The notes under the pieces: generated by a model
The model's database searches: none
The model's input: only the letters and a program-made list of their open reading frames with translations
Told to the model about the DNA's origin: nothing
DNA from: Methylobacterium sp. 2A
GTDB taxonomy: Bacteria; Pseudomonadota; Alphaproteobacteria; Rhizobiales; Beijerinckiaceae
DNA length: 64,000 bases
Assembly: GCF_009806555.1 (NCBI RefSeq)
Contig: NZ_VUOK01000010.1
Span: forward strand, 1-64,000
Direction of reading: 5' to 3'
Part shown: positions 1 through 64,000 of the stretch, piece by piece
Numbering within the stretch: the first letter of the stretch is position 1
Layout of the letters: each line of letters starts with the position of its first letter
Position numbers and translations under genes: made by a program

Positions 1-897
1 CGTGGCCGGCTTCGGCGCGCCCAGCCGCCCGCCCAGGAACGCCGCCAGCGCCCCCAGGATCAGCGCGATCGCCGCGTAGAAGGCGCCCTGCATCGCCGCC
101 GACTTCGCCGTCGCGGCGGCGGCCTCCGCCTTCTGCTTGGCGGTGGACACCGCCTGCTCGTACTGCTTCTGGTAGTCGTCGATCTGCGCCCGCGCCTGGT
201 CGGGCGTGATCCCCTGCGCCTTGGCCAGCGCGTCCGCGGCCCGGCTCCTGGCCTGCTCCTTCTGCGCCGGGTCGCCGGTCAGCACCGCGCGCACCGCCGC
301 CACCGCCGCGTCCCGGGCCGCCTGCGGATCCTGGCCGGCGGATTGCTCGCGCACCCTCTGCTCGATGCCCTCGAGCGGGTTGGAGATCTTCGACAGCGAC
401 GGCGCGGCGGCCTGGGCGGCCGTCTGGACCGTGCCGCCGACGAGGTTGCTCGCGCCGCCCAGCACGCCCGAGACCGTGCTGAGCGTGCCGCCGACCAGCC
501 CGCTGGCCGCCGAGGTCAGCAGGTAGAGCACCACGAGCGTGGTGACCGCCCAGGAGACCAGCCCGTGGAGCGCGGCCGCGCCCGGCAGGGGCTTGCCCGA
601 GAGGCGGCCGGCGATCAGGCCGCCGGCCAGCGAGGCGACGAGGCCCGAGGCGACGAACCAGAGGCCCGCGCCGAGCGAGACGGTCGAGGCCGAGGGGTTG
701 TCGGCGGCCGTGGTGCCGACCGAGGCCAGCCCCACCCCCACGCCGACGAGGTTGACGATCACCTGCGTGACCAGCGCCGTCGCCGCACCGGCGAAGATCG
801 CGCCCCAGGATACCTCGTTGAGCAGCAAGGCCCGCGTGTCAGCCTGTGCGGCTGTCGTGGCGAGCGGGGGAACAGTCGTCTGGAGGGTCACTCTCAT
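1..897 (-). CDS. PhnA-like / TIGR04086-type multi-helix membrane protein (3' end beyond window)
   Basis: The reading frame is open from an ATG at 897 to the window edge (299 codons), so the C-terminus is missing. The product begins MRVTLQTTVPPLATT and has a hydrophobic segment right after it (WGAIFAGAATALVTQVIV). More Gly/Ala-rich membrane segments follow, then a soluble Gln/Lys-rich stretch (around EQAVSTAKQKAEAAA), then another membrane helix (YAAIALILGALAAFLGG). This layout matches the small membrane proteins often labelled PhnA-like in Methylobacterium. That name is historical and implies no phosphonate chemistry. The neighbours are CsbD stress proteins on the same strand, so a role in envelope stress is a guess only. 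Confidence 0.75.
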   Translation of the reverse strand, partial: MRVTLQTTVPPLATTAAQADTRALLLNEVSWGAIFAGAATALVTQVIVNLVGVGVGLASVGTTAADNPSASTVSLGAGLWFVASGLVASLAGGLIAGRLSGKPLPGAAALHGLVSWAVTTLVVLYLLTSAASGLVGGTLSTVSGVLGGASNLVGGTVQTAAQAAAPSLSKISNPLEGIEQRVREQSAGQDPQAARDAAVAAVRAVLTGDPAQKEQARSRAADALAKAQGITPDQARAQIDDYQKQYEQAVSTAKQKAEAAAATAKSAAMQGAFYAAIALILGALAAFLGGRLGAPKPAT

Positions 898-940
898 ACT
901 CCGGGTCGTTGGTCGTTCGAAGTTGCGGCCTGCTACCGGC

Positions 941-1447
941 TCAGTCGCGGGTCGCGTTGACGAGCAGGCCCAGACCGAAGCCGACGGCGCCGGCGATGAG
1001 CAGGGAGGCGAGCGGGTACGCGGCGACTTGGCCGCTCACACCGCGGGCGCCGTGACGCAGGGCGTGGGCACCGCGCTCATAGGCCTCCTCGGCGTAGTCG
1101 GAGGCGTCGTCCGCCGCGCCGCGCACGGACCGCCGGGCACGGACAAGGTGATCCTCGGCGGCGCCCTGCGCACGGCGCGCGCGGTCCTCAACGTCGTCGG
1201 GGTCGACGAGACCGCCCACGGCTTCGCGGATCCGGCCGCCGATGTCGCGCGCGGTGTCGGCGACATGCTCGGCGGCGTCGCGGACGGTGTCCTTGGCCTG
1301 GCCATAGAAATTCTCGGCCGTGCCGGCCGCCTCGCGGGCACGGCCCTCGGCCGCGTTCTGTTTCGAGCCGGTGAGATCACCGACGGCCCCCTGAACCTTG
1401 CCGCCGAATTCCTTGGCTGCACCCGTGATCCGATCCGTGTCGACCAT
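941..1447 (-). CDS. CsbD-family stress protein with C-terminal membrane anchor
   Basis: A 168-aa product. The N-terminus (MVDTDRITGAAKEFGGKVQG, then VGDLTGSK) is a recognisable CsbD domain. The middle is a long charged, Ala-rich amphipathic region of the DUF883/ElaB kind. The C-terminus has one hydrophobic helix (LASLLIAGAVGFGLGLLV), which probably anchors the protein in the inner membrane. CsbD proteins are general-stress proteins of unknown biochemical activity. The gene lies between another CsbD gene and a membrane protein on the same strand, so the three may form a stress cluster. I did not find a convincing EcfG promoter directly upstream. Confidence 0.85.
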   Translation of the reverse strand: MVDTDRITGAAKEFGGKVQGAVGDLTGSKQNAAEGRAREAAGTAENFYGQAKDTVRDAAEHVADTARDIGGRIREAVGGLVDPDDVEDRARRAQGAAEDHLVRARRSVRGAADDASDYAEEAYERGAHALRHGARGVSGQVAAYPLASLLIAGAVGFGLGLLVNATRD

Positions 1448-1509
1448 GTCGCTCTCCTGTCTGTTCGCGTGTTGTGGAACACCCCGTCGGACCGTTCCGG
1501 GTGGGGGCG

Positions 1510-1683
1510 TCAGCCGCGCTTCGGCCTTGCGGGTTGGGAAGGGCCGAGATTCGGGGCCTTGGCGTCCCGCTTCTGCCGCCGGCCCTCAGCCTCGACCCGG
1601 GCATCGCCGGTGAGCTTGCCGAGGGCTTCTTTCACCGAGCCTTTGCGGTGCTCGGCGGAAGATGAATTTCTGTCTTCGGCCAT
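1510..1683 (-). CDS. Small CsbD-family stress protein
   Basis: A short product of about 57 aa beginning MAEDRNSSSAEHRKGSVKEA, followed by LGKLTGDARVEAEG, the CsbD signature. It is hydrophilic, with a Lys/Arg-rich tail. I chose the ATG at 1683 because a GGA lies 8 nt upstream. An in-frame ATG at 1698 has no visible ribosome binding site. CsbD proteins accumulate in the general stress response, and their activity is unknown. The gene is about 60 bp upstream of the larger CsbD gene on the same strand. Confidence 0.8.
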   Translation of the reverse strand: MAEDRNSSSAEHRKGSVKEALGKLTGDARVEAEGRRQKRDAKAPNLGPSQPARPKRG

Positions 1684-1748
1684 GGCTGATCCGTGCATTT
1701 TCGAGAAACCGCCACACCGACGATAAAATGACTAGTCCTCACCTATCT

Positions 1749-2108
1749 TCAATGAGCAAAACATACTGGTAAATCGATCATTTTGTTCCGGAGCGGCGCA
1801 AGGAAAAACCGGTCCCCGCCCCAGATGACTGCCTCGCCCCGCATGGGGACTCCGATCTTGCGGTCGAGTGTGGCAGCGTGATCGCGCACGGTTTTGCGCG
1901 ACGGATCGCGGTTTCGGGCGAAGGCCCCGTCGTCGAGGTCGGAGCAGACCGAGTTCAGGATCTGCCGCACGCGCGCCGGCAGATCACCGACATGGGCGTC
2001 CGGCCGGTTCGCATCCGAGCTGCGCAGATTGGCGCGCTCCTCGATCAGCCCTCGGCTCGGGCCGGCGATGATCTGCCGAAGTTCCTGCCTGTCCACGTCC
2101 GCCGTCAC
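1749..2108 (-). CDS. Hypothetical protein behind an EcfG-like promoter
   Basis: A 119-aa product from a GTG at 2108 (first residues TADVDRQELRQIIAG). I recognise no domain. It is hydrophilic with several DR/RD pairs. An upstream in-frame ATG at 2183 would overlap the -35 of a GGAAC-N16-GGTT promoter-like element (2157-2181). The GTG at 2108 lies about 45 nt downstream of the expected transcription start and has an AGGGG about 9 nt upstream, so I prefer it. If the promoter is real, the gene belongs to the general stress regulon. Overlapping frames on the other strand look less protein-like. Confidence 0.5.
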   Translation of the reverse strand: MTADVDRQELRQIIAGPSRGLIEERANLRSSDANRPDAHVGDLPARVRQILNSVCSDLDDGAFARNRDPSRKTVRDHAATLDRKIGVPMRGEAVIWGGDRFFLAPLRNKMIDLPVCFAH

Positions 2109-2156
2109 GGCTCGCCCCTGCCTTTGCGTGCCGCAACCTCTTTGGCAGCGAGCAAG

Positions 2157-2181
2157 AACCGGTTGCGCAAAAGGCGGTTCC
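2157..2181 (-). promoter_or_regulatory. EcfG-type (general stress) promoter candidate
   Basis: On the minus strand GGAAC (2181-2177) and GGTT (2160-2157) are separated by 16 nt. The alphaproteobacterial EcfG consensus is GGAAC-N16/17-CGTT, so there is one mismatch in the -10. It points to the hypothetical gene ending at 1749. Confidence 0.45.
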
Positions 2182-2317
2182 AAAATTTATGTTCAGATCC
2201 TGGTATGCGCGTATCATTGACGCGGGCTTCAGCGACCAAAGATTGATGCTACCCAGCGAGAGGACGCGATAAACGGTCCTGCGCGCTGCAAGTCCGAACG
2301 ATGGTGAGCCTTCCGCC

Positions 2318-2986
2318 GTGCAGCATGTCGCCGAACAATGCCGTTCGCCCGTCCCCGACGCCGTCATGATTTCGTTCGCGAGTACCGAGCTCGGGAGAGA
2401 ACTTCGATTTTTCTACCCAGAAGCTGCAGATCTGGACGAGGGCTCCCCTTTGGCTGTCGCGGTGCGGCGTCTGTCCGAGGCGCTGGACGCGGCTGAGACG
2501 CGTCTGGAGCGCTGTTTTTCGGCCGACCTCATCGAAGCGGCGCCACATCTTCGCCGATACGCGCTGTCGTTGACCCGCAACGCAACGGAGAGCGAAGACC
2601 TGGTCCAGTTCACCCTGCTCAAGGCCTGGGAACATCGTAGCAGTTACAGGCCCGGCACCGGCCTGAGAGCGTGGCTCTTCACGATCCTGCGCAACGGCCA
2701 CCTCAACGGCCGATTGAAGTACCCCAGAGAGATTCCCGACCCGGAGGGCAGGCACGCGGCAAGTCTATCCTGTCTGGCGGATCAGGAGCACCGCCTCGAC
2801 GTTCAGGATGTCCAGCAAGCGCTCGACCGGCTCGACCCGGCCCAGCGGGAGGCGCTGCTCCTCATCGCCATCGAGGATCTGACCTACGAGGTCGCCGCTG
2901 CGCGGATCGGCTGCCCGCCCGGGACAGTGAAGAGCCGGGTCAGCCGCGCCCGCGACCGGCTCGCCGCCGAACTCGGAGACGCTTGA
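2318..2986 (+). CDS. ECF-type RNA polymerase sigma factor
   Basis: A 222-aa product with sigma-70 region 2 (around PHLRRYALSLTRN, SEDLVQ, TGLRAWLFTILRN) and region 4 (LDPAQREALLLIAIEDLTYE, then GTVKSRVSRAR). There is no region 1 or 3, as expected for the extracytoplasmic-function family. The first 60 residues are an unusual N-terminal extension, so translation may start later: an in-frame ATG lies at 2366, while 2318 is a GTG. It resembles EcfG-related sigma factors of Rhizobiales, which are released by PhyR-NepR, but no phyR or nepR gene is adjacent. Stress genes with EcfG-like promoters occur at both ends of the window, so it could serve them. Confidence 0.85.
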   Translation: MQHVAEQCRSPVPDAVMISFASTELGRELRFFYPEAADLDEGSPLAVAVRRLSEALDAAETRLERCFSADLIEAAPHLRRYALSLTRNATESEDLVQFTLLKAWEHRSSYRPGTGLRAWLFTILRNGHLNGRLKYPREIPDPEGRHAASLSCLADQEHRLDVQDVQQALDRLDPAQREALLLIAIEDLTYEVAAARIGCPPGTVKSRVSRARDRLAAELGDA

Positions 2987-3127
2987 TCGGCCTCCCGGAC
3001 GAAAGTTCAGGACAGGTACGTCGAAGCGAAACCGTTGATCCCGCCCTCGTCGTCACGGGCGAACGCGCACGACGTTTCCGAGATGCGGCTCTTCGGCCGA
3101 CTCGACCGAGATCCTTGTCTGAAACGC

Positions 3128-3148
3128 AAAAAGCCCCGGACGCGGGGT
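3128..3148 (-). terminator. Rho-independent terminator downstream of the displaced tRNA end
   Basis: Read on the minus strand, a CCCCG/CGGGG hairpin is followed by a run of five T. It lies about 50 bp beyond the CCA end of the tRNA fragment at 3200-3250, where a native tRNA terminator would be. This marks the left side as the original tRNA flank. Confidence 0.6.
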
Positions 3149-3199
3149 CCAGGGTCTCGAAACCTGCATAGCCGGTCCCGATAAGAGCACACCGGATTT

Positions 3200-3250
3200 T
3201 GGTAGCGAGGGAGGGATTTGAACCCCCGACACAAGGATTATGATTCCTCG
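3200..3250 (-). other. Attachment site: displaced 3' fragment of a CAU-anticodon tRNA
   Basis: On the minus strand this carries an anticodon arm (GAGGA, loop ATCATAA, TCCTT), a 5-nt variable loop, a T-arm (GGGGG TTCAAAT CCCTC), the 3' acceptor strand CCTCGCT, discriminator A, and an encoded CCA. The 5' acceptor strand that should pair (AGCGAGG) and the D-arm are absent: upstream bases do not fold as a tRNA. This is what integration into a tRNA-Met/Ile(CAU)-type gene leaves at one end. The integrase starts about 180 bp away. The intact tRNA copy should lie at the other end of the element, and I do not see it in this window. Confidence 0.75.
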
Positions 3251-3427
3251 TGACGGGCGGTTTTGGGCTCCATCCGGGCGCATCGACATGCACGGGAAAA
3301 CGACGAAGCCCAGGTATTTATCGTATTCGATCAAGGATCTGGCAAGGGAAGCTTGGTAGCGGAGGGGATGAGCCCGGGCGGCGATCCGCCCGAGAACGTC
3401 CGCCCGAGATCCGCCCGAGCCGCTCGC

Positions 3428-4954
3428 ATGCCCGTCAAACTCACCGAGGCCCTGGTCAAGCAGGGGATCGCCGACGCCGTCCCCAAGGGCCGGGCGTACG
3501 ACCTGATCGACGCCGGCTGCCCCGGGCTGCTGATGCGCGTCGGGCCCCGTGGGGTGAAGTACGCATTCAAGTTCGAATCCGGACATCGGACGCACAGGCT
3601 GACTCTCGGCTCGACCGACATGCTCCGGCTCGCCGATGCGCGCGCGATCGCCACGGAGGCCAGGCGCCGGCTCGTCGACCGGCTCGGGGTCCCGGACGAC
3701 CGCTGGCTGGAGGGCCGGCTCCGGCAGATGCACAAGCTCCCCCCGAAGGAGCCGAACCCGGCGCCTCGGGACCCCGCCCTCGTCGAGGCTTGGGAGGACC
3801 AGATCCAGCGAGCCGGCGAGTGGACCTGGGAGGAGGCCCTTGCGGCGTTCCTGGCGGAGGTCGCGCGCACCAGGCGGTCGGCCACGTACACGGACTACCG
3901 GAAGCTGCTCCACTCGCCCGAGCTCGCGACCTTTGCCGGACGGCGGGTCCGGCGCATCACGATCGAGGACCTCGCGACGGTCGTCCACGCGGTGCATGCC
4001 AGCGGCCGAGAGCGACACGCCGAGCACTTGGCGTCCGTCCTGAGACCAATGTGGAGCTACCTGGCGCGGCATGAGCACCGAAAGCGCTCCGGCGTCGAGG
4101 CCGGTATCCCCACCCTGCGGGCGCCCGAGCGGACGCCGGGCGACAAGCTGCGGGCGAACGGTAAGGTCCCGGGCGGGTATACGGCCAAGCCCGGCGAGAT
4201 CGGGCGCATCCTGGCGGTGGCCCGGACCGGCGTCCTCAATCCGACGGTCGCCTCGGCCCTTCAGCTTCTCGTCCTGACCGGGCAGCGGCGGCGTCCCGTC
4301 GTCGAGGCCCTGGTCAAGGATTTCGTCCCGTGGGAGGAAGTGCCCGGCTGGGGCGTTTGGTCGATGGGACCTGCGCACCGGAAGACCGCGGCCAAGCGCG
4401 GGGACAAGCATAGGCACGCCCTGCCGCTGCCCCCGGCCCTGTGGGATCTCGTGCAGCAGCAGATGGCTCGGGCCACGGCCGCCGGGAGCGCTTTCCTATT
4501 CCCGCAGGTCCGGGCGGCCCGGATCGGCGCCGCTTTCGGTGGCCACCTTTCCGATGCGGCGATCAATCACAGGATCCTCGACATGGGCATCGCCGCCTCA
4601 CCGCACGACCTCCGCCGCGGGCTGTCGACGGTCTGTCAGGCGACGCTCAGGATCCCGCGCGACACGGTCAAGATGATCCTTGACCACAATGAGGGCTACA
4701 GGAGCGACGACGTCCTGGAGCGCCATTACACCGATGACGATCGTCTCGACATCAAGCAGCCCCTCATGGCGCGTTGGTGCGCGTGGGCGGATGAGCAGGC
4801 CGCGGCCGCCGCCTCGGCGCTCCCCCCGGCCATCGAGCTCGGCGCCGAGTTAGCCCGTCGGCGCCGGGAGCGCGAGCTCGCCGGCAAGGGCAAGCGGAGC
4901 AAGCCCGAGGCGGGGGAGGAGGACATACCCGAGGAGCTCGCCACCGCCGCGTAG
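3428..4954 (+). CDS. Tyrosine recombinase (tRNA-targeting integrase)
   Basis: A 508-aa product starting MPVKLTEALVKQGIADAVPK, the usual beginning of DUF4102/P4-type integrases. The first domain (CPGLLMRVGPRGVKY, HRLTLGS) is the arm-binding DUF4102 fold. A SAM-like core-binding domain follows. The catalytic domain shows the Arg in TGQRRRPV, HDLRR (His-x-x-Arg), ILDH, and the nucleophile Tyr in ERHYT. An open frame extends upstream to 3263, but the ATG at 3428 matches the family start. The displaced tRNA end just upstream is the likely attachment site. The Lys/Glu-rich C-terminal tail after residue 450 is outside the catalytic fold. Confidence 0.9.
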   Translation: MPVKLTEALVKQGIADAVPKGRAYDLIDAGCPGLLMRVGPRGVKYAFKFESGHRTHRLTLGSTDMLRLADARAIATEARRRLVDRLGVPDDRWLEGRLRQMHKLPPKEPNPAPRDPALVEAWEDQIQRAGEWTWEEALAAFLAEVARTRRSATYTDYRKLLHSPELATFAGRRVRRITIEDLATVVHAVHASGRERHAEHLASVLRPMWSYLARHEHRKRSGVEAGIPTLRAPERTPGDKLRANGKVPGGYTAKPGEIGRILAVARTGVLNPTVASALQLLVLTGQRRRPVVEALVKDFVPWEEVPGWGVWSMGPAHRKTAAKRGDKHRHALPLPPALWDLVQQQMARATAAGSAFLFPQVRAARIGAAFGGHLSDAAINHRILDMGIAASPHDLRRGLSTVCQATLRIPRDTVKMILDHNEGYRSDDVLERHYTDDDRLDIKQPLMARWCAWADEQAAAAASALPPAIELGAELARRRRERELAGKGKRSKPEAGEEDIPEELATAA

Positions 4955-5130
4955 CCCAGGGATAACCCCTATCCTGCCGGTCGCCCCCCCCTTGCCCGGC
5001 CGGTCCAGATGCCCGAGTTTGCCGCCATGAACACGCTCCTCCGCATAGGCAAACGCCCCTTGGCCTGAGGCCAGCCACCGCCGCCGGGACGCCCCGGCCG
5101 GCACGCGTTCCCCTATGCCCGGAGGCCGCC

Positions 5131-5691
5131 ATGACGGTCTGGTTCACGTCCGATACCTATTTCGGCCACGTCGGTATCCTCGGATCGAGGATGGCCCGGC
5201 CCCGCCCCTTCAAGTCGATCGAGGAGCACGACGAGGTCCTCGTGGCGCGCTGGAACGGCCGCGTCCGCCCGGGCGACCAAGTCTGGCATCTCGGCGACTT
5301 CGCCTACGGCGCGTCAGCCGAGAGGTGCCGGGACATCTTCTCGCGCCTCGCCGGCAAGAAGCACCTGGTGTGGGGCAACCACGACAACGCGCGGGAGAAG
5401 GCACTGTCTTGGGCAAGCCAGCAGGAGCGGGCTCTCGTCACGGTCGACGGCGTCTCAATGGTCCTGGGGCACTACGCGCAGCGCGTGTGGTACGGCATGC
5501 ACCGAGGCGACCTGCACCTCTACGGGCACTCGCACGGCAGCCTGCCCGGTACGTCGGCGAGCCTGGACGTCGGGGTCGATTGCTGGGCCTGGGCCCCCGT
5601 CCAGCTCAGCGAAATCCGGGAGGCCCTGGCGGAGACGGCCGCCCGGAAGGCGGGGGCAAAGGCGGCCGCCGCCCTTGCCGAAGCGGCGTAG
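5131..5691 (+). CDS. Calcineurin-like metallophosphoesterase (phage/element type) with altered metal site
   Basis: A 186-aa single-domain phosphoesterase of the kind common in phages and islands. Motifs in order: FTSDTYFGH (residues 5-13), GDFA, GNHD, VLGHYA and GHSHG. Motif I is normally D-x-H. Here it is Asp8-Thr9-Tyr10, so the metal-ligand His is replaced by Tyr. All other metal-binding motifs are intact. The substrate is unknown; relatives hydrolyse phosphomono- or diesters. It follows the integrase by 176 bp on the same strand. The start has a GGAGG about 8 nt upstream. It may be impaired or have altered metal preference. Confidence 0.85.
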   Translation: MTVWFTSDTYFGHVGILGSRMARPRPFKSIEEHDEVLVARWNGRVRPGDQVWHLGDFAYGASAERCRDIFSRLAGKKHLVWGNHDNAREKALSWASQQERALVTVDGVSMVLGHYAQRVWYGMHRGDLHLYGHSHGSLPGTSASLDVGVDCWAWAPVQLSEIREALAETAARKAGAKAAAALAEAA

Positions 5692-5800
5692 ATGAGGCGG
5701 TAAGGTCAGGCTGCCACGATGGGGCATGCCCTGGCGCACCCGCACCGCCCGACCCATCAGCCACCGGTTCCACGAGGCCGATCCCGACGGACGGCCGCCG

Positions 5801-6220
5801 ATGAAGTTCGTCGCCCGCCGGATCCCGGCTGGGGAGAAATTTTACGACCGGCCGCTCTGGAAGCACGTCAAGCTCCCCCCGTTTGACAAGAAAACGCTGG
5901 TCGTCCTGGCGTCCACCTGCGATGCCTGGGAGGCCCGGCTGCCCGAGGAGACGGAGGTCTCGGCCTTCGTCCTCAATTTCTTTGCCTGGCCGGACGACAT
6001 CGAGATCCGGCTGTCCGACGACAAGATGCACGGGGCAATCAACAGGTGCTTCTCCGTCGTCGCGCTCACGCGGCACACCGCATCGGCTGTGTGGGGCGGC
6101 TCCGAGAAGAACGGATTCGAGCAGCTCGCCGACGACATCTACGCCTGCCGAGAGGTCCGGGCCGCCCCGGACATCGACGCGCTCCACTCCCTGACGCCCC
6201 AGGCGCAAGAGCTCCGCTAG
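5801..6220 (+). CDS. Hypothetical protein of the integrated element
   Basis: A 139-aa product from the ATG at 5801 (MKFVARRIPAGEKFYDRPLW). An in-frame ATG at 5726 would add 25 low-complexity Arg-rich residues, which I consider unlikely to be translated. It is soluble and acidic, with a conserved-looking core (LVVLASTCDAWEARL, SAFVLNFFAWPDDIEIRL). I recognise no family. It follows the phosphoesterase in the same direction. Its stop lies 17 bp from the stop of the opposite-strand gene at 6237, so the two are convergent. Confidence 0.65.
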   Translation: MKFVARRIPAGEKFYDRPLWKHVKLPPFDKKTLVVLASTCDAWEARLPEETEVSAFVLNFFAWPDDIEIRLSDDKMHGAINRCFSVVALTRHTASAVWGGSEKNGFEQLADDIYACREVRAAPDIDALHSLTPQAQELR

Positions 6221-6236
6221 GGCCCGGGGCGGCCCG

Positions 6237-6479
6237 TCAGACTCGGGCGGGCAGGCGGATGAGCGCGAGCTGGAAGATCTCGCCCAGGGTGTAGTGCGGC
6301 CCCGCCACGGCCCGCTGCACGTCCTCGGCTAGGCGAGGGATTTCGGGCATTGTGGACGCAGAGACCTGCACCATCAGCCGGGCCCGGCGCCGGCGCAGAT
6401 CGCGACGCTCGGGCACGCCATGGATGCGCGCCTTACGGAGCTGGCGGTCGAACTCGTCGATGATGATCCTGGTGGTCAT
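6237..6479 (-). CDS. Small hypothetical protein
   Basis: An 80-aa product starting MTTRIIIDEFDRQLRKARIH. It is highly basic in the middle (RRDLRRRRARLM) and ends in a more hydrophobic stretch (YTLGEIFQLALIRLPARV). No family is recognised. The open frame continues far upstream, but the ATG at 6479 gives a sensible protein and clears the neighbouring gene. It is the last gene of a leftward run in the element (10298 to 6237). Confidence 0.55.
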   Translation of the reverse strand: MTTRIIIDEFDRQLRKARIHGVPERRDLRRRRARLMVQVSASTMPEIPRLAEDVQRAVAGPHYTLGEIFQLALIRLPARV

Positions 6480-6520
6480 GGGCCATCCTACGTCGTCGAG
6501 GTTGCGTGTAGGTGAATGGG

Positions 6521-7029
6521 TCAGTCCACGCCCTCGGCCAGCTCCTCGACGTCGGGCACGAACAGCCGGACGTCGGTGACGCCGGTGTAGCCCATGACGA
6601 GCGCCTTCTCGTAGACCTTCCGGGGGGTGTCGTGGATCACGACGGTTGCGCTGACGATCGTCTTCCAGTTCGCCCGGGATCCTCCGGACGTGACGTTCCC
6701 GGACAGGAGCACGATGCCGTCGCCCAGCTTGGCTCCGGAGTCGCGATCGAAGGCGCGGGCGATGAGGCGGCCCGCTACCTCGACCGGCGACCGCCAGCTG
6801 TCCTTGTCGATGTCGCACTGCATGGACACGGTGTCCGGCTCCCCGTGCCATCCCACCCGTAAGACCTCTTCAGGGCGGCTCGGACGATGGCCTCGTTGCG
6901 AGCGTCGACCCGCCATGCGCTGGCTTCCCACCGGCCGCCCATGTCCTTGATCCGGCGGTTAAAGTTGAGGTTCGCGTGCGGGGTCTGGACGATGAGGTTG
7001 ATACCGTCATGCGTGATCTGAATGGCCAT
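6521..7029 (-). pseudogene. Element gene interrupted by an apparent -1 frameshift
   Basis: Two overlapping frames read as one protein. The first begins MAIQITHDGINLIVQTPHAN and continues to KRSYGWDGTG. The second continues from EPDTVSMQCDIDKDSW to the end (DVEELAEGVD). Joining them needs a single -1 shift at a run of four G (minus strand, 6844-6841), giving about 169 aa. Either a G was lost, the base call at the run is wrong, or ribosomes slip there. Upstream of the run the second frame, and downstream of it the first, look random, which supports one gene. No function is recognised. The N-terminal part (RIKDMGGRWEASAWRVDA) resembles small phage proteins that compare an expected and an observed surface. 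Confidence 0.55.
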
Positions 7030-7144
7030 GTCGGCGTGCTCCGAGATCTGCCCGCGAGGTCGGGCGGTGGGTAGGCCCCTCGACGGGTCGCCCCGGATTG
7101 AGGCGGCCGGTGGAGGGGCCGGAGGCGTGGGCCTCCGGCGGTGC

Positions 7145-7315
7145 TCAGCTGCTGCAGGCGCAGTCGATGCAGACGAACAACCGCTCGGGGTGCCGTTCCA
7201 GGAAGACGCCCTCGCCTAGATCGAGGGCCTCGTTGCACCAGGGGCAGAGGAACTCGCGCACCTGTCCGTCGTCGTCGTCTCGATTGCGATCAAGGTCCTC
7301 GACGTAGCGGGGCAT
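7145..7315 (-). CDS. Zinc-ribbon-like microprotein (56 aa)
   Basis: A 56-aa product starting MPRYVEDLDRNRDDDDG. Two Cys pairs, CPWC and CIDC, lie about 27 residues apart and form a likely zinc knuckle. A third cysteine follows near the end (CACSS). Translation is coupled to the gene before it: the stop of that gene and this start overlap as TGATG. Small single zinc-ribbon proteins of this kind are frequent in phages and islands. It could bind nucleic acid or a partner protein, but nothing identifies the target. Confidence 0.65.
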   Translation of the reverse strand: MPRYVEDLDRNRDDDDGQVREFLCPWCNEALDLGEGVFLERHPERLFVCIDCACSS

Positions 7316-7695
7316 CACTCGTCCTCCCCGTCGTCGTAGGGCCCGTACATCCCCCAGATCTCCGCCACGTCATCCTCGGGCAGCATGTCGATGGCGGCCT
7401 TGAGGGCGGGCACTCCCTCCAGGATCCGGAGCTTGTCCACGGCCGCGTCGCTCTCGGCCCAAAGCTCCTCGTGTGAGCTCTCGTGTGTGTGCCGGACGTC
7501 GTGGTCGACCCTGGCGGTCGTCGCCCGGAGTTCCTGCCCGAGGTGGGCGGCGAATCGGGCGACCTGCTCGGCGAGGGGACCCTGCCCGGCGGCGACGGCG
7601 GCAGCATGGGCGTTCACCAGGGCCTGGGGATCGTCGATGTTGATGAGGCCCTGCATCAGGGCGGGGATGGCGGTGTCGGAGGCGGGCTCGATCAT
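7315..7695 (-). CDS. Hypothetical acidic helical protein
   Basis: A 126-aa product starting MIEPASDTAIPALMQGLINI, with a GGAG ribosome binding site about 11 nt upstream. It is mostly predicted helix, rich in Ala, Glu and His, with an acidic tail (YGPYDDGEDE). No domain is recognised. It is followed with TGATG overlap by the zinc-ribbon microprotein and preceded by the ParB-like gene, 58 bp away, so the three probably form one transcript. Confidence 0.65.
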   Translation of the reverse strand: MIEPASDTAIPALMQGLINIDDPQALVNAHAAAVAAGQGPLAEQVARFAAHLGQELRATTARVDHDVRHTHESSHEELWAESDAAVDKLRILEGVPALKAAIDMLPEDDVAEIWGMYGPYDDGEDE

Positions 7696-7753
7696 GGGGG
7701 CGATCTCCTGTGACGGGGGATCCGGGGCGACCGGGCGGCCGCTCCGGCGGGGG

Positions 7754-9601
7754 TCAGGCGGCCTTCTTGCGAGCCGGCTTCGGCGCGGGGGCCGCCTCGG
7801 CCGCCGGGGCCACCGCGTAGCCGACGGGCCGGATCTCGGGCGGCAGCCAGCCGGTCGGGACGACCCGGGCCAGCGCGACCGCGGCAATCTCGAGCTTCGT
7901 CGATCCGGCGATCCGGTCCGCCTCGGGCTGCCCCAGGGCCTCCGCGACGGCGCGCAGCGCCACGGCCTTGGGCGCCGACTTGAAGAAGTTGGCCGCGTCC
8001 CAGCGCTCCCGAGTCGCCTCCGCCATCCGCGTGGCGTCGAGGCGGGCCTCCAGGGCCTTGGCCCCCTTGGCGCTGGACGGGACGGCGCCGACCGAGTGGA
8101 TCTGCAGGTCGAGCGCCTTCCCGGCCACGCCGGCGGCGACCGTCAGCAGCGCATCGAGCGGCAGGTCCGCCAGCCTCTGGAAGGCCGCCTCATACTTCTC
8201 AGCGTCGGAGGCTTGGCCGCCGGGCGCCTCGTTGTAGCCGTTGAGGGTGATGCGGACCGGAGAGCTGTAGGAGTCCTGGGAGATCGCCGTGGCGAGCAGC
8301 GCGGCGAGGGCGACCTGCGGCGAGGCCAGCATCGCGTCGCGCATCGCGAGCGTGCGCTGCTGCGACAGCCGGAGCGTCAGAGCCGCCGAGATCGCCACGG
8401 ATTCGGGCTGCTCGGCCTGCGCCTGCTGCAGAGCCTTGGCGGCGTCCCCGCCCTCGATCTTGGCGAAAGCCTTCGCGACGGCAGCCGTTGCCGGGCGGAC
8501 GACGCCAAAGGTCATGTCGATCTTGCCGTCCCGGCCGATCCGGAGGATCACGCCTGAGCGAGCCTTCTGCTCCGGCGTGTAGCCGTCCTGCTTCATGTCC
8601 GTCTCGATGTCCTCGGCCTCCTGCTCGGCCGCGGCGACGCCGACGGGGTCGCCGTCGGCGTCGATGATCGCCTGGAGCTCCTCAAGGCGGGCGGTCTCTG
8701 CGTCGGTGGCCGCGCGAGGCTCGGCGCGGATGACCTGCCAGGACCAGCGGCAGTTGTCCGGCAGGTGCTCGTCACTGGCCGCCCAAGACCACCCGTCGGC
8801 GACGAGCCACGTGACCTCGGCCGCGATCTTCTCGTCGACCAGCCGCTTCAGCAGCGCAGGATCTTGGACCCGGTGGTTCTCGCCGAACAGGTCTTCGACG
8901 ATCCCGCCGCCCGCCGCGACGTAGGCGTCCCGGCCGACGAAGCCGAGGTTGCGGCTCAGGTCATGGTCCCCCACGCCGAGCTCTGTCCGCACGCAGTGAG
9001 CGTAGAGCCGGCCGGCGCCGCGCAGCCTCTCCAGGACTGCGCGCTGCTCGTCGAGCGACGACGCGAGCGTGAAAGCCCTCACGGTGTCGACAGGGTCCCG
9101 GCCGAAGTCGCCGGCACGCCAGGCATCCAGCACTTCGTCGGCGAGCTTGCCCAGGGCCAACATCCTCCGGACACGGACGGCGTCGATGCCGAAGCGGGCC
9201 GAGATGGTCGCTTCATCCATTCCCTCCTGCTGGAGGGCGTGGAATGCCCGGTACTCGTCGGCCTGGTGCATGCGGGACTGGGTGATGTTCGCGCTGAGCC
9301 CGCGCTCGCGGGCAGTCTCGGCGTCGCACTCGATGACGGCCACCGGCGCGTCCGTGCGGATTCGGCCGTCGCAGGCGAGCGTCCGGAGGGCCGCGAGACG
9401 GCGGTTGCCGTCGACGACGTAGTGGGCCTGGCCGGCGCCGGGGACGACCGTGAGCGGCAGGAGCAGGCCAAGGGCGTGGATCGAGGCGGCGAGCTGGTCG
9501 ATGCCATCCTCGCGGCCGGCGAGGCGCACGTTGACGACGCCCTCGGGCGCCGAGGTGTCGTGGCCGTGCATGAGGATGTGGAGGGGGAGCGTCTTGAACA
9601 T
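7754..9601 (-). CDS. ParB/RepB/Spo0J-like protein, large form
   Basis: A 615-aa product. The first 110 residues form a ParB N-terminal domain: INQL-type (DGIDQLAASIHALGLLLP), YVVDGNRRLAAL, VIECDAE. A KorB-like HTH region follows (SANITQSRMHQADEYRAF, ATISARFGIDAVRVRRMLAL). The rest, about 400 residues, is Ala-rich with no clear domain and ends in a basic PKPARKKAA tail. ParB N-domains bind CTP and clamp DNA, and some relatives cut it. No parA and no obvious parS array are adjacent, so it is unlikely to be a simple partition protein. Similar orphan large ParB proteins occur in alphaproteobacterial plasmids and prophages. Confidence 0.8.
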   Translation of the reverse strand: MFKTLPLHILMHGHDTSAPEGVVNVRLAGREDGIDQLAASIHALGLLLPLTVVPGAGQAHYVVDGNRRLAALRTLACDGRIRTDAPVAVIECDAETARERGLSANITQSRMHQADEYRAFHALQQEGMDEATISARFGIDAVRVRRMLALGKLADEVLDAWRAGDFGRDPVDTVRAFTLASSLDEQRAVLERLRGAGRLYAHCVRTELGVGDHDLSRNLGFVGRDAYVAAGGGIVEDLFGENHRVQDPALLKRLVDEKIAAEVTWLVADGWSWAASDEHLPDNCRWSWQVIRAEPRAATDAETARLEELQAIIDADGDPVGVAAAEQEAEDIETDMKQDGYTPEQKARSGVILRIGRDGKIDMTFGVVRPATAAVAKAFAKIEGGDAAKALQQAQAEQPESVAISAALTLRLSQQRTLAMRDAMLASPQVALAALLATAISQDSYSSPVRITLNGYNEAPGGQASDAEKYEAAFQRLADLPLDALLTVAAGVAGKALDLQIHSVGAVPSSAKGAKALEARLDATRMAEATRERWDAANFFKSAPKAVALRAVAEALGQPEADRIAGSTKLEIAAVALARVVPTGWLPPEIRPVGYAVAPAAEAAPAPKPARKKAA

Positions 9602-9678
9602 GATGCAGCACCATCAGTTTCGGGGCGGGTAGCGGGGTGGGGCGCCCTTGTCGCCGGGCGCGTCGGCGGGGGAGCCGG

Positions 9679-9999
9679 TCAGCTAGGCGGCTCCTCTCGG
9701 CCGAGGGCGGCCGACGCGAGGGCGATCGCGGCCGTCACGCCGGCAACGCCGGTCGCCTGCACGACGAGGATCTGCACCCGCGCCGGGCCGGGGTCGCCGA
9801 CAAGGCGGACGTCGCCCTGGTCGTCCCGCCACATGCCCGCGGCGGCGAGGAGCGAATCCGGGACGTGGGCCCCGGACCGCAGGCTCTTCGAGACGCGGCT
9901 CTCGCTCATGCCGGCGGCGGTGGCCAAGGCTTTGGAGGTCCCGGCTTCCTGAGCGGCCGCAGCGATGCGGGCGCGGATCTGGCGAGCGGTCAGCTGCAA
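9679..9999 (-). CDS. Small HTH protein, TTG start
   Basis: A 106-aa product. I chose a TTG at 9999 because GGAGG lies 8 nt upstream. It overlaps the end of the preceding regulator by about 10 nt, implying coupled translation. An HTH-like segment lies near the N-terminus (AGTSKALATAAGMSESRVSKSL). The C-terminal half ends with a hydrophobic helix (GVAGVTAAIALASAALG). It may be an accessory repressor or a membrane-associated regulator. The family is not recognised. Confidence 0.55.
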   Translation of the reverse strand: MQLTARQIRARIAAAAQEAGTSKALATAAGMSESRVSKSLRSGAHVPDSLLAAAGMWRDDQGDVRLVGDPGPARVQILVVQATGVAGVTAAIALASAALGREEPPS

Positions 10000-10298
10000 G
10001 GCGCGGCCTCCGGAGCGGGGACCGGGCGGGCGGGGGAGGCAGGCGTCCAGAGCGTCCGCATCGGATCCCCGACGAGGACGAGGTGCCGCTCGACGCCGAC
10101 GAAATGCATCGCGCGCTCGCTCGGGAGCCGGCGGAGCTTGAGCCATTGGCCCAGGTCTCCCTCGTGGATCCCGCAGGCCTGCGCAAACGCGCGCTGGCTC
10201 CCGGCCTCGGCCACGCCAGCGCGCAGCAAGGCGACGATGTGCTCGTAGCTCACGACGGGCACGAGGCTCCCTGCACCTGAGAAGGGTGCGGCATTCAT
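9990..10298 (-). CDS. XRE/Cro-like DNA-binding regulator
   Basis: A 102-aa product starting MNAAPFSGAGSLVPVVSYEH. The core (AGSQRAFAQACGIHEG, then DLGQWLKLRRLP) is a Cro/XRE-type helix-turn-helix. It is the first gene of the leftward run and faces the rightward operon starting at 10450 across a 150-bp AT-rich intergenic region with a palindrome. This is the usual layout of an element's repressor and its control region. The ligand or inducer is unknown. Confidence 0.7.
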   Translation of the reverse strand: MNAAPFSGAGSLVPVVSYEHIVALLRAGVAEAGSQRAFAQACGIHEGDLGQWLKLRRLPSERAMHFVGVERHLVLVGDPMRTLWTPASPARPVPAPEAAPCS

Positions 10299-10312
10299 TC
10301 AAGTCATCCCTG

Positions 10313-10322
10313 ATAAATTTAT
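10313..10322. promoter_or_regulatory. Operator/promoter candidate in divergent control region
   Basis: The perfect palindrome ATAAATTTAT lies within a longer near-palindrome (TGATAAATTTATTGA), just upstream of the XRE gene. The region is markedly AT-rich compared with its surroundings, which fits a repressor site between the two divergent transcripts. Confidence 0.4.
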
Positions 10323-10449
10323 TGATATTCCTCTTATTAAGCCACTTGCGAATTTGCGCGCAAGAGCGAAAATGAGGGTACGCGCAGTTTTTTTCGGTTC
10401 GAGAAGCGAACTGCCGCTCGGTATCATTTGCAAAAGATCGGGGACGCCG

Positions 10450-11247
10450 ATGCTTCAAAGGATAGATTGCCCGATCCTTGGCGCGAAGACCGCGTCAACT
10501 CTTGCGGAAACGCCCGAGTTGCTTGACCTCTCGTGGCGCCGGGCGGGCCACGGGCGCTGGATCGCTGGGCGCACCGAGCTGTCCGATCACCTCCTGCGCC
10601 GGTTCCCCAACGCCACCGCCAAGGCCGGCCTGCGCATCGAGGACCGCGTCGTCGTGTGGGACCTCGCATCCGCCGCGGGGGTGCCCGACCTCGCAAAGAG
10701 GATCTCCAGGTGGGAGCAGGACGTTCGGCAGGACCTAGCCCACCACGCCCGCGTCGCGCAGGCGAACCGCGGCGTGGAGGAGGACGCCCTCTCCGCCGTT
10801 CAAGACGCCCTCGCAGACGAGCTCGCCAGGCACGCGTGGGCATTCAGATCGAAGGGTCCCCTGGCTTGGGGGCTGGCCGGGGCCCGGCGGCTCACGCCCG
10901 GGCAGGTTCGCCTCGCTCACGCGCTCCTCGCCGAGGCCCGGGACGTCGTCGCGGCGGTGGATCGCCGGCTCGCCCAGCCTGCCGCGCCGGAGGACGTCGC
11001 CGCCGTCAGGGATCCTGACGTCCGGGCCGACCTGCTCGTGGCGTGCCGGCACCTGTCAGGGCTGGATGGGGACCAGGCCCGGGAGCGGAATGGGGTGGGC
11101 TGGAGCGCCGTGGCGTTGGCAGAGGGGCACCGCCTCGCCAGCACTGATTCGCTCGACGTCGTCGAGGCCGCGCATGCCCGGGCGCTCGTCTACGCGCACC
11201 GGAGGCAGCTCCCCCCGGCGCTGCGCGCCTGCCTTTTCGGAGAGTGA
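10450..11247 (+). CDS. Hypothetical protein, first gene of divergent element operon
   Basis: A 265-aa product from the ATG at 10450 (MLQRIDCPILGAKTASTLAE). The open frame extends further up, but that part is compositionally unlike protein. It is soluble and Arg/Ala-rich, and largely helical after residue 90. No motif is recognised. It overlaps the next gene in a GTGACAATG junction, so the three genes 10450-12606 look like an operon under the control region shared with the XRE regulator. Confidence 0.6.
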   Translation: MLQRIDCPILGAKTASTLAETPELLDLSWRRAGHGRWIAGRTELSDHLLRRFPNATAKAGLRIEDRVVVWDLASAAGVPDLAKRISRWEQDVRQDLAHHARVAQANRGVEEDALSAVQDALADELARHAWAFRSKGPLAWGLAGARRLTPGQVRLAHALLAEARDVVAAVDRRLAQPAAPEDVAAVRDPDVRADLLVACRHLSGLDGDQARERNGVGWSAVALAEGHRLASTDSLDVVEAAHARALVYAHRRQLPPALRACLFGE

Positions 11248-11249
11248 CA

Positions 11250-11744
11250 ATGACCACGCTGCGAAAGATCTTCGTCGCTATCCTTCGCTGGTACGGCCTG
11301 ATGGCGCCGGCAGCCGTGCCTGAGCCGCCCCCACCGGCTGCGCCCCCACGGCAGCCGCTCAGGTCGACGGCCGCCCCGTTGGGCTACCTAATTCGCCGGC
11401 ACGTGCGCACGATCCAGCGAGACCAGTACGAGCTGGCACTCGGGCCGCCGCCCCCGCTGCCGCCCGAGGTCCGGGCGTGGCTCGCGAAGATGGACGACAG
11501 CCAGCTGCGCCGCATCATCCGGACGGCCGACTGGCAAATCCAGGACCACGTCCTCGCCGGCACAGCTGGCCAATGCCACGACCTCGGATACGTCGTACCG
11601 CTCCGGCTCTCCTCGCTCACGGAGGGATCCGACGGTCGGGAAGGCCGGTCCGGCAAGGGTGGCCCGGGCCGGGCATGGGAGCAGCACGTCGAGGCCATCA
11701 TGACGGAGGTTAACGCGCGCGGGTACGGCGGTCCGCGGCGCTGA
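11250..11744 (+). CDS. Hypothetical protein with Pro-rich N-terminus
   Basis: A 164-aa product. The N-terminus is short and hydrophobic (TTLRKIFVAILRWYGLMAPA), followed by a Pro-rich linker, then a helical domain containing LAKMDDSQLRRIIRTADWQI. That last segment resembles part of the next gene (LGGLSPNQLRHLGELTTWVV), suggesting the two are distant paralogues. A GTG at 11244 is an alternative start that overlaps the previous stop. The product may be membrane-associated through its N-terminal segment. Its function is unknown. Confidence 0.55.
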   Translation: MTTLRKIFVAILRWYGLMAPAAVPEPPPPAAPPRQPLRSTAAPLGYLIRRHVRTIQRDQYELALGPPPPLPPEVRAWLAKMDDSQLRRIIRTADWQIQDHVLAGTAGQCHDLGYVVPLRLSSLTEGSDGREGRSGKGGPGRAWEQHVEAIMTEVNARGYGGPRR

Positions 11745-11820
11745 GGCGTGACTTGTCCTGGTAACTTTCATGCCGCGGGGGGAGGCTCCGTTCGCGGCAC
11801 AGGCCGTGATGGAGGTTGAG

Positions 11821-12606
11821 ATGTCCGTTTCTGACAGGTTCGCCCGGATCGCCCGGGCCATCGCCGCGATGATCATGGCCGCGCTGCGCGCCATCTTCGG
11901 CGGCGTGAAAGAGGCCGGTGCCGCGATCGCGGCCGACGTCCGCATGGTCGGCCGAGGCGTGAGGGACGGCGCCAGCCACGTCGCCCACGTCGCCGGCCGG
12001 GGGCTGTCCGGTCCGGCGCAGGTGCTGGACTACGCAGCCGGCGCCTTCGGTGCGACGCTCGGCGCGCTACTGCCCCGCCGGCCCGTCGGACCCCGGGACG
12101 TCGCGGACGCTGCCGTCGGCCGGGACGACAGCATGGCGGCGCAGACGTTGACCCAGGTGCCTCCCGCCGCCCGAGCCGAGCTCCATGCCGCCGCCATGCT
12201 CGGCAACGCCGTACAGGCCTCCGCCGGGGCCCGGGCAGCCGGCGACGTCCGGATGATCCCGCTCCACGATGCCGACCTGCCGCCGCACTTGGTCCAGTGG
12301 CTGGGTGGCCTCTCGCCGAACCAGCTGCGTCACCTCGGTGAGTTGACCACGTGGGTCGTCGCCGCCCACGTCCAGGGCCGCACCCCGATCCCCGGGATTC
12401 CGCCGGCTCCAGCCGCGCCCGTGGCTGCCCCGGCCCGGGACGACATGCGGGCGATGCTGGCCCAGATCCGCAGGGCCGCGGCCAACGACCGGGCGGAGGT
12501 GGCGGCCATGGCGACGCGCGGCCCCCGCCCGGCGGTTCTGCCGACCGAGGACGACGACGAGGCCTATGACCGCCGCCGTGGGGGGGCGCGTCCCGCCTTC
12601 GGCTGA
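11821..12606 (+). CDS. Hypothetical protein with amphipathic N-terminal region
   Basis: A 261-aa product from the ATG at 11821 (MSVSDRFARIARAIAAMIMA), which has a good GGAGG about 7 nt upstream. The N-terminal 60 residues form an amphipathic to hydrophobic helix. A middle Ala-rich region follows. Near residue 165 there is a segment (HLVQWLGGLSPNQLRHLGEL) similar to one in the preceding gene. The tail is acidic, then basic. It is the last gene of the rightward operon and is followed by a strong hairpin. No family is recognised. Confidence 0.55.
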   Translation: MSVSDRFARIARAIAAMIMAALRAIFGGVKEAGAAIAADVRMVGRGVRDGASHVAHVAGRGLSGPAQVLDYAAGAFGATLGALLPRRPVGPRDVADAAVGRDDSMAAQTLTQVPPAARAELHAAAMLGNAVQASAGARAAGDVRMIPLHDADLPPHLVQWLGGLSPNQLRHLGELTTWVVAAHVQGRTPIPGIPPAPAAPVAAPARDDMRAMLAQIRRAAANDRAEVAAMATRGPRPAVLPTEDDDEAYDRRRGGARPAFG

Positions 12607-12627
12607 GGTCTGCGACAAGAACGGAAA

Positions 12628-12652
12628 GGGCCGCCGGCGATCCCGGCGGCCC
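12628..12652. terminator. Strong GC hairpin between convergent genes
   Basis: A perfect 10-bp stem (GGGCCGCCGG/CCGGCGGCCC) with a 5-nt loop lies 22 bp after the rightward operon and 22 bp before the end of the leftward gene at 12674. There is no T-run. Its position suggests a bidirectional terminator. Confidence 0.5.
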
Positions 12653-12673
12653 CTCGCATCTCAGCGGGCGTCC

Positions 12674-13006
12674 TCAGGCGCCGATGATGTCGCGCAGGCC
12701 GGCCGAGAACTCCCGCTCCACGCTCAGAGCCTCACGCAGCGCGGCCGCTTCTGCAACGGCCCGGGCGAGGGCCCGCTCCACGACCTCGATGCGGGCCTCG
12801 GCAGCCACCGCGCGGACCTCGGCCTCGCGCTGGTCGGCGCGGGCGTCCTGCAGCCTGTAGGCCAGCCGGGTCACCGAATCGACTGCCTCGTCCCGCCGGG
12901 CCCTCCGCTCAGCCGCAGCGAGCTGCACGCCGAGGTGGATCGCGCTGCCGATCGAGGCGAGCCTCCCCCCGCAGTCCATCATGACCTCGGCGGCGATCGC
13001 GTTCAT
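12674..13006 (-). CDS. Coiled-coil hypothetical protein
   Basis: A 110-aa product from the ATG at 13006 (MNAIAAEVMMDCGGRLASIG), with AAGGAGG about 6 nt upstream. Residues 30-95 are almost entirely charged/Ala heptad-like sequence (REAEVRAVAAEARIEVVERA) and should form a long coiled coil. No membrane segment is visible. It sits at the 3' side of the element operon in the opposite direction. Its function is not known. Confidence 0.6.
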   Translation of the reverse strand: MNAIAAEVMMDCGGRLASIGSAIHLGVQLAAAERRARRDEAVDSVTRLAYRLQDARADQREAEVRAVAAEARIEVVERALARAVAEAAALREALSVEREFSAGLRDIIGA

Positions 13007-13219
13007 GGGGGCCTCCTTGGCGGCGGTGTGTACCCTCAAGATGGGCCTGGGCGGACTCCCTCGTCCAGAGGGCCGGCCCGCCTTTCGAGCGGTATCCCTG
13101 GCCTCCGGTTAACCGGGACGTGTCCAGCGAGCGGTTTTGGGGCCGAGGGGCTGTCCTACCGTTACTCCATTCCACGGAATCGGCTGTCGCGATCTTGGTA
13201 ACGCGGATTTCGAGGGATC

Positions 13220-13591
13220 CTAGGCGGCCTTTGCAGGTCCTGGTGCGCCCCGTGGCGGGGTCAGCAGGCGGTCCTGGATCGCTGCGAGGACGGCCTCGGA
13301 GCGGTAGCGGACCGGCTCCCGGCCAGCCTCCTCCGCCCGCACGGACCGTAAGAGGAGATGCTCCTGCGTGAGCCTAAGCAGCGCCGCTGGAGTGACCGGG
13401 CGCGTCAAGGCGTCCCCGCCCCGGGATAGGATCGACCGGACGGCGTCCCCGAGGGCCCTGTCCAGCGTCGCCGCGTCGGGCCGCCCCATGTCGCGCAAGC
13501 GCTCCCGCTCACCGGCCTTCCGGCGCCGGCCGAGGTCTCGCTCGTGTGCGACGCGCTGGGCCTCGGACAGGGTGGAGATCTTCATGCGCAT
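13220..13591 (-). CDS. Basic hypothetical protein
   Basis: A 123-aa product from the ATG at 13591 (MRMKISTLSEAQRVAHERDL). It is very basic and helical (GRRRKAGERERLRDMGR, then SILSRGGDALTRPVTPAALL). It may bind nucleic acid, but no family is recognised. Upstream lie a small inverted repeat (AAATGT/ACATTT, 13675-13699) and three GGGCGCAC repeats, which could hold its control elements. Confidence 0.5.
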   Translation of the reverse strand: MRMKISTLSEAQRVAHERDLGRRRKAGERERLRDMGRPDAATLDRALGDAVRSILSRGGDALTRPVTPAALLRLTQEHLLLRSVRAEEAGREPVRYRSEAVLAAIQDRLLTPPRGAPGPAKAA

Positions 13592-13711
13592 GGGGTGGCT
13601 CCTCGATGCTGGAGGATGCCCCGGGGCGATGCATACGTCCAAGACATGTCACGCCAGGATGCCCCCGAAACGTGAAATGTCCGCCAAACCTGAACATTTG
13701 TTAATTTTGAA

Positions 13712-13752
13712 GGGCGCACAGGGGGCGCACAGCGCCCGACGGTGGGCGCACG
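13712..13752. repeat. Three short GGGCGCAC repeats
   Basis: GGGCGCAC occurs at 13712, 13723 and 13744, that is with spacings of 11 and 21 bp (one and about two helical turns). It lies in the gap between two divergent-looking leftward genes, within a more AT-rich stretch. It could be a small iteron or operator array. With only three GC-rich copies, chance cannot be excluded. Confidence 0.35.
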
Positions 13753-13757
13753 TCGGA

Positions 13758-14147
13758 CTACGCTTCGGCGCGAACTCGCGGCCGGAGGGTCACGACGACT
13801 TCGTGGTCCAGCGAGGCCGCGGCGGCGCAGAGGCGGTCCCACCCCCAACCGGCGATGTCACCGGCCCGAAGCTGCGTGCGCGCGTGGCTGTCCCGCATGC
13901 CCTCGGGGAAGCCGGTCGCTCGGGTGAGGCGGCACGGCTTGGCTGAGGGGACAGCCGGCATGAGCCGGTCGAGGAATGCCTGGAGGGGGCCGGCGTGGGC
14001 CGCCGCGACCTGCGCGGCAAGGCCGTCCTTGGCTCGGGCGGCGTCGGCCTGGCCCCGGGGGCGTCGTAGCTGGCCATCAACTGGTTGCCGCGGATTCCTA
14101 TCGCAAGCCGGCTGCCAAAAGCGGCCATTCCGCCTAGCGCCCAACAC
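13758..14147 (-). CDS. Possible HTH (HigA-like) DNA-binding protein, start uncertain
   Basis: The C-terminal 45 residues (HARTQLRAGDIAGWGWDRLC, then LDHEVVVTLRPR) match the end of XRE/HigA-type antitoxin domains, where a DNA-reading helix is followed by a D-R-L helix and a final strand ending in PR. The upstream part is Arg-rich and may not be coding. The true start could be near 14000 or later. No toxin gene is adjacent. This is the last recognisable piece before the sulfur region, so it may mark the right part of the integrated element. Confidence 0.4.
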   Translation of the reverse strand: MLGARRNGRFWQPACDRNPRQPVDGQLRRPRGQADAARAKDGLAAQVAAAHAGPLQAFLDRLMPAVPSAKPCRLTRATGFPEGMRDSHARTQLRAGDIAGWGWDRLCAAAASLDHEVVVTLRPRVRAEA

Positions 14148-14406
14148 GGCCGTTCAGAACGCTCCGGCACCTTCTTCAAAGCGGACCATCCAGCAATTTC
14201 GTTTGTAGCTCTACGGGATACCCAGCTACCATTCACAATGCCGCTTTCACTGTCCTGGATGATAGCCTCATCATTCCGCGGATCTCACCCGCAGCCACGT
14301 CGCCAGGGGATTTGACGTCTTCGTATCAGGGGACGCCATTGTGGCCCGGTGCAAGCTCCAAGCTTGGCAAGCCGGATCAGAGCTGGTTTGAGCTCCACAA
14401 CTTATC
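14148..14406. other. Intergenic stretch, no gene seen
   Basis: I found no protein-like frame, tRNA or long repeat here. In particular there is no tRNA matching the fragment at 3200-3250, so the right end of the integrated element is not marked here by an att duplicate. Confidence 0.6.
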
Positions 14407-14424
14407 CTTAAGCTTGACTTAAGC
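14407..14424 (+). promoter_or_regulatory. PmrA-type tandem box, copy 1
   Basis: CTTAAGC at 14407 and again at 14418 are direct repeats exactly 11 bp apart. PmrA/QseB-type response regulators bind CTTAAG-N5-CTTAAG. The site ends 52 bp upstream of the binding-protein gene. The same arrangement occurs at 18200 and 47121. Confidence 0.65.
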
Positions 14425-14476
14425 TACAGGGTCCAACGGCGACGTCTCCGTCCGGCGTAAAAGGAAGGCGATTTCG

Positions 14477-15445
14477 ATGCCTCAAATCAGGTTTCTCAGC
14501 CTTGCTTTGGGTTGCTGTTTACTTGTAGTTCAAGCCTCCCCGAGCCACGCGATCGATTCCCACGTAGGCCGGCTTCCCCCATGGCAAGCTGGGGCCAACA
14601 ACCCTGCAGTCGACAAGGGGTTGGAATTCACGGTTAAGGAGGCCGACAACCTCGCCGACTTCCATGGCGACCTGACCAACGCGCGCCTCGTGCTCTACGT
14701 GGGCGGCAATTACTTCTTCGCGATGGCGCCGCTGGTGGCGGCCTTCGAGGCGAAGCACCCTGAGCTCAAGGGCCGGATCTACTACGAGACGATTCCGCCG
14801 GGTCTGCTCGTCCGCCAAATGAAGGCCGGCGGGCGCATTACCGTCGGCAACATGACTTGGACGGCCAAGCCCGATGCGTACTTCTCGGGCCTCATGGCGG
14901 TAAATCGGCTCATTGAGGCGGGCGATCTTCTCGGCCCCCCGACGATCTACGCGACAAATCAGCTTGCGATCATGGTGCCCAAGGGCAACCCGGCGGGCAT
15001 CAAGGGCTTGGCCGATCTTGCGCGGCCGGGGCTGACCCTCGCCATGCCCAATCCCGAATTCGAAGGTGTCGCTCGCCAGATCAAGGCCTCCCTGGCCAAG
15101 GCGGGGGACGATGATTTGGTGAAGGCCGTCTACGAGACAAAGGTCGCCGACGGGACGACGCTTCTGACGCGGATGCATCATCGCCAGACGCCGGTCTGGC
15201 TAATGCAGGGACGCGCACAGGCCGGGGTCACGTGGCGTTCGGAAACCTTGTTCGAAGAGCAGGTTGGATTACCGACCGAGCGCATCGACATCCCGGACGA
15301 GCAGAACGCCACCGGCATCTATGCCGGAGCGGTCGTGAAGGACGCCGCGCATCCGGCCGAGGCGAAGCTCTGGCTGGATTTCCTCATGGGCGACGACGCG
15401 CGAGCGGTCTTCTCCCGTTATGGTTTTGGCCAATACCGGCCGTGA
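14477..15445 (+). CDS. Periplasmic substrate-binding protein (ModA/AcfC-like)
   Basis: A 322-aa product with a signal peptide (about residues 1-25, cleavage after SHA). The mature part is a type II binding protein: LVLYVGGNYFFAMAPLVAAF, then a large hinge domain ending DDARAVFSRYGFGQY. It resembles molybdate or oxyanion binding proteins, but no permease or ATPase gene is adjacent, so it is an orphan. It may feed a transporter elsewhere, or act as a ligand sensor for the histidine kinase at 47.8-49.2 kb, since it shares that system's candidate box. Next to thiosulfate genes, a sulfur oxyanion or molybdate (needed by SoxC) are both possible ligands. Confidence 0.75.
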   Translation: MPQIRFLSLALGCCLLVVQASPSHAIDSHVGRLPPWQAGANNPAVDKGLEFTVKEADNLADFHGDLTNARLVLYVGGNYFFAMAPLVAAFEAKHPELKGRIYYETIPPGLLVRQMKAGGRITVGNMTWTAKPDAYFSGLMAVNRLIEAGDLLGPPTIYATNQLAIMVPKGNPAGIKGLADLARPGLTLAMPNPEFEGVARQIKASLAKAGDDDLVKAVYETKVADGTTLLTRMHHRQTPVWLMQGRAQAGVTWRSETLFEEQVGLPTERIDIPDEQNATGIYAGAVVKDAAHPAEAKLWLDFLMGDDARAVFSRYGFGQYRP

Positions 15446-15484
15446 GGACTGCGGACTATCGTCGTGACGCCGGGCCGCTTCGCC

Positions 15485-15697
15485 TCATCGGCGGACCGGC
15501 GAGGCCTTCGGGCTGCGGGACAGGGCGCGGTTGAGCTTGCGCAAGGCGCGGTCGTCGCGGGTGCAGAGATCGTGGGCGAAGGCCTCCTCCAGATAGGCCG
15601 CCTCCGCCGATCGTTTCGTCCGGCCGGCGGCCTCGACCGCCGTCACCGCGCTGAGGACAAGGATTCCGACGAGACATCCGACACTCAGACCCTGCAC
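15485..15697 (-). CDS. Small secreted protein, GTG start
   Basis: A 70-aa product from a GTG at 15697, with GTGAGG upstream. It has a clear signal peptide (GLSVGCLVGILVLSAVTAVE) followed by a short charged, Arg/Lys-rich mature part with one Cys (HDLCTRDDRALRKLNRALSR). It follows the DsrE-like gene by 8 bp, so it is likely the last gene of the thiosulfate dehydrogenase operon. No family is recognised. Confidence 0.5.
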   Translation of the reverse strand: MQGLSVGCLVGILVLSAVTAVEAAGRTKRSAEAAYLEEAFAHDLCTRDDRALRKLNRALSRSPKASPVRR

Positions 15698-15705
15698 TGT
15701 CGGCC

Positions 15706-16473
15706 TCACTTCGCGTAATGAAAGCCGGCCTGCTGCAACTCGGGCAGCGTGCCGACGGCGCCGGGGGTCAGGACGACGCCCGGAATGAGATGGTTCGTCA
15801 GCTCCGCCAGCGCATCGTGCGAGAGCTTGTCCGGGTTCAGATCGCGCCGGATGAGCGTCCCCGCCTGTTCCCAGATTGCGTTGTGACACGAGAGGAATAC
15901 GACGCCCCGGGCCATCAGCGCCGGGATCGTGTTGTTCTCCGGCGAGAACATCCCCGCCGGGTCCTGGTAGTTCGCGGCCCCCGCCTGAGCCGCTTTCTTC
16001 CGCACGATCAGCGTGTTGGTCTTGAACGCCTCGCCCGCGAGCTTGGTGAGTTGGTACTTGTCCCACATCGCCTGGTCGTAGAGGGCGACATTCGCCGATC
16101 CGTGGGTCGCCGAGGCGGCCAGAAAATCGGGATGCTTGAATGACCAGACCTGATTGTTCAGGGCGTTGCGCATGAGGTTCAGCCACGGCCCGCCGATGTC
16201 GGTGTTGTCCCAGACCTGGCGGGGGCCTCCCTTGTAGGCGATCACCTCTGACAGGGCCTCGTGGTCCCAGAAATCTGGTCGGTCGAGGATCATCGGCACG
16301 ATCTTAAAATCCCGCCGGCGCGGGGCCCTCGCCAGACGGTCTGTGAGGTCCCGCAGATTTCGGCTGCCCTCGGGTAGGTCGGCGGCGGTGGTCGCCCCGG
16401 CCGGGCGCGCGTCCGCCAAGCCTGCGGCGAGGCCGGCGCCCAGGGCAAGCAGGCTGCGGCGTTCGAGGGTCAT
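15706..16473 (-). CDS. Tat-exported DsrE-like protein of the tsd operon
   Basis: A 255-aa product with a twin-arginine signal (MTLERRSLLALGAGLAAGLA). The mature part ends with a DsrE-like fold: RGVVFLSCHNAIWEQAG supplies a possible sulfur-carrying Cys, and the C-terminal TPGAVGTLPELQQAGFHYAK matches the end of periplasmic DsrE relatives. The first half is longer than usual. DsrE-type proteins carry persulfide between partners. It lies 29 bp downstream of tsdA, so it probably accepts or delivers sulfur for that enzyme. The exact partner is unknown. Confidence 0.65.
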   Translation of the reverse strand: MTLERRSLLALGAGLAAGLADARPAGATTAADLPEGSRNLRDLTDRLARAPRRRDFKIVPMILDRPDFWDHEALSEVIAYKGGPRQVWDNTDIGGPWLNLMRNALNNQVWSFKHPDFLAASATHGSANVALYDQAMWDKYQLTKLAGEAFKTNTLIVRKKAAQAGAANYQDPAGMFSPENNTIPALMARGVVFLSCHNAIWEQAGTLIRRDLNPDKLSHDALAELTNHLIPGVVLTPGAVGTLPELQQAGFHYAK

Positions 16474-16502
16474 GATCGTGCTCCCAGGGGGCCAGTTGCT
16501 GT

Positions 16503-17435
16503 TCAGTGCGGCACGGTCCCGGCAGGAGGTGCCCCCTCACCGAGCGTCACGCCGTCCACGGCCTGACCGTAGAAATCGTAAGGGCTGTCGTGATGGGCCT
16601 TGCGGGTCGCCGCGAGATCGCCGGTGAAGCGTGGGTCCTGCGGTCGCTCGCGACTGTCGATATAGGCGGCGACGTCCCAGGCTTCGGCATCGGTGAGGCT
16701 GTTGCCCTGGCTCAGCGGCATATTGGCCTTGATGAAGCCTGCCGCGTTGACGACCGAACTCATCCCCGCGCCCCAATTGTAGGAGCGGGCTCCCCACAGT
16801 GGCGGGAACACGATCGTCCCGTCCGGGCTCGCCTGCCCGGCACCGTCGCCACCGTGACAGAGGGCGCATTTCGCGGCGTAGACTTCTCGCCCATGGGCCA
16901 GATCGAGGCCTTTGGGCTTGGCGAGCTTCGGGTACCCCTGCCCGGGAAGCTTCATGCCTACGGGAGCCCCGTGGGCGAGGAAGGCGGCATAGGTCTCCAG
17001 CGCGACCAGGACGGGATCGCCCAGCGGGGGCGCCTTGCCGTTCATGCTGTAGCGGAAGCATCCCTGAAGCCGCTCCGCGAAGGTATTCACGTGACGGTTC
17101 TTCGCCCGGTAGGCCGGGTAGACGAGATAGGCCGCCCAGAGGGGAGCGGAATGGCCGAGGCGGCCCCGGTCGAGGTGACAGTTCGTGCAGCGCAGATCGT
17201 TGCCGACGAAGGCCCGCGCCTCGGCGCCCGTATCGCGAAAGATGCGCTCGCCCAGGCGAATGACTTGGCCGAAGTCGTCGTCGGAGATGGCGGAATCGGG
17301 CTGAGGCACGAAGGGCGGCGCGGTTGTCTCGGCCCCTACGGAACCGAGGGGCGTCAGGACCGCGAGGCCCCCCATCGCCGTTGCCAGCGCGAGGCGGGCT
17401 GCGGACCGTCCGGTGAAGCGCGTCATAAGGTTCAT
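16503..17435 (-). CDS. tsdA: Thiosulfate dehydrogenase TsdA (dihaem cytochrome c)
   Basis: A 310-aa secreted product (signal peptide to about residue 35). Two haem motifs are present, CTNCH and CALCH. Between them is LQGCFRYSMNG, the segment that in TsdA supplies the unusual Cys axial ligand of the active-site haem. TsdA joins two thiosulfates into tetrathionate in the periplasm, or runs in reverse. The start overlaps the upstream cytochrome gene by four bases (ATGA), so both are co-translated. Without the Cys one would call it a generic dihaem cytochrome; with it the identification is strong. Confidence 0.85.
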   Translation of the reverse strand: MNLMTRFTGRSAARLALATAMGGLAVLTPLGSVGAETTAPPFVPQPDSAISDDDFGQVIRLGERIFRDTGAEARAFVGNDLRCTNCHLDRGRLGHSAPLWAAYLVYPAYRAKNRHVNTFAERLQGCFRYSMNGKAPPLGDPVLVALETYAAFLAHGAPVGMKLPGQGYPKLAKPKGLDLAHGREVYAAKCALCHGGDGAGQASPDGTIVFPPLWGARSYNWGAGMSSVVNAAGFIKANMPLSQGNSLTDAEAWDVAAYIDSRERPQDPRFTGDLAATRKAHHDSPYDFYGQAVDGVTLGEGAPPAGTVPH

Positions 17436-18115
17436 CGGCCGCCTCCAATCGCCGTGACAGGAAGAGCGGCGTAGTAGGCAGCGACGGCGGTGGCGTCGTC
17501 ATCGCTCAGCCGGTCGGCGATCCCCTTCATCAGCCCGAGGGGATCGTTGTGGCGTGTCCCGGCTTTCCAGGCGGAGAGCTGCGCCGCGAGATAGGCGGCC
17601 GGCTGGCCGGCCAGCGGCGGGAAGGCGGCGCCGACGCCCTGCCCAGCTGGGCCGTGGCATTGTGCGCAAGCGGGCAATGCCTTCGTCCACTCACCAGTCT
17701 GCGCCAGCATTCGGCCGCGGTCGTATGCCGTGTCGTCCGGCTGGGGTGTCCCGTCGGGCGGCGGGGCGCGGAGCCCGGCATAAAAGACGGCCAACGCCCG
17801 CCGCTCCTCCGGTGCTAGGCCTTGGGCAATCGGACCCATGATCTCATGGTCCCGGCTGCCGTCGGCGAAGCTGTCGAGCTCGTGTGCGAGGTAGTCCTCC
17901 GCGAGGCCTGAAAGACGGGGAAAGCCGCCCTCGGCATTTCCGCCCCCGGAATCCCCGTGGCACGAGGCACAGGCCGGCACGCCGGCCTGTGTTCCGTTAC
18001 GGGCGATTTCACCACCGTCCATGGCTCGTGCTGGGCAGACAGAAGCACACATCAACAGTCCGCCGAACGCGATGCGGACACTCCTGCTCGCCGCCAGAGC
18101 CAACCTGCGACTCAT
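17432..18115 (-). CDS. Dihaem cytochrome c4-type electron acceptor (TsdB-like)
   Basis: About 227 aa with a signal peptide (SRRLALAASRSVRIAF, cleavage near PARA). Two class I haem domains follow: CASCH and CAQCH, each with a distal Met (LMKG in the second). This is the layout of cytochrome c4, the usual partner TsdB. It accepts electrons from TsdA and passes them to an oxidase. I prefer the start at 18115. An in-frame ATG at 18178 has a better ribosome site (AAGGA) but would fall very close to, or before, the promoter implied by the PmrA-type box at 18200-18217. Confidence 0.75.
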   Translation of the reverse strand: MSRRLALAASRSVRIAFGGLLMCASVCPARAMDGGEIARNGTQAGVPACASCHGDSGGGNAEGGFPRLSGLAEDYLAHELDSFADGSRDHEIMGPIAQGLAPEERRALAVFYAGLRAPPPDGTPQPDDTAYDRGRMLAQTGEWTKALPACAQCHGPAGQGVGAAFPPLAGQPAAYLAAQLSAWKAGTRHNDPLGLMKGIADRLSDDDATAVAAYYAALPVTAIGGGR

Positions 18116-18199
18116 CGGAAGCACAGCGACGAGCGCAGAAAAGGCAAGGTGAGAAACTTTGACCGACGGTGCATGCATTCCGCCATCCTTGCCGTCCTG

Positions 18200-18217
18200 C
18201 TTAAGCCAGGCTTAAGG
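18200..18217 (-). promoter_or_regulatory. PmrA-type tandem box, copy 2
   Basis: CTTAAGC at 18200 and CTTAAGG at 18211 are again 11 bp apart. The site is 22-85 bp upstream of the tsdB-like gene, depending on its start. The central bases (CCAGG) are identical to copy 3 at 47121. A G6/C6 hairpin lies just to the right (18215-18230). Confidence 0.65.
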
Positions 18218-18526
18218 GGGGCTGCCCCCCGCCGAACAATGGAAAGGCACTCAGCACAAATATCCGTCATCGCGGCGGCGCGCTGGCATCCCGGGCTGGA
18301 GGATGCACTGTCGAGAACGTCGGCACGAACATTCCTCTGGTCGAACGCGCCAACGTCCGCTCGACCTTTTCCGGGAGCGCGACAGCCGCCGAACCGGCAG
18401 TGGCTCCGGCTTCGCTATGGCAAAGGTAGGTCTCGGCCCGACCTCGCAAGGGGACTTACCAAGGACCGAAGCATCCTGAAGGGGTGGCGTGCAGGATCAC
18501 GGTTGCAATGGGCAGACCGACACCCT

Positions 18527-18625
18527 TCACACCCCCTTGAGTAGCCACCGCAGCGGCAGGGCGACAGCCGTGAGGCTCGCCACGCTCATCGCCCAGATCA
18601 GCACGAACCAGCCGAACCTGCGCAT
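18527..18625 (-). CDS. DUF2474 / CydX-like small subunit of bd oxidase
   Basis: A 32-aa product, MRRFGWFVLIWAMSVASLTA then VALPLRWLLKGV, with one membrane helix. Its start overlaps the cydB stop as TGATG. It has the length, position and single-helix form of DUF2474/CydX proteins, which stabilise cytochrome bd oxidases. It is the last gene of the cydAB operon. Confidence 0.75.
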   Translation of the reverse strand: MRRFGWFVLIWAMSVASLTAVALPLRWLLKGV

Positions 18626-19635
18626 CAGTGGTACCCCGCTTCCGCCGTGACCTTGCCGCGGAACAGCCAGTACACGTAGGCTGTGTAGGCCAGGACCAGG
18701 GGCACCAGCACCGCCGCGCCGTAGAGCAGGAAGCCCTGCGATTTCGGATGCGTCGCCGCCTGCCAGATCGTGACGCTCGGCGGCACGATGTACGGCCACA
18801 TGCTGATGCCGAGCCCGACATAGGACAGCAGGAAGAAACCGAGCGCGCAGAGGAAGGGCGTGACCTCCTCCCGCCGCCCTAGGGCCTGGGCGAAGCGCCA
18901 CGCCAGGAGCCCGACCAGGATCGGCACCGGCGCGCCGACGAACAGGCCGGGCAGGCCGAGCCAGCGGGCGCGAAAGGGCGCGCTGATCGCCAGCGTCGTC
19001 GCCGAGACCACGGCGATGAGGACCAGCGTCGCCACCGCCAAGGGCTTGGCGAGGTTATACGCCCGGATCTGCAATTCGCCGCTGGTCTTCCAAATCAGCC
19101 AGCAGGCCCCGAGCAGGCCGTAGCCTACGACGAGCGCGAAGCCGGTCAGCACAGAGAACGGCGTCAGCCAGTCCCACCAGCCGCCCGCATAGGCCCGGCC
19201 CTCGATCCTGATGCCCTGGACGAAGGCGCCGAGCGCGATCCCCTGGCAGAAGGCGGCGACGAAGCTGCCCCAGGAGAAGGCACGGTCCCACCACAGCTGC
19301 CCGCGCGGCGTCGCCATGCGGAAGCGCATCTCGAAGGCGACGCCCCGGAACACCAGCGCCAGCAGCATCAGGATCAGTGGCATGTACAGGGCGGGCAGGA
19401 TCGTGGCGTAGGCCAGCGGAAACACCGCAAACAACCCGCCGCCGCCCAGCACGAGCCAAGTCTCGTTGCCGTCCCAGACGGGGGCGACCGAGTTCACCAT
19501 CACGTCCCGCTCGGCCTTGCCGCGCACCGCCGGGAACAGGATGCCGAGCCCGAGATCGAACCCGTCCATCGCCACGTAGAGAAACACGGCGGTGGCGATG
19601 AGGATCGCCCAGATGAGGGTTAGATCGAGGTCCAT
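18625..19635 (-). CDS. cydB: Cytochrome bd-type quinol oxidase subunit II
   Basis: A 336-aa integral membrane protein with about eight helices. The start (MDLDLTLIWAILIATAVFLY) and the segment DGFDLGLGILFP followed by SVAPVWDGNETWLVLGGGG are diagnostic of CydB. It pairs with CydA to reduce oxygen to water using quinol. The close spacing to cydA (12 bp) and overlap with the DUF2474 gene show one operon. The short form without a haem-binding insert matches the cyanide-insensitive (Cio) type, which also tolerates sulfide and so fits the sulfur genes around it. Confidence 0.9.
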   Translation of the reverse strand: MDLDLTLIWAILIATAVFLYVAMDGFDLGLGILFPAVRGKAERDVMVNSVAPVWDGNETWLVLGGGGLFAVFPLAYATILPALYMPLILMLLALVFRGVAFEMRFRMATPRGQLWWDRAFSWGSFVAAFCQGIALGAFVQGIRIEGRAYAGGWWDWLTPFSVLTGFALVVGYGLLGACWLIWKTSGELQIRAYNLAKPLAVATLVLIAVVSATTLAISAPFRARWLGLPGLFVGAPVPILVGLLAWRFAQALGRREEVTPFLCALGFFLLSYVGLGISMWPYIVPPSVTIWQAATHPKSQGFLLYGAAVLVPLVLAYTAYVYWLFRGKVTAEAGYH

Positions 19636-19647
19636 GACAGCCTCCCC

Positions 19648-21072
19648 TCACTCGGCCGGTTGCAGGTGCGCGTCACCGGCGAGTGCCGGCGCCGGAGTAA
19701 TGCCCGCCGTGCGGACCGGCTGGCCGACGGGCGGGCCGGATTCGTGCGGTCGCGGGGTCTGGTTGAACAGGTGGAACAGGTACCAGATGCCCGCCCCGAA
19801 CACCGCGAAGTAGACCAGCGCGAAGGCCGCGAGGGAGGCCGCCACGGCGGGGGCGGCGATGGGTGAGACGCTGTCGGCGGTGCGCAGCAGGCCGTAGACC
19901 GTGAAGGGCTGGCGGCCGGTTTCCGTCACCACCCAGCCCGCCGTCACCGCGATCAGCCCCGAGGGGCCCATCGCCACGGCGAAGCGGTGCAGCCAGGGCG
20001 TCTCGAACAGGCGGCCCTTGTACCGCAGAAACAGCGACCACAGGCCGAGGCCGATCATCAGCATGCCGAGCCCGACCATCACCCGGAAGGCCCAGAACAC
20101 CAGCGGCAGGTTGGTCGGCCACGTGTCGCGCGGCAGGTCCTTCAGGCCCGTGACCTTCGCGTTCAGATCATGCGCGAGATAGAGGCTGGCGAGGCCCGGG
20201 ATGCCGATCTCGTATTTGGTCTCGGCGGCCTGCGCGTCCGGCCAGCCGAACAGAATCGAGGGCGCGCGGGTCACGCTGTCGAAGTGGCCCTCCATCGCCG
20301 CGACCTTGGCGGGCTGGTGGTGGTAGCTGTTCCCGCCGTGCAGGTCGCCGAGCACCAGTTGCACCGGGGCGACGATCGCCGCCATCCACATCGCCATGGA
20401 GAACATCAGCCGGGCGCGGGGATTGGTCCGGTCGCGCAGCAGGTGCCACGCGCCGACCGCGCCGACGATCATCGCCGTCGTCAGATAGGCCGCCGTCACG
20501 GTGTGGGCGAAGCGGTAGGGGAAGGACGGGTTGAAGATCACCGCCGTCCAGCTCTCCGGCACGAACCGGCCGTCGGCATCGAGCGAGTAGCCCGCGGGCG
20601 TCTGCATCCAGGAATTGGCGGACAATATCCAGAAGGCCGAGAGCAGCGTGCCGCCCGCGACGAGGCAGGTCGCCAGGAAGTGCAGGCGGGGGCCCACCCG
20701 CTCCATCCCGAACAGCATCACCCCGAGGAAGCCCGCCTCCAGGAAGAAGGCGGTCAGCACCTCATAGCCGAGCAGCGGCCCGAGCACGGGAGCGGTCTTG
20801 TCCGAGAAGACCGACCAGTTGGTGCCGAACTGGTAGCTCATCACCAGCCCCGACACGACGCCCATGGCGAAGGCTACGGCGAAGACCTTCAGCCAGTAGC
20901 GGTAGGTGTCGAGATAGACTGGCTTGTCGGTGGCGAGCCAGAAGGCTTCCAGCACCGCGAGATAGCTCGCCAGCCCGATGGTGAAAGCCGGGAACAGGAA
21001 GTGCCAGACGACCGTGAAGGCGAACTGACTGCGGGCGAGGTCGAGCGCGCTCGGGAGATGGTTGGCCAGCAT
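19648..21072 (-). CDS. cydA: Cytochrome bd-type quinol oxidase subunit I (cyanide-insensitive type)
   Basis: A 474-aa product from the ATG at 21072 ([20 protein letters not shown]). The frame is open further up, but that would add 35 atypical residues. It has about nine helices. Conserved parts include FHFLFPA-like [15 protein letters not shown], the haem-ligand regions around [12 protein letters not shown] and [11 protein letters not shown], and a short Q-loop typical of the Cio branch. It oxidises quinol and binds haems b and d or their equivalents. Its location beside peroxiredoxin and SQR suggests it takes electrons from sulfide-derived quinol while resisting sulfide inhibition. Confidence 0.9.
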
Positions 21073-21222
21073 CCGTGGGCGCTGCCTTTGGCGGGAATGG
21101 GGACATCCGGGAGGCCCGCCATGGACCGTACCGAACCAAGCATGCCGCCGGAATGTCGCCCCGCCTTCATATGCCACAGCTCGGGCGTGTCAATACAAGT
21201 TTATGATGCGAAGACCTACTCG

Positions 21223-21238
21223 ATATGAATTTGCATAT
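21223..21238. promoter_or_regulatory. Palindrome in the cydA/peroxiredoxin control region
   Basis: ATATG and CATAT form a perfect inverted repeat with a 6-nt spacer, in an AT-rich patch between the divergent cydA and peroxiredoxin genes. It is a candidate operator, possibly for the ArsR-type regulator co-transcribed with the peroxiredoxin. A related CGCATATG sequence lies upstream of soxX near 29131. Confidence 0.4.
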
Positions 21239-21301
21239 TGACCGGCATCGTAGCGAGGTCCACGGTGCTGACCACACTGTTGAAACGTCGAGAGTTGTTC
21301 C

Positions 21302-21961
21302 ATGAGTATCGAAACCGACACCGATCCGCCCGTGCCGCCGCCCGCCTGCCCGCCGATCATCGGCGACGTCGCGCCGAACTTTCGCGCGCGGACGACGATG
21401 GGCCCGCGGACGCTCGCCTCGTATCGCGGACGCTGGCTGGTGTTCTTCTCCCACCCGGCCGACTTCACCCCCGTCTGCACCAGCGAGTTCGTCGCGTTCG
21501 CCCAGGCCTACGAGGCCTTTCGGGACACCGACTGCGACCTGCTCGCCCTGTCCGTCGACAGCCTTTCCTCCCACTTGGCCTGGAAGCACAGCATCGAGCA
21601 GCGTTTCGGCGTGCGGGTGCCATTCCCTATCGTCGAAGATCCCGCCATGGGCATCGCCCGGGCCTACGGCATGCTGCCGGCTGGCTCGACGTCGAGCGCC
21701 ACCGTCCGGACCACGTTCGTCATCGATCCTGAAGGCATCGTGCGGGCGCTGGTCGCCTACCCGCTGACGGTGGGCCGCAGCATCGCCGAGATCCTTCGGC
21801 TGGTGCAGGCGCTCCAAGCCTGCGACGCATCGGACGTCTCGACGCCGGAGGGATGGCAACCCGGCGACCAGGTGCTTGTGAACCCGCCTCTGACGAGCGA
21901 CGAGATCGCCCAGCCAGGCGCTGCGGGGCAGGACTGGTACTACCGCTTGGGAAGCCTGTGA
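21302..21961 (+). CDS. 1-Cys (Prx6-type) peroxiredoxin
   Basis: A 219-aa product. The peroxidatic site is HPADFTPVC, with Cys59. The long C-terminal part (ending QDWYYRLGSL) is typical of Prx6 proteins, as is TFVIDPEGIVRA. It reduces peroxides, and members near sulfur genes may also handle persulfides. Its stop overlaps the start of an ArsR-type regulator (TGATG), so the pair is co-translated. It is divergent from the bd oxidase. Confidence 0.9.
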   Translation: MSIETDTDPPVPPPACPPIIGDVAPNFRARTTMGPRTLASYRGRWLVFFSHPADFTPVCTSEFVAFAQAYEAFRDTDCDLLALSVDSLSSHLAWKHSIEQRFGVRVPFPIVEDPAMGIARAYGMLPAGSTSSATVRTTFVIDPEGIVRALVAYPLTVGRSIAEILRLVQALQACDASDVSTPEGWQPGDQVLVNPPLTSDEIAQPGAAGQDWYYRLGSL

Positions 21962-22347
21962 TGGCCTCCGGCACGGACGAGGCGACGGCGATCCTGATCG
22001 CCGACCTGCTCAAGGTCGCCGCCAACCCGAACCGGCTGCGCATCCTGTATCTCCTGGCGGAGGGAGAGCGATCCGTCTCTGAGATCGAGCAGCAGCTCGG
22101 CATCCGCCAACCAACGCTGTCGCAGCAGCTCGGGGAGCTGCGCAACGCTGAGGTCGTGGCCACGCGGCGCGAGCACAAGGTGGTGTTCTACAGCCTGAGC
22201 GACGCCCGCATGCAGGCCCTCCTCGACGCGTTCGACGACATCCTGATCGCGGGTCGACCGCGGAGAAGCTTGCCTGCGCGCAGCCCGGATGCGCGAGCGC
22301 GGGCGCTCGGCCAAGCGGCGATGTTCGGTCAGGTCGGAGAACCTTGA
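21961..22347 (+). CDS. ArsR-type transcriptional regulator lacking cysteines
   Basis: A 128-aa winged-helix protein (MASGTDEATAILIADLLKVA; recognition region IEQQLGIRQPTLSQQLGELR). It resembles BigR/SqrR/SoxR regulators, which sense persulfide with two Cys. Here the first position is Tyr (RILYLLAEGE) and no Cys is present anywhere. It therefore cannot use that mechanism and may sense another signal or act as a plain repressor. It is co-translated with the peroxiredoxin, and convergent to the SQR gene, from which a strong hairpin separates it. Confidence 0.8.
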   Translation: MASGTDEATAILIADLLKVAANPNRLRILYLLAEGERSVSEIEQQLGIRQPTLSQQLGELRNAEVVATRREHKVVFYSLSDARMQALLDAFDDILIAGRPRRSLPARSPDARARALGQAAMFGQVGEP

Positions 22348-22479
22348 CGGACGCTGTCGCTCCGTTCCTAGCGCCGCTCGCTGGCGCTGGCGCGCCGCTC
22401 CGAACACGTGCCTCACGGTCCGGAACCCTAGCTGTCGGCTGAGGGCATGCGATTGAGCCCGCATCGTCGACGCACAGCG

Positions 22480-22508
22480 AGCGGCGCCGGGACAAAGCCG
22501 GCGCCGCT
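22480..22508. terminator. GC-rich hairpin between convergent genes
   Basis: An 11-bp stem (AGCGGCGCCGG/CCGGCGCCGCT) with a 7-nt loop lies between the ArsR gene and the end of the SQR gene. There is no clear T-run in either direction. It is probably a bidirectional terminator. Confidence 0.55.
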
Positions 22509-22513
22509 TAGCT

Positions 22514-24190
22514 TCAGGCGGCTGCCTTCTCCGGCTTAGCCATCCATTCGCGTCCCTTGAGCATGGCCTTCCAGTAGATTGGAGGCAGCATCCGCTCCTT
22601 CAGGAGCCATGCGAGGTGGCTCGGCTTCGTCCCGTCGATCAGCCATGCGGGGAAGCTCGGCATGAGCTTGCCGCCGTAGCCGAACTCCGCGAGCAGGATC
22701 TTACCTCGCTCGACCGTGAGCGGACACGAGCCGTAGCCGTCGTAGGCGACCTCGGCCCCGCGCAGGTGGCCCATCTCGACGAGGAGGTTGTGGGCCACCA
22801 CGGGCGCCTGCTTGCGCGCGGCGGCGGCGGTCTTGGCGTTGGGCGCGTTGCAGGCGTCGCCGAGCGCGTAGACCTCGGGGAAGCGACGGTGTCGCAGGCT
22901 CCCGGGGTCCACATCGACCCAGCCGGCGGCATCGGCCAGGGGCGAGACGCGGACGAAGTCGGGCGCCTGCTGCGGCGGGACGACGTGGATCATGTCGAAG
23001 CCGGTCTCAACCGTCTCGCTGCCGCCCTCCTCCGTCTTGCGCGAGAACCACGCGCGCCGAGCCGGACCGTCGATCCGGGTCAGGGTGTGATTGAAATTCA
23101 GGTTCGCGTCGTAGCGCTTCACGTAATTCATCAGGGCCGGGACGTATTCCTTCACGCCGAACAGGACTGGACCGGCATTGTAGAGCTCGACCGCGATGTC
23201 CCCGAGCCGCCCCTGCCGCAGCCAGTGGTCGGCGGAAAGGTACATCGCCTTCTGCGGGGCGCCGGCGCACTTGATCGGCATCGGCGGCTGCGTGAAGACG
23301 GCGCGGCCCGCCCGCAGGTTCCGCACGAGGTCCCAGGTGTAGGGGGCGAGGTCGTAGCGGTAGTTCGAGGTGACCCCGTTCCGCCCGAGGGTTTCGGCGA
23401 GCCCCTCGATGCCGGCCCAGTTCAGCTTGAGGCCGGGCGCGACCACGAGGCGGTCGTAGCGCACCACCCGGCACCCTTCCAAGATTACCGCCTTGCGCTC
23501 GGGCTCGAAGGCCGCAACCGCCGCCTTGATCCAGCGCACGCCGTTCGGGATCAGGGAAGCCATGGTCCTGGCCGTGGCGGCGGGCTCGAACACTCCGCCG
23601 CCGACCATCGTCCAGCCCGGCTGGTAATAGTGCACGTCCGCCGGATCGATGACGGCGATGTCGAGGTCGGGTTTGCGCGCCTTCAGGCTCGCCGCGACGG
23701 CGATGCCGCCGGCCCCGCCGCCGACGACGACCACACTGTGGAACTGGTCGGCGTGCTCAGTAGGAACCCGGCCGCCTGCCGCGATGCGCCGGACGACGCC
23801 GCTCAGTTCGTATCCGGCCGCCTTGGTGGCAGCCAGGATGTCCGGAAGCGGCCGCGCAGCTGCCGCCTCGCCGAGCGCCCACAGCGTCGCGGAGCGGGTT
23901 CCGGTGCGGCAGAAGGCGAGCACCGGCTTCGGCAGGGCCGCGAGCTCGCCGCGGAAGGCCATCACATCCCCATCCGTCACCTTGCCCGACGTGACGGGTA
24001 GGTACCGCGCCTCCAGGCCGGCCGCACGCGCGGCGGCCTCCAACTCCGAGAAGCCCGGCTGGTCGCCGCCCTCGCCATCGGGGCGGTTGCAGATCACCGC
24101 CCGGAAGCCCGACTCGGCCGCCGCCGCGAGATCGGAGGGAGCGAGCTGACCCGTCACCGACAGGTCCGGGGAGAGGCGTTTGACGTCCAT
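22514..24190 (-). CDS. DUF442 phosphatase-like domain fused to sulfide:quinone oxidoreductase
   Basis: A 558-aa fusion. Residues 1-140 form a DUF442 domain with the loop CRTGTRS (Cys94), as in the N-terminal half of Blh proteins. Residues 153 onward are a flavoprotein: FAD loop VVVVGGGAGG (155-164), SQR-type Cys309 (IKCAGAPQKA) and Cys490 (GSCPLTVERGK), and the second FAD motif VYALGDACNA. The enzyme oxidises sulfide at the inner membrane and gives electrons to quinone. The DUF442 part may receive the sulfur. It is divergent from the TauE-dioxygenase operon. Confidence 0.9.
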   Translation of the reverse strand: MDVKRLSPDLSVTGQLAPSDLAAAAESGFRAVICNRPDGEGGDQPGFSELEAAARAAGLEARYLPVTSGKVTDGDVMAFRGELAALPKPVLAFCRTGTRSATLWALGEAAAARPLPDILAATKAAGYELSGVVRRIAAGGRVPTEHADQFHSVVVVGGGAGGIAVAASLKARKPDLDIAVIDPADVHYYQPGWTMVGGGVFEPAATARTMASLIPNGVRWIKAAVAAFEPERKAVILEGCRVVRYDRLVVAPGLKLNWAGIEGLAETLGRNGVTSNYRYDLAPYTWDLVRNLRAGRAVFTQPPMPIKCAGAPQKAMYLSADHWLRQGRLGDIAVELYNAGPVLFGVKEYVPALMNYVKRYDANLNFNHTLTRIDGPARRAWFSRKTEEGGSETVETGFDMIHVVPPQQAPDFVRVSPLADAAGWVDVDPGSLRHRRFPEVYALGDACNAPNAKTAAAARKQAPVVAHNLLVEMGHLRGAEVAYDGYGSCPLTVERGKILLAEFGYGGKLMPSFPAWLIDGTKPSHLAWLLKERMLPPIYWKAMLKGREWMAKPEKAAA

Positions 24191-24210
24191 GGCTAGATCC
24201 TCATCTGATA

Positions 24211-24243
24211 GATTTATATTATGAGTTGCGATTTCTATAAATC
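24211..24243. promoter_or_regulatory. Inverted repeat upstream of the SQR gene
   Basis: GATTTATA (24211) and TATAAATC (24236) form a perfect 8-bp inverted repeat with a 17-nt spacer, 20 bp upstream of the SQR start. It is a likely operator. The responsible regulator cannot be told from sequence, and three ArsR proteins are encoded in this window. Confidence 0.5.
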
Positions 24244-24405
24244 ATACGTTGACCTCCACCGCAAGAAGGTCCACCAGTGACGAAAGCGACGATCCTTTCA
24301 TTTTGTTTTTTTATTAAATGAATGACAGTCGGGATCGGGGCTTGCCGGCCGCCGACCGGCTCGACCGGTCGTCGACAAGGCCCCTGGACGCGGAGGTCAC
24401 CGCCG

Positions 24406-25191
24406 ATGAATGCGCTTCCCGCCATCTTGTCCGGCTCAGGGGTCGGCTTCACGCTCGGACTCATCGGCGGCGGCGGCTCGATCCTGGCGACGCCGCTTCT
24501 GCTGTACGTGGTCGGCATGGCCCAGCCGCACCTCGCCATTGGAACCGGCGCTCTGGCGGTCGCGGCCAACGCGTTCCTGACCCTCGTCGGGCACGCCAGG
24601 TCCGGCAACGTGCGTTGGCGCTGCGCCGTCGTGTTCGCCGGAGTCGGCATCCTTGGCGCCCTCGTCGGCTCGACGTTCGGCAAGGCGGTCGACGGCCAGC
24701 GCCTGCTCTTCCTCTTCGCGATGCTGATGGTCGTCGTGGGCATCCACATGCTGCGGGGTCGCAAGGTTCAGAGTGGAACCTCGGAGCCTGTCGGATGCGG
24801 TCCGGTACCGAGTTGGAAGGTCGTGGCCGTCGCCTTCGCGGTCGGGGTCCTGTCGGGCTTCTTCGGGATCGGCGGCGGGTTCCTGATCGTGCCGGGCCTC
24901 GTCTTCGCCACCGGCATGCCGCTGATCACTGCGGTCGGCACCTCGCTGCTCGCCGTTGGTGCCTTCGGCCTCGCCACAGCAACGAATTACGCCCTGTCCG
25001 GAATGGTCGATTGGGCCGTCGCCGGGGAATTCATCGCCGGCGGCCTCGTCGGCGGTTTCTTGGGTATGCGGCTGGCCAACCGGCTCTCTGGCTACAAGGG
25101 CGCGCTCGACACGGTATTCGCCACCGTCATCTTCGGTGTCGCCGGCTACATGCTCTACCGCAACGCCGGCGCTTTCGCCGCGACGCCTTGA
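24406..25191 (+). CDS. TauE/SafE-family sulfur-anion exporter
   Basis: A 261-aa integral membrane protein with about eight helices. It shows the two family repeats: TLGLIGGGGSILATPLL near the start and SGFFGIGGGFLIVPGLV in the second half. TauE/SafE proteins move sulfite or other sulfonates out of the cell. I use the ATG at 24406, since the open frame begins further up with non-typical residues. It is followed by a small DUF2892 protein and a persulfide dioxygenase on the same strand, so it likely exports the sulfite they produce. Confidence 0.85.
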   Translation: MNALPAILSGSGVGFTLGLIGGGGSILATPLLLYVVGMAQPHLAIGTGALAVAANAFLTLVGHARSGNVRWRCAVVFAGVGILGALVGSTFGKAVDGQRLLFLFAMLMVVVGIHMLRGRKVQSGTSEPVGCGPVPSWKVVAVAFAVGVLSGFFGIGGGFLIVPGLVFATGMPLITAVGTSLLAVGAFGLATATNYALSGMVDWAVAGEFIAGGLVGGFLGMRLANRLSGYKGALDTVFATVIFGVAGYMLYRNAGAFAATP

Positions 25192-25265
25192 CCGTCGCCG
25201 AGGCGGGCGCCCGGTGCCGCACCCGCTTCGATGACCACCGGACGGCACCTTTCAGGAAAACCGCC

Positions 25266-25478
25266 ATGACCCCCAATGTCGGTAGCATCGATCGCATCCT
25301 GCGCCTCGTCGTCGGCCTTCTGATCGCAGGCCTGGGCTACACGATGCTCGCCGGAGTCTGGGCCCTTGCCGCCGTCGGCATCGGCGCCGTGATGGCGTTG
25401 ACCGCCCTCGTCGGGTTCTGCCCAGCCTACACGATCCTAGGGATCAACACCTGCCGACGCCGGCTTCCCGGCGCGTGA
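25266..25478 (+). CDS. DUF2892 (YgaP C-terminal type) membrane protein
   Basis: A 70-aa product (MTPNVGSIDRILRLVVGLLI) with two hydrophobic helices and the conserved GFCPAYTILGINTC end, which carries two Cys. In rhodanese YgaP the same domain anchors the enzyme in the membrane. It lies between TauE and the persulfide dioxygenase genes, so it may dock sulfur-transfer enzymes at the membrane. Confidence 0.8.
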   Translation: MTPNVGSIDRILRLVVGLLIAGLGYTMLAGVWALAAVGIGAVMALTALVGFCPAYTILGINTCRRRLPGA

Positions 25479-25515
25479 CCCCACCCGTCCAAGGACGACC
25501 GACAGGAGACAAGCA

Positions 25516-26415
25516 ATGACCGAAGCCCGTGGCCCCGAACCCGTCATCCAAGCCTTCTTCGACGAGCCCACCAACACGGTGAGCTACATCGTGGCCGATC
25601 CCGAGACGAAGCAGGCGGCCTTCATCGATCCGGTGCTCGACTACGATCACAACGGCGGCAGCGTCGACACTCGCTCCGTTGAGGCGATGCTGACGGCCGC
25701 CGACGAGGCGGGCTACACGGTGGTCTGGACGCTGGAAACCCACGCGCACGCCGACCACCTCTCCGGCTCGCCCTACGTGAAGGCCAAGACCGGCACGAAG
25801 ATCGGCATCGGCGAGCACATCAAGGAGGTCCAGAAGATCTTCCGCCCGGTCTTCAACGCCACCGACCTAAAGACCGACGGCAGCGATTTCGACCACCTCT
25901 TCGTGGACGGCGAGACGTTTGCCATCGGCAATCTCGCCGTCGAGGTGCTGTACACGCCAGGCCATACGCCGGCTGACATCTGCTACCGCATCGGCGGCCA
26001 CGTCTTCGTCGGCGATACGCTGTTCATGCCCGATTTCGGTACCGCGCGGGCCGACTTCCCCGGCGGCGACGTGCGCACCCTCTATCGCTCGATCCGCAAG
26101 TTGCTGGCCCTGCCTCCGGCGACGGTGCTTCACCTCTGCCACGACTACAAGGCGCCGGGCCGCGACGTGTACGCCTGGGAGACCACGGTCGGCGAGCAGC
26201 GCGAGCGCAACGTTCATGTGAAGGAGGGCGTGAGCGAGGAGGAGTTCACCGCCATGCGCACCGCCCGGGACGCGACGCTGGCTGCGCCGCGCCTTCTGCT
26301 GCCGTCGATCCAGGTCAATATCCGCGCCGGCAAGTTCCCCCCGGCCGAGGCGAACGGCGTTCGTTACCTGACCATTCCGGTCAAACTGAAAGGCGGAGCG
26401 GAATTGGGCGTTTGA
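25516..26415 (+). CDS. Persulfide dioxygenase (Blh/ETHE1-type)
   Basis: A 299-aa metallo-beta-lactamase protein. The metal motif is THAHADH (His76, His78, Asp80, His81), followed by YTPGHTPADICYR, FVGDTLF and a late HLCHDY. The C-terminal part (LLLPSIQVNIRAGKFP) is characteristic of Blh-type persulfide dioxygenases. It uses iron to oxidise glutathione persulfide to sulfite. The DUF442 domain that completes Blh in other bacteria is here fused to SQR across the divergent promoter. Confidence 0.9.
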   Translation: MTEARGPEPVIQAFFDEPTNTVSYIVADPETKQAAFIDPVLDYDHNGGSVDTRSVEAMLTAADEAGYTVVWTLETHAHADHLSGSPYVKAKTGTKIGIGEHIKEVQKIFRPVFNATDLKTDGSDFDHLFVDGETFAIGNLAVEVLYTPGHTPADICYRIGGHVFVGDTLFMPDFGTARADFPGGDVRTLYRSIRKLLALPPATVLHLCHDYKAPGRDVYAWETTVGEQRERNVHVKEGVSEEEFTAMRTARDATLAAPRLLLPSIQVNIRAGKFPPAEANGVRYLTIPVKLKGGAELGV

Positions 26416-26448
26416 CAGGGCTCATCGGTATTGGGCGTACCTGAGCCG

Positions 26449-27492
26449 ATGATGGACCTCCTGCCTGCGCATCTCCTCCGGGCGGCCCTCGGCCTCGTGC
26501 TGGGTGCCGTGCTCGGGATGGTCGCGCGCCGGGGGCGGTTCTGCACGTTGGGCGCCATCGAAGATGCCGTCTATGCGCGCGACACGCGCCGCGCCCGGGC
26601 ATGGTTGCTGGCCACCGGCATCGCCGTGGTGGGCACGCAGCTTTTGGAATCCGAATTCGGTCTCGACCTCGCCCGGTCGATCTATGCGGGGCCGCGCTTC
26701 GAATGGGGCGCGATGATCCTCGGCGGAACGATGTTCGGCTTCGGCATGGCGCTCGTCGGCACCTGCAGCTTCGGCGCGTTGCTGCGGCTCGGCGGGGGAG
26801 ATCTGCGCGCCCTCCTCGTCCTCCTCGTGCTCGGCCTCTCGGCCTACATGGCGATCAGCGGCGTGACAGCCTTTCTGCGCGTGACGCTCACCGCACCGCT
26901 CAGCCTCGATCTCGGTAGCCAGCGGCTCGGGGCCTTGTTGAAGCTGGATCAGACCGGCCGCGTGGCCTTCAGCGTCATTGCAGGCATCGGCTTCTGCCTC
27001 GTGGCGCTGACGGGCAAAGACTTCCGTCGGACTCAGCGGCTCCTCATCGGCGCCATCGCCATCGGGCTCGTCATCGTCGCCGGGTGGTGGACGAACGGGA
27101 GCGCGGGTTTCGACGAGTTCGAAACCCGGGCGGTCGGCTCCTTCAGCTTCGCACGGCCGGTCGGCGATACCCTCCTCTATGCCATGCTCGCGAGCGGCAC
27201 GCGGATCGATTTCGGCGTGGCCTCGGTCCTCGGCGTCGTGCTCGGGTCCTTCGCGGCGGCGCGCGCTGCGGGTGAATTTCACTGGGAGGCGCCCGATGAT
27301 GCCCGCGAGGTGAAGCGCCACCTGCTCGGCGCCTTCCTGATGGGCACCGGCGGCGTCACGGCGCTGGGCTGCACCATCGGCCAGGGATTGAGCGGGCTTT
27401 CGACGCTGTCGGTCGGCTCGATTCTCGCCCTCGGCGCGATCCTCGTCGGGGCTCGCGCGGGGCTCTACTACCTCGTGGACCGGCACACTTGA
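26449..27492 (+). CDS. YeeE/YedE-type thiosulfate/sulfur transporter (TsuA-like)
   Basis: A 347-aa membrane protein from the ATG at 26449. The family's three conserved Cys are present: GRFCTLGA (Cys32), GTCSFGA (Cys106) and LGCTIGQGLSG near the C-terminus. In TsuA these line the thiosulfate path. It should import thiosulfate or another reduced sulfur species. It follows the persulfide dioxygenase by 33 bp, on the same strand. It is convergent with soxR, whose stop is only 12 bp from its own. Confidence 0.85.
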   Translation: MMDLLPAHLLRAALGLVLGAVLGMVARRGRFCTLGAIEDAVYARDTRRARAWLLATGIAVVGTQLLESEFGLDLARSIYAGPRFEWGAMILGGTMFGFGMALVGTCSFGALLRLGGGDLRALLVLLVLGLSAYMAISGVTAFLRVTLTAPLSLDLGSQRLGALLKLDQTGRVAFSVIAGIGFCLVALTGKDFRRTQRLLIGAIAIGLVIVAGWWTNGSAGFDEFETRAVGSFSFARPVGDTLLYAMLASGTRIDFGVASVLGVVLGSFAAARAAGEFHWEAPDDAREVKRHLLGAFLMGTGGVTALGCTIGQGLSGLSTLSVGSILALGAILVGARAGLYYLVDRHT

Positions 27493-27504
27493 GGGTTTCG
27501 CCGG

Positions 27505-27864
27505 TTACGGTGTCCGTCCGTTGCAGAATGCGCGGTGCAGGGCGGCGATGATCTCGCGAACCTCGGGCCGGGCCAGCGCATAATAGATGTTCTTGCCGTC
27601 ACGGCGGGCCTCGACGAGATCGTCGGCCCGTAACCGAGCCAGTTGCTGGGACACGGCCGGTTGCCGCAGATTCAGCAATTGCTCCAGTTCCGAGACCGAG
27701 CGCTCGCCCTCGACCAGCAGACAGAGGATGACGAGGCGCGCCTCGTGCCCGAGGGCTTTGAGCAGTTCGCTGGCATCGCGGGCATTGGCCAGCAACAGAT
27801 CCAGGTCGAGGCTGCCCGGGGCCTCGACGCTCGTCACCGGTTGCGCCTGTTGCAACGGCATCAT
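27505..27864 (-). CDS. soxR: ArsR-type sulfur regulator (SoxR/SqrR-like)
   Basis: A 119-aa winged-helix repressor. Two Cys are placed as in SqrR/BigR/SoxR: Cys48 (LVILCLLVEG) and Cys114 (LHRAFCNGR). In those relatives persulfide links the two and releases DNA. The recognition segment is LLNLRQPAVSQQLARLRA. It lies downstream of soxS, 30 bp apart, and both are transcribed away from soxW and the sox operon. It probably represses from the intergenic region 28261-28477. Confidence 0.85.
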   Translation of the reverse strand: MMPLQQAQPVTSVEAPGSLDLDLLLANARDASELLKALGHEARLVILCLLVEGERSVSELEQLLNLRQPAVSQQLARLRADDLVEARRDGKNIYYALARPEVREIIAALHRAFCNGRTP

Positions 27865-27894
27865 CCCACCCTTTTCCTCGCCGCCCGAAGCCCG

Positions 27895-28260
27895 TTACGG
27901 GGATCCGGGGAGCCGTTCGAGCAACCGCTCGGCCCGTCCCCAGAAGAAATCCTCACCCGGATAGCCCTCGATCCGGTCGAGCTCGGACCCGTCTTCGACG
28001 AGGACGAATGTCGGTGTGTAGCGGATCGGGCGCTTGAGCGTGAGTCCGGGAGGGAGGCCTGCGTCGAGATCGACACGGCGCAACGGCGCCCGCTTCCCGA
28101 TATCCGTCTTCGGGTAGATCGGCCCGATCTCCTTGTCCCAGGCCTTGCACCACGGGCAGCCGCGCCGCTCGAACTTGATCAGCTCGGCGGCCTCAACGAT
28201 GCCGGGCCATAGGGCGAACCCCCACGCCCCCGCCATGACGGCTCGCCTCGTTCCCCGCAT
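27895..28260 (-). CDS. soxS: Periplasmic thioredoxin-like protein SoxS
   Basis: A 121-aa exported protein (signal peptide MRGTRRAVMAGAWGFALWPG). A thioredoxin-like fold carries the motif CPWC followed by a TPTF cis-proline site. SoxS reduces and reactivates SoxYZ in related bacteria. The ATG at 28260 gives the better signal peptide than the upstream ATG at 28284. It is the first gene of a two-gene operon with soxR and is divergent from soxW. Confidence 0.85.
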   Translation of the reverse strand: MRGTRRAVMAGAWGFALWPGIVEAAELIKFERRGCPWCKAWDKEIGPIYPKTDIGKRAPLRRVDLDAGLPPGLTLKRPIRYTPTFVLVEDGSELDRIEGYPGEDFFWGRAERLLERLPGSP

Positions 28261-28477
28261 CGGTCTTCCCAAGCCCAGGACCACTGATCCTTATATAGCA
28301 AAAGACGAATGTGTTCGAGGGGCATCGGCGCAGCCGCCGGGATCGTGATCGCCCTCGGCGCGGAGCCGCCGTCGTCCGCGCGGCTTCAATGGCAGCCGGA
28401 TGTCAGGAGGACTAGATTGCCAGGGGCAGGACAATCGCTCTACACATGCAGAAACTAGAATATTTGGAGGGGACGCC

Positions 28478-29053
28478 ATGTCGACCCGGCGCCGGTTCCT
28501 GGCGGGTGCCCTCGCGCTCGGCCTGCCCTCCAGGGCCATGGCCCAAGCGATCCAGGGCGATGACGGCCTCTACCGGGAGCCCTGGTTCCTCGAAAGCTTC
28601 CTCGATCTCCCCGACGATCTGAAGTCCGCGCGGGAGCACGGCAAGCGCCTCGCCATCCTGTGGGAGCTGAAGGGCTGTCCCTTCTGCAAACAGATCCACC
28701 TCGTGAACTTCGCAGATCCGGCGACGAGCGCCTTCATCCGCGAGCGTTTCGAGATCCTGCAACTGAATTTCATCGGTTCGCGGGAGGTCACCGATTTCGA
28801 CGGTCAGATCCTTCCCGAGAAGGCTTTCGCGGAGAAGTACGGCATCCGGTCCACGCCGACCATTCAGTTCTTTCCGGTGGAGGAGACGGCACTCGCGGGC
28901 AAGACGCCCCAGCAGCGCGAGGTCCTGCGAGTGCGGGGCTACGTGCCGCCGGAGGAGTTCCGCCGGACTTTCGCCTTCGTGGCCGAGCGTGCCGACGAGC
29001 GGACGACCCTGCAGGATTACCTCCGCTCGCCGGAGGCGGCGCAGCGGGGCTGA
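28478..29053 (+). CDS. soxW: Periplasmic thioredoxin SoxW
   Basis: A 191-aa product with a signal peptide (STRRRFLAGALALGLPS). It carries the active-site motif CPFC (Cys67-Cys70) and a TPT cis-Pro loop. An excellent GGAGGGG ribosome site lies just upstream. It is the first gene of the sox run and is divergent from soxS-soxR. SoxW keeps Sox proteins reduced, receiving electrons from a CcdA/SoxV membrane protein (encoded at 37.3-38.0 kb). Confidence 0.9.
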   Translation: MSTRRRFLAGALALGLPSRAMAQAIQGDDGLYREPWFLESFLDLPDDLKSAREHGKRLAILWELKGCPFCKQIHLVNFADPATSAFIRERFEILQLNFIGSREVTDFDGQILPEKAFAEKYGIRSTPTIQFFPVEETALAGKTPQQREVLRVRGYVPPEEFRRTFAFVAERADERTTLQDYLRSPEAAQRG

Positions 29054-29220
29054 CAGTCCCGCCGCGATAGTCAGCGGCCTCGCAATTCCAGCTTGACTTG
29101 AGAGCGATCCACGTCAAACTTGCAATAATTCGCATATGTCGATGGGTTTGCCCGCCGGCAGAGCGAGCGGTTCGAGACGACCGCACTCGCCGCAAAGACG
29201 GCGCACCGAGGAAACGCCAG

Positions 29221-29697
29221 ATGCGCAGGCCGATCACAGCCTTTGCGCTCGCGGGACTTTGCGTCCTCGCGACCGCCGCCGGAGCCGAGACGGCTTCCAC
29301 CGGGCTCGCCCCGTTCAAGATCGTCGCCATCGATGGCAGCGACTCAATCCCCGAGCCGCTCACCGACAAGCCGGGGGATGCGGCGGCCGGCGCGAAGGTC
29401 GTCGTGAACCGGCGCCAGGGCAATTGCCTCGGCTGCCATCAGGTCTCGTCGCTCAAGGGCGAATCTTTCCACGGCGAGGTCGGGCCCTCCCTCGATGGCG
29501 TCGCGGGCCGGTGGGACGCGGCCCACCTGCGGATGATCGTCGTCAACCCGAAGCACGTCTTCACCGAGGCGACCGTGATGCCGGCCTTCTACCGGATCGA
29601 CGGCCTCAACCGCGTGCGCGCCGAATTCCAGGGCAAGCCGATCCTGACCGCGCAGCAGGTCGAGGACGTCGTCGCCTACCTCACGACCTTGAAGTGA
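29221..29697 (+). CDS. soxX: Sulfur-oxidizing protein SoxX (monohaem cytochrome c)
   Basis: A 158-aa secreted cytochrome (signal peptide to about residue 22). One haem motif, CLGCH, is present, with a distal Met in TVMPAFY. The start at 29221 gives a normal signal peptide. SoxX pairs with SoxA to attach thiosulfate to the SoxY Cys. The upstream gap (29054-29220) contains an AT-rich patch with CGCATATG, a candidate promoter or operator. Confidence 0.95.
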   Translation: MRRPITAFALAGLCVLATAAGAETASTGLAPFKIVAIDGSDSIPEPLTDKPGDAAAGAKVVVNRRQGNCLGCHQVSSLKGESFHGEVGPSLDGVAGRWDAAHLRMIVVNPKHVFTEATVMPAFYRIDGLNRVRAEFQGKPILTAQQVEDVVAYLTTLK

Positions 29698-29724
29698 TCT
29701 CGCGGGCTGAAGGAGCCGCTTGCC

Positions 29725-30195
29725 ATGACCTCTGCCAAGATCCCCGCAATGAGCCGCCGCCAAGCCCTGGCCTTCGGCACCGGCGCCATGGTGGCCACCG
29801 CCTTCGCTTTCCGCGCCGGCCCGGCCCTGGCGGCGAAGCCCGCGACCGATGAGGCCATCAAGGCCTTCACCCGCGGCAAGGAGCCGGTGAAGGGCAGGGT
29901 CAAGCTCGAACTCCCCGAGATCGCCGAGAACGGCAACACGGTGCCGATGACGGTGAGCGTCGACGGGCCGATGACGGCGGAAAGCTACGTCGAGGAGGTG
30001 ATGATCGTCGCCGAGGGCAATCCGAACCCCGGCGTCATCAGCTTCCACTTCACGCCGTCGAGCGTCGCGGAGGCGAACACCCGGATCCGTCTCGCAGAGA
30101 CCCAGAACGTCATCGCGGTCGCCCGCATGAACGACGGCTCGGTGTTCAGCGACGTCCGCCAGGTGAAGGTCACCATCGGCGGCTGCGGCGGCTAA
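29725..30195 (+). CDS. soxY: Sulfur carrier protein SoxY
   Basis: A 156-aa product with a twin-arginine signal (SRRQALAFGTGAMVATAFAF). The C-terminus is the mobile carrier arm GGCGG with the sulfur-binding Cys154. It carries thiosulfate-derived sulfane sulfur through the Sox cycle. It is followed by soxZ, its partner. Confidence 0.98.
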   Translation: MTSAKIPAMSRRQALAFGTGAMVATAFAFRAGPALAAKPATDEAIKAFTRGKEPVKGRVKLELPEIAENGNTVPMTVSVDGPMTAESYVEEVMIVAEGNPNPGVISFHFTPSSVAEANTRIRLAETQNVIAVARMNDGSVFSDVRQVKVTIGGCGG

Positions 30196-30234
30196 CCCAT
30201 ACGCGACAGCATCGAACGAGGACGGGAGGACCAC

Positions 30235-30564
30235 ATGGCCGACGTGAAGCCGCGGATCAAACTGGACAAGAAGGAGGTCGCCAAGGGCGGCATCATCGAG
30301 GTGAAGACGCTCGTCTCCCACACGATGGAGTCCGGCCAGCGCAAGGACAAGGACGGGAAGACGATCCCGCGCAAGATCCTGAACAAGTTCACCTGTGACC
30401 TGAACGGCAAGACGATCTTCAGCGCCGATATCGAGAGCGCAGTCTCCGCCAATCCCTACTTCCAGTTCAAGATCAAGCCCGAAGAATCCGGAGCGCTGAC
30501 TTTTACCTGGGTCGATGACGACGGGTCGAAGATCCAGGCCACCGAGCAGATCAAGGTCGCCTGA
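30235..30564 (+). CDS. soxZ: SoxZ, partner of SoxY
   Basis: A 109-aa product with no signal peptide (MADVKPRIKLDKKEVAKGGI). It is exported together with SoxY through the Tat system as a complex. The beta-sandwich SoxZ core is recognisable (VKTLVSHTMESGQRKDKDGK, ALTFTWVDDDGSK). It binds SoxY and positions its carrier arm. Confidence 0.97.
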   Translation: MADVKPRIKLDKKEVAKGGIIEVKTLVSHTMESGQRKDKDGKTIPRKILNKFTCDLNGKTIFSADIESAVSANPYFQFKIKPEESGALTFTWVDDDGSKIQATEQIKVA

Positions 30565-30623
30565 CGCGCGCCCGGGGCCGTTCGCCCCGGAGCGCCTCCC
30601 CCCGCCGCGCCGGAGCCCTCACC

Positions 30624-31487
30624 ATGGTCCGCCCAACTCTCGCCTTTACAGCGCTCGCGCTCGTCGCGTTGGCCGTCGCGCCGCACGCGCAGGACATGCC
30701 GTCGGCGCCCGCCGCGAAGGAGCCGTCCGAGCGCCCGGCGTGGCAGGCGCACGGCATGAAGCCCCAGAACCCGAATTCTCCGTTCGAGGAAGTCGTCTCG
30801 GGCCTGTATTTCCGTTCCAAGGAAACGCAGGAGATGCAGGCCGACGACTTCAACAATCCGGGCTTCCTCGCCGTCGAGCAGGGCGAGGAACTCTGGTCGA
30901 AGGTCGATGGCACGGCCGGCAAGTCCTGCGCGAGCTGCCACAACGAGGCCTCGACCTCGATGAAGGGCGTCGCGGCTGCCTATCCGAAGTGGAACGAGAA
31001 GCTCGGGAAGCCAATCAATCTGGAGCAGCGGATCAACATCTGCCGCAGCGGCGCCCTGAAGGCCGAGCCTTTCGTCTTCGGCTCGCCCGAACTCACGGCC
31101 ATGACCACCTACATCCGCAACCAGTCCCGGGGGATGCCGGTCGCCGTGAAGGTGGACGGGCCGATGACGCCCTGGTTCGAGCGCGGCAAATCGCTGTACT
31201 ACCAGCGGAACGGCCAGCTCGATCTCGCCTGCGCGAGCTGCCACGAAAAGAACCACGGCAAGTATCTCCGGGCCGATTTCCTCAGCCAGGGGCAGAGCAA
31301 CGGCTTCCCCGTCTACCGCCTACGTGACCAGCGGCTGGTGCCGCTGCACGAGCGCATGGAGGGCTGCATGCAGGACGTCCGGGCCACGCCGTTCAAGCCG
31401 CTCTCCGACGAGTTCCTCGCCCTGGAGACCTACGTCGCGTGGCGCGGCCTCGGCCTTCCGGTCGAGACGCCCGCCGTGCGCAACTGA
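30624..31487 (+). CDS. soxA: SoxA (dihaem L-cysteine S-thiosulfotransferase subunit)
   Basis: A 287-aa secreted protein. Two haem motifs CASCH are present, plus MEGCMQDVRA with the catalytic Cys that becomes the persulfide haem ligand. With SoxX it couples thiosulfate to SoxY. The signal peptide ends near residue 22. It follows soxZ by 59 bp in the same operon. Confidence 0.96.
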   Translation: MVRPTLAFTALALVALAVAPHAQDMPSAPAAKEPSERPAWQAHGMKPQNPNSPFEEVVSGLYFRSKETQEMQADDFNNPGFLAVEQGEELWSKVDGTAGKSCASCHNEASTSMKGVAAAYPKWNEKLGKPINLEQRINICRSGALKAEPFVFGSPELTAMTTYIRNQSRGMPVAVKVDGPMTPWFERGKSLYYQRNGQLDLACASCHEKNHGKYLRADFLSQGQSNGFPVYRLRDQRLVPLHERMEGCMQDVRATPFKPLSDEFLALETYVAWRGLGLPVETPAVRN

Positions 31488-31502
31488 GGGTCGGATCGTC
31501 CC

Positions 31503-33182
31503 ATGACCTCACGCCGCGACTTCCTGCAGATCGCCGCCGCCACCGCGGCCCTGGTGCCGACGGGCTGGATCCGCGCCTTCGCCCAGCAGCGCCTGACCCA
31601 GTACGACCTCCTGGCCTTCGAGCCGATGGGCAACGTCACCCTGGTCCACCTGACCGACATCCACGCGCAGTTGCGGCCCGTGCTGTTCCGCGAGCCCTCG
31701 ACCAATCTCGGGGTGGGCGAGGCGCGCGGTCAGGTCCCCCACGTCACCGGACGCGCCTACCTCGACCTCTACGGCATCCCCGGCGGCTCGCCGCTGGCCT
31801 ATGCGCTGACGCCGGAGGACTACGTCGCGCTCGCCCGCAGCTACGGCCGGATGGGCGGCCTCGACCGGATCGCCACGGTGCTCGACGCGATCCGCGCCGA
31901 GCGCGGCGACAAGGTGCTGTTCCTCGACGGCGGCGACACTTGGCAGAACAGCTACACCTCGATGGTGAGCAAGGGCCAGGACATGGTCGACTGCATGGCG
32001 CTGCTGAAGCCCGACGCCATGACCGGCCACTGGGAGTTCACCCTCGGCACCGAGCGGGTGAAGGAGATCGTGGACGGGCTCGGCTGCCCGTTCCTCGGCC
32101 AGAACGTCCGCGACGCGGAGTGGAACGAGCCAGCCTTCGAGTCCACGAAGATGTTCGAGCGCGGCGGCGCGAAGGTCGCGGTGATCGGGCAGGCCTTCCC
32201 CTACACGCCCATCGCCAACCCGCGCTGGATGATCCCGAACTGGTCCTTCGGCATCCGCGAGGAGGATGTGCAGGCGAGCGTCGACAACGCCCGGAAAGAG
32301 GGCGCCGACCTCGTCGTGCTGCTCTCTCACAACGGGTTCGACGTCGACCGCAAGCTCGCCTCGCGGGTGAAGGGAATCGACGTCGTCCTGACCGGTCACA
32401 CGCACGATGCGCTGCCGCAGGCGGTAAAGGTCGGCAACACCCTGCTCATCGCCTCGGGCAGCCACGGCAAGTTCCTCACCCGCGTCGACCTCGACGTGCG
32501 GGACGGCGCCGTGAAGGGCTACCGCTCGAAGCTCATCCCGATCTTCTCCGATGTCATCGCCCCGCAGAAGGCGATGGCGGCCAAGATCCAGGCGATCCGC
32601 GCGCCCCACGAGGCGATGCTGAGCCAGGAACTTGGGCGGACCGAGGCCCTGCTCTACCGGCGCGGCAACTTCAACGGCACCCTCGACGACCTGATCTGCG
32701 ACGCGCTCCTGTCCGAGCGCGAGGCCGACATCGCCCTCTCGCCCGGCTTCCGCTGGGGCACGACCCTCCTGCCCGGGCAAGCGATCACCCACGAGGACGT
32801 CTACAACGCCACCGCCATCACCTACCCGGCGGCCTACCGGATGCCCATGACCGGCGCCCGGCTGAAGGAGGTGCTGGAGGACGTGGCCGACAACCTGTTC
32901 AACGCCGATCCCTACTACCAGCAGGGGGGCGACATGGTGCGGGTGGGGGGCGTGTCCTACGCCATCGATGTCGCCCGCCCGGCCGGAAGCCGCATCTCCG
33001 ACCTGACCCTGCTGCGCACCGGCAAACCCATCGAGGCCGGCAGCAGCTACACCGTGGCGGGCTGGGCGAGCGTCAACGAGGGGACCGAGGGTCCGCCGAT
33101 CTGGGACGTCGTCGCCTCGCACATCAAGGCCAAGAAGACGGTGAACCCGACGCCCGCGCAGGTCACCGTCCGTGGCGCCTAG
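31503..33182 (+). CDS. soxB: SoxB thiosulfohydrolase
   Basis: A 559-aa product with a Tat signal (TSRRDFLQIAAATAALVPTG). It is a 5'-nucleotidase-like dimanganese enzyme with metal motifs TDIHAQL, DGGDTW, GHWEFT, LLSHNGFDVD and TGHTHD. It removes the terminal sulfate from SoxY-bound thiosulfate. It starts 15 bp after soxA. Confidence 0.97.
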   Translation: MTSRRDFLQIAAATAALVPTGWIRAFAQQRLTQYDLLAFEPMGNVTLVHLTDIHAQLRPVLFREPSTNLGVGEARGQVPHVTGRAYLDLYGIPGGSPLAYALTPEDYVALARSYGRMGGLDRIATVLDAIRAERGDKVLFLDGGDTWQNSYTSMVSKGQDMVDCMALLKPDAMTGHWEFTLGTERVKEIVDGLGCPFLGQNVRDAEWNEPAFESTKMFERGGAKVAVIGQAFPYTPIANPRWMIPNWSFGIREEDVQASVDNARKEGADLVVLLSHNGFDVDRKLASRVKGIDVVLTGHTHDALPQAVKVGNTLLIASGSHGKFLTRVDLDVRDGAVKGYRSKLIPIFSDVIAPQKAMAAKIQAIRAPHEAMLSQELGRTEALLYRRGNFNGTLDDLICDALLSEREADIALSPGFRWGTTLLPGQAITHEDVYNATAITYPAAYRMPMTGARLKEVLEDVADNLFNADPYYQQGGDMVRVGGVSYAIDVARPAGSRISDLTLLRTGKPIEAGSSYTVAGWASVNEGTEGPPIWDVVASHIKAKKTVNPTPAQVTVRGA

Positions 33183-33235
33183 TCGTCTTCAAGATATTCA
33201 CACATTGCCATACTTGAAACAGTTCGGAGAGACCG

Positions 33236-34543
33236 ATGTCTGAACCGAAGCCGCGCCCCGATCCGTCCGGGCCGACCTCCCGCCGATCCTTCCTGCGCAC
33301 CGGCCTCGCCTTGGGCGGAGCGGTCGGCGCCGGGGTGGGAACCGGCGCTTTCGCGGGCCGTGCGGCCGCCGCCGCGCCGGAGGCCAAGAACCTGCCGCCG
33401 AACGTGCCGGAATGGTCGCAATCCCTCGGTGACGGTGTCGTGAGCCGGCCCTATGGCCGCCCCTCGAAGTTCGAGGCGGACGTGATCCGCCGCGACGTTG
33501 AATGGCTGACCGCCTCTCGCCAGAGCTCGGTGAGCTTCACGCCGCTGCACCAGCTTGAGGGGATCATCACCCCCAACGGTCTCGGCTTCGAGCGCCACCA
33601 TGGCGGCATCGCCGAGATCGACCCGGCCGAGCACCGGTTGATGATCCACGGCCTCGTTGAGAAGCCGCTGATGCTGACGCTGGAGGACATCAAGCGCTTC
33701 CCCCGCGTCAACCGGATCGCCTTCCTCGAATGCGCGGCCAATTCCGGCATGGAGTGGAAGGGCGCGCAGCTCAACGGCTGCCAGTTCACCCACGGCATGA
33801 TCCACTGCGTCATGTACACGGGCGTGCCGCTCAAGCGCCTCCTCGAAGAGGCGGGTCTCAAGACGAACGCCAAGTGGCTGCTGCCGGAGGGGGCGGACGC
33901 CGCGGCGATGACCCGCTCGGTGCCGATCGAGAAGGCGCTCGACGACGCCATCGTCGCCTACGCCATGAACGGCGAGGCGCTCTATCCCGAGCACGGCTAC
34001 CCGCTGCGCCTCGTCCTGCCCGGCTGGCAGGGCAATATGTGGGTGAAGTGGCTGCGCCGGATCAAGGTCGGCGACGAGCCCTGGCACACCCGCGAGGAGA
34101 CCTCGAAGTACACGGCCCTCATGCCGGACGGACAGGCGCGGCGCTTCACCTGGGCCATGGACGCGAAGTCCGTGATCACCAATCCAAGCCCGCAGGCGCC
34201 GATCCACGGCAAGGGCTTCACCGTGCTCTCGGGCCTCGCTTGGTCGGGACGCGGGGCGATCAAGGGCGTGGACGTCTCCCTCGATGGCGGCCGCAACTGG
34301 CGCGCCGCCCGCCTCGACGGTCCGGTCCTCGATAAGGCGCTGACGCGCTTTTATTACGAGTTCGACTGGAACGGTGAGCCGCTGCTGCTCCAGTCCCGCG
34401 CCAGGGACGAGACCGGCTATGTGCAGCCGACCAAGGCGGCTTTGCGCCAGCATCGCGGCCTGAACTCGATCTACCACAACAACGGCATTCAGACCTGGCA
34501 CGTGCTGCCCAGCGGGGAGATCGAGAATGTCGAGGTCGCGTAA
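33236..34543 (+). CDS. soxC: SoxC sulfane dehydrogenase, molybdenum subunit
   Basis: A 435-aa product with a Tat signal (SRRSFLRTGLALGGAVGAGV). It has a sulfite-oxidase-type molybdopterin domain with the Mo-ligating Cys in FLECAANSGM, and a C-terminal dimerisation domain. With SoxD it oxidises the sulfane sulfur on SoxY in a six-electron step. Its end overlaps the soxD start by 17 bp. Confidence 0.97.
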   Translation: MSEPKPRPDPSGPTSRRSFLRTGLALGGAVGAGVGTGAFAGRAAAAAPEAKNLPPNVPEWSQSLGDGVVSRPYGRPSKFEADVIRRDVEWLTASRQSSVSFTPLHQLEGIITPNGLGFERHHGGIAEIDPAEHRLMIHGLVEKPLMLTLEDIKRFPRVNRIAFLECAANSGMEWKGAQLNGCQFTHGMIHCVMYTGVPLKRLLEEAGLKTNAKWLLPEGADAAAMTRSVPIEKALDDAIVAYAMNGEALYPEHGYPLRLVLPGWQGNMWVKWLRRIKVGDEPWHTREETSKYTALMPDGQARRFTWAMDAKSVITNPSPQAPIHGKGFTVLSGLAWSGRGAIKGVDVSLDGGRNWRAARLDGPVLDKALTRFYYEFDWNGEPLLLQSRARDETGYVQPTKAALRQHRGLNSIYHNNGIQTWHVLPSGEIENVEVA

Positions 34544-35204
34544 CCTCATTCCGGCCGCGCTCGCAGCCGCCCTCCTGGCCGCGACGCCGGTGGCGGCCGA
34601 GCGCCTAAACATCGGCCGCGCGGCAACGCCCGAGGAAATCAAGGGCTGGGACATCGACGTGCGGCCGGACGGCCAGGGGCTTCCGGTCGGCAAGGGCACG
34701 GCGGCGCTGGGCGAGACCATCTTCCAGGAGCGCTGCGCCAGCTGCCACGGCGAGTTCGGCGAAGGCGCGGGCCGGTGGCCGGAACTCGCGGGCGGATCCG
34801 GGACCTTGAAGTCGGAAAACCCGGTCAAGACCATCGGGTCCTACTGGCCCTATGTCTCGACGGTCTTCGACTTCGTGCACCGGGCGATGCCGTTCGGCGC
34901 GGCCCAGACCCTGACGCCGGATGAGACCTACTCGGTCACGGCCTATCTCCTCTATCTCAACGACATCCTGAAGGATCAGGATTTCGAGGTGAACGAGAAG
35001 AACCTCGCCAGCATCCGCCTGCCGAACGAGAAGAACTTCTTCATGGACGACCGCCAGACGGCGGAGAAGGAGTTCTGGACGGCCAAGCCCTGCATGACGA
35101 ACTGCCTGCCCAAAGAGGCGACGATTACGAGCCATGCGCGCATCCTCGACGTGACGCCCGACAAGGCCCCCGACTCCGCGAAGAAGGCGCCGCCAGTCCA
35201 ATGA
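34527..35204 (+). CDS. soxD: SoxD, short single-haem form
   Basis: A 225-aa secreted cytochrome (signal peptide to about residue 24). One haem motif, CASCHGEFGEG, and a distal Met in HRAMPFGA are present. The Paracoccus protein has two haem domains and about 384 residues; here only the first is present. A late Cys pair, CMTNC, lies in the tail. It accepts electrons from SoxC. It starts inside the soxC end and overlaps the next gene by four bases (ATGA). Confidence 0.92.
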   Translation: MSRSRNLIPAALAAALLAATPVAAERLNIGRAATPEEIKGWDIDVRPDGQGLPVGKGTAALGETIFQERCASCHGEFGEGAGRWPELAGGSGTLKSENPVKTIGSYWPYVSTVFDFVHRAMPFGAAQTLTPDETYSVTAYLLYLNDILKDQDFEVNEKNLASIRLPNEKNFFMDDRQTAEKEFWTAKPCMTNCLPKEATITSHARILDVTPDKAPDSAKKAPPVQ

Positions 35205-36151
35205 CGACTGGCGCCGCCGTCCCCGGATCGCGCTGCGACAGGCGTCTCTTCATGGCGGGGCTCGCGGCGGGTCTCGCGGGCGCGTGGCCGACCGGCCGCG
35301 CGTCCGCCAACCCGGCGGCGGCGTTGACGGTCGGCGGCGCCTCCGTGGAGACGGCGAGCGACGGCACGCTGTCCTCCTCCCTCGCCTTCATGCTGCCCGA
35401 TACGCCGCGCGACGAGATGCAGGCCGTCTTCAGGGCCGAGGGCCAGCGCGCGGAGGCCGCGCCGATCCCGACGAACGCGAGCCTCGTGCGGATCGGCTCT
35501 GAGATCATCCTGATCGATGCCGGCTCGGGCAACTCCTTCCAGCCGACGGCGGGCAAGCTCGGAGAGACATTGGAGAGCCGGAACATTTCGCGCGAGGCGA
35601 TCACCCAGGTCGTGTTCACGCACGCCCATCCCGATCATCTCTGGGGCGCGATCGACGATTTCGACGACAGCGAACGGTTTCCCAATGCCCGCTACGTGGT
35701 GCCGGCGGCGGAATGGGATTTTTGGACCCGCGACGACGTCGAGACCCTGGTGCCCGACTGGCTGAAGGGTCTCTCCGTGGGCTCGCGACGGACCCTGCGC
35801 CGCCTTGAGGCGAAGGTGGAGCGCCGCAGGCCCGGCGAGAGCATCGCCCCCGGCCTCACTTACGTCGCGACGCCGGGGCATACACCCGGCCACGCCTCCG
35901 TACTCGTCGAAGCGGGACGGGATCAGGTACTGATCGGCGGAGATGCCCTGAGCCATGCAGTTCTGTCGTTCCGGCGTCCCGCCTGGGCGTTCGGAAGCGA
36001 TCTCGACCGCGACCTCGCTTCCTGCACCCGCCTGACCCTGCTGGACCGGTTGGCGAACGAGCGGATGACGCTCGTTGGCTTTCATCTCCCGGGCTCGGGC
36101 GTCGGACATGTCGAGCGTGCCGGCGACAGCTATCGATTCTTGCAGACCTGA
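35201..36151 (+). CDS. Exported metallo-beta-lactamase protein (SoxH-like)
   Basis: A 316-aa product with an N-terminal export signal (CDRRLFMAGLAAGLAGAWPT). It has the metal motif THAHPDHLWG, the later YVATPGHTPGHASV, and GGDALSH. This is the arrangement of SoxH, a hydrolase of unknown role often encoded behind soxCD. It overlaps soxD by four bases, which supports co-translation. Sulfur substrates are likely but unproven. Confidence 0.8.
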   Translation: MTTGAAVPGSRCDRRLFMAGLAAGLAGAWPTGRASANPAAALTVGGASVETASDGTLSSSLAFMLPDTPRDEMQAVFRAEGQRAEAAPIPTNASLVRIGSEIILIDAGSGNSFQPTAGKLGETLESRNISREAITQVVFTHAHPDHLWGAIDDFDDSERFPNARYVVPAAEWDFWTRDDVETLVPDWLKGLSVGSRRTLRRLEAKVERRRPGESIAPGLTYVATPGHTPGHASVLVEAGRDQVLIGGDALSHAVLSFRRPAWAFGSDLDRDLASCTRLTLLDRLANERMTLVGFHLPGSGVGHVERAGDSYRFLQT

Positions 36152-36214
36152 CGAGACGGCTCCAAGAGGAGCGCGCGTCTCGGATCAGGATCGTTCGACA
36201 ACGGAGGGGACGAG

Positions 36215-36676
36215 ATGATGCTGTCGCGCAGGGGCGTGTCCGGATTGGCCGCACTGCTGGCTGGGCTCGGAGCGAGCAGGGCCACGGCGGCTCCGGCAAC
36301 CGGCCCGAAGACCCACCGGGTCGCGATGCAGGTCAGTTCCCGCGAGGGCGGCGTGTTCGATCTCGCCCTCAACAATGCGGTCAACCTCGCGCGCGAATAC
36401 AGCGAGCAGGCCGAGGAACTGGAAGTCGAGATCGTCGCCTATGGCCCAGGCCTGCACATGCTGCGGGCCGACACATCGCCCGTCACGGCGAGGATCCATT
36501 CCATCAGCGAGAGCGTGCCGGGGATCGTCCTCTCGGCCTGCGGCAACACCGTCAAGGCCATGGAGAAGGCCGAGGGGCATTCGCTGGAATTGCTGCCCCA
36601 CGTCGGCATCGTTCCGGCGGGGGCGGTCCGTCTCGTGACCCTTCAGGAAGCAGGATGGAGCTACCTGCGCGTTTAA
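36215..36676 (+). CDS. Secreted DsrE-family protein
   Basis: A 153-aa product with a signal peptide (MMLSRRGVSGLAALLAGLGA). The core fits DsrE: VAMQVSSREGGVFDLALNNA, VEIVAYGPGLHML, and IVLSACGNTVKAME with a candidate sulfur Cys, ending RLVTLQEAGWSYLRV. It is the last gene of the rightward sox operon and one of three secreted DsrE-like proteins in this window. It may carry sulfane sulfur in the periplasm. Confidence 0.8.
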   Translation: MMLSRRGVSGLAALLAGLGASRATAAPATGPKTHRVAMQVSSREGGVFDLALNNAVNLAREYSEQAEELEVEIVAYGPGLHMLRADTSPVTARIHSISESVPGIVLSACGNTVKAMEKAEGHSLELLPHVGIVPAGAVRLVTLQEAGWSYLRV

Positions 36677-36704
36677 CTGGGTCCGGTGGGGCGACGAACT
36701 CGTC

Positions 36705-37268
36705 TCAGCGGATGACGAGCGCCTCGATCCAGCGGGCGCCTGGAACAATGTCCGCACGGGCAGCCTGATCGAACGGGGGCACGGAGGGATCCTGAGGCGG
36801 GGCCGCGATGTCGTTGAGATCCACCGCCATCGGCCTTCCAACCAGCCCGTCCTCCGTTTTCTGAAGAGCGTAGTAGAGGCCGTTGCTCAACTTGGCTCCG
36901 TAGTCGGCCGGCGCCTTGTAGAGGAAGAGCAGGGCGTGCTCCAGCCACGCATAATCGCCCGGCCGGACCGTTCCCGGGTTCGCGTAGGGATAGGGAACGT
37001 GGCACTGGACCTCGGGCCCCTCGACGCATTTGAACTCGCGCATCGACAGGAAGAAGTCCTTGAACTTCGTCCGGTCGAGGGTGACGACGAACCGCGTGGC
37101 GTCCGGCCCTGGGGTGAACGTCACGGTGCCGATTGGAATGGACGTACCGTCGCGAGTGCGTAGCTCAAGCTGCTTCGTGCCGACCAATTCCCAAGCCTGC
37201 GCCGGACCTGCAATCCCGAGAAGGATGGCAGCGTAGAGCAGGCAGGTTCGAAGACGGTAGGGTCGCAT
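36705..37268 (-). CDS. Secreted hypothetical protein linked to sox genes
   Basis: A 187-aa product from the ATG at 37268, with a signal peptide (MRPYRLRTCLLYAAILLGIA, then GPAQA). The mature part is beta-rich and has two Cys, in FKCVEGPEVQCHVPYPY. No enzymatic motif is recognised. It is last in the leftward operon with CcdA, thioredoxin and the pentapeptide protein. The operon is convergent with the main sox run. Confidence 0.7.
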   Translation of the reverse strand: MRPYRLRTCLLYAAILLGIAGPAQAWELVGTKQLELRTRDGTSIPIGTVTFTPGPDATRFVVTLDRTKFKDFFLSMREFKCVEGPEVQCHVPYPYANPGTVRPGDYAWLEHALLFLYKAPADYGAKLSNGLYYALQKTEDGLVGRPMAVDLNDIAAPPQDPSVPPFDQAARADIVPGARWIEALVIR

Positions 37269-37300
37269 GGGGCGGGCTTTGGAGGCAGACGCTATCGAGG

Positions 37301-38020
37301 TCACAGGCGGGTCGTCAGGTTGGTGAGCCAAGCCGGCGAAGCGTTGACCAGGACGGTCTCCGCGGCCTTGTCGTAGCCCGTGGCGATCATCAGGCCGGTG
37401 GCCACGAGGATGGCGCCCAGGGCGACCTTCAGCCCTTTGCCGAGCCCCATCATCCGGTCGCGCCAGCGTATCAGCACCTCGCGGGACAGCGTGCCGAGGA
37501 GCAGGAGTGGCAGGGCGGCGCCGAGGCCGAACAGAAGCATCGTCGTTGCCACCGAACCCAGGTCTCGCCCCTGCGAGGCGAGGAGGGACGCGGCCCCGAG
37601 GGTCGGCCCGACGCAGGGGCTCCAGACCGCGCCGAGCAGCAGCCCGACGCCGAACTGTCCCAGAAGCCCGGTGGTCGAGAAGCCACCGAACCGGCTCTCG
37701 GTCCAGTTGCTCACCGGGCCGGCGGCCACAGCAAGCCGGGTCTGGGCGGCCGGAACCATCAGGACGAGCCCGATCAGGACCAGCATGATGGCCGCCACGG
37801 TGCGGAAGACATCGGCGTCGAGGCCGAGGGCGAACCCTACGGTCGCTACGAACAGCCCGATGGCCACGAAGGACACCGCGAGGCCGGCGGCCAGGGCAGC
37901 GGGGCCGAGCCTGTGTTCCGATGCCGCCGCGCCCAGGACCAGCGGCAGCAAGGGCAACACGCAGGGCGACATCACCGAGAGGATGCCGGCGAGGAACGCG
38001 AGGCCGAACGTCGTGGCCAT
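37301..38020 (-). CDS. CcdA/SoxV-type thiol electron carrier membrane protein
   Basis: A 239-aa membrane protein with about six helices. The two redox Cys are in MSPCVLPLLPLV and WSPCVGPTLGAA. These proteins move reducing power from cytosolic thioredoxin to the periplasm. In sox clusters SoxV feeds SoxW and SoxS. It follows the thioredoxin gene at 38028 by 7 bp and precedes a secreted hypothetical protein. Confidence 0.88.
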   Translation of the reverse strand: MATTFGLAFLAGILSVMSPCVLPLLPLVLGAAASEHRLGPAALAAGLAVSFVAIGLFVATVGFALGLDADVFRTVAAIMLVLIGLVLMVPAAQTRLAVAAGPVSNWTESRFGGFSTTGLLGQFGVGLLLGAVWSPCVGPTLGAASLLASQGRDLGSVATTMLLFGLGAALPLLLLGTLSREVLIRWRDRMMGLGKGLKVALGAILVATGLMIATGYDKAAETVLVNASPAWLTNLTTRL

Positions 38021-38027
38021 GGCCGAC

Positions 38028-38417
38028 CTACAAAGCCTTCTCGACAGCGCCCTCGATCCACTCCGGCTGGGTGTCGCCGACCGAGCGCCCCGTCTCCTTC
38101 TCACCCTTGAAGGTGATCAGGGTGCTCTGCGTCGTCACACCGAACCGCTTCAGCACGTCTTTGCGGCTGTCGAAATCGACGTCGAACACCTGCAGGTCCT
38201 TGAACCGGGGTTGGGCTTCCAGCTTAGCGAGGATCGGCTTCTGCGACGCGCAGACGGTGCACCAGGGCGCGGTGACATGGACGAGGATCGGCTTGCCCGC
38301 CTTCTGGGCCGCCTCAAAGGCTTCAGGGGTGAAGACGGCCTCGGCGGCATTCGCAGCGGTACCGAACAGCAGGGGAGCGGCGGCCAGGGCGCCGAGCAGG
38401 AAGCGACGGGTGGTCAT
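38028..38417 (-). CDS. Periplasmic thioredoxin-like protein
   Basis: A 129-aa product with a Tat-like signal (MTTRRFLLGALAAAPLLFGT). Active site is WCTVC and the cis-Pro position reads QSTLIT. It is probably reduced by the CcdA protein encoded just downstream and is a third periplasmic thioredoxin next to SoxW and SoxS. The likely substrate is a Sox protein or a cytochrome c maturation factor. Confidence 0.85.
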   Translation of the reverse strand: MTTRRFLLGALAAAPLLFGTAANAAEAVFTPEAFEAAQKAGKPILVHVTAPWCTVCASQKPILAKLEAQPRFKDLQVFDVDFDSRKDVLKRFGVTTQSTLITFKGEKETGRSVGDTQPEWIEGAVEKAL

Positions 38418-38460
38418 GGGCTGTCTGGGTCCTTGTGATGGGTCGAGGCTTACGGGCGGC

Positions 38461-39261
38461 TCAATTGGTTGCCTGGGTGACGGCGCGGTCTACGTTCACG
38501 CGCTCGGCCCAGTCCTTGGCCTCGGACTGACCCTTGAGGTCGATCAGCCGGGCACCGCTGACGTCGACGTTCTTAAAGTCTGCTCCTGTGACCGTCGCGC
38601 CGGTCAGGTTGGCCCCGGACAGGTCCGAGCCCATCAACACCACGTCGGTGAGGTTGGCATCCTTCAAGTTGGCGTATTCGAGCCGCGACCGGCCGAGGTT
38701 GGCACCCTTCAGGTTGGCGCCGGAGAGGTTCACCGACACGAACACGGCCCGCATCAGGCCCATGGACTGGTTCTTGATGTCGGCGCCCCCCCTGAGGTCG
38801 ACCAGCGTGGCGCCGCTCATGTTGGCGCCCTTGAAGTCGCCAATGGGCATGGACCGGCTGAGGTCCGCGCCGCTGAGGTTGGCGTCGCGGGCGGTGATGC
38901 CGAACATTTTCGTGTCCACGAGCTTGGCGCCGGACAGGTCGGCCTTCAGCAGCCATGCCTGTTCGAGGTTCGCGCCGCTGAGGTCGGCGCCGCGCAAATT
39001 GACCTTGTTCAGGCGGGCGGTCCGCAGGTTTGCGCCCCGGAGGTACAGCCCGGAGAGGTCGAGGCCAGACAGGGACTTGTCGTGCAGGTCGACCGGCTTG
39101 CCGTCCGCGGCCTTGATCAGCGCCTCGACGTCGGCGCGGCTCATCTCGGCCTTGATCATGGCGGGCGAGGACATGTCGGCCCCGAGCAGGAGGTCCTGTT
39201 CGGCCGCGGCGGGGCCGGCGGCGAGTACGGCGAGCATGAAGCTCAGGGCGAGGCGGTGCAT
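38461..39261 (-). CDS. Secreted pentapeptide-repeat protein
   Basis: A 266-aa product with a signal peptide (HRLALSFMLAVLAAGPAAAE). Most of the mature part consists of five-residue repeats of the A(D/N)LXX kind (for example LSGLDLSGLYLRGANLRTAR), which build a right-handed quadrilateral beta-helix. Such folds are usually binding surfaces, but periplasmic examples are rare. It lies 43 bp upstream of the thioredoxin gene. Its role in sulfur metabolism is unknown. Confidence 0.85.
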   Translation of the reverse strand: MHRLALSFMLAVLAAGPAAAEQDLLLGADMSSPAMIKAEMSRADVEALIKAADGKPVDLHDKSLSGLDLSGLYLRGANLRTARLNKVNLRGADLSGANLEQAWLLKADLSGAKLVDTKMFGITARDANLSGADLSRSMPIGDFKGANMSGATLVDLRGGADIKNQSMGLMRAVFVSVNLSGANLKGANLGRSRLEYANLKDANLTDVVLMGSDLSGANLTGATVTGADFKNVDVSGARLIDLKGQSEAKDWAERVNVDRAVTQATN

Positions 39262-39446
39262 CGGTTCACTCCCGGTGGGCGCCGCGCATGGCGGATGCCC
39301 TTATCGTGTTCTTTGTGATGCGATGCTATGCCGGGCCGCTGCACCCGGTCGGTGACCCAGGTCACACAAGTCCGGCGCGGCGGGAGAAAAACGCAACGCG
39401 AGCCGGACGATCAGCCCGTCGTCATGGCCGGGGGGACTACGCCGCC

Positions 39447-40121
39447 ATGACGGATGCCCAGAAGGTCGAGCGATGGATCGACCGGTTTCCGCTCCTGCAG
39501 GCGCTCAGCCCAGCGCACCTCCAGATCGCCCGGGGAACTGTGCATTTTCCGGTACTGGACGCGGGCGCCATCGCCTACGAACTCGATGGCGAGTGCGCCA
39601 ACTACCTGATGTGTCTGGAGGGCCGTACGCGCATCTTCCGGATGTCTGAAGGCGGGCGCGAGGTGCTGATCTACAAAGTCGGGCCGGGCGGCACCTGCGC
39701 CCTGACCACACAGTGCCTCCTCTCCGGCGGCAACTTTCCGGCGCAAAGCATCGCCGAGGAGCGGACCGAACTGGCGGCTCTGCCGGTGAGCACGTTCCAA
39801 CACCTGATGGGCGAGAGCGCCGCGTTCCGCAGCTTCGTCATGGATGACTATACGCGGTTGATGTCCGGCCTATTCACGCTGATCGACGAGGTCGCGTTTG
39901 CCCCGCTCAAGCAGCGCCTCGCGCAACGGCTTCTGGCCGAGGCGGACCCGCGTGGGGTGGCCTCGGTAACCCATCAGAAGCTCGCGGATGACATCGGCAG
40001 CGTGCGCGAGGTCGTGAGCCGCATCCTGGGGCAATGGGCCGAGGCCGGCCTGATCGAGGTCCGGCGCGGCGCGGTCGAGATCGTCGACCGCCCAAACTTG
40101 GAGGCCGCCGGTCGCAAGTGA
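39447..40121 (+). CDS. Crp/Fnr-family transcriptional regulator
   Basis: A 224-aa product. The N-terminus is a cyclic-nucleotide-binding fold (LLQALSPAHLQIARGTV, YLMCLEGRTRIFRMSEGG), followed by a dimerisation helix and an HTH (THQKLADDIGSVREVVSRIL). The N-terminal Cys cluster of Fnr is absent, so it should not hold an iron-sulfur cluster. Residues that might bind haem, such as several Cys and His, do not form a known motif. It could regulate sulfur or respiratory genes. It converges with the rhodanese gene. Confidence 0.85.
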   Translation: MTDAQKVERWIDRFPLLQALSPAHLQIARGTVHFPVLDAGAIAYELDGECANYLMCLEGRTRIFRMSEGGREVLIYKVGPGGTCALTTQCLLSGGNFPAQSIAEERTELAALPVSTFQHLMGESAAFRSFVMDDYTRLMSGLFTLIDEVAFAPLKQRLAQRLLAEADPRGVASVTHQKLADDIGSVREVVSRILGQWAEAGLIEVRRGAVEIVDRPNLEAAGRK

Positions 40122-40150
40122 CCTGCGGCCTGTCGGCTTGCCAGTCCCGA

Positions 40151-40537
40151 TCAGGCTGGCTCGACGGTGCCGCCGGCCTTCGCCATCGCGGGGAAGCCGC
40201 CCGCGACATGGGCGACCGGTCCGAGGCCCATGTCGTTCAGGGTCTTGGCTGCCAGGGCCGAACGGTTGCCGGAGCCGCAGTAGAGCACCAGGCACTTGCC
40301 TTCGCCGAGCTCGGCCCGGTGGGTCGGGCTCGCGGGGTCGGCCTGGAACTCCAGGAAGCCGCGGGGCACGTGGACGGCGCCGGCGATCCTGCCGGTCTTG
40401 GCCAACTCCTCGCCCTCGCGCACGTCGACGAGCACCGAGCCCGGCTGGCCCAGGCGCGCCAGCGCCTCCGCGGCCGACAGGGTCTCCACCTCCCGGTTGG
40501 CCTGCGCCACCAGGTCCTTCGCGCTGATCGTGGTCAT
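40151..40537 (-). CDS. Single-domain rhodanese
   Basis: A 128-aa product. The active-site loop is CGSGNRS with Cys87 (VLYCGSGNRS) and the domain starts VLVDVREGEE. It has no signal peptide. It transfers sulfane sulfur, here probably between thiosulfate or persulfide and glutathione. It is the last gene of a leftward operon, 11 bp after a persulfide dioxygenase. Confidence 0.9.
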   Translation of the reverse strand: MTTISAKDLVAQANREVETLSAAEALARLGQPGSVLVDVREGEELAKTGRIAGAVHVPRGFLEFQADPASPTHRAELGEGKCLVLYCGSGNRSALAAKTLNDMGLGPVAHVAGGFPAMAKAGGTVEPA

Positions 40538-40548
40538 GGTCACCTCCG

Positions 40549-41460
40549 TCAATCGCCCCACGCCGCACCGTCGAGGGAGTCGAGCGGGATCTTCAGGTAG
40601 CGGCGGCCGTTCGCCTCGGGCTCGGGCAGGCGCCCGCCGCGGATGTTCACCTGCAGGGAGTGCAGGATGAGCTTCGGCATCGGCAGTTCGCGGTCCCGGG
40701 CCTCGCGCATCGCCACGAACGCCTCCTCGGTCGGTGTCTCGACGAGGTGCGGGTTCTCGCTCCGCTGCCGGGCGACCGTGCTCTCCCAGGCCGCCGCCCG
40801 GCCGCCCGGGCGGTAGTCGTGCCCGGTGAACAGCCGCGTGTCGTCCGGCAGGGCCATGATGCGCCGGATGCTGCGCCACAGCGCGTGCGCGTTGCCGCCG
40901 GGGAAGTCGGCCCGCGCCGAGCCGCTGTCGGGCATGAACAGGGTGTCGTGGATGAAGGCGGCGTCGCCGATCCGATAGGCGATGGAGGCCAGGGTGTGGC
41001 CCGGCGTGAACATCACCTCGACTTCGAGGTCGCCGATCCGGAAGCGCTCGCCGTCGGCGAAGAGCCGGGACCACTGCGAACCGTCCGTCCGGAACGTGTC
41101 CGGCAGGTTGTACAGCCCCTTCCAGAGCCGCTGCACGTCGATGACCTTCTCGCCGATGGCGGTCGGGACGCCCGTCCGGTCGTGGAGGTAACCTGCCGCC
41201 GAGAAGTGGTCGGCGTGCGGGTGCGTGTCGAGGATCCACTCCAACTCGTAGCCCTCCCGCTCGATATGGGCGAGCAGGGCATCGGCGGAGCGGGTCGCGG
41301 TCGCGCCGGACTTCGGGTCGAAGTCGAGGACCGGGTCGATGATCGCGCAGCGCTTCGTCGCGGGGTCCGCGACGACGTACTGGATGCTCCCGGTCGGCTC
41401 GTCGTGGAAGCCGGTCACGATGGGATGCCCGCGCAGGGCTCCGGCGGTCTGGTTCGACAT
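40549..41460 (-). CDS. Persulfide dioxygenase, second copy
   Basis: A 303-aa metallo-beta-lactamase protein. Metal motif THPHADH (His80, His82, Asp84, His85), then FTPGHTLASIAYR, FIHDTLFMPD and TGHDY. The C-terminal LILHSLQVNIRGGRLP matches the first copy at 25516, so the two are paralogues. It oxidises glutathione persulfide to sulfite. It lies between TauE and rhodanese in one operon. Confidence 0.9.
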   Translation of the reverse strand: MSNQTAGALRGHPIVTGFHDEPTGSIQYVVADPATKRCAIIDPVLDFDPKSGATATRSADALLAHIEREGYELEWILDTHPHADHFSAAGYLHDRTGVPTAIGEKVIDVQRLWKGLYNLPDTFRTDGSQWSRLFADGERFRIGDLEVEVMFTPGHTLASIAYRIGDAAFIHDTLFMPDSGSARADFPGGNAHALWRSIRRIMALPDDTRLFTGHDYRPGGRAAAWESTVARQRSENPHLVETPTEEAFVAMREARDRELPMPKLILHSLQVNIRGGRLPEPEANGRRYLKIPLDSLDGAAWGD

Positions 41461-41480
41461 GGATCTCCTCCTGTCCGGGA

Positions 41481-42290
41481 TCAGGCGCTCAGGCCGAGGA
41501 GCGGCAGGGCCCCGCGGGCGACGACGTACAGGCCGACCAGGATGACGAGGCCGGCGAAGGTGACGGTCAGGGCGCGCTTGCGCCCGGCGAGGCGCTGGCC
41601 GAGCCTCGATCCGACGAGGCCCCCGAGCACGCCCCCCAGGATGAACAGCCCGGCGAGCGGCCAGTCGATCAGGCCGGAGGCGGCGTAGCTCGCTGCGGTC
41701 GCCGCCCCGAAGGCGCTGACCGCGACCAGCGAGGTGCCGATGGCCATGGGCAGCGGCATCGCCGTCGCCAGCATCAGGCCCGGCACGATCAGGAATCCCC
41801 CGCCGATGCCGAAGAAGCCGGAGAACAGGCCGACCGCGAGGCCGATGCCGAGGAGCCAAGGCAGGAGCACCGGCGCGCTGGCCTTGGTCAGGCGCACGTC
41901 CGGGTCGCCCTCGCCGCGTCGCTTGCGCAGCATCAGGCCCCCGACCACGAGCATGACGACCCCGAACAGGGCGAGCAGGCTCTTCCCGTCGACCGCCTTG
42001 GCGGCCGCCGAGCCGACGAGCGCGCCAAGGACCCCGGCGAGCGAGAACGCCGCCGCGCAACGCCACTTCACGTTCCCGGCTCGCCATTGCGGGACCAGGT
42101 TGCCCGCCGCGCTGACCGAGACCGCCAGGGCGCTGGTCCCGATGGCGACGTGGGGCGAGGACACGCCGACCACGTAGGTCAGCAGTGGGACCGCGAGGAT
42201 CGAGCCGCCCCCGCCGACGAGGCCGAGGATCACGCCCACGACCCCGCCCGAGCCGGCGGCGAGGCCGGATGTGAGGGGGCCGGGCATCAT
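41481..42290 (-). CDS. TauE/SafE-family sulfur-anion exporter, second copy
   Basis: A 269-aa membrane protein with about eight helices. Both family repeats are present: VILGLVGGGGSILAVPLL and SGFFGIGGGFLIVPGLM. It is clearly related to the copy at 24406. It should export sulfite formed by the dioxygenase encoded next. The start overlaps the stop of the preceding transporter gene. Confidence 0.87.
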   Translation of the reverse strand: MMPGPLTSGLAAGSGGVVGVILGLVGGGGSILAVPLLTYVVGVSSPHVAIGTSALAVSVSAAGNLVPQWRAGNVKWRCAAAFSLAGVLGALVGSAAAKAVDGKSLLALFGVVMLVVGGLMLRKRRGEGDPDVRLTKASAPVLLPWLLGIGLAVGLFSGFFGIGGGFLIVPGLMLATAMPLPMAIGTSLVAVSAFGAATAASYAASGLIDWPLAGLFILGGVLGGLVGSRLGQRLAGRKRALTVTFAGLVILVGLYVVARGALPLLGLSA

Positions 42291-42736
42291 GCGTCGGCTC
42301 CCAGCGCGGCGGTCGGCTTCAGGCGCGCCGCCGGCACCAGGCGGAACAGCAGCATGCCGGCGACCATCGCCGCCACGAAGGTCACGGCCTCGGCCGGGGC
42401 CACCGTCAGGATGGTGAGGGCGGGCCCGGGGCAGAGGCCGGCCAAGCCCCATCCGAGGCCGAAGATCGCGGCCCCGGCGAACAGGCGTCCGTCGAGGTCG
42501 CGCCGGGTCGGGACGTCGAGCCTGGGCGCGAGCAAAGGCCGTCCGCGCCGCCTCGCCAAGCGGTAGCCGGCGGCCGAGATTGCGACGGCGCCCGCCATGA
42601 CGAGGGCGAGGCTCGGGTCCCAGCGTCCGGTCACGTCGAGGAAGGCGAGGACCTTGGCCGGGTCGGCCATGCCCGAGACGAGGAGGCCGAGGCCGAACAG
42701 GAGGCCGACGGCGAAGGCGGAGGCGGTCTTGGCCAT
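42287..42736 (-). CDS. YeeE/YedE (DUF6691) half transporter
   Basis: A 149-aa membrane protein with four to five helices. The motif GLAGLCPGPALTIL supplies the conserved Cys, and the start LLFGLGLLVSGMADPAKVLA is typical of DUF6691. Such halves pair with a second YeeE half, encoded just upstream, to make a sulfur-compound channel. Together the two correspond to the single longer protein at 26449. Confidence 0.85.
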   Translation of the reverse strand: MAKTASAFAVGLLFGLGLLVSGMADPAKVLAFLDVTGRWDPSLALVMAGAVAISAAGYRLARRRGRPLLAPRLDVPTRRDLDGRLFAGAAIFGLGWGLAGLCPGPALTILTVAPAEAVTFVAAMVAGMLLFRLVPAARLKPTAALGADA

Positions 42737-42739
42737 GGC

Positions 42740-43165
42740 TCAGGCTCCGACGAGATGGCGCATGACGAGGACGGTCAGGACGGCGACGGTCATGAAGATG
42801 CCGGTCGCGGCCAGCGAGCGGGGCGAGCCGCGGCCGATGCCGCAGACTCCGTGGCCGCTGGTGCAGCCTGAGCCGAGGCGCGCGCCGAACCCGACCAGCA
42901 GGCCCGCGAGGATCAGCAGCGGGAATGACGCCTCGACCGTCACCGGCGGAAGGCTGCCCCCCAGGCCGGCATAGGCGAGTGGTGCGAGGACGAGGCCTGC
43001 CACGAAGGCCGCCCGCCAAGCGGTCTCACCCGAGGGCGGGGCCAGGATGCCGCCGAGGATGCCGCTGATGCCGGCGATGCGTCCGTTGAGGATGAGCAGC
43101 AGCGAGGCGGACCCGCCGATCATCGCTCCGCCGAGAATTGCGCTGACGGGGGTGAAGCCTTCCAT
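42740..43165 (-). CDS. YeeE/YedE half transporter
   Basis: A 141-aa membrane protein from the ATG at 43165 (MEGFTPVSAILGGAMIGGSA). The motif GARLGSGCTSGHGVCG carries the conserved Cys and is diagnostic. A TTG at 43180 is an alternative start. It is the first gene of the operon 43165-40151, following the ATTAG/CTAAT operator by 87 bp. With its partner it likely imports thiosulfate or another sulfur compound. Confidence 0.85.
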   Translation of the reverse strand: MEGFTPVSAILGGAMIGGSASLLLILNGRIAGISGILGGILAPPSGETAWRAAFVAGLVLAPLAYAGLGGSLPPVTVEASFPLLILAGLLVGFGARLGSGCTSGHGVCGIGRGSPRSLAATGIFMTVAVLTVLVMRHLVGA

Positions 43166-43251
43166 CTCAATCTGTCCCAAAGTGCGGTCCGGGAAGCGCC
43201 CGGTCCGGCCGCGGGGACTACTGCCCCACGCAAAACATTAGATGACACTCA

Positions 43252-43267
43252 ATTAGCATCTTCTAAT
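43252..43267 (-). promoter_or_regulatory. ArsR-type operator ATTAG-N6-CTAAT, copy A
   Basis: ATTAG (43252) and CTAAT (43263) form a perfect inverted repeat with a 6-nt spacer. An additional ATTAG half-site lies at 43237, and a longer repeat CATTAGA/TCTAATG spans 43236-43268. The same 5-6-5 arrangement precedes the ArsR gene at 49158. It probably controls the persulfide operon 43165-40151. Confidence 0.6.
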
Positions 43268-43371
43268 GTAATGACAAGCGGAAAGATGGTCCGGCGGACA
43301 AGCGCCCTAGAGTCAGGTGCGGCGGCACACGATCAGGTCTTCGCGGTCGATTGCCGAAGCGGTGTAAGGCC

Positions 43372-43839
43372 TCAGGGGTGGATGTATGCGAACCCCATGG
43401 CCTGCAGGCGCGCCAGTTCGGCGACGCCGCTCGGCACGAGGTCGTCCTCGCCGACGCCGTACAGGGTGGTGCGGTCTATCTTCCGCTCGCGCAGGGTGTT
43501 GGCGCAGACCAGGAACCGCACACCCATCCCCTTGAGGGCGTCGATGCGGCCGGCGAGTTCTTTGTCGTTCGCGGCCGACTGGAAGAGGCCGACGCCGTAA
43601 CCGAGGCTCACCACGCGGATCTCGACATGCGCCTTGCCCACGGCCTCGACGTGGTTGCGCAGGTTGGCGAGCAGGCGCTTGAAGTAGGCTGCTTCGTCCG
43701 GACCGCTTCCGCCATTGTGGTAGACCACCTTCTGGTCGGCGTAGTAGCCGGCCGGCGCCTCCGAGCCGGCACGAACCGTTCCGATGCCCATCGTCGCGAG
43801 GACGACCGCCAGCGCCAGGCTCCTAAAGACCGTCGTCAT
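43372..43839 (-). CDS. Secreted DsrE-family protein, third copy
   Basis: A 155-aa product with a signal peptide (MTTVFRSLALAVVLATMGIG). The DsrE core is visible: KVVYHNGGSGPDEAAYFKRL, VEIRVVSLGYGVGLF, VRFLVCANTLRERK with a candidate sulfur Cys, and RLQAMGFAYIHP at the end. It is the last gene of the dsbD operon and overlaps the L,D-transpeptidase gene by 17 bp. It could act as a periplasmic sulfur carrier. Confidence 0.8.
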   Translation of the reverse strand: MTTVFRSLALAVVLATMGIGTVRAGSEAPAGYYADQKVVYHNGGSGPDEAAYFKRLLANLRNHVEAVGKAHVEIRVVSLGYGVGLFQSAANDKELAGRIDALKGMGVRFLVCANTLRERKIDRTTLYGVGEDDLVPSGVAELARLQAMGFAYIHP

Positions 43840-44632
43840 CCGCCACTCCGTCGTCCGTCAGGGGTTCGGGCGCCTCCGAGGCGCCGCGGGATAGGTCGTC
43901 GAGGCGCGCACGGTCGAGGCTGCCGGTCGTCTCCGGCGCGGCCGGCCGCGCGGCCTGGGCGGTGCCGTGCGACCCAAGCACGACGACCTTCGTGCCCGTA
44001 GGTACGCGGCGGTGCAGGTCGATGACGTCCTGGTTGAGCATGCGGATGCACCCCGAGGACACCGCCTCGCCGATGCTCCAGGGCTCGGTGGTGCCGTGGA
44101 TGCGGTAGAGCGTATCCTTGCCGTCCTTGAACAGGTAGAGCGCGCGGGCCCCGAGGGGATTGCGTGCGCCACCTGGCATCCCGCCGGCCCAGCGCCCGTT
44201 CCGCTCCGGGTCACGCCTGAGCATGTCGGGGGTCGGCGTCCAGCGCGGCCAGGACGCCTTGCGGGCGACAGTCGCCTCCCCGGTGAACTCGAAGCCGGCC
44301 TTGCCCACGCCGACCCCGTAGCGCATGGCCTTGCCGCCCTCCATGACGAGGTAGAGGAAGCGCCGGTAGGGGTCGACCACGAGCGTGCCCGGTGGCTGCT
44401 TGGTCGGATAGTCGACAACCTGGCGGACGTTGCGGGCCTTCAGGTCGCGTGGCTCGACCGCATCGACCGGGAACGGCTCGTCGGTGATGGCCGCGTAGCG
44501 ACGAACGGCATCGGCCGGAAGGCGCGCCCCCGCCCCGGCGACCGGGCCGGGGGCGCCCATCGAGGCCGAGCAGGCTCCGACCCCCGCGGCGAGCGCGAGG
44601 AGCGCCGTTAGGCGCATCACCCGCCGCATCAC
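43823..44632 (-). CDS. L,D-transpeptidase (YkuD/ErfK family), lipoprotein
   Basis: A 269-aa product with a lipobox (AAGVGACSAS), so it is probably outer-membrane anchored. The catalytic motif HGTTEPWSIGEAVSSGCIRM contains the His and the nucleophile Cys of YkuD domains. It cross-links peptidoglycan or attaches lipoproteins to it. Finding it between DsbA and DsrE in one operon is unusual. Its catalytic Cys would need to be kept reduced, which gives DsbD/DsbA a plausible job here. Confidence 0.88.
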   Translation of the reverse strand: MMRRVMRLTALLALAAGVGACSASMGAPGPVAGAGARLPADAVRRYAAITDEPFPVDAVEPRDLKARNVRQVVDYPTKQPPGTLVVDPYRRFLYLVMEGGKAMRYGVGVGKAGFEFTGEATVARKASWPRWTPTPDMLRRDPERNGRWAGGMPGGARNPLGARALYLFKDGKDTLYRIHGTTEPWSIGEAVSSGCIRMLNQDVIDLHRRVPTGTKVVVLGSHGTAQAARPAAPETTGSLDRARLDDLSRGASEAPEPLTDDGVADDDGL

Positions 44633-45258
44633 GAGCGGCCCTTGGCGCGTGCCTGGGCCACCGCCTGCTTGAAGCCGTCGTAGTCGAGGGCGGCCGCGAC
44701 CTTGAGCGGGCCGATCAGGAAGACCGGCGTCCCCTGCAGGCCGAGGGCGTCCGCCTGGTCGAGGTTGCGCTGGAGCAGGGCGGCGATCTCGCCCTGGTGG
44801 GACGTCCGATCCGCCTCCAGGCGGGCCATGTCGACGCCCGAGGCGGAGACCGCCTCCAGCATCCGCTCCTTCGGGATCTTACGGCCGGGGATGCCCATCA
44901 GCGCGCGATGCACGTCGTCGTAGCGGCCCTGGTACCGCGCCGCGAGGGCGAGCTGGGCGCCGTAGACGGAGGCGTCGCCGAGAATCGGCCAATCCTTGTG
45001 GACGAGGCGGATGCGCCCGTCCGACTTCACCAGCCGGAGAAGGTCGGGCTCAGCCTTCTTGCAGAAGGGGCAGTTGTAATCGAGGAAGGCGACGATGGTC
45101 AGGTCGCCCTTCGGGTTGCCCGAGACCGGCGCCTCCGGGTCATTGAGGATGGCGTTCTGGTCGATGCCCTGGGCGAAGGCCTCTTCCGTGTGCGGCGATA
45201 GCAGGGCGGGCGCGAGGGCGATGGCGGGGATTAGGGCGAGCAGGGTCCGGCGGTGCAT
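44629..45258 (-). CDS. DsbA-type thiol:disulfide oxidoreductase
   Basis: A 209-aa product with a signal peptide (HRRTLLALIPAIALAPALLS). The active site is CPFC (LDYNCPFCKKAE), with a helical insert and cis-Pro TPVFL typical of DsbA/Com1. It forms or reshuffles disulfides in the periplasm. It overlaps the L,D-transpeptidase by four bases (ATGA) and follows dsbD by 39 bp. Confidence 0.87.
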   Translation of the reverse strand: MHRRTLLALIPAIALAPALLSPHTEEAFAQGIDQNAILNDPEAPVSGNPKGDLTIVAFLDYNCPFCKKAEPDLLRLVKSDGRIRLVHKDWPILGDASVYGAQLALAARYQGRYDDVHRALMGIPGRKIPKERMLEAVSASGVDMARLEADRTSHQGEIAALLQRNLDQADALGLQGTPVFLIGPLKVAAALDYDGFKQAVAQARAKGRS

Positions 45259-45297
45259 GACGGTCTCCGTGGGTATGGGTGGCTCGGAAGAGGCAGT

Positions 45298-47079
45298 TCA
45301 GGCTCCGACGAGGGCGAGGCGGCGCTTCAGGTCCTCGACCGTGAGTTCGCCCTCGGTGCGGGCCTCCCGGACCTCGCCGCCGTCGGGACGCATCAGGATG
45401 AGGGTCGGCGGACCGACCACCTCGAAGCGACGCATCAGGGCGCGGGTGGCGTCGTCGTCACGGGTGACGTCGGCCCGGATGACCGAGACGGCCTTGAGCC
45501 TCTCCCGGATGCCGGCGTCCGCCAGGACCGTCCGCTCGTTCGTCTTGCAGACGGTGCACCAGTCGGCGGCGAACTCGACAAGCACCGGCTTGCCCTCAGC
45601 TCGGGCCGCCAGGAGGGCCGCCTCGAAGGCGGTGAGCGTGGAGACCGTCCGCGCCTCGGCGATGTGGCCCGGATGCGACGGGGCGAGGCCGGCAAGCGGC
45701 CGCAGCGGGTCGTCCGCGCCCGTGGCAGCCCCGAGGAGGAGGAGGCCGCCATAGGCGACGGCGACCAAGCCCGCCGCGCGACCGGCGGGTGACGGGCGAC
45801 CGTTCGTGGTCAGCACCGCGAGCGCCATGCCGGTGCCGATGGCGAGCGCCGCCCAAATCAGGAGGGACAACACGTCCGGCAGCAAGCGTGTCACGAGCGA
45901 GGCCGCAAGAGCCAGGAACACGAGGCCGAATGCTTGCTTCGCCCGCACCAGCCAGGGGCCGGACCGGGGCAGGATGCCGGCGCCGAACGCGCCGACGAGC
46001 ACCAGCGGCGCACCCATCCCGAGGCCGAGGGCGAAGAGGGCCAGCGCCCCGCGCAGGACATCCCCCGTTTGGGCGACGTAGAGCAGGGCGGCAGCAAGGG
46101 GTGGCGTCACGCAGGGACCGACGACGAGGGCCGAGCTGAAGCCGAGGAACGCGGCCCCGGCGACCGACCCACCTTCCGCCGCCGGGGCGCCGAAGCGGTC
46201 CCGCCACCAGCGCGGCGCCTGCAGGTCGAACAGGCCGAACATCGACAGTGCCAGCGCGACGAAGGCGGTGGCCATCAGGCCGAGGGCGAGAGGGGTCTGG
46301 AGGGCGACCTGCAGGTTGCGGCCGAGCCACGCCGCCGCGACGCCGAAGCTGGCATAGGCCGCCGCCATGGCGAGGACGTAGCTTCCGGACAGCGCCAGGC
46401 CCCGCCCCGGCGTGAGGCCCTGGCCCGAGCGGACGATCATGCCCGACAGAATCGGCACCATCGGCAGCACGCAGGGGGTGAACGCCAGCAGGAGGCCGAG
46501 CCCGAACATGCCCGCCAGGACGCCGACGAGGTTGCCGACGAGGAGGGCGGCCGGCCCGGCGGGGAAGACGTCCTGGCGGGAGGCGGCGGCGACCGTCGCG
46601 TCTGCCGGCTCGGCGGCGGGGGCGGCTCCGCCGGCCGGTGATGCGCCGGCGTTCGCCAGGGAGGCCAGGTCCAGCCGCTTCGTGACCGGCGGGTAGCAGA
46701 TGCCCCGCTCGGCGCAGCCCTGGTAGATGACCCGGATCTCCCGCAGGCTGGCCAGCGCCGCGCCGGGCACGATGGCCTCCACGGAGTCGTGGTAGACCTC
46801 CGTCGGCCCGAAGTTCAGGTCGTCCTTTGTCTCGGCGGTCGGCGTGGTGACGGGAAGCTCCGCGCCGGCACCGGCCTCGGCGCGGATCCTGTCGCGATAG
46901 AGATAGGTGCCGGGCGCGATGGTCCAGCGGAGGTGGAGCGAGAGGTGCGCGTCCCGTGTCGCGACGAGAGTGAAGGGCGACTGCCGCCCGGCGAGGTCCT
47001 GCGACCATACCGGCAACCAGGGCGATGCGCCCGCCCAGACAAGGGCGGCGAGGAAGAGGTGGGCTAATACGTTCGGCAT
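45298..47079 (-). CDS. dsbD: Thiol:disulfide interchange protein DsbD
   Basis: A 593-aa three-domain protein. The periplasmic alpha domain has the Cys pair in YQGCAERGICYPPVT. The membrane domain has about eight helices with Cys in FTPCVLPMVP and VGPCVTPPLA. The C-terminal thioredoxin domain has WCTVCK. It passes electrons from cytosolic thioredoxin to periplasmic proteins. It begins the operon dsbD-dsbA-L,D-transpeptidase-dsrE. Its start lies 42 bp from the PmrA-type box at 47121, shared with the divergent response regulator. Confidence 0.93.
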   Translation of the reverse strand: MPNVLAHLFLAALVWAGASPWLPVWSQDLAGRQSPFTLVATRDAHLSLHLRWTIAPGTYLYRDRIRAEAGAGAELPVTTPTAETKDDLNFGPTEVYHDSVEAIVPGAALASLREIRVIYQGCAERGICYPPVTKRLDLASLANAGASPAGGAAPAAEPADATVAAASRQDVFPAGPAALLVGNLVGVLAGMFGLGLLLAFTPCVLPMVPILSGMIVRSGQGLTPGRGLALSGSYVLAMAAAYASFGVAAAWLGRNLQVALQTPLALGLMATAFVALALSMFGLFDLQAPRWWRDRFGAPAAEGGSVAGAAFLGFSSALVVGPCVTPPLAAALLYVAQTGDVLRGALALFALGLGMGAPLVLVGAFGAGILPRSGPWLVRAKQAFGLVFLALAASLVTRLLPDVLSLLIWAALAIGTGMALAVLTTNGRPSPAGRAAGLVAVAYGGLLLLGAATGADDPLRPLAGLAPSHPGHIAEARTVSTLTAFEAALLAARAEGKPVLVEFAADWCTVCKTNERTVLADAGIRERLKAVSVIRADVTRDDDATRALMRRFEVVGPPTLILMRPDGGEVREARTEGELTVEDLKRRLALVGA

Positions 47080-47120
47080 GGGCGGGGTCCGGATCGGCCC
47101 GCCGCAGGTCGGAAACGCAG

Positions 47121-47138
47121 CTTAAGCCAGGCTTAAGC
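47121..47138. promoter_or_regulatory. PmrA-type tandem box, copy 3 (between dsbD and the response regulator)
   Basis: CTTAAGC at 47121 and 47132 are direct repeats exactly 11 bp apart, with CAGG between. The site lies 38 bp before the response regulator gene and 42 bp before the divergent dsbD. This fits autoregulation plus control of dsbD. Copies 1 and 2 are at 14407 and 18200. Confidence 0.7.
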
Positions 47139-47176
47139 CGGGCCCGGAGGATGCGGGACGGTCAGGGGAGACACGC

Positions 47177-47839
47177 ATGCGCATCCTCGTCGTCGAGGAC
47201 GATCCCATCCTCTCGGACGGGCTCAGGGCGGGGCTCGGCCTCGGCGGGGCGACGGTCGATTGCGTCGGGACCTGCGTTGACGCCGAGGCGGCGCTGGCCA
47301 CGAGCGCGTTCTCTGCCATCGTGCTCGACCTGATGCTGCCCGATGGCTCCGGCCTCGACGTGCTGCGCGGCCTGCGCGGCCGGAAGGACCGCACGCCCGT
47401 CGTCCTGCTCACCGCTCGCGACGCGGTGGCCGACCGGATCGCCGGGCTCGACGGCGGCGCCGACGACTATCTCGGCAAGCCCTTCGACCTCGACGAACTC
47501 TCGGCCCGCATCCGCGCCGTCGTCCGCCGGGCCTCGGGGCGGGCCGCCGCCGTCCTGGAGCACGGGGGCATCCGGCTCGATCCCGGCAGCCTCGCCGTGA
47601 CGGTCGACGGCGTGCCGGTCGGCCTGTCCCGGCGCGAGGTCATGGTGCTGGCGGCGCTGATGGAACGCCCGGACGTGCTCCGCTCCAAGGCCGAGTTGGA
47701 GGAACGCCTCTACGGCTGGCAGGAGGAGGTCGAGAGCAATGCCGTCGAGGTCCACGTGCACAACCTGCGCGCCAAGATCGGCAAGCATGCCATCGAGACG
47801 GTGCGCGGCCTCGGCTACCGGATGAGGGCGTCGGCATGA
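47177..47839 (+). CDS. OmpR-family response regulator (PmrA/QseB/TctD-like)
   Basis: A 220-aa product. The receiver has the acidic pair in VVEDD, the phospho-acceptor Asp51 in VLDLMLPDG, and the Lys in LGKPF. The C-terminal winged helix carries NAVEVHVHNLRAKIG and the end VRGLGYRM, as in PmrA, QseB and TctD. Members of that branch bind CTTAAG repeats 11 bp apart, and such repeats lie just upstream of this gene, at 14407 and at 18200. It overlaps the kinase gene by four bases. Confidence 0.92.
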   Translation: MRILVVEDDPILSDGLRAGLGLGGATVDCVGTCVDAEAALATSAFSAIVLDLMLPDGSGLDVLRGLRGRKDRTPVVLLTARDAVADRIAGLDGGADDYLGKPFDLDELSARIRAVVRRASGRAAAVLEHGGIRLDPGSLAVTVDGVPVGLSRREVMVLAALMERPDVLRSKAELEERLYGWQEEVESNAVEVHVHNLRAKIGKHAIETVRGLGYRMRASA

Positions 47840-49152
47840 CATCCCTGCGCGTCAGGCTCTTCGCGATCCTGCTCCTCGCGACCGGGCTGATCTGGCTCAG
47901 TGCGGTCGCCTGGATCTACCTCGGCTCCAAGCGCGAGGTGGAGCAGGTCCTCGACACCCGACTGCAGGAGGCCGCGCGTATGGTCGGCTCCCTGGTGGGC
48001 GCGGTCGGCGGCACGACTTCCGACGGAACACCATCCACCTTCCCGGGGCCGACGGCCTACGAGCGGCAGCTGTCCTGCCAGATCTGGTCGCTCGACGGGC
48101 GCATGGTGGCGCGGTCGAGCGGAGCCCCGGAGCGGCGCCTGACCGACGCGCCGGCCGGCTTCTCCGAGCGCGAGGTCGACGGCGAGACGTGGCGGGTCTT
48201 CACGGTCGAGGACGCCGAGAAGGGCGTGCGGGTCATGGTCGGAGACCGCCTGGGCCTGCGTGAGCGCCTCGTGACCGATCTCATCATGGGCCTCGTCACC
48301 CCTGCGCTCCTCGTCGTCCCGTTCCTCGGCATGCTGATCTGGGCGAGCCTCGGGCGGGGCCTGCGCCCCTTGCGCTTGATGGCCCGGGACCTCGCGGGCC
48401 GTGACGCCGACGACATGAGCGCCATCGACGCCGGGCGGACCCCCGCCGAGGTCCGGCCGTTGGCCGACGCCCTCAACGGGCTGTTCCTCAAGGTCGAGGC
48501 TGCGCGCCGGCACGAACGAGAGGTGACGGCCTTCGCGGCGCACGAGCTGCGCACGCCATTGGCCGGGCTGAAGACCCAGGCCCAGGTCGCCATGGCCACC
48601 ACCGACCCGGACGTTGCCAAGGCGGCGCTGCGCCAGATCCTGGCGGCCGTGGACCGTACCACCCGCCTCGTCCGGCAACTGCTCGACGCGGCCCGGCTCG
48701 ACGCCGCCGGGGAGTCGCCGACCCTGGCGGAGGTCGACGTAGGGGCGCTGGTCGCCGAGACCGTGGATGGCATGCGGATGCCCGCGGGGGTCCGAACCCT
48801 GATCGACCCAGGGCTGCGCGGCTACACCCTGCGGGCCGATGCCGAGAGCCTGCGCCTGGCGGTCCGCAACCTGCACGAGAACGCCGTGCACCACATGGAC
48901 GCTGGCACGGTGGAATGGCTGGCCCGTCCCGATGGGGAGGGCATGCTCGTGCGCGACGAGGGGCCGGGGATCCCCGCCGAGGAACTGCCGCACGTCACGA
49001 CGCGCTTCTTCCGCGGCCGCCACAAGAGCGCCACCGGGAGCGGGCTTGGGCTCGCCATCGCCGAGATGGCGTCCCGCAGGAGCGGTCTGAGCCTGCGGCT
49101 GCGCAACCGGCCGGATCGCCCGGGGCTTGAGGTGGAGATCCTTCGCGCCTGA
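47836..49152 (+). CDS. Sensor histidine kinase partner of the response regulator
   Basis: A 438-aa product. Two membrane helices (LFAILLLATGLIWLSAVAWI near residue 10 and LIMGLVTPALLVVPFLGMLI near residue 150) flank a periplasmic sensor loop of about 120 residues. A HAMP-like segment follows, then the H-box (FAAHELRTPLAGLK) and the ATPase domain (N-box HENAVHHM, DEGPGIP, GSGLGLAI). It matches the QseC/PmrB/TctE type. The input signal is unknown. A tetrathionate, thiosulfate or disulfide-stress signal would fit its putative targets. Confidence 0.9.
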   Translation: MTSLRVRLFAILLLATGLIWLSAVAWIYLGSKREVEQVLDTRLQEAARMVGSLVGAVGGTTSDGTPSTFPGPTAYERQLSCQIWSLDGRMVARSSGAPERRLTDAPAGFSEREVDGETWRVFTVEDAEKGVRVMVGDRLGLRERLVTDLIMGLVTPALLVVPFLGMLIWASLGRGLRPLRLMARDLAGRDADDMSAIDAGRTPAEVRPLADALNGLFLKVEAARRHEREVTAFAAHELRTPLAGLKTQAQVAMATTDPDVAKAALRQILAAVDRTTRLVRQLLDAARLDAAGESPTLAEVDVGALVAETVDGMRMPAGVRTLIDPGLRGYTLRADAESLRLAVRNLHENAVHHMDAGTVEWLARPDGEGMLVRDEGPGIPAEELPHVTTRFFRGRHKSATGSGLGLAIAEMASRRSGLSLRLRNRPDRPGLEVEILRA

Positions 49153-49157
49153 TGCGG

Positions 49158-49505
49158 TCAGCCGAGTTCCGGGCAGAAGATGTCCTTGAGCGTCGCCAGC
49201 ACCCGGGCGGCGCGGGGGTCCTCGAGCCGGTAGTGGAGCGTCTGGCTCTCGCGGCGGTACGCGACCAGCCCGTCTTCGCGCAGCTTGGCGAGATGCTGCG
49301 AGAGCGCCGACTGACTGAGCTCGACCGCCTCGGCGAGGCTCGTCACGTCCATCTCGCCGCGGGCGACAAGCAGGCAAAGAATGAGCAGGCGCTTCTCGTT
49401 GGCGAGGAGCCGAAGCAGGCGCGCCGCGTCGCTGGCCTTGTCCTGGAGCCGCATCAGGTCGTTCGGCGTGACGGCGTCCATTCGCGGTGCTCCTGAATCA
49501 GACAT
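49158..49505 (-). CDS. ArsR-type regulator with two cysteines (BigR/SqrR-like)
   Basis: A 115-aa winged-helix protein. Cys44 (LLILCLLVARG) and Cys111 (KDIFCPELG) are placed as in BigR and SqrR, so it likely senses persulfide. The recognition region is VELSQSALSQHLAKLRED. It is convergent with the histidine kinase gene and has its own promoter with an ATTAG-type inverted repeat. The same repeat precedes the persulfide operon at 43165, which it probably represses. Confidence 0.87.
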   Translation of the reverse strand: MSDSGAPRMDAVTPNDLMRLQDKASDAARLLRLLANEKRLLILCLLVARGEMDVTSLAEAVELSQSALSQHLAKLREDGLVAYRRESQTLHYRLEDPRAARVLATLKDIFCPELG

Positions 49506-49514
49506 TCGAGATTA

Positions 49515-49530
49515 TTTAGAGACTCCTAAT
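49515..49530 (-). promoter_or_regulatory. ArsR-type operator TTTAG-N6-CTAAT, copy B
   Basis: TTTAG (49515) and CTAAT (49526) form an inverted repeat with a 6-nt spacer and one mismatch, 10 bp upstream of the ArsR start. It matches copy A at 43252 in arrangement and sequence, which suggests autoregulation. Confidence 0.55.
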
Positions 49531-49852
49531 ATAGCGTGTCTAGTCCGTCTGGCCATAACGGTACATACCGGCAAGGTCACCGGTTCGGGCCAGGAACTCT
49601 CGTTCCAATGAAGTGCACCACCCGCGCGGAAGGCGCCCATCATCACCGAAGCAGACCGGTACCTTTCGGTTTAGCTGGGTCGAGAGAAGGCCGTCCGCTT
49701 TTTAAGCGCCCCCACTTGGAAGCAACCATTCCGCTTTCGGCCAGACTGAGTCCTGCCGGATCTCGATCGCGCGCAGAACCGGACATTCGGCTTGGCGCCC
49801 ACCCCAGTCATTCAGGCGGCCTCGCCCGCTCCCCAATAACGGACATTCACCG
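49531..49852. other. Intergenic stretch, no gene seen
   Basis: I see no protein-like frame, repeat array or RNA gene. The stretch separates the sulfur region from the block of sensor kinases and has lower GC than the genes around it. Confidence 0.5.
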
Positions 49853-50107
49853 TCACTGCTGCGGCGGCCCATTTGCATAAGGGCAGGTTACGACGCGACG
49901 CGGCGTCCCGTGGGCTCTGGAGTCCCAGTGTGGATCCTGAGAAAGGAACGCGGCGCGGAACCGCTCCATGGTCATCCGGTCGTACGGGAAGGCCGCCGTC
50001 GCCCCGGGCGCGCCGTCGCCGGCCTCCCGCTGCGTCGCGCTGAACTGCACCGTCTCGCCGGCCACCGTTCCAACCGTTTCCCGCCCTCCACCGATCCGCG
50101 GTCCCAT
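49853..50107 (-). pseudogene. Probable truncated remnant of a larger protein
   Basis: The first about 50 residues look like genuine coding sequence (GETVQFSATQREAGDGAPG, then FPYDRMTMERFRAAF). This pattern recalls a domain found in longer Methylobacterium proteins in which it is followed by an Arg/Trp-rich segment. Here the sequence after RAAF changes character (LSQDPHWDSRAHGTPRRVV) and the frame ends soon, as if truncated or frameshifted. It may instead be a short real protein of about 84 aa. The function is unknown. Confidence 0.35.
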
Positions 50108-50143
50108 GATGCCGCCGTCGGGGGATGAGCGCAGAACGCGGCG

Positions 50144-53002
50144 TCAGGACGTTCGTTGCTCGGTCACGCGCGTTCGATGCCCGGACCGGAGCCCGAGGAC
50201 CTGGTGCAGGATGCGGCCCAACTGCTCGGCCGAGTACGGCTTGTGCAATAGCTCGAACCCGTGCGTGCCCTCCTGGGCGAGCACGTGGCTGTAGCCCGAG
50301 GCCAGCACCACCGGCAGGCCGGGCAGCCGACGCTGCAGCTCCTTGGCAAGGGCCATGCCGCCCATGCCGGGCATGACCACGTCCGAGAACACCAGGTCGA
50401 ACCCGTTGCCGGTCCGCCCGAGCCGATCCAGCGCCTCCTCGGCGTTGGCCGCCCAGGTCGTGCTGTAGCCAAGGTCCTCCAGGATCTGGGTGGCGAACTG
50501 GCCGACCCCGACGTTGTCCTCCACCACCAGGACGCACTGCCCAGCGCCGAGGGGAGCCATTCCGTCGTCCGGGCGCGAGGCATTCGCCGGCCGCTCCTCC
50601 GGCGTGACCTCCGGAAGGTAGAGCGTGAACGTCGCGCCTTCTCCGACCGTGCTGCGCACGTCGACGTCGCCGCCGGACTGCTTGGCGAAGCCGAACACCT
50701 GGGACAGACCGAGGCCAGTGCCCTTGCCGACCTCCTTGGTCGTGAAGAACGGCTCGAAGATCTGACCGAGCCGCTCCGGTGGGATTCCCAGGCCCGTATC
50801 GGTCAGCGATACGGCCGCGAACGCTTGGTCCGAGCCGGCGTGACCGCGGATGGCGGGCAGGGCCGCGCCGCGCACGAGGCGCAGGGTCAGCGTACCCTCA
50901 CCGTCCATGGCGTCCCTGGCATTGACGGCCATGTTCACCAACGCGGTCTCGAACTGGCTCAGGTCGGCCCTGATGAAGCAGGGCTCGTCCGGCACCTCGG
51001 TGAGGACGCGAACCCTGGCGCCGGTGACCGTATCGAGCATGTCGGCGATGCCGCGCACCCGCTGGCCCACGTCGAACACCTCGGGCTTGAGCGCCTGCCG
51101 CCGCGCGAAGGCCAGGAGCTGGCCGGTCAGCTTGGCGGCCCGTTCGACGGTTTCGGAGACCGCGTCGAGGTAGCGGCCCTTGCGTTCCTCCGGTAGGTCG
51201 GGCCTTCGAAGGAAGTCCACCGAGGAACGGATGATGGTCAGCAGGTTGTTGAAGTCGTGCGCCACGCCCCCGGTCAACTGCCCGACCGCCTCCAGCTTCT
51301 GGGACTGGCGCAGCGCCTCCTGCGCCTGCGCGAGCTCGGCCTGGTCGCGCAACCTCTCTGTGACGTCCGTCACGAACTGGTAGCAGCCGATGCGCTCGCC
51401 CCGTTCGTTGCGCAGGGTCCGGAAGCTGATCTCGTAGTACGGACGGACACGGTCGGGATCGCCGTAATCCTCGATGATCGTGACCTCCTCCCCGGCCAGG
51501 CCACGGCCCCAACCGGCACGGACCTGGGCCTGGTGCTCTGGCTGGTCGGCGAGCAGGTCGAGCATGTTGTCGCCGACCCTGGGCCGGACGCCGTAGATGC
51601 GCTCGAACTCGTCCGCGTTGGCCTTGTTGATGGCCAGGATGGTGTAGTCGAGGTCCGCCGCCATCACCATCACGTCGGTGCGCTCGACGATGGTGGCGAG
51701 GAGGTCGCGCTCAGCCGTGCGCTCGGAGACCTGTTGCTCAAGCCTGGCGTTCAGGACGCGCAGCGCCTCCTCCATGCGCTTGCGTTCGGAGATGTCGGTG
51801 AAGAAGACGGCGACCCGGTGGGCCGCGGGGTCGCCCACGCGCAGCGCGCGCACGTCGAACCAACGCCCGAACACCTCGGCCCAGCTCTCAAGGTGCGCGG
51901 GCTGGCCGGTCAGCGCGACGCGTCCGTATGTCTCCAGCCATTGGGGCTCAAGGTTCGGTGCGAACTCGCTGACCCAGCGCCCGGTCACGTTCGCGCCGGT
52001 CTGCCGCTCGAAGGCCGGATTGGCCTCGGTGATGCGATAGTCGACGGCCCGGTTCGTCTCGTCGAACTTCATCGCGATGATGCAGAACCCGACGTCGATG
52101 GTCTCGAACAGGGTGCGGTAACGGCTTTCGCTCTCGGCGAGTGCGGCCCGCGAGCGCACCTCCTCGGTGACCTCGTAACCGCCCACGAAGATGCCGGTGA
52201 CCGTCCCCGCTTCATCGCGGATGGGCTGGTATAGGAAGTCGAGGTACCGGTCGTCATCCTCGACGAAGCGGATCGGGACGGTCCGAGCCGCGAAGGCCTC
52301 GCCGGTCGCATAGACCCGGTCGAGCAGCTCGAAGAAGCCTTGGTCGCGCAACTCCGGGAACACATCCTGGACTGGTCGACCGATGTAGTCCCGCTGGCCT
52401 GCGACGGCGATGTAGGCGTCGTTGACGTACTCGAAGACATGCTTCCGGCCGCCCAGGACGGCGACGAACCCGGGCATCTGCTGGAGCAACGCCTGCTGCC
52501 GCTGCCGCTCGGACGCGGCCTCGCGCTCGGTCAGGACCTGCCGGGTCGTCTCCGTGCAGGCGCAGAACAGGCCGACGGTCCGGCCATCGTCCCCAGGCAC
52601 CGGCGTGTAGGAGAAGGAGAAGTGGGCCTCCTCCGGGTAACCGTTCCGGTGCAGCGTGAGTTGCAGGTCGTCCATGTGCACGGGCTCGCCCGCGAACACG
52701 CGGTCCATCAGCGCGCCGACTTCGTCGCGGACCTCCGGCCAGGTCTCGAAGAACGGGCGGCCCAGGGCCGCGGGATGCCGTGCGCCCAGCATGGGCGCGT
52801 AGGAGTCGTTGTAGACCAGCGTGCGGTCGGACCCCCAGGCGATGAACATCGGCTGGCGCGAGTTGAGCATGACACGCATCAGGGTCACGAGCGATTGCGG
52901 CCAGTGCCGCGGCGGCCCGAGCGAGGTGGTCGCCCAGTCGTGGCCGCCCATCAGCGCGCCCATGGAGCCGCCTGCCGCGAACAGCGAAGCCCTCGTGGTC
53001 AT
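50144..53002 (-). CDS. Multi-PAS hybrid histidine kinase with C-terminal receiver
   Basis: About 952 aa from the ATG at 53002 ([20 protein letters not shown]). At least four PAS domains are visible (for example [20 protein letters not shown], and NAYIAVAG-like [15 protein letters not shown]). Next are an H-box ([20 protein letters not shown]), an ATPase domain with [12 protein letters not shown], and a receiver near the end with the Asp in [14 protein letters not shown]. There are no membrane segments, so it is cytosolic. The first PAS resembles those of light or redox sensors, but no cofactor Cys or haem motif is recognisable. It probably feeds the stress pathways encoded here. Confidence 0.88.
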
Positions 53003-53406
53003 CGGTTCAGGCTCGGTCCCGGCGTCGTGACGGCCGAACCGTCGAGCCGGGCTGCCCGGGTGCCTCCGCACGAAGGCGGAACGTTCGCACGGCCGTGCGC
53101 GTCGGCTCGCCCGTGCGGGTGTGCATCCGCTTGGCCGATGGGCTGCCGTTGCGGGCGGCGACGGGGGCGGTCAAGGCAGTGGGGCGGTCGCGTCGGGCGG
53201 GCATGCCACACACCTAGCACAGGTGGCCCTCGCGTGTTGTTCTCCGCGACACCGTCGCCCGTGGTGCCCGGACGCAGGCATGGGAGCGTCCTCATGGTCG
53301 ATAGGGAGGGAGCGGCTGAGGCGAGGGGAGACCGGTGTGGGGTGGGCCAGGATGCCGAAGTCCGCCACTTGCGCCTGGCGACGTTCCGACGGCCGCCGCG
53401 CTTCCC
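53003..53406. other. Intergenic stretch, no gene seen
   Basis: This lies between the start of the hybrid kinase and the end of the first HWE kinase. Apart from the possible extended kinase start at 53071, I find no convincing frame or repeat. Confidence 0.45.
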
Positions 53407-54486
53407 TCACCGCACGCGCGGCAGCGGGACGGCGGCGCTCACCCTGAGGCCGTCCGGGTCGAAGGCGACGTCGACCTTCGCCTTGAGACGGTACGTCAGC
53501 AACCCGTCGAGCAATTCCATGCCGAACCCCTCCCGGCTCGGCAGCGCCACGGGCGGCCCGTCATGCTCGTCCCAGGTCCAGCGCAGGACCGGTCCGGCGG
53601 GGCTCTCGTCGATCGTCCAGGTCACCTCCAGGCGACCGTCCGGGTCGGCAAGCGCGCCGTGCCGGATGGCGTTGATGGTCAACTCGTGCAGCGCCATCCC
53701 GACCGGGACCGCCAGTTCGGACGCGAGCGGAACCGGGGGGCCCTGCAGCGACACGCGCGAGCGGCCCGGCTCCAGGTAAGCCTCAAGCTCCGTCCGGAGC
53801 AGTCCCTCGAACGACACGGTCTGCGTCCGCGCGTCGGTGATCAGGGTGTGGGTCTTGGCCAATGAGGCGATGCGGCCGGCGAACACCTGCCGGAAGTCCG
53901 CCAGCCCCATCGACGAGCGCAGGCTCGCGTTGAGCACCGCCTGGACGGTCGCGAGGGTGTTCCTGACGCGGTGATGGAGTTCGCGGACGAGCAGGCCCTG
54001 GTTTTCCTCCGCCGCGTGCCGTTCGGTGACGTCGCGCTGCGCCGAGACCCAGTGGGCGATCCGCCCGTCGGGGTCGCGCACGGGCGTCATCAGCCATTCG
54101 ACCGTGTAGGTCGAGCCGTCCTTGCGGTAGTTTACGGCCTCGCCCTGGAACGGCTCGCCGGCCGCAAGCGCCGCGCGCATCCGGTCGAGGACGGCGCGGC
54201 CCGTCCCCGAGCCTTGGAGGAGGCGGGGGTTCTAGCCCAGGACCTCTTCCGCCTTGTAGCCGGTCATGCGGGTGAAGGCCGGGTTCACGTACTCGATGCG
54301 CGGACCGGGTTCTTCGAGCTCGGCGGAGGTGATGAGGACGGCTTCCCCGCTGGCCTCGACCGCGGCGAGCAGGAGACCGGCATCCGTCGGAACCCGTTGC
54401 GTCGCGTTCCGATCTCGCACGTCCACCGCTCCCGAACCTCGGCGCCAGGCGCGTCCTGGGTGCCAAGCCGGCCCCAACCCGGGCAT
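53407..54486 (-). pseudogene. HWE histidine kinase, PAS domain broken by in-frame TAG
   Basis: One continuous frame of 360 codons with a single TAG at codon 85 (54234-54232). Before it: PAS start (VEASGEAVLITSAELEEPG, then FTRMTGYKAEEVLG). After it: NPRLLQGSG, YRKDGSTYTVEWLMTPV, the H-box LLVRELHHRVRN, and the HWE-type ATPase (ALHELTINAIRHGAL, RWTWDEHDGPP). Homologous PAS domains have Arg or Gln at the stop position, so a C-to-T change in a CAG codon would explain it. The photoactive Cys of LOV domains is Pro here. Downstream the frame could restart (a Met near 54180) and give a kinase core without a complete PAS. Confidence 0.75.
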
Positions 54487-54770
54487 GACTTACAACCAAC
54501 CGTGGCCGTCCAGGTTTCCGGCGCCTGACGGACGGGGACCGTCCATGGCGAGCCGAAGGGCAGGTCCGCCTCCCTGGCCCGGCCGTCCCCGAGGCCGGTG
54601 CCGGGGCGCGCAGGGTCGGAAGGCCAGCAAGCGCCCGTTTGCGGCCGGGCGAAGCCAGCCTTGTGCATGACGTGCGCGATCACGTCGGGGCTCTCCGCCC
54701 CAGGGCTCGCCTGTGCTACGGTCACGCCGAACGGCGGGCCCGAGGTGGCGCCACGTCAGGCGACGATGTC

Positions 54771-56237
54771 TTGACCGACTTCCGGGAACACGACTGCATC
54801 ACGGCCGAACTGACGCGCTCGGACGCTAGCTCCGATCCGTTCGCCGCTGCGGTACGCGCGACGCGGATGCCGATGATCGTCACGGACCCGAACCGGCCCG
54901 ACAACCCCATCGTGTTCGCCAACGCCGCCTTCACGAAACTCACCGGCTACGCGAACGAGGAGATCCTCGGCCGGAACTGCCGGTTCCTCCAAGGTCCGGA
55001 GACCAACCGGTACGACGTCGCCCGCATACGGGACGCTATCGAGCGGCGCGAGCCCATCGAGCTCGAACTGCTCAACCACAAGAAGTCCGGCGAGGTCTTC
55101 TGGAACCGGCTGCTGGTCTCGCCGGTGTTCGACCGAGCCGGCGTGCTGACCCACTTCTTCGCCTCGCAATTTGACGTCACGCTGGAGCGGGACAAGCTGG
55201 TGCGTCTCCAGGACGACCTTGCGGTCCGCGGGCGGGAGGTGGCGCGCCGCAAGGTCGAGCTCGCCCGCACCGAGGAGCGGATGCGGTTCGCCCTCAAGGC
55301 CGGGCGGATCGGCTCTTGGACCCTCGACCTCGCCGACCGGCGGCTTGAGGCCTCCGACATCTGCAAGGAGAACTTCGGCCGGAACGTCGCCGATCCGTTC
55401 GGCTACGATGACCTGCTGGCCGCCGTCGTACCCGACGACCGGGAGCGGATGGAGGAGGCGGTGCGGGAGTCCATCGCCGGGCACGGGGATTACGACATCG
55501 AGTATCGGGTGCGCACGCCGTCGGGCGAGGAGCGCTGGGTGCACGTCCGCGGGCAGACGTTCTACGACGCGAACGGCAGCCCGGTGAGCATGGCCGGAGT
55601 GTCCATCGACGTCACGGAGCGCAGGCGCGTCGAGGAGCAGCGCCAGTTGCTGGCGGGCGAGCTCACCCACCGGGTCAAGAACTCGATGGCGACGATGCAA
55701 TCCATCGCCCACCAGACGCTGCGTAACGCGGCAAGCCTGGACGAGGCGCGCAAGACGCTCGACGCGCGCCTGGCATCCCTGGCGGCGGCCCATGACGCGC
55801 TGACCCGCGAGAGCTGGGAAGGGGCGACCCTCGGCGAAATCGTCGAGCGCGCCCTGCAGCCGTTCCGGAGCGGGTCGGCCAGGCGCTTCACCGTCGCCGG
55901 CCCGCAGGTGTGGCTGTCGCCGCGCGCCAGCCTCGCTTTCGTGCTGGCGCTGCACGAGTTGGCGACGAACGCCGTGAAGTACGGTGCGCTATCGAACGAC
56001 GCGGGCCGCGTGGTCCTGGATTGGGGCCTCGACGAAGGGCGGCATCTGGCCCACCTGTGGCTGCGTTGGGAGGAGCTCGGAGGCCCACCCGTCGCGAAGC
56101 CGGCGCGGAACGGCTTCGGTTCGCGCATGATCGAGCGGGCGCTCGCGATGGAACTCGGAGGCCGGGCCAGGATCGAGTACCGACCGGGCGGCGTCGTGTT
56201 CACGTTTGAGGCGCCATTGCCCGAGCGGGTGTCCTAG
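54771..56237 (+). CDS. Blue-light LOV histidine kinase of the HWE/HisKA_2 group
   Basis: About 488 aa, start uncertain: I suggest the TTG at 54771, while the frame is open from 54639. The first domain is a LOV domain with the flavin-binding Cys in [14 protein letters not shown] second PAS follows ([19 protein letters not shown]). The kinase core has [17 protein letters not shown], the ATPase segment [14 protein letters not shown], and RWEELGGPP with the HWE Trp-Glu. It lies between the two broken HWE kinases and is transcribed against them, with its stop overlapping the second. It should signal light to a stress response regulator. Confidence 0.85.
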
Positions 56238-57274
56238 GTGCCTTGGTCATCCGTCCCTGATCCTCCTTCCGCCAGTGCGGGCAACGGCATGCGGACGGAG
56301 ACCTGCAACCCGTCCGGGGCAAAGGCGACGTCGACCTCGGCGCCCGTCTGCGCGGCCAGGATCTTGTTGAGGAGGCGGTGGCCGAAGCCCTCGCGGGTGG
56401 GATGCATGGCCGGTGGGCCGTCGTGCTCGGCCCAGTCCCAGCGCAAGCCTCGGCCGGAGCCCCGGTCCTCGATGCGCCAGGTCACCTGAAGCCTGCCGTT
56501 CGGGTCCGCGAGCGACCCGTGCCGCAGGGCGTTGGTGGTCAACTCGTGCAGGGCCATGCCCACGGGCACGGCGAGTTCGGACGGCAGGACGACCCTCGGC
56601 CCGTCCAGGGTCAGGCGCCCGCGCTCGTCGTAGGGGTCGAGTTCGGCCCTCAGCAACCCCTCGAACGAGGCGGCCTAGTCGAGATTCTCGGTGATCAGCG
56701 CGTGCGTCCGGGCCAGGGAGGAGATCCGGCCCGACAGGGCGCGGGTGAACTCGGTGGCCGAGAGCGAGGAGCGCATCGTCGCGTTCAGCACCGCCTGCAC
56801 CGTCGCCAGCGTGTTCTTCACCCGGTGGTGGAGCTCGCGCACCAGCAGCGCCTGGCGGTCCTCGCCGGCGCGCCGCCCGGTGACGTCGCGCTGCGCCGAG
56901 ACCCAGTTCGTGACTTGACCGCCGGCGTCGCACACCGGCGTGATCAGCCACTCGACCATGTAGGCCGATCCGTCCTTGCGGTAGTTAAGCGCCTCGCCCT
57001 GGGCCGTCTCGCCGGCCTCAAGCGAGGCGCGCAGTCCGTCCAGGACGGACCGGTCGGTGCCGGGACCCTGTAGGAAGCGGGGTGAGCGCCCCACGACCTC
57101 GTCGGCCGCATAGCCGGTCATGCGGGTGAAGGCCGGGTTGGCGTACTCGATGCGCGGGCCTGGCTCGTCGAGGTCGCCCGAGGTGATCAAGATGGCTTCC
57201 CCGGTCGCCTCGACGGCCGCCTGCAGCAGCCTGAGGTCGACCGTACCCAGCTTCAACCCGTCTCGCACGGCCAC
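56234..57274 (-). pseudogene. HWE histidine kinase, core broken by in-frame TAG
   Basis: A frame of 347 codons with a single TAG at codon 200 (56677-56675). Before it: a complete PAS (VEATGEAILITSGDLDEPGP, SPRFLQGPGTD) and H-box (LLVRELHHRVKNTLATVQAV). After it: ASFEGLLRAELDPYDERG and the ATPase domain (ALHELTTNALRHGSL, RWDWAEHDGPP). Homologues read through with Gln or Thr at that site, and CAG to TAG would give this. The second half keeps about 140 residues of intact ATPase domain. It is a close paralogue of the gene at 53407. LOV Cys is replaced by Pro. Confidence 0.75.
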
Positions 57275-57885
57275 CCCGCCCCTCCAGGATCAGCCGTCGT
57301 GAACCGGCTCGAAAAACCTCGCGCGAAGCCGCGTCCAGGCACACGTTTGCAGAACCGCCGACCAGAGACCCGGTTGCAACGGCAGGTGGCGGCCGGGGAT
57401 GCGCTCCTTCGTCCCGCAGGGCCAGGATGACCGGCGGTCCGCTTGCGTACTGAATGCGTCCGGGGCGTGGTGACGGGAGGGCTCGGCGTGGCGGAAGGCC
57501 AGTCCTGAAGCCGTAGCCATCCCGAGCATGACGCCGCTCGCCCGGGGCAAAACATCCGGGCGCGACCGAGGTTGATGTTGGCACGTCCCATGGCGGAGGG
57601 CATCGAGACGAACCGGGTGAACGGGGTCGCCTGGAGAGGATTGAGGTGGGCCGCCCCTACATACGGCAGTTGGACGAAATGACGGCCTTCCGACCGTCGT
57701 CGGCCATATTGGACTTGCAGGTCGCGCCGTTCCGGAGGTCCCAGTCCTTCGAGGTCGAGGCCAGGAGGTCCGGCGCCTGGCGCGAGACGTTGGGCGTCAT
57801 CGCGGCCGCCCGCTCTGCCGTGGGGACCGACGACCTGCGGTGATGGATCGGCCTGCCATGCGGACACCGAGGGAACCTTGCGCCC
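57275..57885. other. Long intergenic stretch, no gene supported
   Basis: Open frames exist on both strands, but none shows a domain, a good start or a protein-like composition. It probably contains decayed coding sequence. Confidence 0.4.
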
Positions 57886-58095
57886 GTGAACCCATCCCGT
57901 TCGAGGATTCGATCCCTCGTGCCCGGGAGCGTCGGCCGCTCCTCCGGTGAGATCTACCTCGACATCCTGAGCCGGCTCGCGCCGGGCGCCGCCTGCGACA
58001 GGGTCATGCCGGCCGACGCCGACGCGGCGCTGCCGCAGGGCATGGCCCTGGCCGGGTCCGACGCGGCGTTCCTCAGGTGCGGGGCGCGCGTGGGG
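57886..58095 (+). pseudogene. Remnant of a class I glutamine amidotransferase
   Basis: A short segment (SSGEIYLDILSRLAPGAACD, then PADADAALPQGMALAGSDAA) matches the N-terminal part of GMP-synthase-like glutamine amidotransferases, where a tyrosine and a TGS motif normally come next. The sequence then changes to low-complexity Arg-rich residues, and the catalytic Cys, His and Glu are absent. It is therefore a fragment rather than a working enzyme. It lies just downstream of the end of the GGDEF-EAL gene, on the opposite strand. Confidence 0.45.
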
Positions 58096-58208
58096 GATCG
58101 TGGGGGATGTCGTGTTTCCGCTTCCCCAGGCCCGCCTGCTGCCCGAACCGACCCTGAGATCCCTCTCCTTACGCGAGCGAGGTTGACGCTTGCCCCTCGC
58201 CGGTATGC

Positions 58209-60596
58209 TCAGGCGCGTTTTCGGGCGTCGGCGATGAGCGGAATCGTGCCATGCGTGTATTGGGCGAACTCGCCGATGGGCGACGGCCGTCCCATCAGGT
58301 AGCCCTGTGCCTCGTGGCATCGCTCGGCCACAAGGAAGCCGAGCTCCGCCTCCGTCTCGACGCCCTCGGCTAGGACCGGAAGCCCGAGGCCGCGGCCCAG
58401 GCCAAGGACCGAGCGCACGATGGCCGCCGTCTGCTCGTTGCTGTCGACCGAGCGCACGAACGAGCCGTCGATCTTGATCTTGTCGAACGGGAACGAGCGC
58501 AGGTTCGAAAGGGACGAGTAGCCCGTGCCGAAATCGTCCATGGCGATGCGGAGGCCCAGCGCCTTCAACTGCCGAAGGGTCAGCAGCGCCCGGTTCGGGT
58601 CGCTGATCAGCGCCGTCTCGGTCACTTCGACCTCAAGCCGGTATGGCGCAAGCCCGGTCTTGAGCAACACCTCGTGTACCAGGCCGACGAGGTGGGGGCT
58701 GTGGATCTGCACCGCCGAGACGTTGACCGCGACGGCGAGCGGTTGCGGCCAGGTCGCGGCCTCGCGGCAGGCCTCGCGCAGAACCCACTCGCCGATCTGC
58801 AGGATGGCGTCGCTCTCCTCGGCGATGGGGATGAACACCGCTGGCGAGACATAGCCGCGCTCGGGGTGCTTCCAGCGCAGCAGCGCCTCGAAGCCGATGA
58901 CCTCGCCCGTGCCGACGTCGGTCTGGGGCTGGTAGACGAGCTGCATCTCCCCGCGAGCCACGGCGTGGCGCAGGTCATGCTCCAGCAGGCGGCGCTCGCG
59001 CACCTCGACGCCCATCTTCGCCTCGAAGAAGCGGTAGGTGCCACGCCCTTCCGACTTGGCGCGGTAGAGAGCGGTGTCGGCGTAGCTCAGGAGAGCGGCC
59101 CGCTCCTGTGCATCGTCCGGATAGAGGGCGATGCCGATGCTGGTCGCGATCTGTGGCCCGCCACCGTCCGTCCTGCCGGCGCGAAGCGCCTCCAGGATGC
59201 GCTCGGCGAGGCGGCCGGCCTCGGATGGCCCCGCGCACGGCATCAGGACGGCGAACTCGTCGCCGCCGAGGCGGGCCATCATCTGCGTGTCGTCGAGCTC
59301 GGCTGAGACGATGCGGGCGACGCTCTCCAGCATGGCGTCGCCGGCGGCGTGGCCGAACAAGTCGTTGACCTCCTTGAAGCGGTCGAGGTCGAGGCACAGC
59401 ACCGCGAGCTTGCGCCCGCTCGCGTCCGCGGCGCGCAGCTCCTGGTCGATGCGCTTGGCGAAGCTGGCGCGGTTGGCCAGCCCCGTGAGCGCGTCGTGGT
59501 GGGCAAGGAACTGGATCTGGCTCTCGGCCTGGCGGCGGGCCCGCAGGTCGCGCACGGCGACGGCGAAGTGCGGGCGCCCGCCATACTCGACCGATTGCAT
59601 GATGATCTCGACCGGCACCAGGGCACCGTCGGCCAGCCGGAGCTCGGCCTCGACCGGCCGCTCCGGATGGCTCGCCAGGGCGAGGCGGGCGGTGTCGCCG
59701 GGCAGGTGCGCCGACAGCGCCGTGCCCGCGAGCGCGGCCTGCGGCAGGCCGACGAGCTTAGCGAAGGCCCGGTTCGCGCTGACGATGGTGTCGCCGGTGC
59801 AGACGACGAGCCCTTCGACCGCTGCGTTGGCGAGGCTGCGCAGGCGGTCGGCCTCCACTTGCGCGTGACCTCGGTCGCGCACGTCGAGGGTCAGGGCGGC
59901 GGCCGCCAGGAGCAGGATGGCGAAGCTCGCGAGCGCGACCGCGACGGCAAGCCATGCGTTCGGGACCGCCGCCTCGGAAACGGCGAGCGTCGGGTCGGGC
60001 GTTATGGTGACGGCGCCCATGGCGGTGAAGTGATGGCTGCAGATGGCCAGCAGCAGCAGCAGGGCCGCCGGCAATTGCCGGACGAGGCCGCGGGCCCCTA
60101 CCTGTGCCACCAGCGCCGCGCCGCCCAGGATGCCGCCGAGCGCGAGCGAGACGGCGACGGTGGCCGGGTCCCAGGTCTTGTGCCCGGCGACGTCGTAGGC
60201 GGCCATGCCGGTGTAGTGCATCGCGGCGATGCCGAAGCCGAGGATGGCGCCCCCGGCCCAGGCGGCCGTGCGCCCTCCCACCAGCACCGCGAGCGAGAGC
60301 CCGGACCCAGCCAGCGCGACGGCGATGACGAGGGAAATGCCGGTGAGCGCGACGTCGTAGCCGCTCGGCACGCCCGGTGCGAAGGCCAGCATGGCGATGA
60401 AATGGGTCGCCCAGATGCCGGAGCCGCCGGCGGTTGCCGCCACGGCGAGCCAGCCGGCCTGCGCCCAAGCCCTCGCCCGGCTCGCGTGGCTGATTAGGCA
60501 AACCGTTGTCAGGGCCGAGAGCGCGCAGATGGCCGCCGCGAGCGCGACGAGGCGGAAATCATGGGCCTCGACAAGGCATCCGACGACGGTGAGCAT
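58209..60596 (-). CDS. MHYT-PAS-GGDEF-EAL c-di-GMP signalling protein
   Basis: A 795-aa product. The N-terminus has MHYT repeats (THFIAMLAF, AMHYTGMAAY, HHFTAMGAV) in seven membrane helices, a sensor for gas or copper. A PAS domain follows (EGLVVCTGDTIVSANRAFAK). The GGDEF domain is intact (ARLGGDEFAVLMP), and the EAL domain keeps EALLRWKHP, plus DDFGTGYSSL and the later EGVE. It can in principle make and degrade c-di-GMP. It may respond to oxygen or redox changes through MHYT. Confidence 0.92.
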   Translation of the reverse strand: MLTVVGCLVEAHDFRLVALAAAICALSALTTVCLISHASRARAWAQAGWLAVAATAGGSGIWATHFIAMLAFAPGVPSGYDVALTGISLVIAVALAGSGLSLAVLVGGRTAAWAGGAILGFGIAAMHYTGMAAYDVAGHKTWDPATVAVSLALGGILGGAALVAQVGARGLVRQLPAALLLLLAICSHHFTAMGAVTITPDPTLAVSEAAVPNAWLAVAVALASFAILLLAAAALTLDVRDRGHAQVEADRLRSLANAAVEGLVVCTGDTIVSANRAFAKLVGLPQAALAGTALSAHLPGDTARLALASHPERPVEAELRLADGALVPVEIIMQSVEYGGRPHFAVAVRDLRARRQAESQIQFLAHHDALTGLANRASFAKRIDQELRAADASGRKLAVLCLDLDRFKEVNDLFGHAAGDAMLESVARIVSAELDDTQMMARLGGDEFAVLMPCAGPSEAGRLAERILEALRAGRTDGGGPQIATSIGIALYPDDAQERAALLSYADTALYRAKSEGRGTYRFFEAKMGVEVRERRLLEHDLRHAVARGEMQLVYQPQTDVGTGEVIGFEALLRWKHPERGYVSPAVFIPIAEESDAILQIGEWVLREACREAATWPQPLAVAVNVSAVQIHSPHLVGLVHEVLLKTGLAPYRLEVEVTETALISDPNRALLTLRQLKALGLRIAMDDFGTGYSSLSNLRSFPFDKIKIDGSFVRSVDSNEQTAAIVRSVLGLGRGLGLPVLAEGVETEAELGFLVAERCHEAQGYLMGRPSPIGEFAQYTHGTIPLIADARKRA

Positions 60597-60739
60597 GAGG
60601 CGGCCCCGGGGACGTTCGAATCCCCATGTTGGGCCATGTCGGTGTAGATCGATTTAATGGCGCGCGACCGGTATATGGATCCACACGCAAGGCCCTGAAG
60701 CTTTGCTGCGGCGCGCCGTCGCAACTTCGTTCCTGTCGT

Positions 60740-60931
60740 TCAAGCCTGGGCAACCGACCCGAACGCTTCCAGGGCCGTTCGCCCGGCGTCGGAGGCATCC
60801 TCGGCGGAAGCATAAGCTTCCGGGGAGACGCGGATGGACACGCCGTCCGCGTCGGTCAGGTGCCAACGATACTGACCGTGGCTCTCGCCGCAGGCCTCGA
60901 CGGTGACGGCCACCGGCGTCGGGTCGTCCAT
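60740..60931 (-). CDS. Small hypothetical protein (possible DUF1508-like)
   Basis: A 63-aa product (MDDPTPVAVTVEACGESHGQ). One beta-rich domain contains YRWHLTDADGV and a helical end (SAEDASDAGRTALEAF). It resembles short DUF1508-type proteins that occur as single repeats, but I cannot confirm this. It follows the DUF3140 gene by 3 bp, so the two are co-transcribed. Confidence 0.6.
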   Translation of the reverse strand: MDDPTPVAVTVEACGESHGQYRWHLTDADGVSIRVSPEAYASAEDASDAGRTALEAFGSVAQA

Positions 60932-60934
60932 GCC

Positions 60935-61285
60935 TCAGGCTTCCTTCAGCGGGTCGTGGCCCCAGTTCATCAGCGACAGCCGCCAGGGCGAGTCCTTCAC
61001 CGCGTCCTTGTCCTTCGGGCCGCCCTGCTTGAGGTGGCGGTGCACGTAGCCGACGACCTTGCGCATGTGCCCGTAATCGTCTTCCGACAACTCGGACTTG
61101 TTCTTGTGAAGCATCTCGACGATGCGCCGCCCCTCCACATGGCCCGTCGCCTCGCCGCCGTCCTTCCTCTGCCCGACCGACTGGCTGTCCTTGCTCTTGA
61201 GGTGCTTCTCCAGGGCCGCAGCCGTCATGTTCACGACCTCCTTGAACGCCTTGTAGGTCGTCTCGTGGTCGTCCGTCCCGGCCAT
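60935..61285 (-). CDS. DUF3140-family protein
   Basis: A 116-aa product. The ends match DUF3140: YKAFKEVVNMTAAALEKHL near the start and SPWRLSLMNWGHDPLKEA at the C-terminus. A basic middle (EDDYGHMRKVVGYVHRHLKQ) could bind nucleic acid. The biochemical role is unknown. It sits in a block of stress genes with EcfG promoters. Confidence 0.75.
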   Translation of the reverse strand: MAGTDDHETTYKAFKEVVNMTAAALEKHLKSKDSQSVGQRKDGGEATGHVEGRRIVEMLHKNKSELSEDDYGHMRKVVGYVHRHLKQGGPKDKDAVKDSPWRLSLMNWGHDPLKEA

Positions 61286-61342
61286 TTTTCGCCTCCGCTC
61301 GGGTGTTGGGCGACCCCGCTCGGGGCCGCCTTAGGGTCGAGG

Positions 61343-61855
61343 TCAGCTATCGGCCTTGGAGCCGCCGAGTGTCAGGTCGAGGTAGGTCTGGGTCACCCGC
61401 TCGATCAGGGCGGCGATCTCCTCCGCCGCCTTGACCTCCTCCTCGGCGGATGCCCGGAATGCTGAAGCCTGGTCGGACTTGCCGGCGCGTTCGGCGATGA
61501 CGGCGAGCGAGCGGTAGGCCGCGACCTGGTCATACTGGTAGGCGTAGCCCGCGTAGAGGTTCTTCAGGGTCTCGTCCTGGGCGGTGGCGTGCACCGCGGC
61601 ACCGATGGAGCCGGCAACGCTGGTCACCGTCTCCTTGAGGGTCGAGGCGCTCTCGCCGACGGCTGCCAGCGCCTTGTCGAGGCGGTCGATCTGCCCCTTC
61701 GTGGTCTCGACATGGCGGCGCAGGACGGCGGCGTAGTCGGGGTAGCGTTCCAGGCCGGAAAGCTGGCGCTCCATCTGCTCCAGGCCCTGCTTCTCCAGGG
61801 CGCGCGTATTGCGAAGCGCGCCTGCGTAGATCGTACCGATGTCCATGTTGGCCAT
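61343..61855 (-). CDS. DUF892/YciF-type ferritin-like protein
   Basis: A 170-aa all-helical product with the four-helix ferritin-like pattern (GALRNTRALEKQGLEQMERQ, YAAVLRRHVETTKGQIDRLD, YAYQYDQVAAYRSLAVIAER). YciF-type proteins are stress-induced and may bind a di-metal site; Glu and His residues are available. A perfect EcfG promoter precedes it (61894-61918). It is transcribed towards the DUF3140 gene, 57 bp away. Confidence 0.82.
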   Translation of the reverse strand: MANMDIGTIYAGALRNTRALEKQGLEQMERQLSGLERYPDYAAVLRRHVETTKGQIDRLDKALAAVGESASTLKETVTSVAGSIGAAVHATAQDETLKNLYAGYAYQYDQVAAYRSLAVIAERAGKSDQASAFRASAEEEVKAAEEIAALIERVTQTYLDLTLGGSKADS

Positions 61856-61893
61856 GCCGTCGTAGCTCCTCGTTGGTGTCGGGTTCGCCGGCC

Positions 61894-61918
61894 AACGTGG
61901 GATGGGTACCGCCGTTCC
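61894..61918 (-). promoter_or_regulatory. EcfG-type promoter, perfect match
   Basis: On the minus strand, GGAAC (61918-61914), 16 nt, then CGTT (61897-61894). This is the exact EcfG consensus. It lies 39 bp upstream of the YciF-type gene and assigns it to the general stress response. Confidence 0.8.
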
Positions 61919-61958
61919 TAGGGCGGCCTGCGGCGGATGGGCCCTCTGGCGAGGTGGC

Positions 61959-62096
61959 CTACTTCGACTTGCCGCCCTTCTTGCCGAGCTCGGCCTGGGC
62001 CGACGAGGATGTGCGCGGGTTCGACTTGCCCTCGTGGCTCGCCTTCGCGTTCGCCTTCTTGGCCGTGTCGCTGCCGCGGCCCTTCTTCTCGGTCAT
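61959..62096 (-). CDS. Small KGG-type stress-induced protein
   Basis: A 45-aa hydrophilic product (MTEKKGRGSDTAKKANAKAS, ending LGKKGGKSK) with the KGG signature. A GGAGG ribosome site lies 6 nt upstream. Such Con-10-like proteins accumulate in stressed cells. It is preceded by an EcfG-like promoter at 62122. Confidence 0.75.
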   Translation of the reverse strand: MTEKKGRGSDTAKKANAKASHEGKSNPRTSSSAQAELGKKGGKSK

Positions 62097-62121
62097 CGTC
62101 GCCTCCTCCGGGATGGTTCCC

Positions 62122-62147
62122 AATGCCCGGAGTGTCTGCCCCGTTCC
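62122..62147 (-). promoter_or_regulatory. EcfG-type promoter candidate
   Basis: On the minus strand, GGAAC (62147-62143), 17 nt, then CATT (62125-62122), one mismatch from CGTT. It lies 26 bp upstream of the KGG-type gene. Confidence 0.55.
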
Positions 62148-62311
62148 GAAGGACGACTTCGCGCGGGCCGCGTAACGGGTGACGCAACCCGCCACGCGTT
62201 ACGTTCCAGGGGATCCCCACCATGCGGCGCAGCGAGCGCTGACAAGGGCTTGGCCGAGCGCTACGGTGTCAGCCCGCCGGGATCCGCCCGTCGCCACGGA
62301 GCCCGACCGAC

Positions 62312-63832
62312 ATGATGAGCGACACATCGACCAGCCCGCCGCCTGGTGGAGAGATCAGGATCTCGACCGGCGTGCCGGGCCTCGACGACGTCCTCGGCGG
62401 CGGTCTGACGCCGAGCCGGCTCTACCTGCTGGAGGGCACGCCGGGGACGGGCAAGACGACGCTCGCGCTGCAGTTCCTGCGTGAGGGCGTTGCCCGGGGC
62501 GAACGCACCCTTTACATCACCCTGTCGGAGACCGCGGACGAGCTCCGCGCCTCCGCGGCGACCCATGGTTGGACGCTCGACGGCATCGAGGTGTTCGAGC
62601 TGGTCGACGAGATGGGCCTGGACCCCGACAGCGAGCAGTCGATCCTGCACCCCTCCGATATCGAACTGGGGGAGACGGTGAAGGAGGTCATCGCGCTGGT
62701 CGACCGGACGAAGCCCGACCGGGTCGTGTTCGACAGCCTCTCGGAACTCCGCCTGCTGGCCCAGAACCCGCTGCGGTACAGGCGCCAGATCCTGGCCCTC
62801 AAGCGCTTCTTCGCCAAGCGCGCCTGCACCGTGCTGATGCTCGACGACAAGACCTCCGAGACGGGGGACGTGCAACTCCACAGCATCGCTCACGGGGTGG
62901 TGTCGCTGGACCAGGCACCGCGCGAGTACGGCGCCGAGCGGCGGCGGCTCCGCATCGTCAAGATGCGCGGCATCAAGTTCCGCGGCGGTTACCACGACTT
63001 CGTGCTGGAGACCGGCGGCATCCAGGCGTTCCCGCGCCTGATCGCGGCCGAGCACCACGCCAGCTTCGATCCCCGGGGCACGTCGACCGGTTCGGCCGAG
63101 CTCGACCTGCTGCTGGGCGGAGGGCTCGTGCCGGGCACCAACACGCTGCTGCTCGGACCCTCCGGCGTCGGCAAGACGACGACCGCGATCCGTTGCATGC
63201 TGGCGGCCCTGGAGCGCGGCGAGACGGCGACCTACTACCTGTTCGACGAGGGGCTCGCGACCATGCTGGTCCGGGCCGCGACGCTCGGTATGGATCTGGC
63301 CCCGCACATCGCGGCCGGGCGGCTGACCGTCACGCAGGTCGATCCCGCCGAGCTCTCTCCAGGGGAGTTCGCCTCGAAGGTCCGGGCTGCGGTGGAGGAG
63401 CGTGGCTCGACCTTCGTGGGAGTCGACAGCCTGAACGCCTACCTGCATGCCATGCCGGGCGAGGAGTACCTCATCCTGCAGATGCACGAGCTCCTGAGTT
63501 ACCTGAACCAGCAAGGCGTCACCACGCTCCTGGTACTGGGCCAGCACGGCATCGTCGGCGACGTGCGCAGCGACGTCGACCTGAGCTATCTCAGCGACTG
63601 CATCCTGCTGTTCCGGTTCTTCGAGGCGAAGGGCCAGGTCCGCACCGCCCTATCAGTGGTGAAGAGCCGGGTGAACGCGCACGAGCGCACCATCCGCGAG
63701 CTGAAACTGTCCCAGGGTGGGTTGCAGGTCGGCGAGGCGCTCGACGACTTCGAGGGCGTGCTCACGGGCTTGCCGGCCTATCACGGGCGGGTCGCGATGC
63801 TGTCAGGCGCGTCCGAAGGCGGCAAGGCGTGA
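62312..63832 (+). CDS. KaiC-like double-RecA ATPase
   Basis: A 506-aa product with two RecA-type domains. The first has Walker A GTPGTGKTT and the second GPSGVGKTT; each is followed by Walker B-like strands (VVFDSLSEL, FVGVDSLNAY). This is the KaiC/RAD55 layout, here of the non-clock kind common in bacteria with sensor kinases. The usual KaiC phosphorylation Ser-Thr pair is not obvious. Its stop overlaps the start of the next gene, so the partner is co-translated. Confidence 0.9.
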   Translation: MMSDTSTSPPPGGEIRISTGVPGLDDVLGGGLTPSRLYLLEGTPGTGKTTLALQFLREGVARGERTLYITLSETADELRASAATHGWTLDGIEVFELVDEMGLDPDSEQSILHPSDIELGETVKEVIALVDRTKPDRVVFDSLSELRLLAQNPLRYRRQILALKRFFAKRACTVLMLDDKTSETGDVQLHSIAHGVVSLDQAPREYGAERRRLRIVKMRGIKFRGGYHDFVLETGGIQAFPRLIAAEHHASFDPRGTSTGSAELDLLLGGGLVPGTNTLLLGPSGVGKTTTAIRCMLAALERGETATYYLFDEGLATMLVRAATLGMDLAPHIAAGRLTVTQVDPAELSPGEFASKVRAAVEERGSTFVGVDSLNAYLHAMPGEEYLILQMHELLSYLNQQGVTTLLVLGQHGIVGDVRSDVDLSYLSDCILLFRFFEAKGQVRTALSVVKSRVNAHERTIRELKLSQGGLQVGEALDDFEGVLTGLPAYHGRVAMLSGASEGGKA

Positions 63833-64000
63833 GCGTCCCCGTCGCGGACGAGGAACGCGTCCTGATCCTGTCGCCCCGCGGGCGCGACGCCCAGGTCGTG
63901 GGGCAGGTGCTGGACCGGGCGGGCACGCGCGCCGAGGCCTGCCCGGACATGGTGGGTTGGCTCGCCTGCCTCCAGGCCGGCGCGGGTGCCGCGCTGGTCA
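63829..64000 (+). CDS. Partner of KaiC-like protein, probable sensor kinase (3' end beyond window)
   Basis: A partial frame of 57 codons from a GTG at 63829, overlapping the KaiC-like stop (GTGA). The visible part (RVLILSPRGRDAQVVGQVLD, then AGTRAEACPDMVGWLACLQA) resembles a degenerate receiver domain at the start of hybrid kinases that follow KaiC-like ATPases. Too little is seen to say more. Confidence 0.6.
   Translation, partial: MSVPVADEERVLILSPRGRDAQVVGQVLDRAGTRAEACPDMVGWLACLQAGAGAALV

Follow-up and report, generated by a model that had tools for sequence, protein, structure and literature searches.

Three copies of a short repeat lie among genes for a two-component system, periplasmic thiol proteins and thiosulfate oxidation in the window (the whole stretch of DNA that was analysed, 64,000 nucleotides). 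The features concerned are:

14407..14423, + strand: box 1, CTTAAGCTTGACTTAAG, 53 bp upstream of the binding-protein start
14477..15445, + strand: sbp, periplasmic substrate-binding protein (SBP_bac_11; distant sulfate/molybdate-binding relatives; profile matches)
15706..16473, − strand: tsd, thiosulfate dehydrogenase family NF052225 (387 bits, cut-off 300)
16503..17435, − strand: tsdA, dihaem cytochrome of the TsdA type (PDB 5lo9, E 2.6e-84; 4wqc, E 1.1e-53)
17432..18178, − strand: tsdB-like cytochrome c with two haem-binding motifs (profile and sequence); likely true start near 18115
18200..18216, − strand: box 2, CTTAAGCCTGGCTTAAG read towards tsdB, 21 bp before the first in-frame ATG
36215..36676, + strand: probably exported protein downstream of sox genes; without a box here, its homologue box-led in two other genomes (G040, G110)
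43372..43839, − strand: DsrE-family protein (dsrE), probably exported, last of the dsbD gene run; own box in one other genome (G186)
43823..44632, − strand: L,D-transpeptidase (YkuD; ldt), probable lipoprotein with an SSGCIRM motif; own boxes in other genomes
44629..45258, − strand: DsbA/ScsC-like thioredoxin protein with a CPFC motif (profile, sequence and structure-database matches)
45298..47079, − strand: dsbD, transmembrane thiol reductase (PRK00293, 479 bits, cut-off 330)
47121..47137, + strand: box 3, CTTAAGCCAGGCTTAAG towards the regulator, between the divergent dsbD and regulator genes
47177..47839, + strand: OmpR-family response regulator, PmrA/QseB-like (profile matches; H193 and H195 kept)
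47836..49152, + strand: sensor kinase, QseC-like, with a 2CSK_N sensor domain and an invariant C81 (profile and sequence comparison)

The preliminary description had reported CTTAAGC pairs repeated at 11 bp and had taken an 18-bp box as the unit. The hexamer pairs are real and sit at 14407/14418, 18200/18211 and 47121/47132. At 18200 the + strand reads CTTAAGCCAGGCTTAAGG, with G as the last base of the second repeat, and only the − strand gives an exact 7-mer pair. The conserved unit is thus the hexamer, within an invariant 17-mer core CTTAAG-N5-CTTAAG, and not the 7-mer. The window has six CTTAAG hexamers in total, each of them part of one of the three pairs, in agreement with the earlier statement that there is no further pair. 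Shuffled windows contained a mean of 2.0 single hexamers, with six reached in 1 of 100 shuffles. The three locations given earlier are also correct: before the binding-protein gene, before the thiosulfate operon, and between dsbD and the regulator, where box 3 lies 41 bp from dsbD and 39 bp from the regulator start. The true start of tsdB is probably 18115, 84 bp from box 2, because of the encoded signal peptide. A box-led thiosulfate operon with TsdA had been proposed; the operon stands, its order being tsdB-tsdA-tsd with the TsdA-type dihaem cytochrome as the second gene. No PDB relative of the tsd protein was found by sequence.

Across the whole genome (6,395,352 bp in 67 contigs) the exact pattern occurs three times, always in the window, and the reversed-pattern control gave zero exact sites in the same search. 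The expected number per genome is 0.006 with a Markov model trained on the window and 0.03 with an independent-base model. The box is thus not scattered at random over the 6.4-Mb genome, the outcome that the preliminary description had said would refute it. Looser matches are not enriched, as 32 box sites compare with 62 reversed-control sites at up to 2 mismatches, and a wider regulon built from degenerate matches was dropped on this account. Exactly one site carries a single mismatch (C6:172285); it adjoins a paralogous two-component system.

The gene pair downstream of box 3 has the arrangement of the OmpR/PhoB family, in which a receiver and winged-helix regulator adjoins a HisKA/HATPase kinase. 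The regulator scores 225 bits against the NCBIfam PmrA equivalog (cut-off 330), 211 bits against QseB (cut-off 345) and 150 bits, lower than both, against a heavy-metal regulator subfamily model. The kinase reaches 227 bits against QseC (cut-off 475), which falls short, although its best kinase family match is still the QseC type. The system is probably best read as PmrA/QseB-type, not as PmrA or QseB itself. According to the available text of PMC3973317, H193 and H195 probably set the base specificity of PmrA. All 65 regulators have H195 and R210, and 63 of the 65 have H193. Nine distant regulators that lack the box keep H193 and H195 as well, so the two residues are no proof of the site. In the predicted periplasmic domain of the kinase C81 is the single invariant cysteine (63/63 aligned kinases and the two left out of the alignment, 65/65); the nine distant box-less homologues have F or Y at this position. 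Among kinases of solved structure, QseC is nearest in sequence. A fold comparison of the kinase model is silent on the sensor domain, since the best 50 of its 898 matches are almost all histidine kinases or catalytic parts thereof.

The box accompanies the regulator in relatives. In Methylobacterium an exact copy lies 37–40 bp upstream in 37 of the 37 orthologous response-regulator copies found, and in the wider order it occurs in 36/36 genomes with the regulator versus 20/361 without a detected one. Of the five among those 20 that were inspected, three (G405, G416 and G332) have a sub-cut-off regulator/kinase homologue. The exact box is within 220 bp at 74 of 78 regulator loci examined, always with a spacer of 5; of the remaining four, two show a site with one mismatch and the other two an exact box heading a same-strand ldt-regulator-kinase run. 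Of 58 distinct regulator-facing copies, 49 have the spacer CCAGC, CCAGG or GCAGC when read towards the regulator. In most boxes in front of dsbD, cytC1, sbp and dsbA the centre is T when read towards the target; for dsbD and dsbA this is mostly the mirror image of a box that they share with the regulator. Departures from the pattern include dsbA in L186, ldt in L190 and in L199, both cytC1 and dsrE in L187, the homologues of 36215 and two SorA-like genes. This pattern suggests that the box may have a direction and is not a palindrome alone. Loss of the box from the same genes in close relatives, raised beforehand as a possible objection, is not seen; it is retained there. The wiring recurs in many related bacteria and therefore looks like a real control circuit.

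Outside the genus the box precedes regulator, dsbD, dsbA, L,D-transpeptidase, dsrE and tsdB genes. Homologues from one short gene list follow 107 of 124 distinct boxes, most commonly the regulator (76) and dsbD (64), in a set that is not an unbiased census and favours the regulator, many loci having been fetched because of it. The other 17 boxes precede none of the listed genes. Some of them stand before unrelated genes, for example a glycosyltransferase or a patatin-like gene. Six Methylobacterium boxes precede genes for proteins of 773–786 aa, the one scanned being a methyl-accepting chemotaxis protein, and three of these six genomes (G031, G064 and G071) have no regulator match; treating all Methylobacterium boxes as one regulon was rejected on these grounds. 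Another regulator may therefore use a similar site.

The tsd and sbp targets are patchier than the core of regulator, dsbD, dsbA and L,D-transpeptidase. The exact box is present at 5/5 close tsd orthologues, and before the binding-protein gene in G102 and G029 too. For six tsd copies of about 70% identity the nearest 5 kb contain no exact box, and a search at up to 3 mismatches found nothing within 350 bp of the binding-protein genes of G034 (62%) and G006 (85%). A Bosea plasmid carries one box leading a tsdBA fusion, then tsd, then sbp. On two Bradyrhizobium plasmids a single box leads same-strand dsbD, dsbA, ldt, a methyltransferase-like gene, tsd and sbp. The binding protein, earlier called an orphan, is not one everywhere, because its gene follows tsd on the Bosea and Bradyrhizobium plasmids. 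In several families, sulfur genes are found repeatedly next to boxes. soxB was detected in 20/32 regulator-bearing Methylobacterium genomes versus 3/79 others, with linkage within 30 kb in 18 of the 20. At the cut-off used, the remaining 12 of the 32 gave no soxB match, thus sulfur oxidation is not obligatory. A common origin of the small exported proteins at 36215 and 43372 was considered and dropped, as direct comparison gave nothing.

The single regulon under the 47177 regulator that had been proposed is supported by comparative genomics, through conservation of the box with the regulator and plasmid gene orders that join the targets. We propose, with a probability of roughly 0.7, that this PmrA/QseB-type system senses periplasmic reactive sulfur or thiol stress and induces thiol repair together with thiosulfate/sulfite oxidation. 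The regulator would bind CTTAAG-N5-CTTAAG head-to-tail in the manner of PmrA. It would control its own gene and that of the kinase, the dsbD-dsbA-ldt-dsrE run, the tsdB-tsdA-tsd operon and the binding-protein gene, probably as an activator and not as a repressor. The most likely stimulus is reactive sulfur or a disturbed thiol-disulfide balance in the periplasm, which the kinase would sense via C81; the candidate signals are thiosulfate, tetrathionate, sulfite and sulfane sulfur. Three outputs would follow: periplasmic thiols would be repaired, a cysteine-dependent cell-wall cross-linker would be replaced and protected, and the sulfur compound would be removed by oxidation.

ScsABCD are copper-tolerance proteins, and an unlikely alternative is that copper, or another thiol-attacking metal or oxidant, is the signal, with DsbD and DsbA acting like Scs proteins and the sulfur genes secondary. 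The DsbA-like protein has its best PDB match in 3gyk and also matches ScsC-type structures and structures named for copper or metal resistance (4xvw, 6mhh, 6nen and 4gxz), and its membrane partner passes the DsbD cut-off; the two together may correspond to the Scs pair of a DsbD-like membrane reductase and a DsbA-like protein. The regulator's match to the heavy-metal model and the regulator-bearing genomes without soxB fit the same view. That match is, however, weaker than those to PmrA and QseB, no copper-efflux or multicopper-oxidase gene stands beside a box among the family-scanned genes, and sulfur genes do so in several families. Unlike Scs, the pair here is found with an L,D-transpeptidase and a PmrA-type regulator, near sulfur oxidation genes. 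DsbG may be linked to an L,D-transpeptidase, a connection that the available text of PMC8775594 did not bear out.

The remaining explanations concern the site itself. CTTAAGCCWGGCTTAAG is a perfect palindrome except at its centre; the box can be read as a direct repeat and equally as an inverted one, and another dimeric protein could therefore use it, the two-component pair being a mere neighbour or target. The 20 box-bearing genomes without a detected regulator would suit such a protein. We consider it improbable given the sub-cut-off homologues in three of the five examined, the regulator's rank as top neighbour (in loci chosen in its favour), the oriented spacer centre, and an 11-bp repeat and DNA-reading residues that fit the PmrA type. 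More improbable still is a true PmrAB-type system for cationic peptides, iron or envelope charge. The hexamer and spacing seen here equal those of PmrA, and the core includes a cell-wall enzyme that might serve envelope remodelling, yet Dsb, L,D-transpeptidase and sulfur genes dominate at the boxes, no lipid A modification gene is found at annotated boxes (some flanking genes were left unnamed), and the PmrA, QseB and QseC equivalog cut-offs are missed. Three unrelated chance occurrences, for which the shortness of the motif is the sole argument, have a negligible probability given the expected counts, and conservation of the box across families refutes them.

The proposed sulfur- or thiol-responsive system differs in several respects from its closest known counterparts. 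PmrA targets include lipid A modification genes. QseBC responds to autoinducer-3 or catecholamines; it resembles the present system in kinase architecture, best kinase family match and closest solved kinase, and is set apart by the family scores. PmrAB (BasRS) of enteric bacteria has an OmpR-family regulator that aligns without gaps over residues 1–216, whereas the regulon here consists of periplasmic thiol and sulfur genes and the kinase has a 2CSK_N domain and an invariant cysteine. The available text of PMC3973317 places CTTAAG-type half-sites with a 5-bp spacer upstream of PmrA targets, those of Salmonella being CTTAAG then XTTAAT; here both half-sites are perfect. In Acidithiobacillus, RsrS/RsrR (EnvZ/OmpR-like) and TspS/TspR exert two-component control of periplasmic thiosulfate metabolism, with targets tetH, tqo and sox. 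Their printed sites, AACACCTGTTACACCTGTT (19 bp, from the RsrR-type tetrathionate regulon) and TGTCCCAAATGGGACA, differ from the conserved box, and the main text of that paper does not contain the term DsbD (PMC6335251). SoxR and sHdrR of Hyphomicrobium also control thiosulfate oxidation in an alphaproteobacterium, but are ArsR-type sulfane-sulfur repressors and not two-component systems; DsbD and transpeptidase are absent from that main text (PMC12423496). The main text of a Starkeya paper (PMC3797975) has no two-component, response regulator or DsbD. Among the papers listed by an open-access literature search, none describes this regulator-thiol-sulfur system in its title or the start of its abstract.

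A broader and more speculative reading, which we hold as tentative, is a widespread alphaproteobacterial periplasmic sulfur-stress response. The kinase cysteine would itself be modified by thiosulfate, tetrathionate, sulfite or sulfane sulfur, and the constant output would be a cysteine-dependent cross-linker with its own DsbD/DsbA rescue line. Modules for thiosulfate/sulfite oxidation would be wired on by gaining the 17-bp box, and the whole unit would be mobile on conjugative plasmids. The unit occurs in the laboratory strain Methylorubrum extorquens AM1, on a megaplasmid and with a regulator of 89% identity, and is therefore directly testable. The finding supplies a regulator, a very clean candidate binding site and a candidate sensing residue for thiol and cell-wall protection in periplasmic sulfur oxidisers. 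It also suggests a function for the recurrent dsbD-dsbA-L,D-transpeptidase gene group and a role in thiosulfate oxidation for the binding protein.

The hexamer CTTAAG occurs six times in the window, each copy within one of the three pairs of the preliminary description. A genome-wide search (6,395,352 bp) for the box, CTTAAG-N5-CTTAAG, gave three matches, all in the window, and none for the reversed control; the number expected is 0.006 (Markov model) or 0.03 (independent bases). The longer repeat first proposed, CTTAAGC, holds exactly on the + strand in pairs 1 and 3 and fails in pair 2, which ends in G. The relevant features are:

14407, box 1, before sbp
14477-15445, sbp, periplasmic binding-protein gene
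18200, box 2, before tsdB
36215-36676, small protein, probably exported
43372-43839, small DsrE-family protein, probably exported
47121, box 3, between dsbD and the regulator gene
47177-47839, OmpR-family regulator, PmrA/QseB-like
47836-49152, kinase, QseC-like
49158-49505 (-), ArsR-family regulator adjoining the kinase

The window is an island for sulfur oxidation. From left to right come the binding protein, tsd, tsdA, tsdB, cytochrome bd genes, a peroxiredoxin, a sulfide:quinone reductase-like fusion, TauE, a persulfide dioxygenase-like protein, a YeeE transporter and soxW/X/Y/Z/A/B/C-like genes (names based on Pfam domains and on gene order). Next are a CcdA-like protein, a pentapeptide protein, a Crp-family regulator, a second dioxygenase-like protein, a DUF6691/YeeE-like pair and dsrE, followed by an L,D-transpeptidase (ldt), a DsbA-like protein, dsbD, box 3, regulator and kinase. 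Gene 2 of the thiosulfate operon encodes a TsdA-type cytochrome (PDB 5lo9, E 2.6e-84). The 36215 protein has no NCBIfam match and its homologue in genome G110 no Pfam match. The best specific model for the ArsR-family protein is the sulfur-sensing repressor BigR, at 78 bits against a cut-off of 155; an ArsR-family gene adjoins the kinase in many relatives too, and two sulfur regulators, two-component and ArsR-family, may share the island. The genome's single 1-mismatch box (C6:172285, locus L206) lies about 60 bp upstream of a sulfite-dehydrogenase-like gene. We note a paralogous regulator-kinase pair (C6:168598-169251; regulator 62%) beside that gene, near this box.

Within Methylobacterium the box is kept with the regulator. 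A search at E <= 1e-70 matched 38 genomes, with 37 copies at >=82% identity in 32 genomes, and in every one of the 37 an exact box stands 37-40 bp upstream of the start codon, bearing out its conservation in relatives. Five genomes (G001, G023, G029, G075, G107) hold two orthologous copies each. The remaining eight matches are paralogues (61-65%), of which only two (G034, G089) have an exact box no more than 4 kb away; the own-genome paralogue is the one near the 1-mismatch box. Exact boxes number 59, in 37 of 111 genomes, including 5 of the 79 that lack an orthologous regulator. In G102 the box spacings are identical to ours and the compared island proteins 100% identical.

Across 397 genomes of the order (E <= 1e-80) the regulator search gave 36 positives, of which 33 lie outside the genus. 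An exact box is present in all 36, against 20 of the 361 others (Fisher p 4e-37, genomes counted as independent); three of five examined among those 20 have a weaker regulator or kinase homologue. The combination of regulator, box and divergent dsbD recurs in Bosea, Bradyrhizobium, Rhizobium and Agrobacterium records and, in Rhodobacterales, in Oceaniglobus, one MAG and Oceaniovalibus (one mismatch); a record from Sulfitobacter combines regulator and kinase with the box, and nearby shows no more than a weak match to an L,D-transpeptidase. At 74 of 78 regulator loci (some from one genome; 58 distinct 41-mers) an exact box lies within 220 bp of the regulator, and the spacer is 5 in every hexamer pair. 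Two of the other four have a 1-mismatch box, and in two a box heads a same-strand ldt-regulator-kinase run.

In the fetched loci, 107 of 124 distinct exact boxes precede homologues of the listed targets (regulator, dsbD, dsbA, ldt, tsdB/tsdA, SorA/SoxC-like, sbp, 36215 protein, dsrE), a biased estimate as many loci were fetched for their regulator; two of the 107 also precede a kinase. In Methylobacterium a box precedes sbp in G000 (our genome), G102 and G029, and one precedes tsdB in these three, G034 and G006, where it overlaps the projected start. In G007, G082, G034 and G089 a box precedes a SorA-like gene; the G007 protein, alone scored, reaches 486 bits with the SorA model (cut-off 600). 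In G040 and G110 the box leads to the 36215 homologue, then dsrE and sbp on the same strand, and a G006 box precedes a DsbA-like/DsrE/redoxin cluster. The L,D-transpeptidase has its own box in Rhizobium and Agrobacterium records, G165, G474, G297, G359 and G405.

Among the scanned neighbours of the other 17 boxes are a thioredoxin protein with a DsbC match below threshold, an Lgt-TlpA-like fusion, a Thioredoxin_4 protein and a terminal oxidase subunit. A receiver-domain protein is also among them, as are an unrelated glycosyltransferase and an unrelated patatin-like gene. Six Methylobacterium boxes (loci L035, L043, L052, L065, L066 and L079, around position 5000 of each) precede receptor-sized genes (773-786 aa) and have other spacers, e.g. 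TCCGA or TCGGA; the one protein of the six scanned is a chemotaxis receptor. Three of these six genomes have no regulator match, so these hexamers may also be recognised by a second regulator. One G099 box precedes none of sbp, tsdB, SorA-like, 36215-homologue or receptor-sized genes.

The regulator lies on six plasmid records (L218-L223), three predicted conjugative, as a regulator-kinase-dsbD-dsbA-ldt unit; with the five genomes holding two orthologous copies, this suggests lateral spread. In M. extorquens AM1 system and box are on a megaplasmid. The strongest single support for the original inference that links tsd, dsbD and the binding protein comes from two conjugative Bradyrhizobium plasmids, where a box is followed on one strand by dsbD, dsbA, ldt, a methyltransferase-like gene, tsd and sbp. 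On a conjugative Bosea plasmid (L219) one box leads to a tsdB-tsdA fusion followed by tsd and sbp, a second lies between dsbD and regulator, and a third exact box (14341) is some 24 bp upstream of a SoxB-like gene; on this plasmid, in contrast to the window, sox genes may thus be targets. On Martelella plasmid L222 a gene annotated as thiosulfate:quinone oxidoreductase subunit DoxD (10050-11114) adjoins the kinase, with a second exact box beyond it at 11990. The kinase of Bradyrhizobium betae plasmid L221 (8663-10008) is annotated as two reading frames and may be broken.

The regulator aligns with PmrA without gaps over residues 1-216 and keeps H193 and H195, proposed as PmrA specificity determinants (PMC3973317); nine box-less homologues keep both too. 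The pair scores below the family cut-offs for PmrA, QseB and QseC; the system would therefore resemble PmrA in its action on DNA without being classed as PmrA. Kinase residue C81 is present in all 63 aligned kinases and in both left out of the alignment. Two of the 63 loci, one the own-genome paralogue, have a 1-mismatch site and no exact box in the stretch examined. In the distant kinase homologues (30-36% identity) of the nine box-less loci, from metagenome-assembled genomes with Gammaproteobacteria, Thiotrichaceae, Chromatiales, Methylophilaceae or Proteobacteria in the title, the position is F or Y, and the stretches examined hold neither exact box nor Dsb-gene homologues. In the kinase model (mean pLDDT 81, pTM 0.51) C81 sits in the first strand of a domain between two long N-terminal helices, and is thus probably periplasmic.

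The box type and the protein families are already known; among the papers listed in our open-access literature searches, no title or abstract start describes the regulon, how far it has spread, or the conserved cysteine. The L,D-transpeptidases of E. coli are protected by DsbG and DsbD. We propose that sulfur compounds attacking thiols or disulfides would act on C81, leading to phosphorylation of the regulator, which would bind both half-sites and activate transcription. DsbD would pass electrons to the DsbA-like protein, and the latter would keep the cysteine of the L,D-transpeptidase, like other thiols, in reduced form. TsdBA and Tsd, joined elsewhere by SorA-like enzymes, would meanwhile oxidise the sulfur compound. 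In Methylobacterium soxB (E <= 1e-150) is found in 20 of 32 regulator-bearing versus 3 of 79 other genomes (p 5e-11, genomes counted as independent), and in 18 of the 20 it is no more than 30 kb from the regulator. Since 12 regulator-bearing genomes lack soxB, it appears that the core output is thiol repair and the L,D-transpeptidase.
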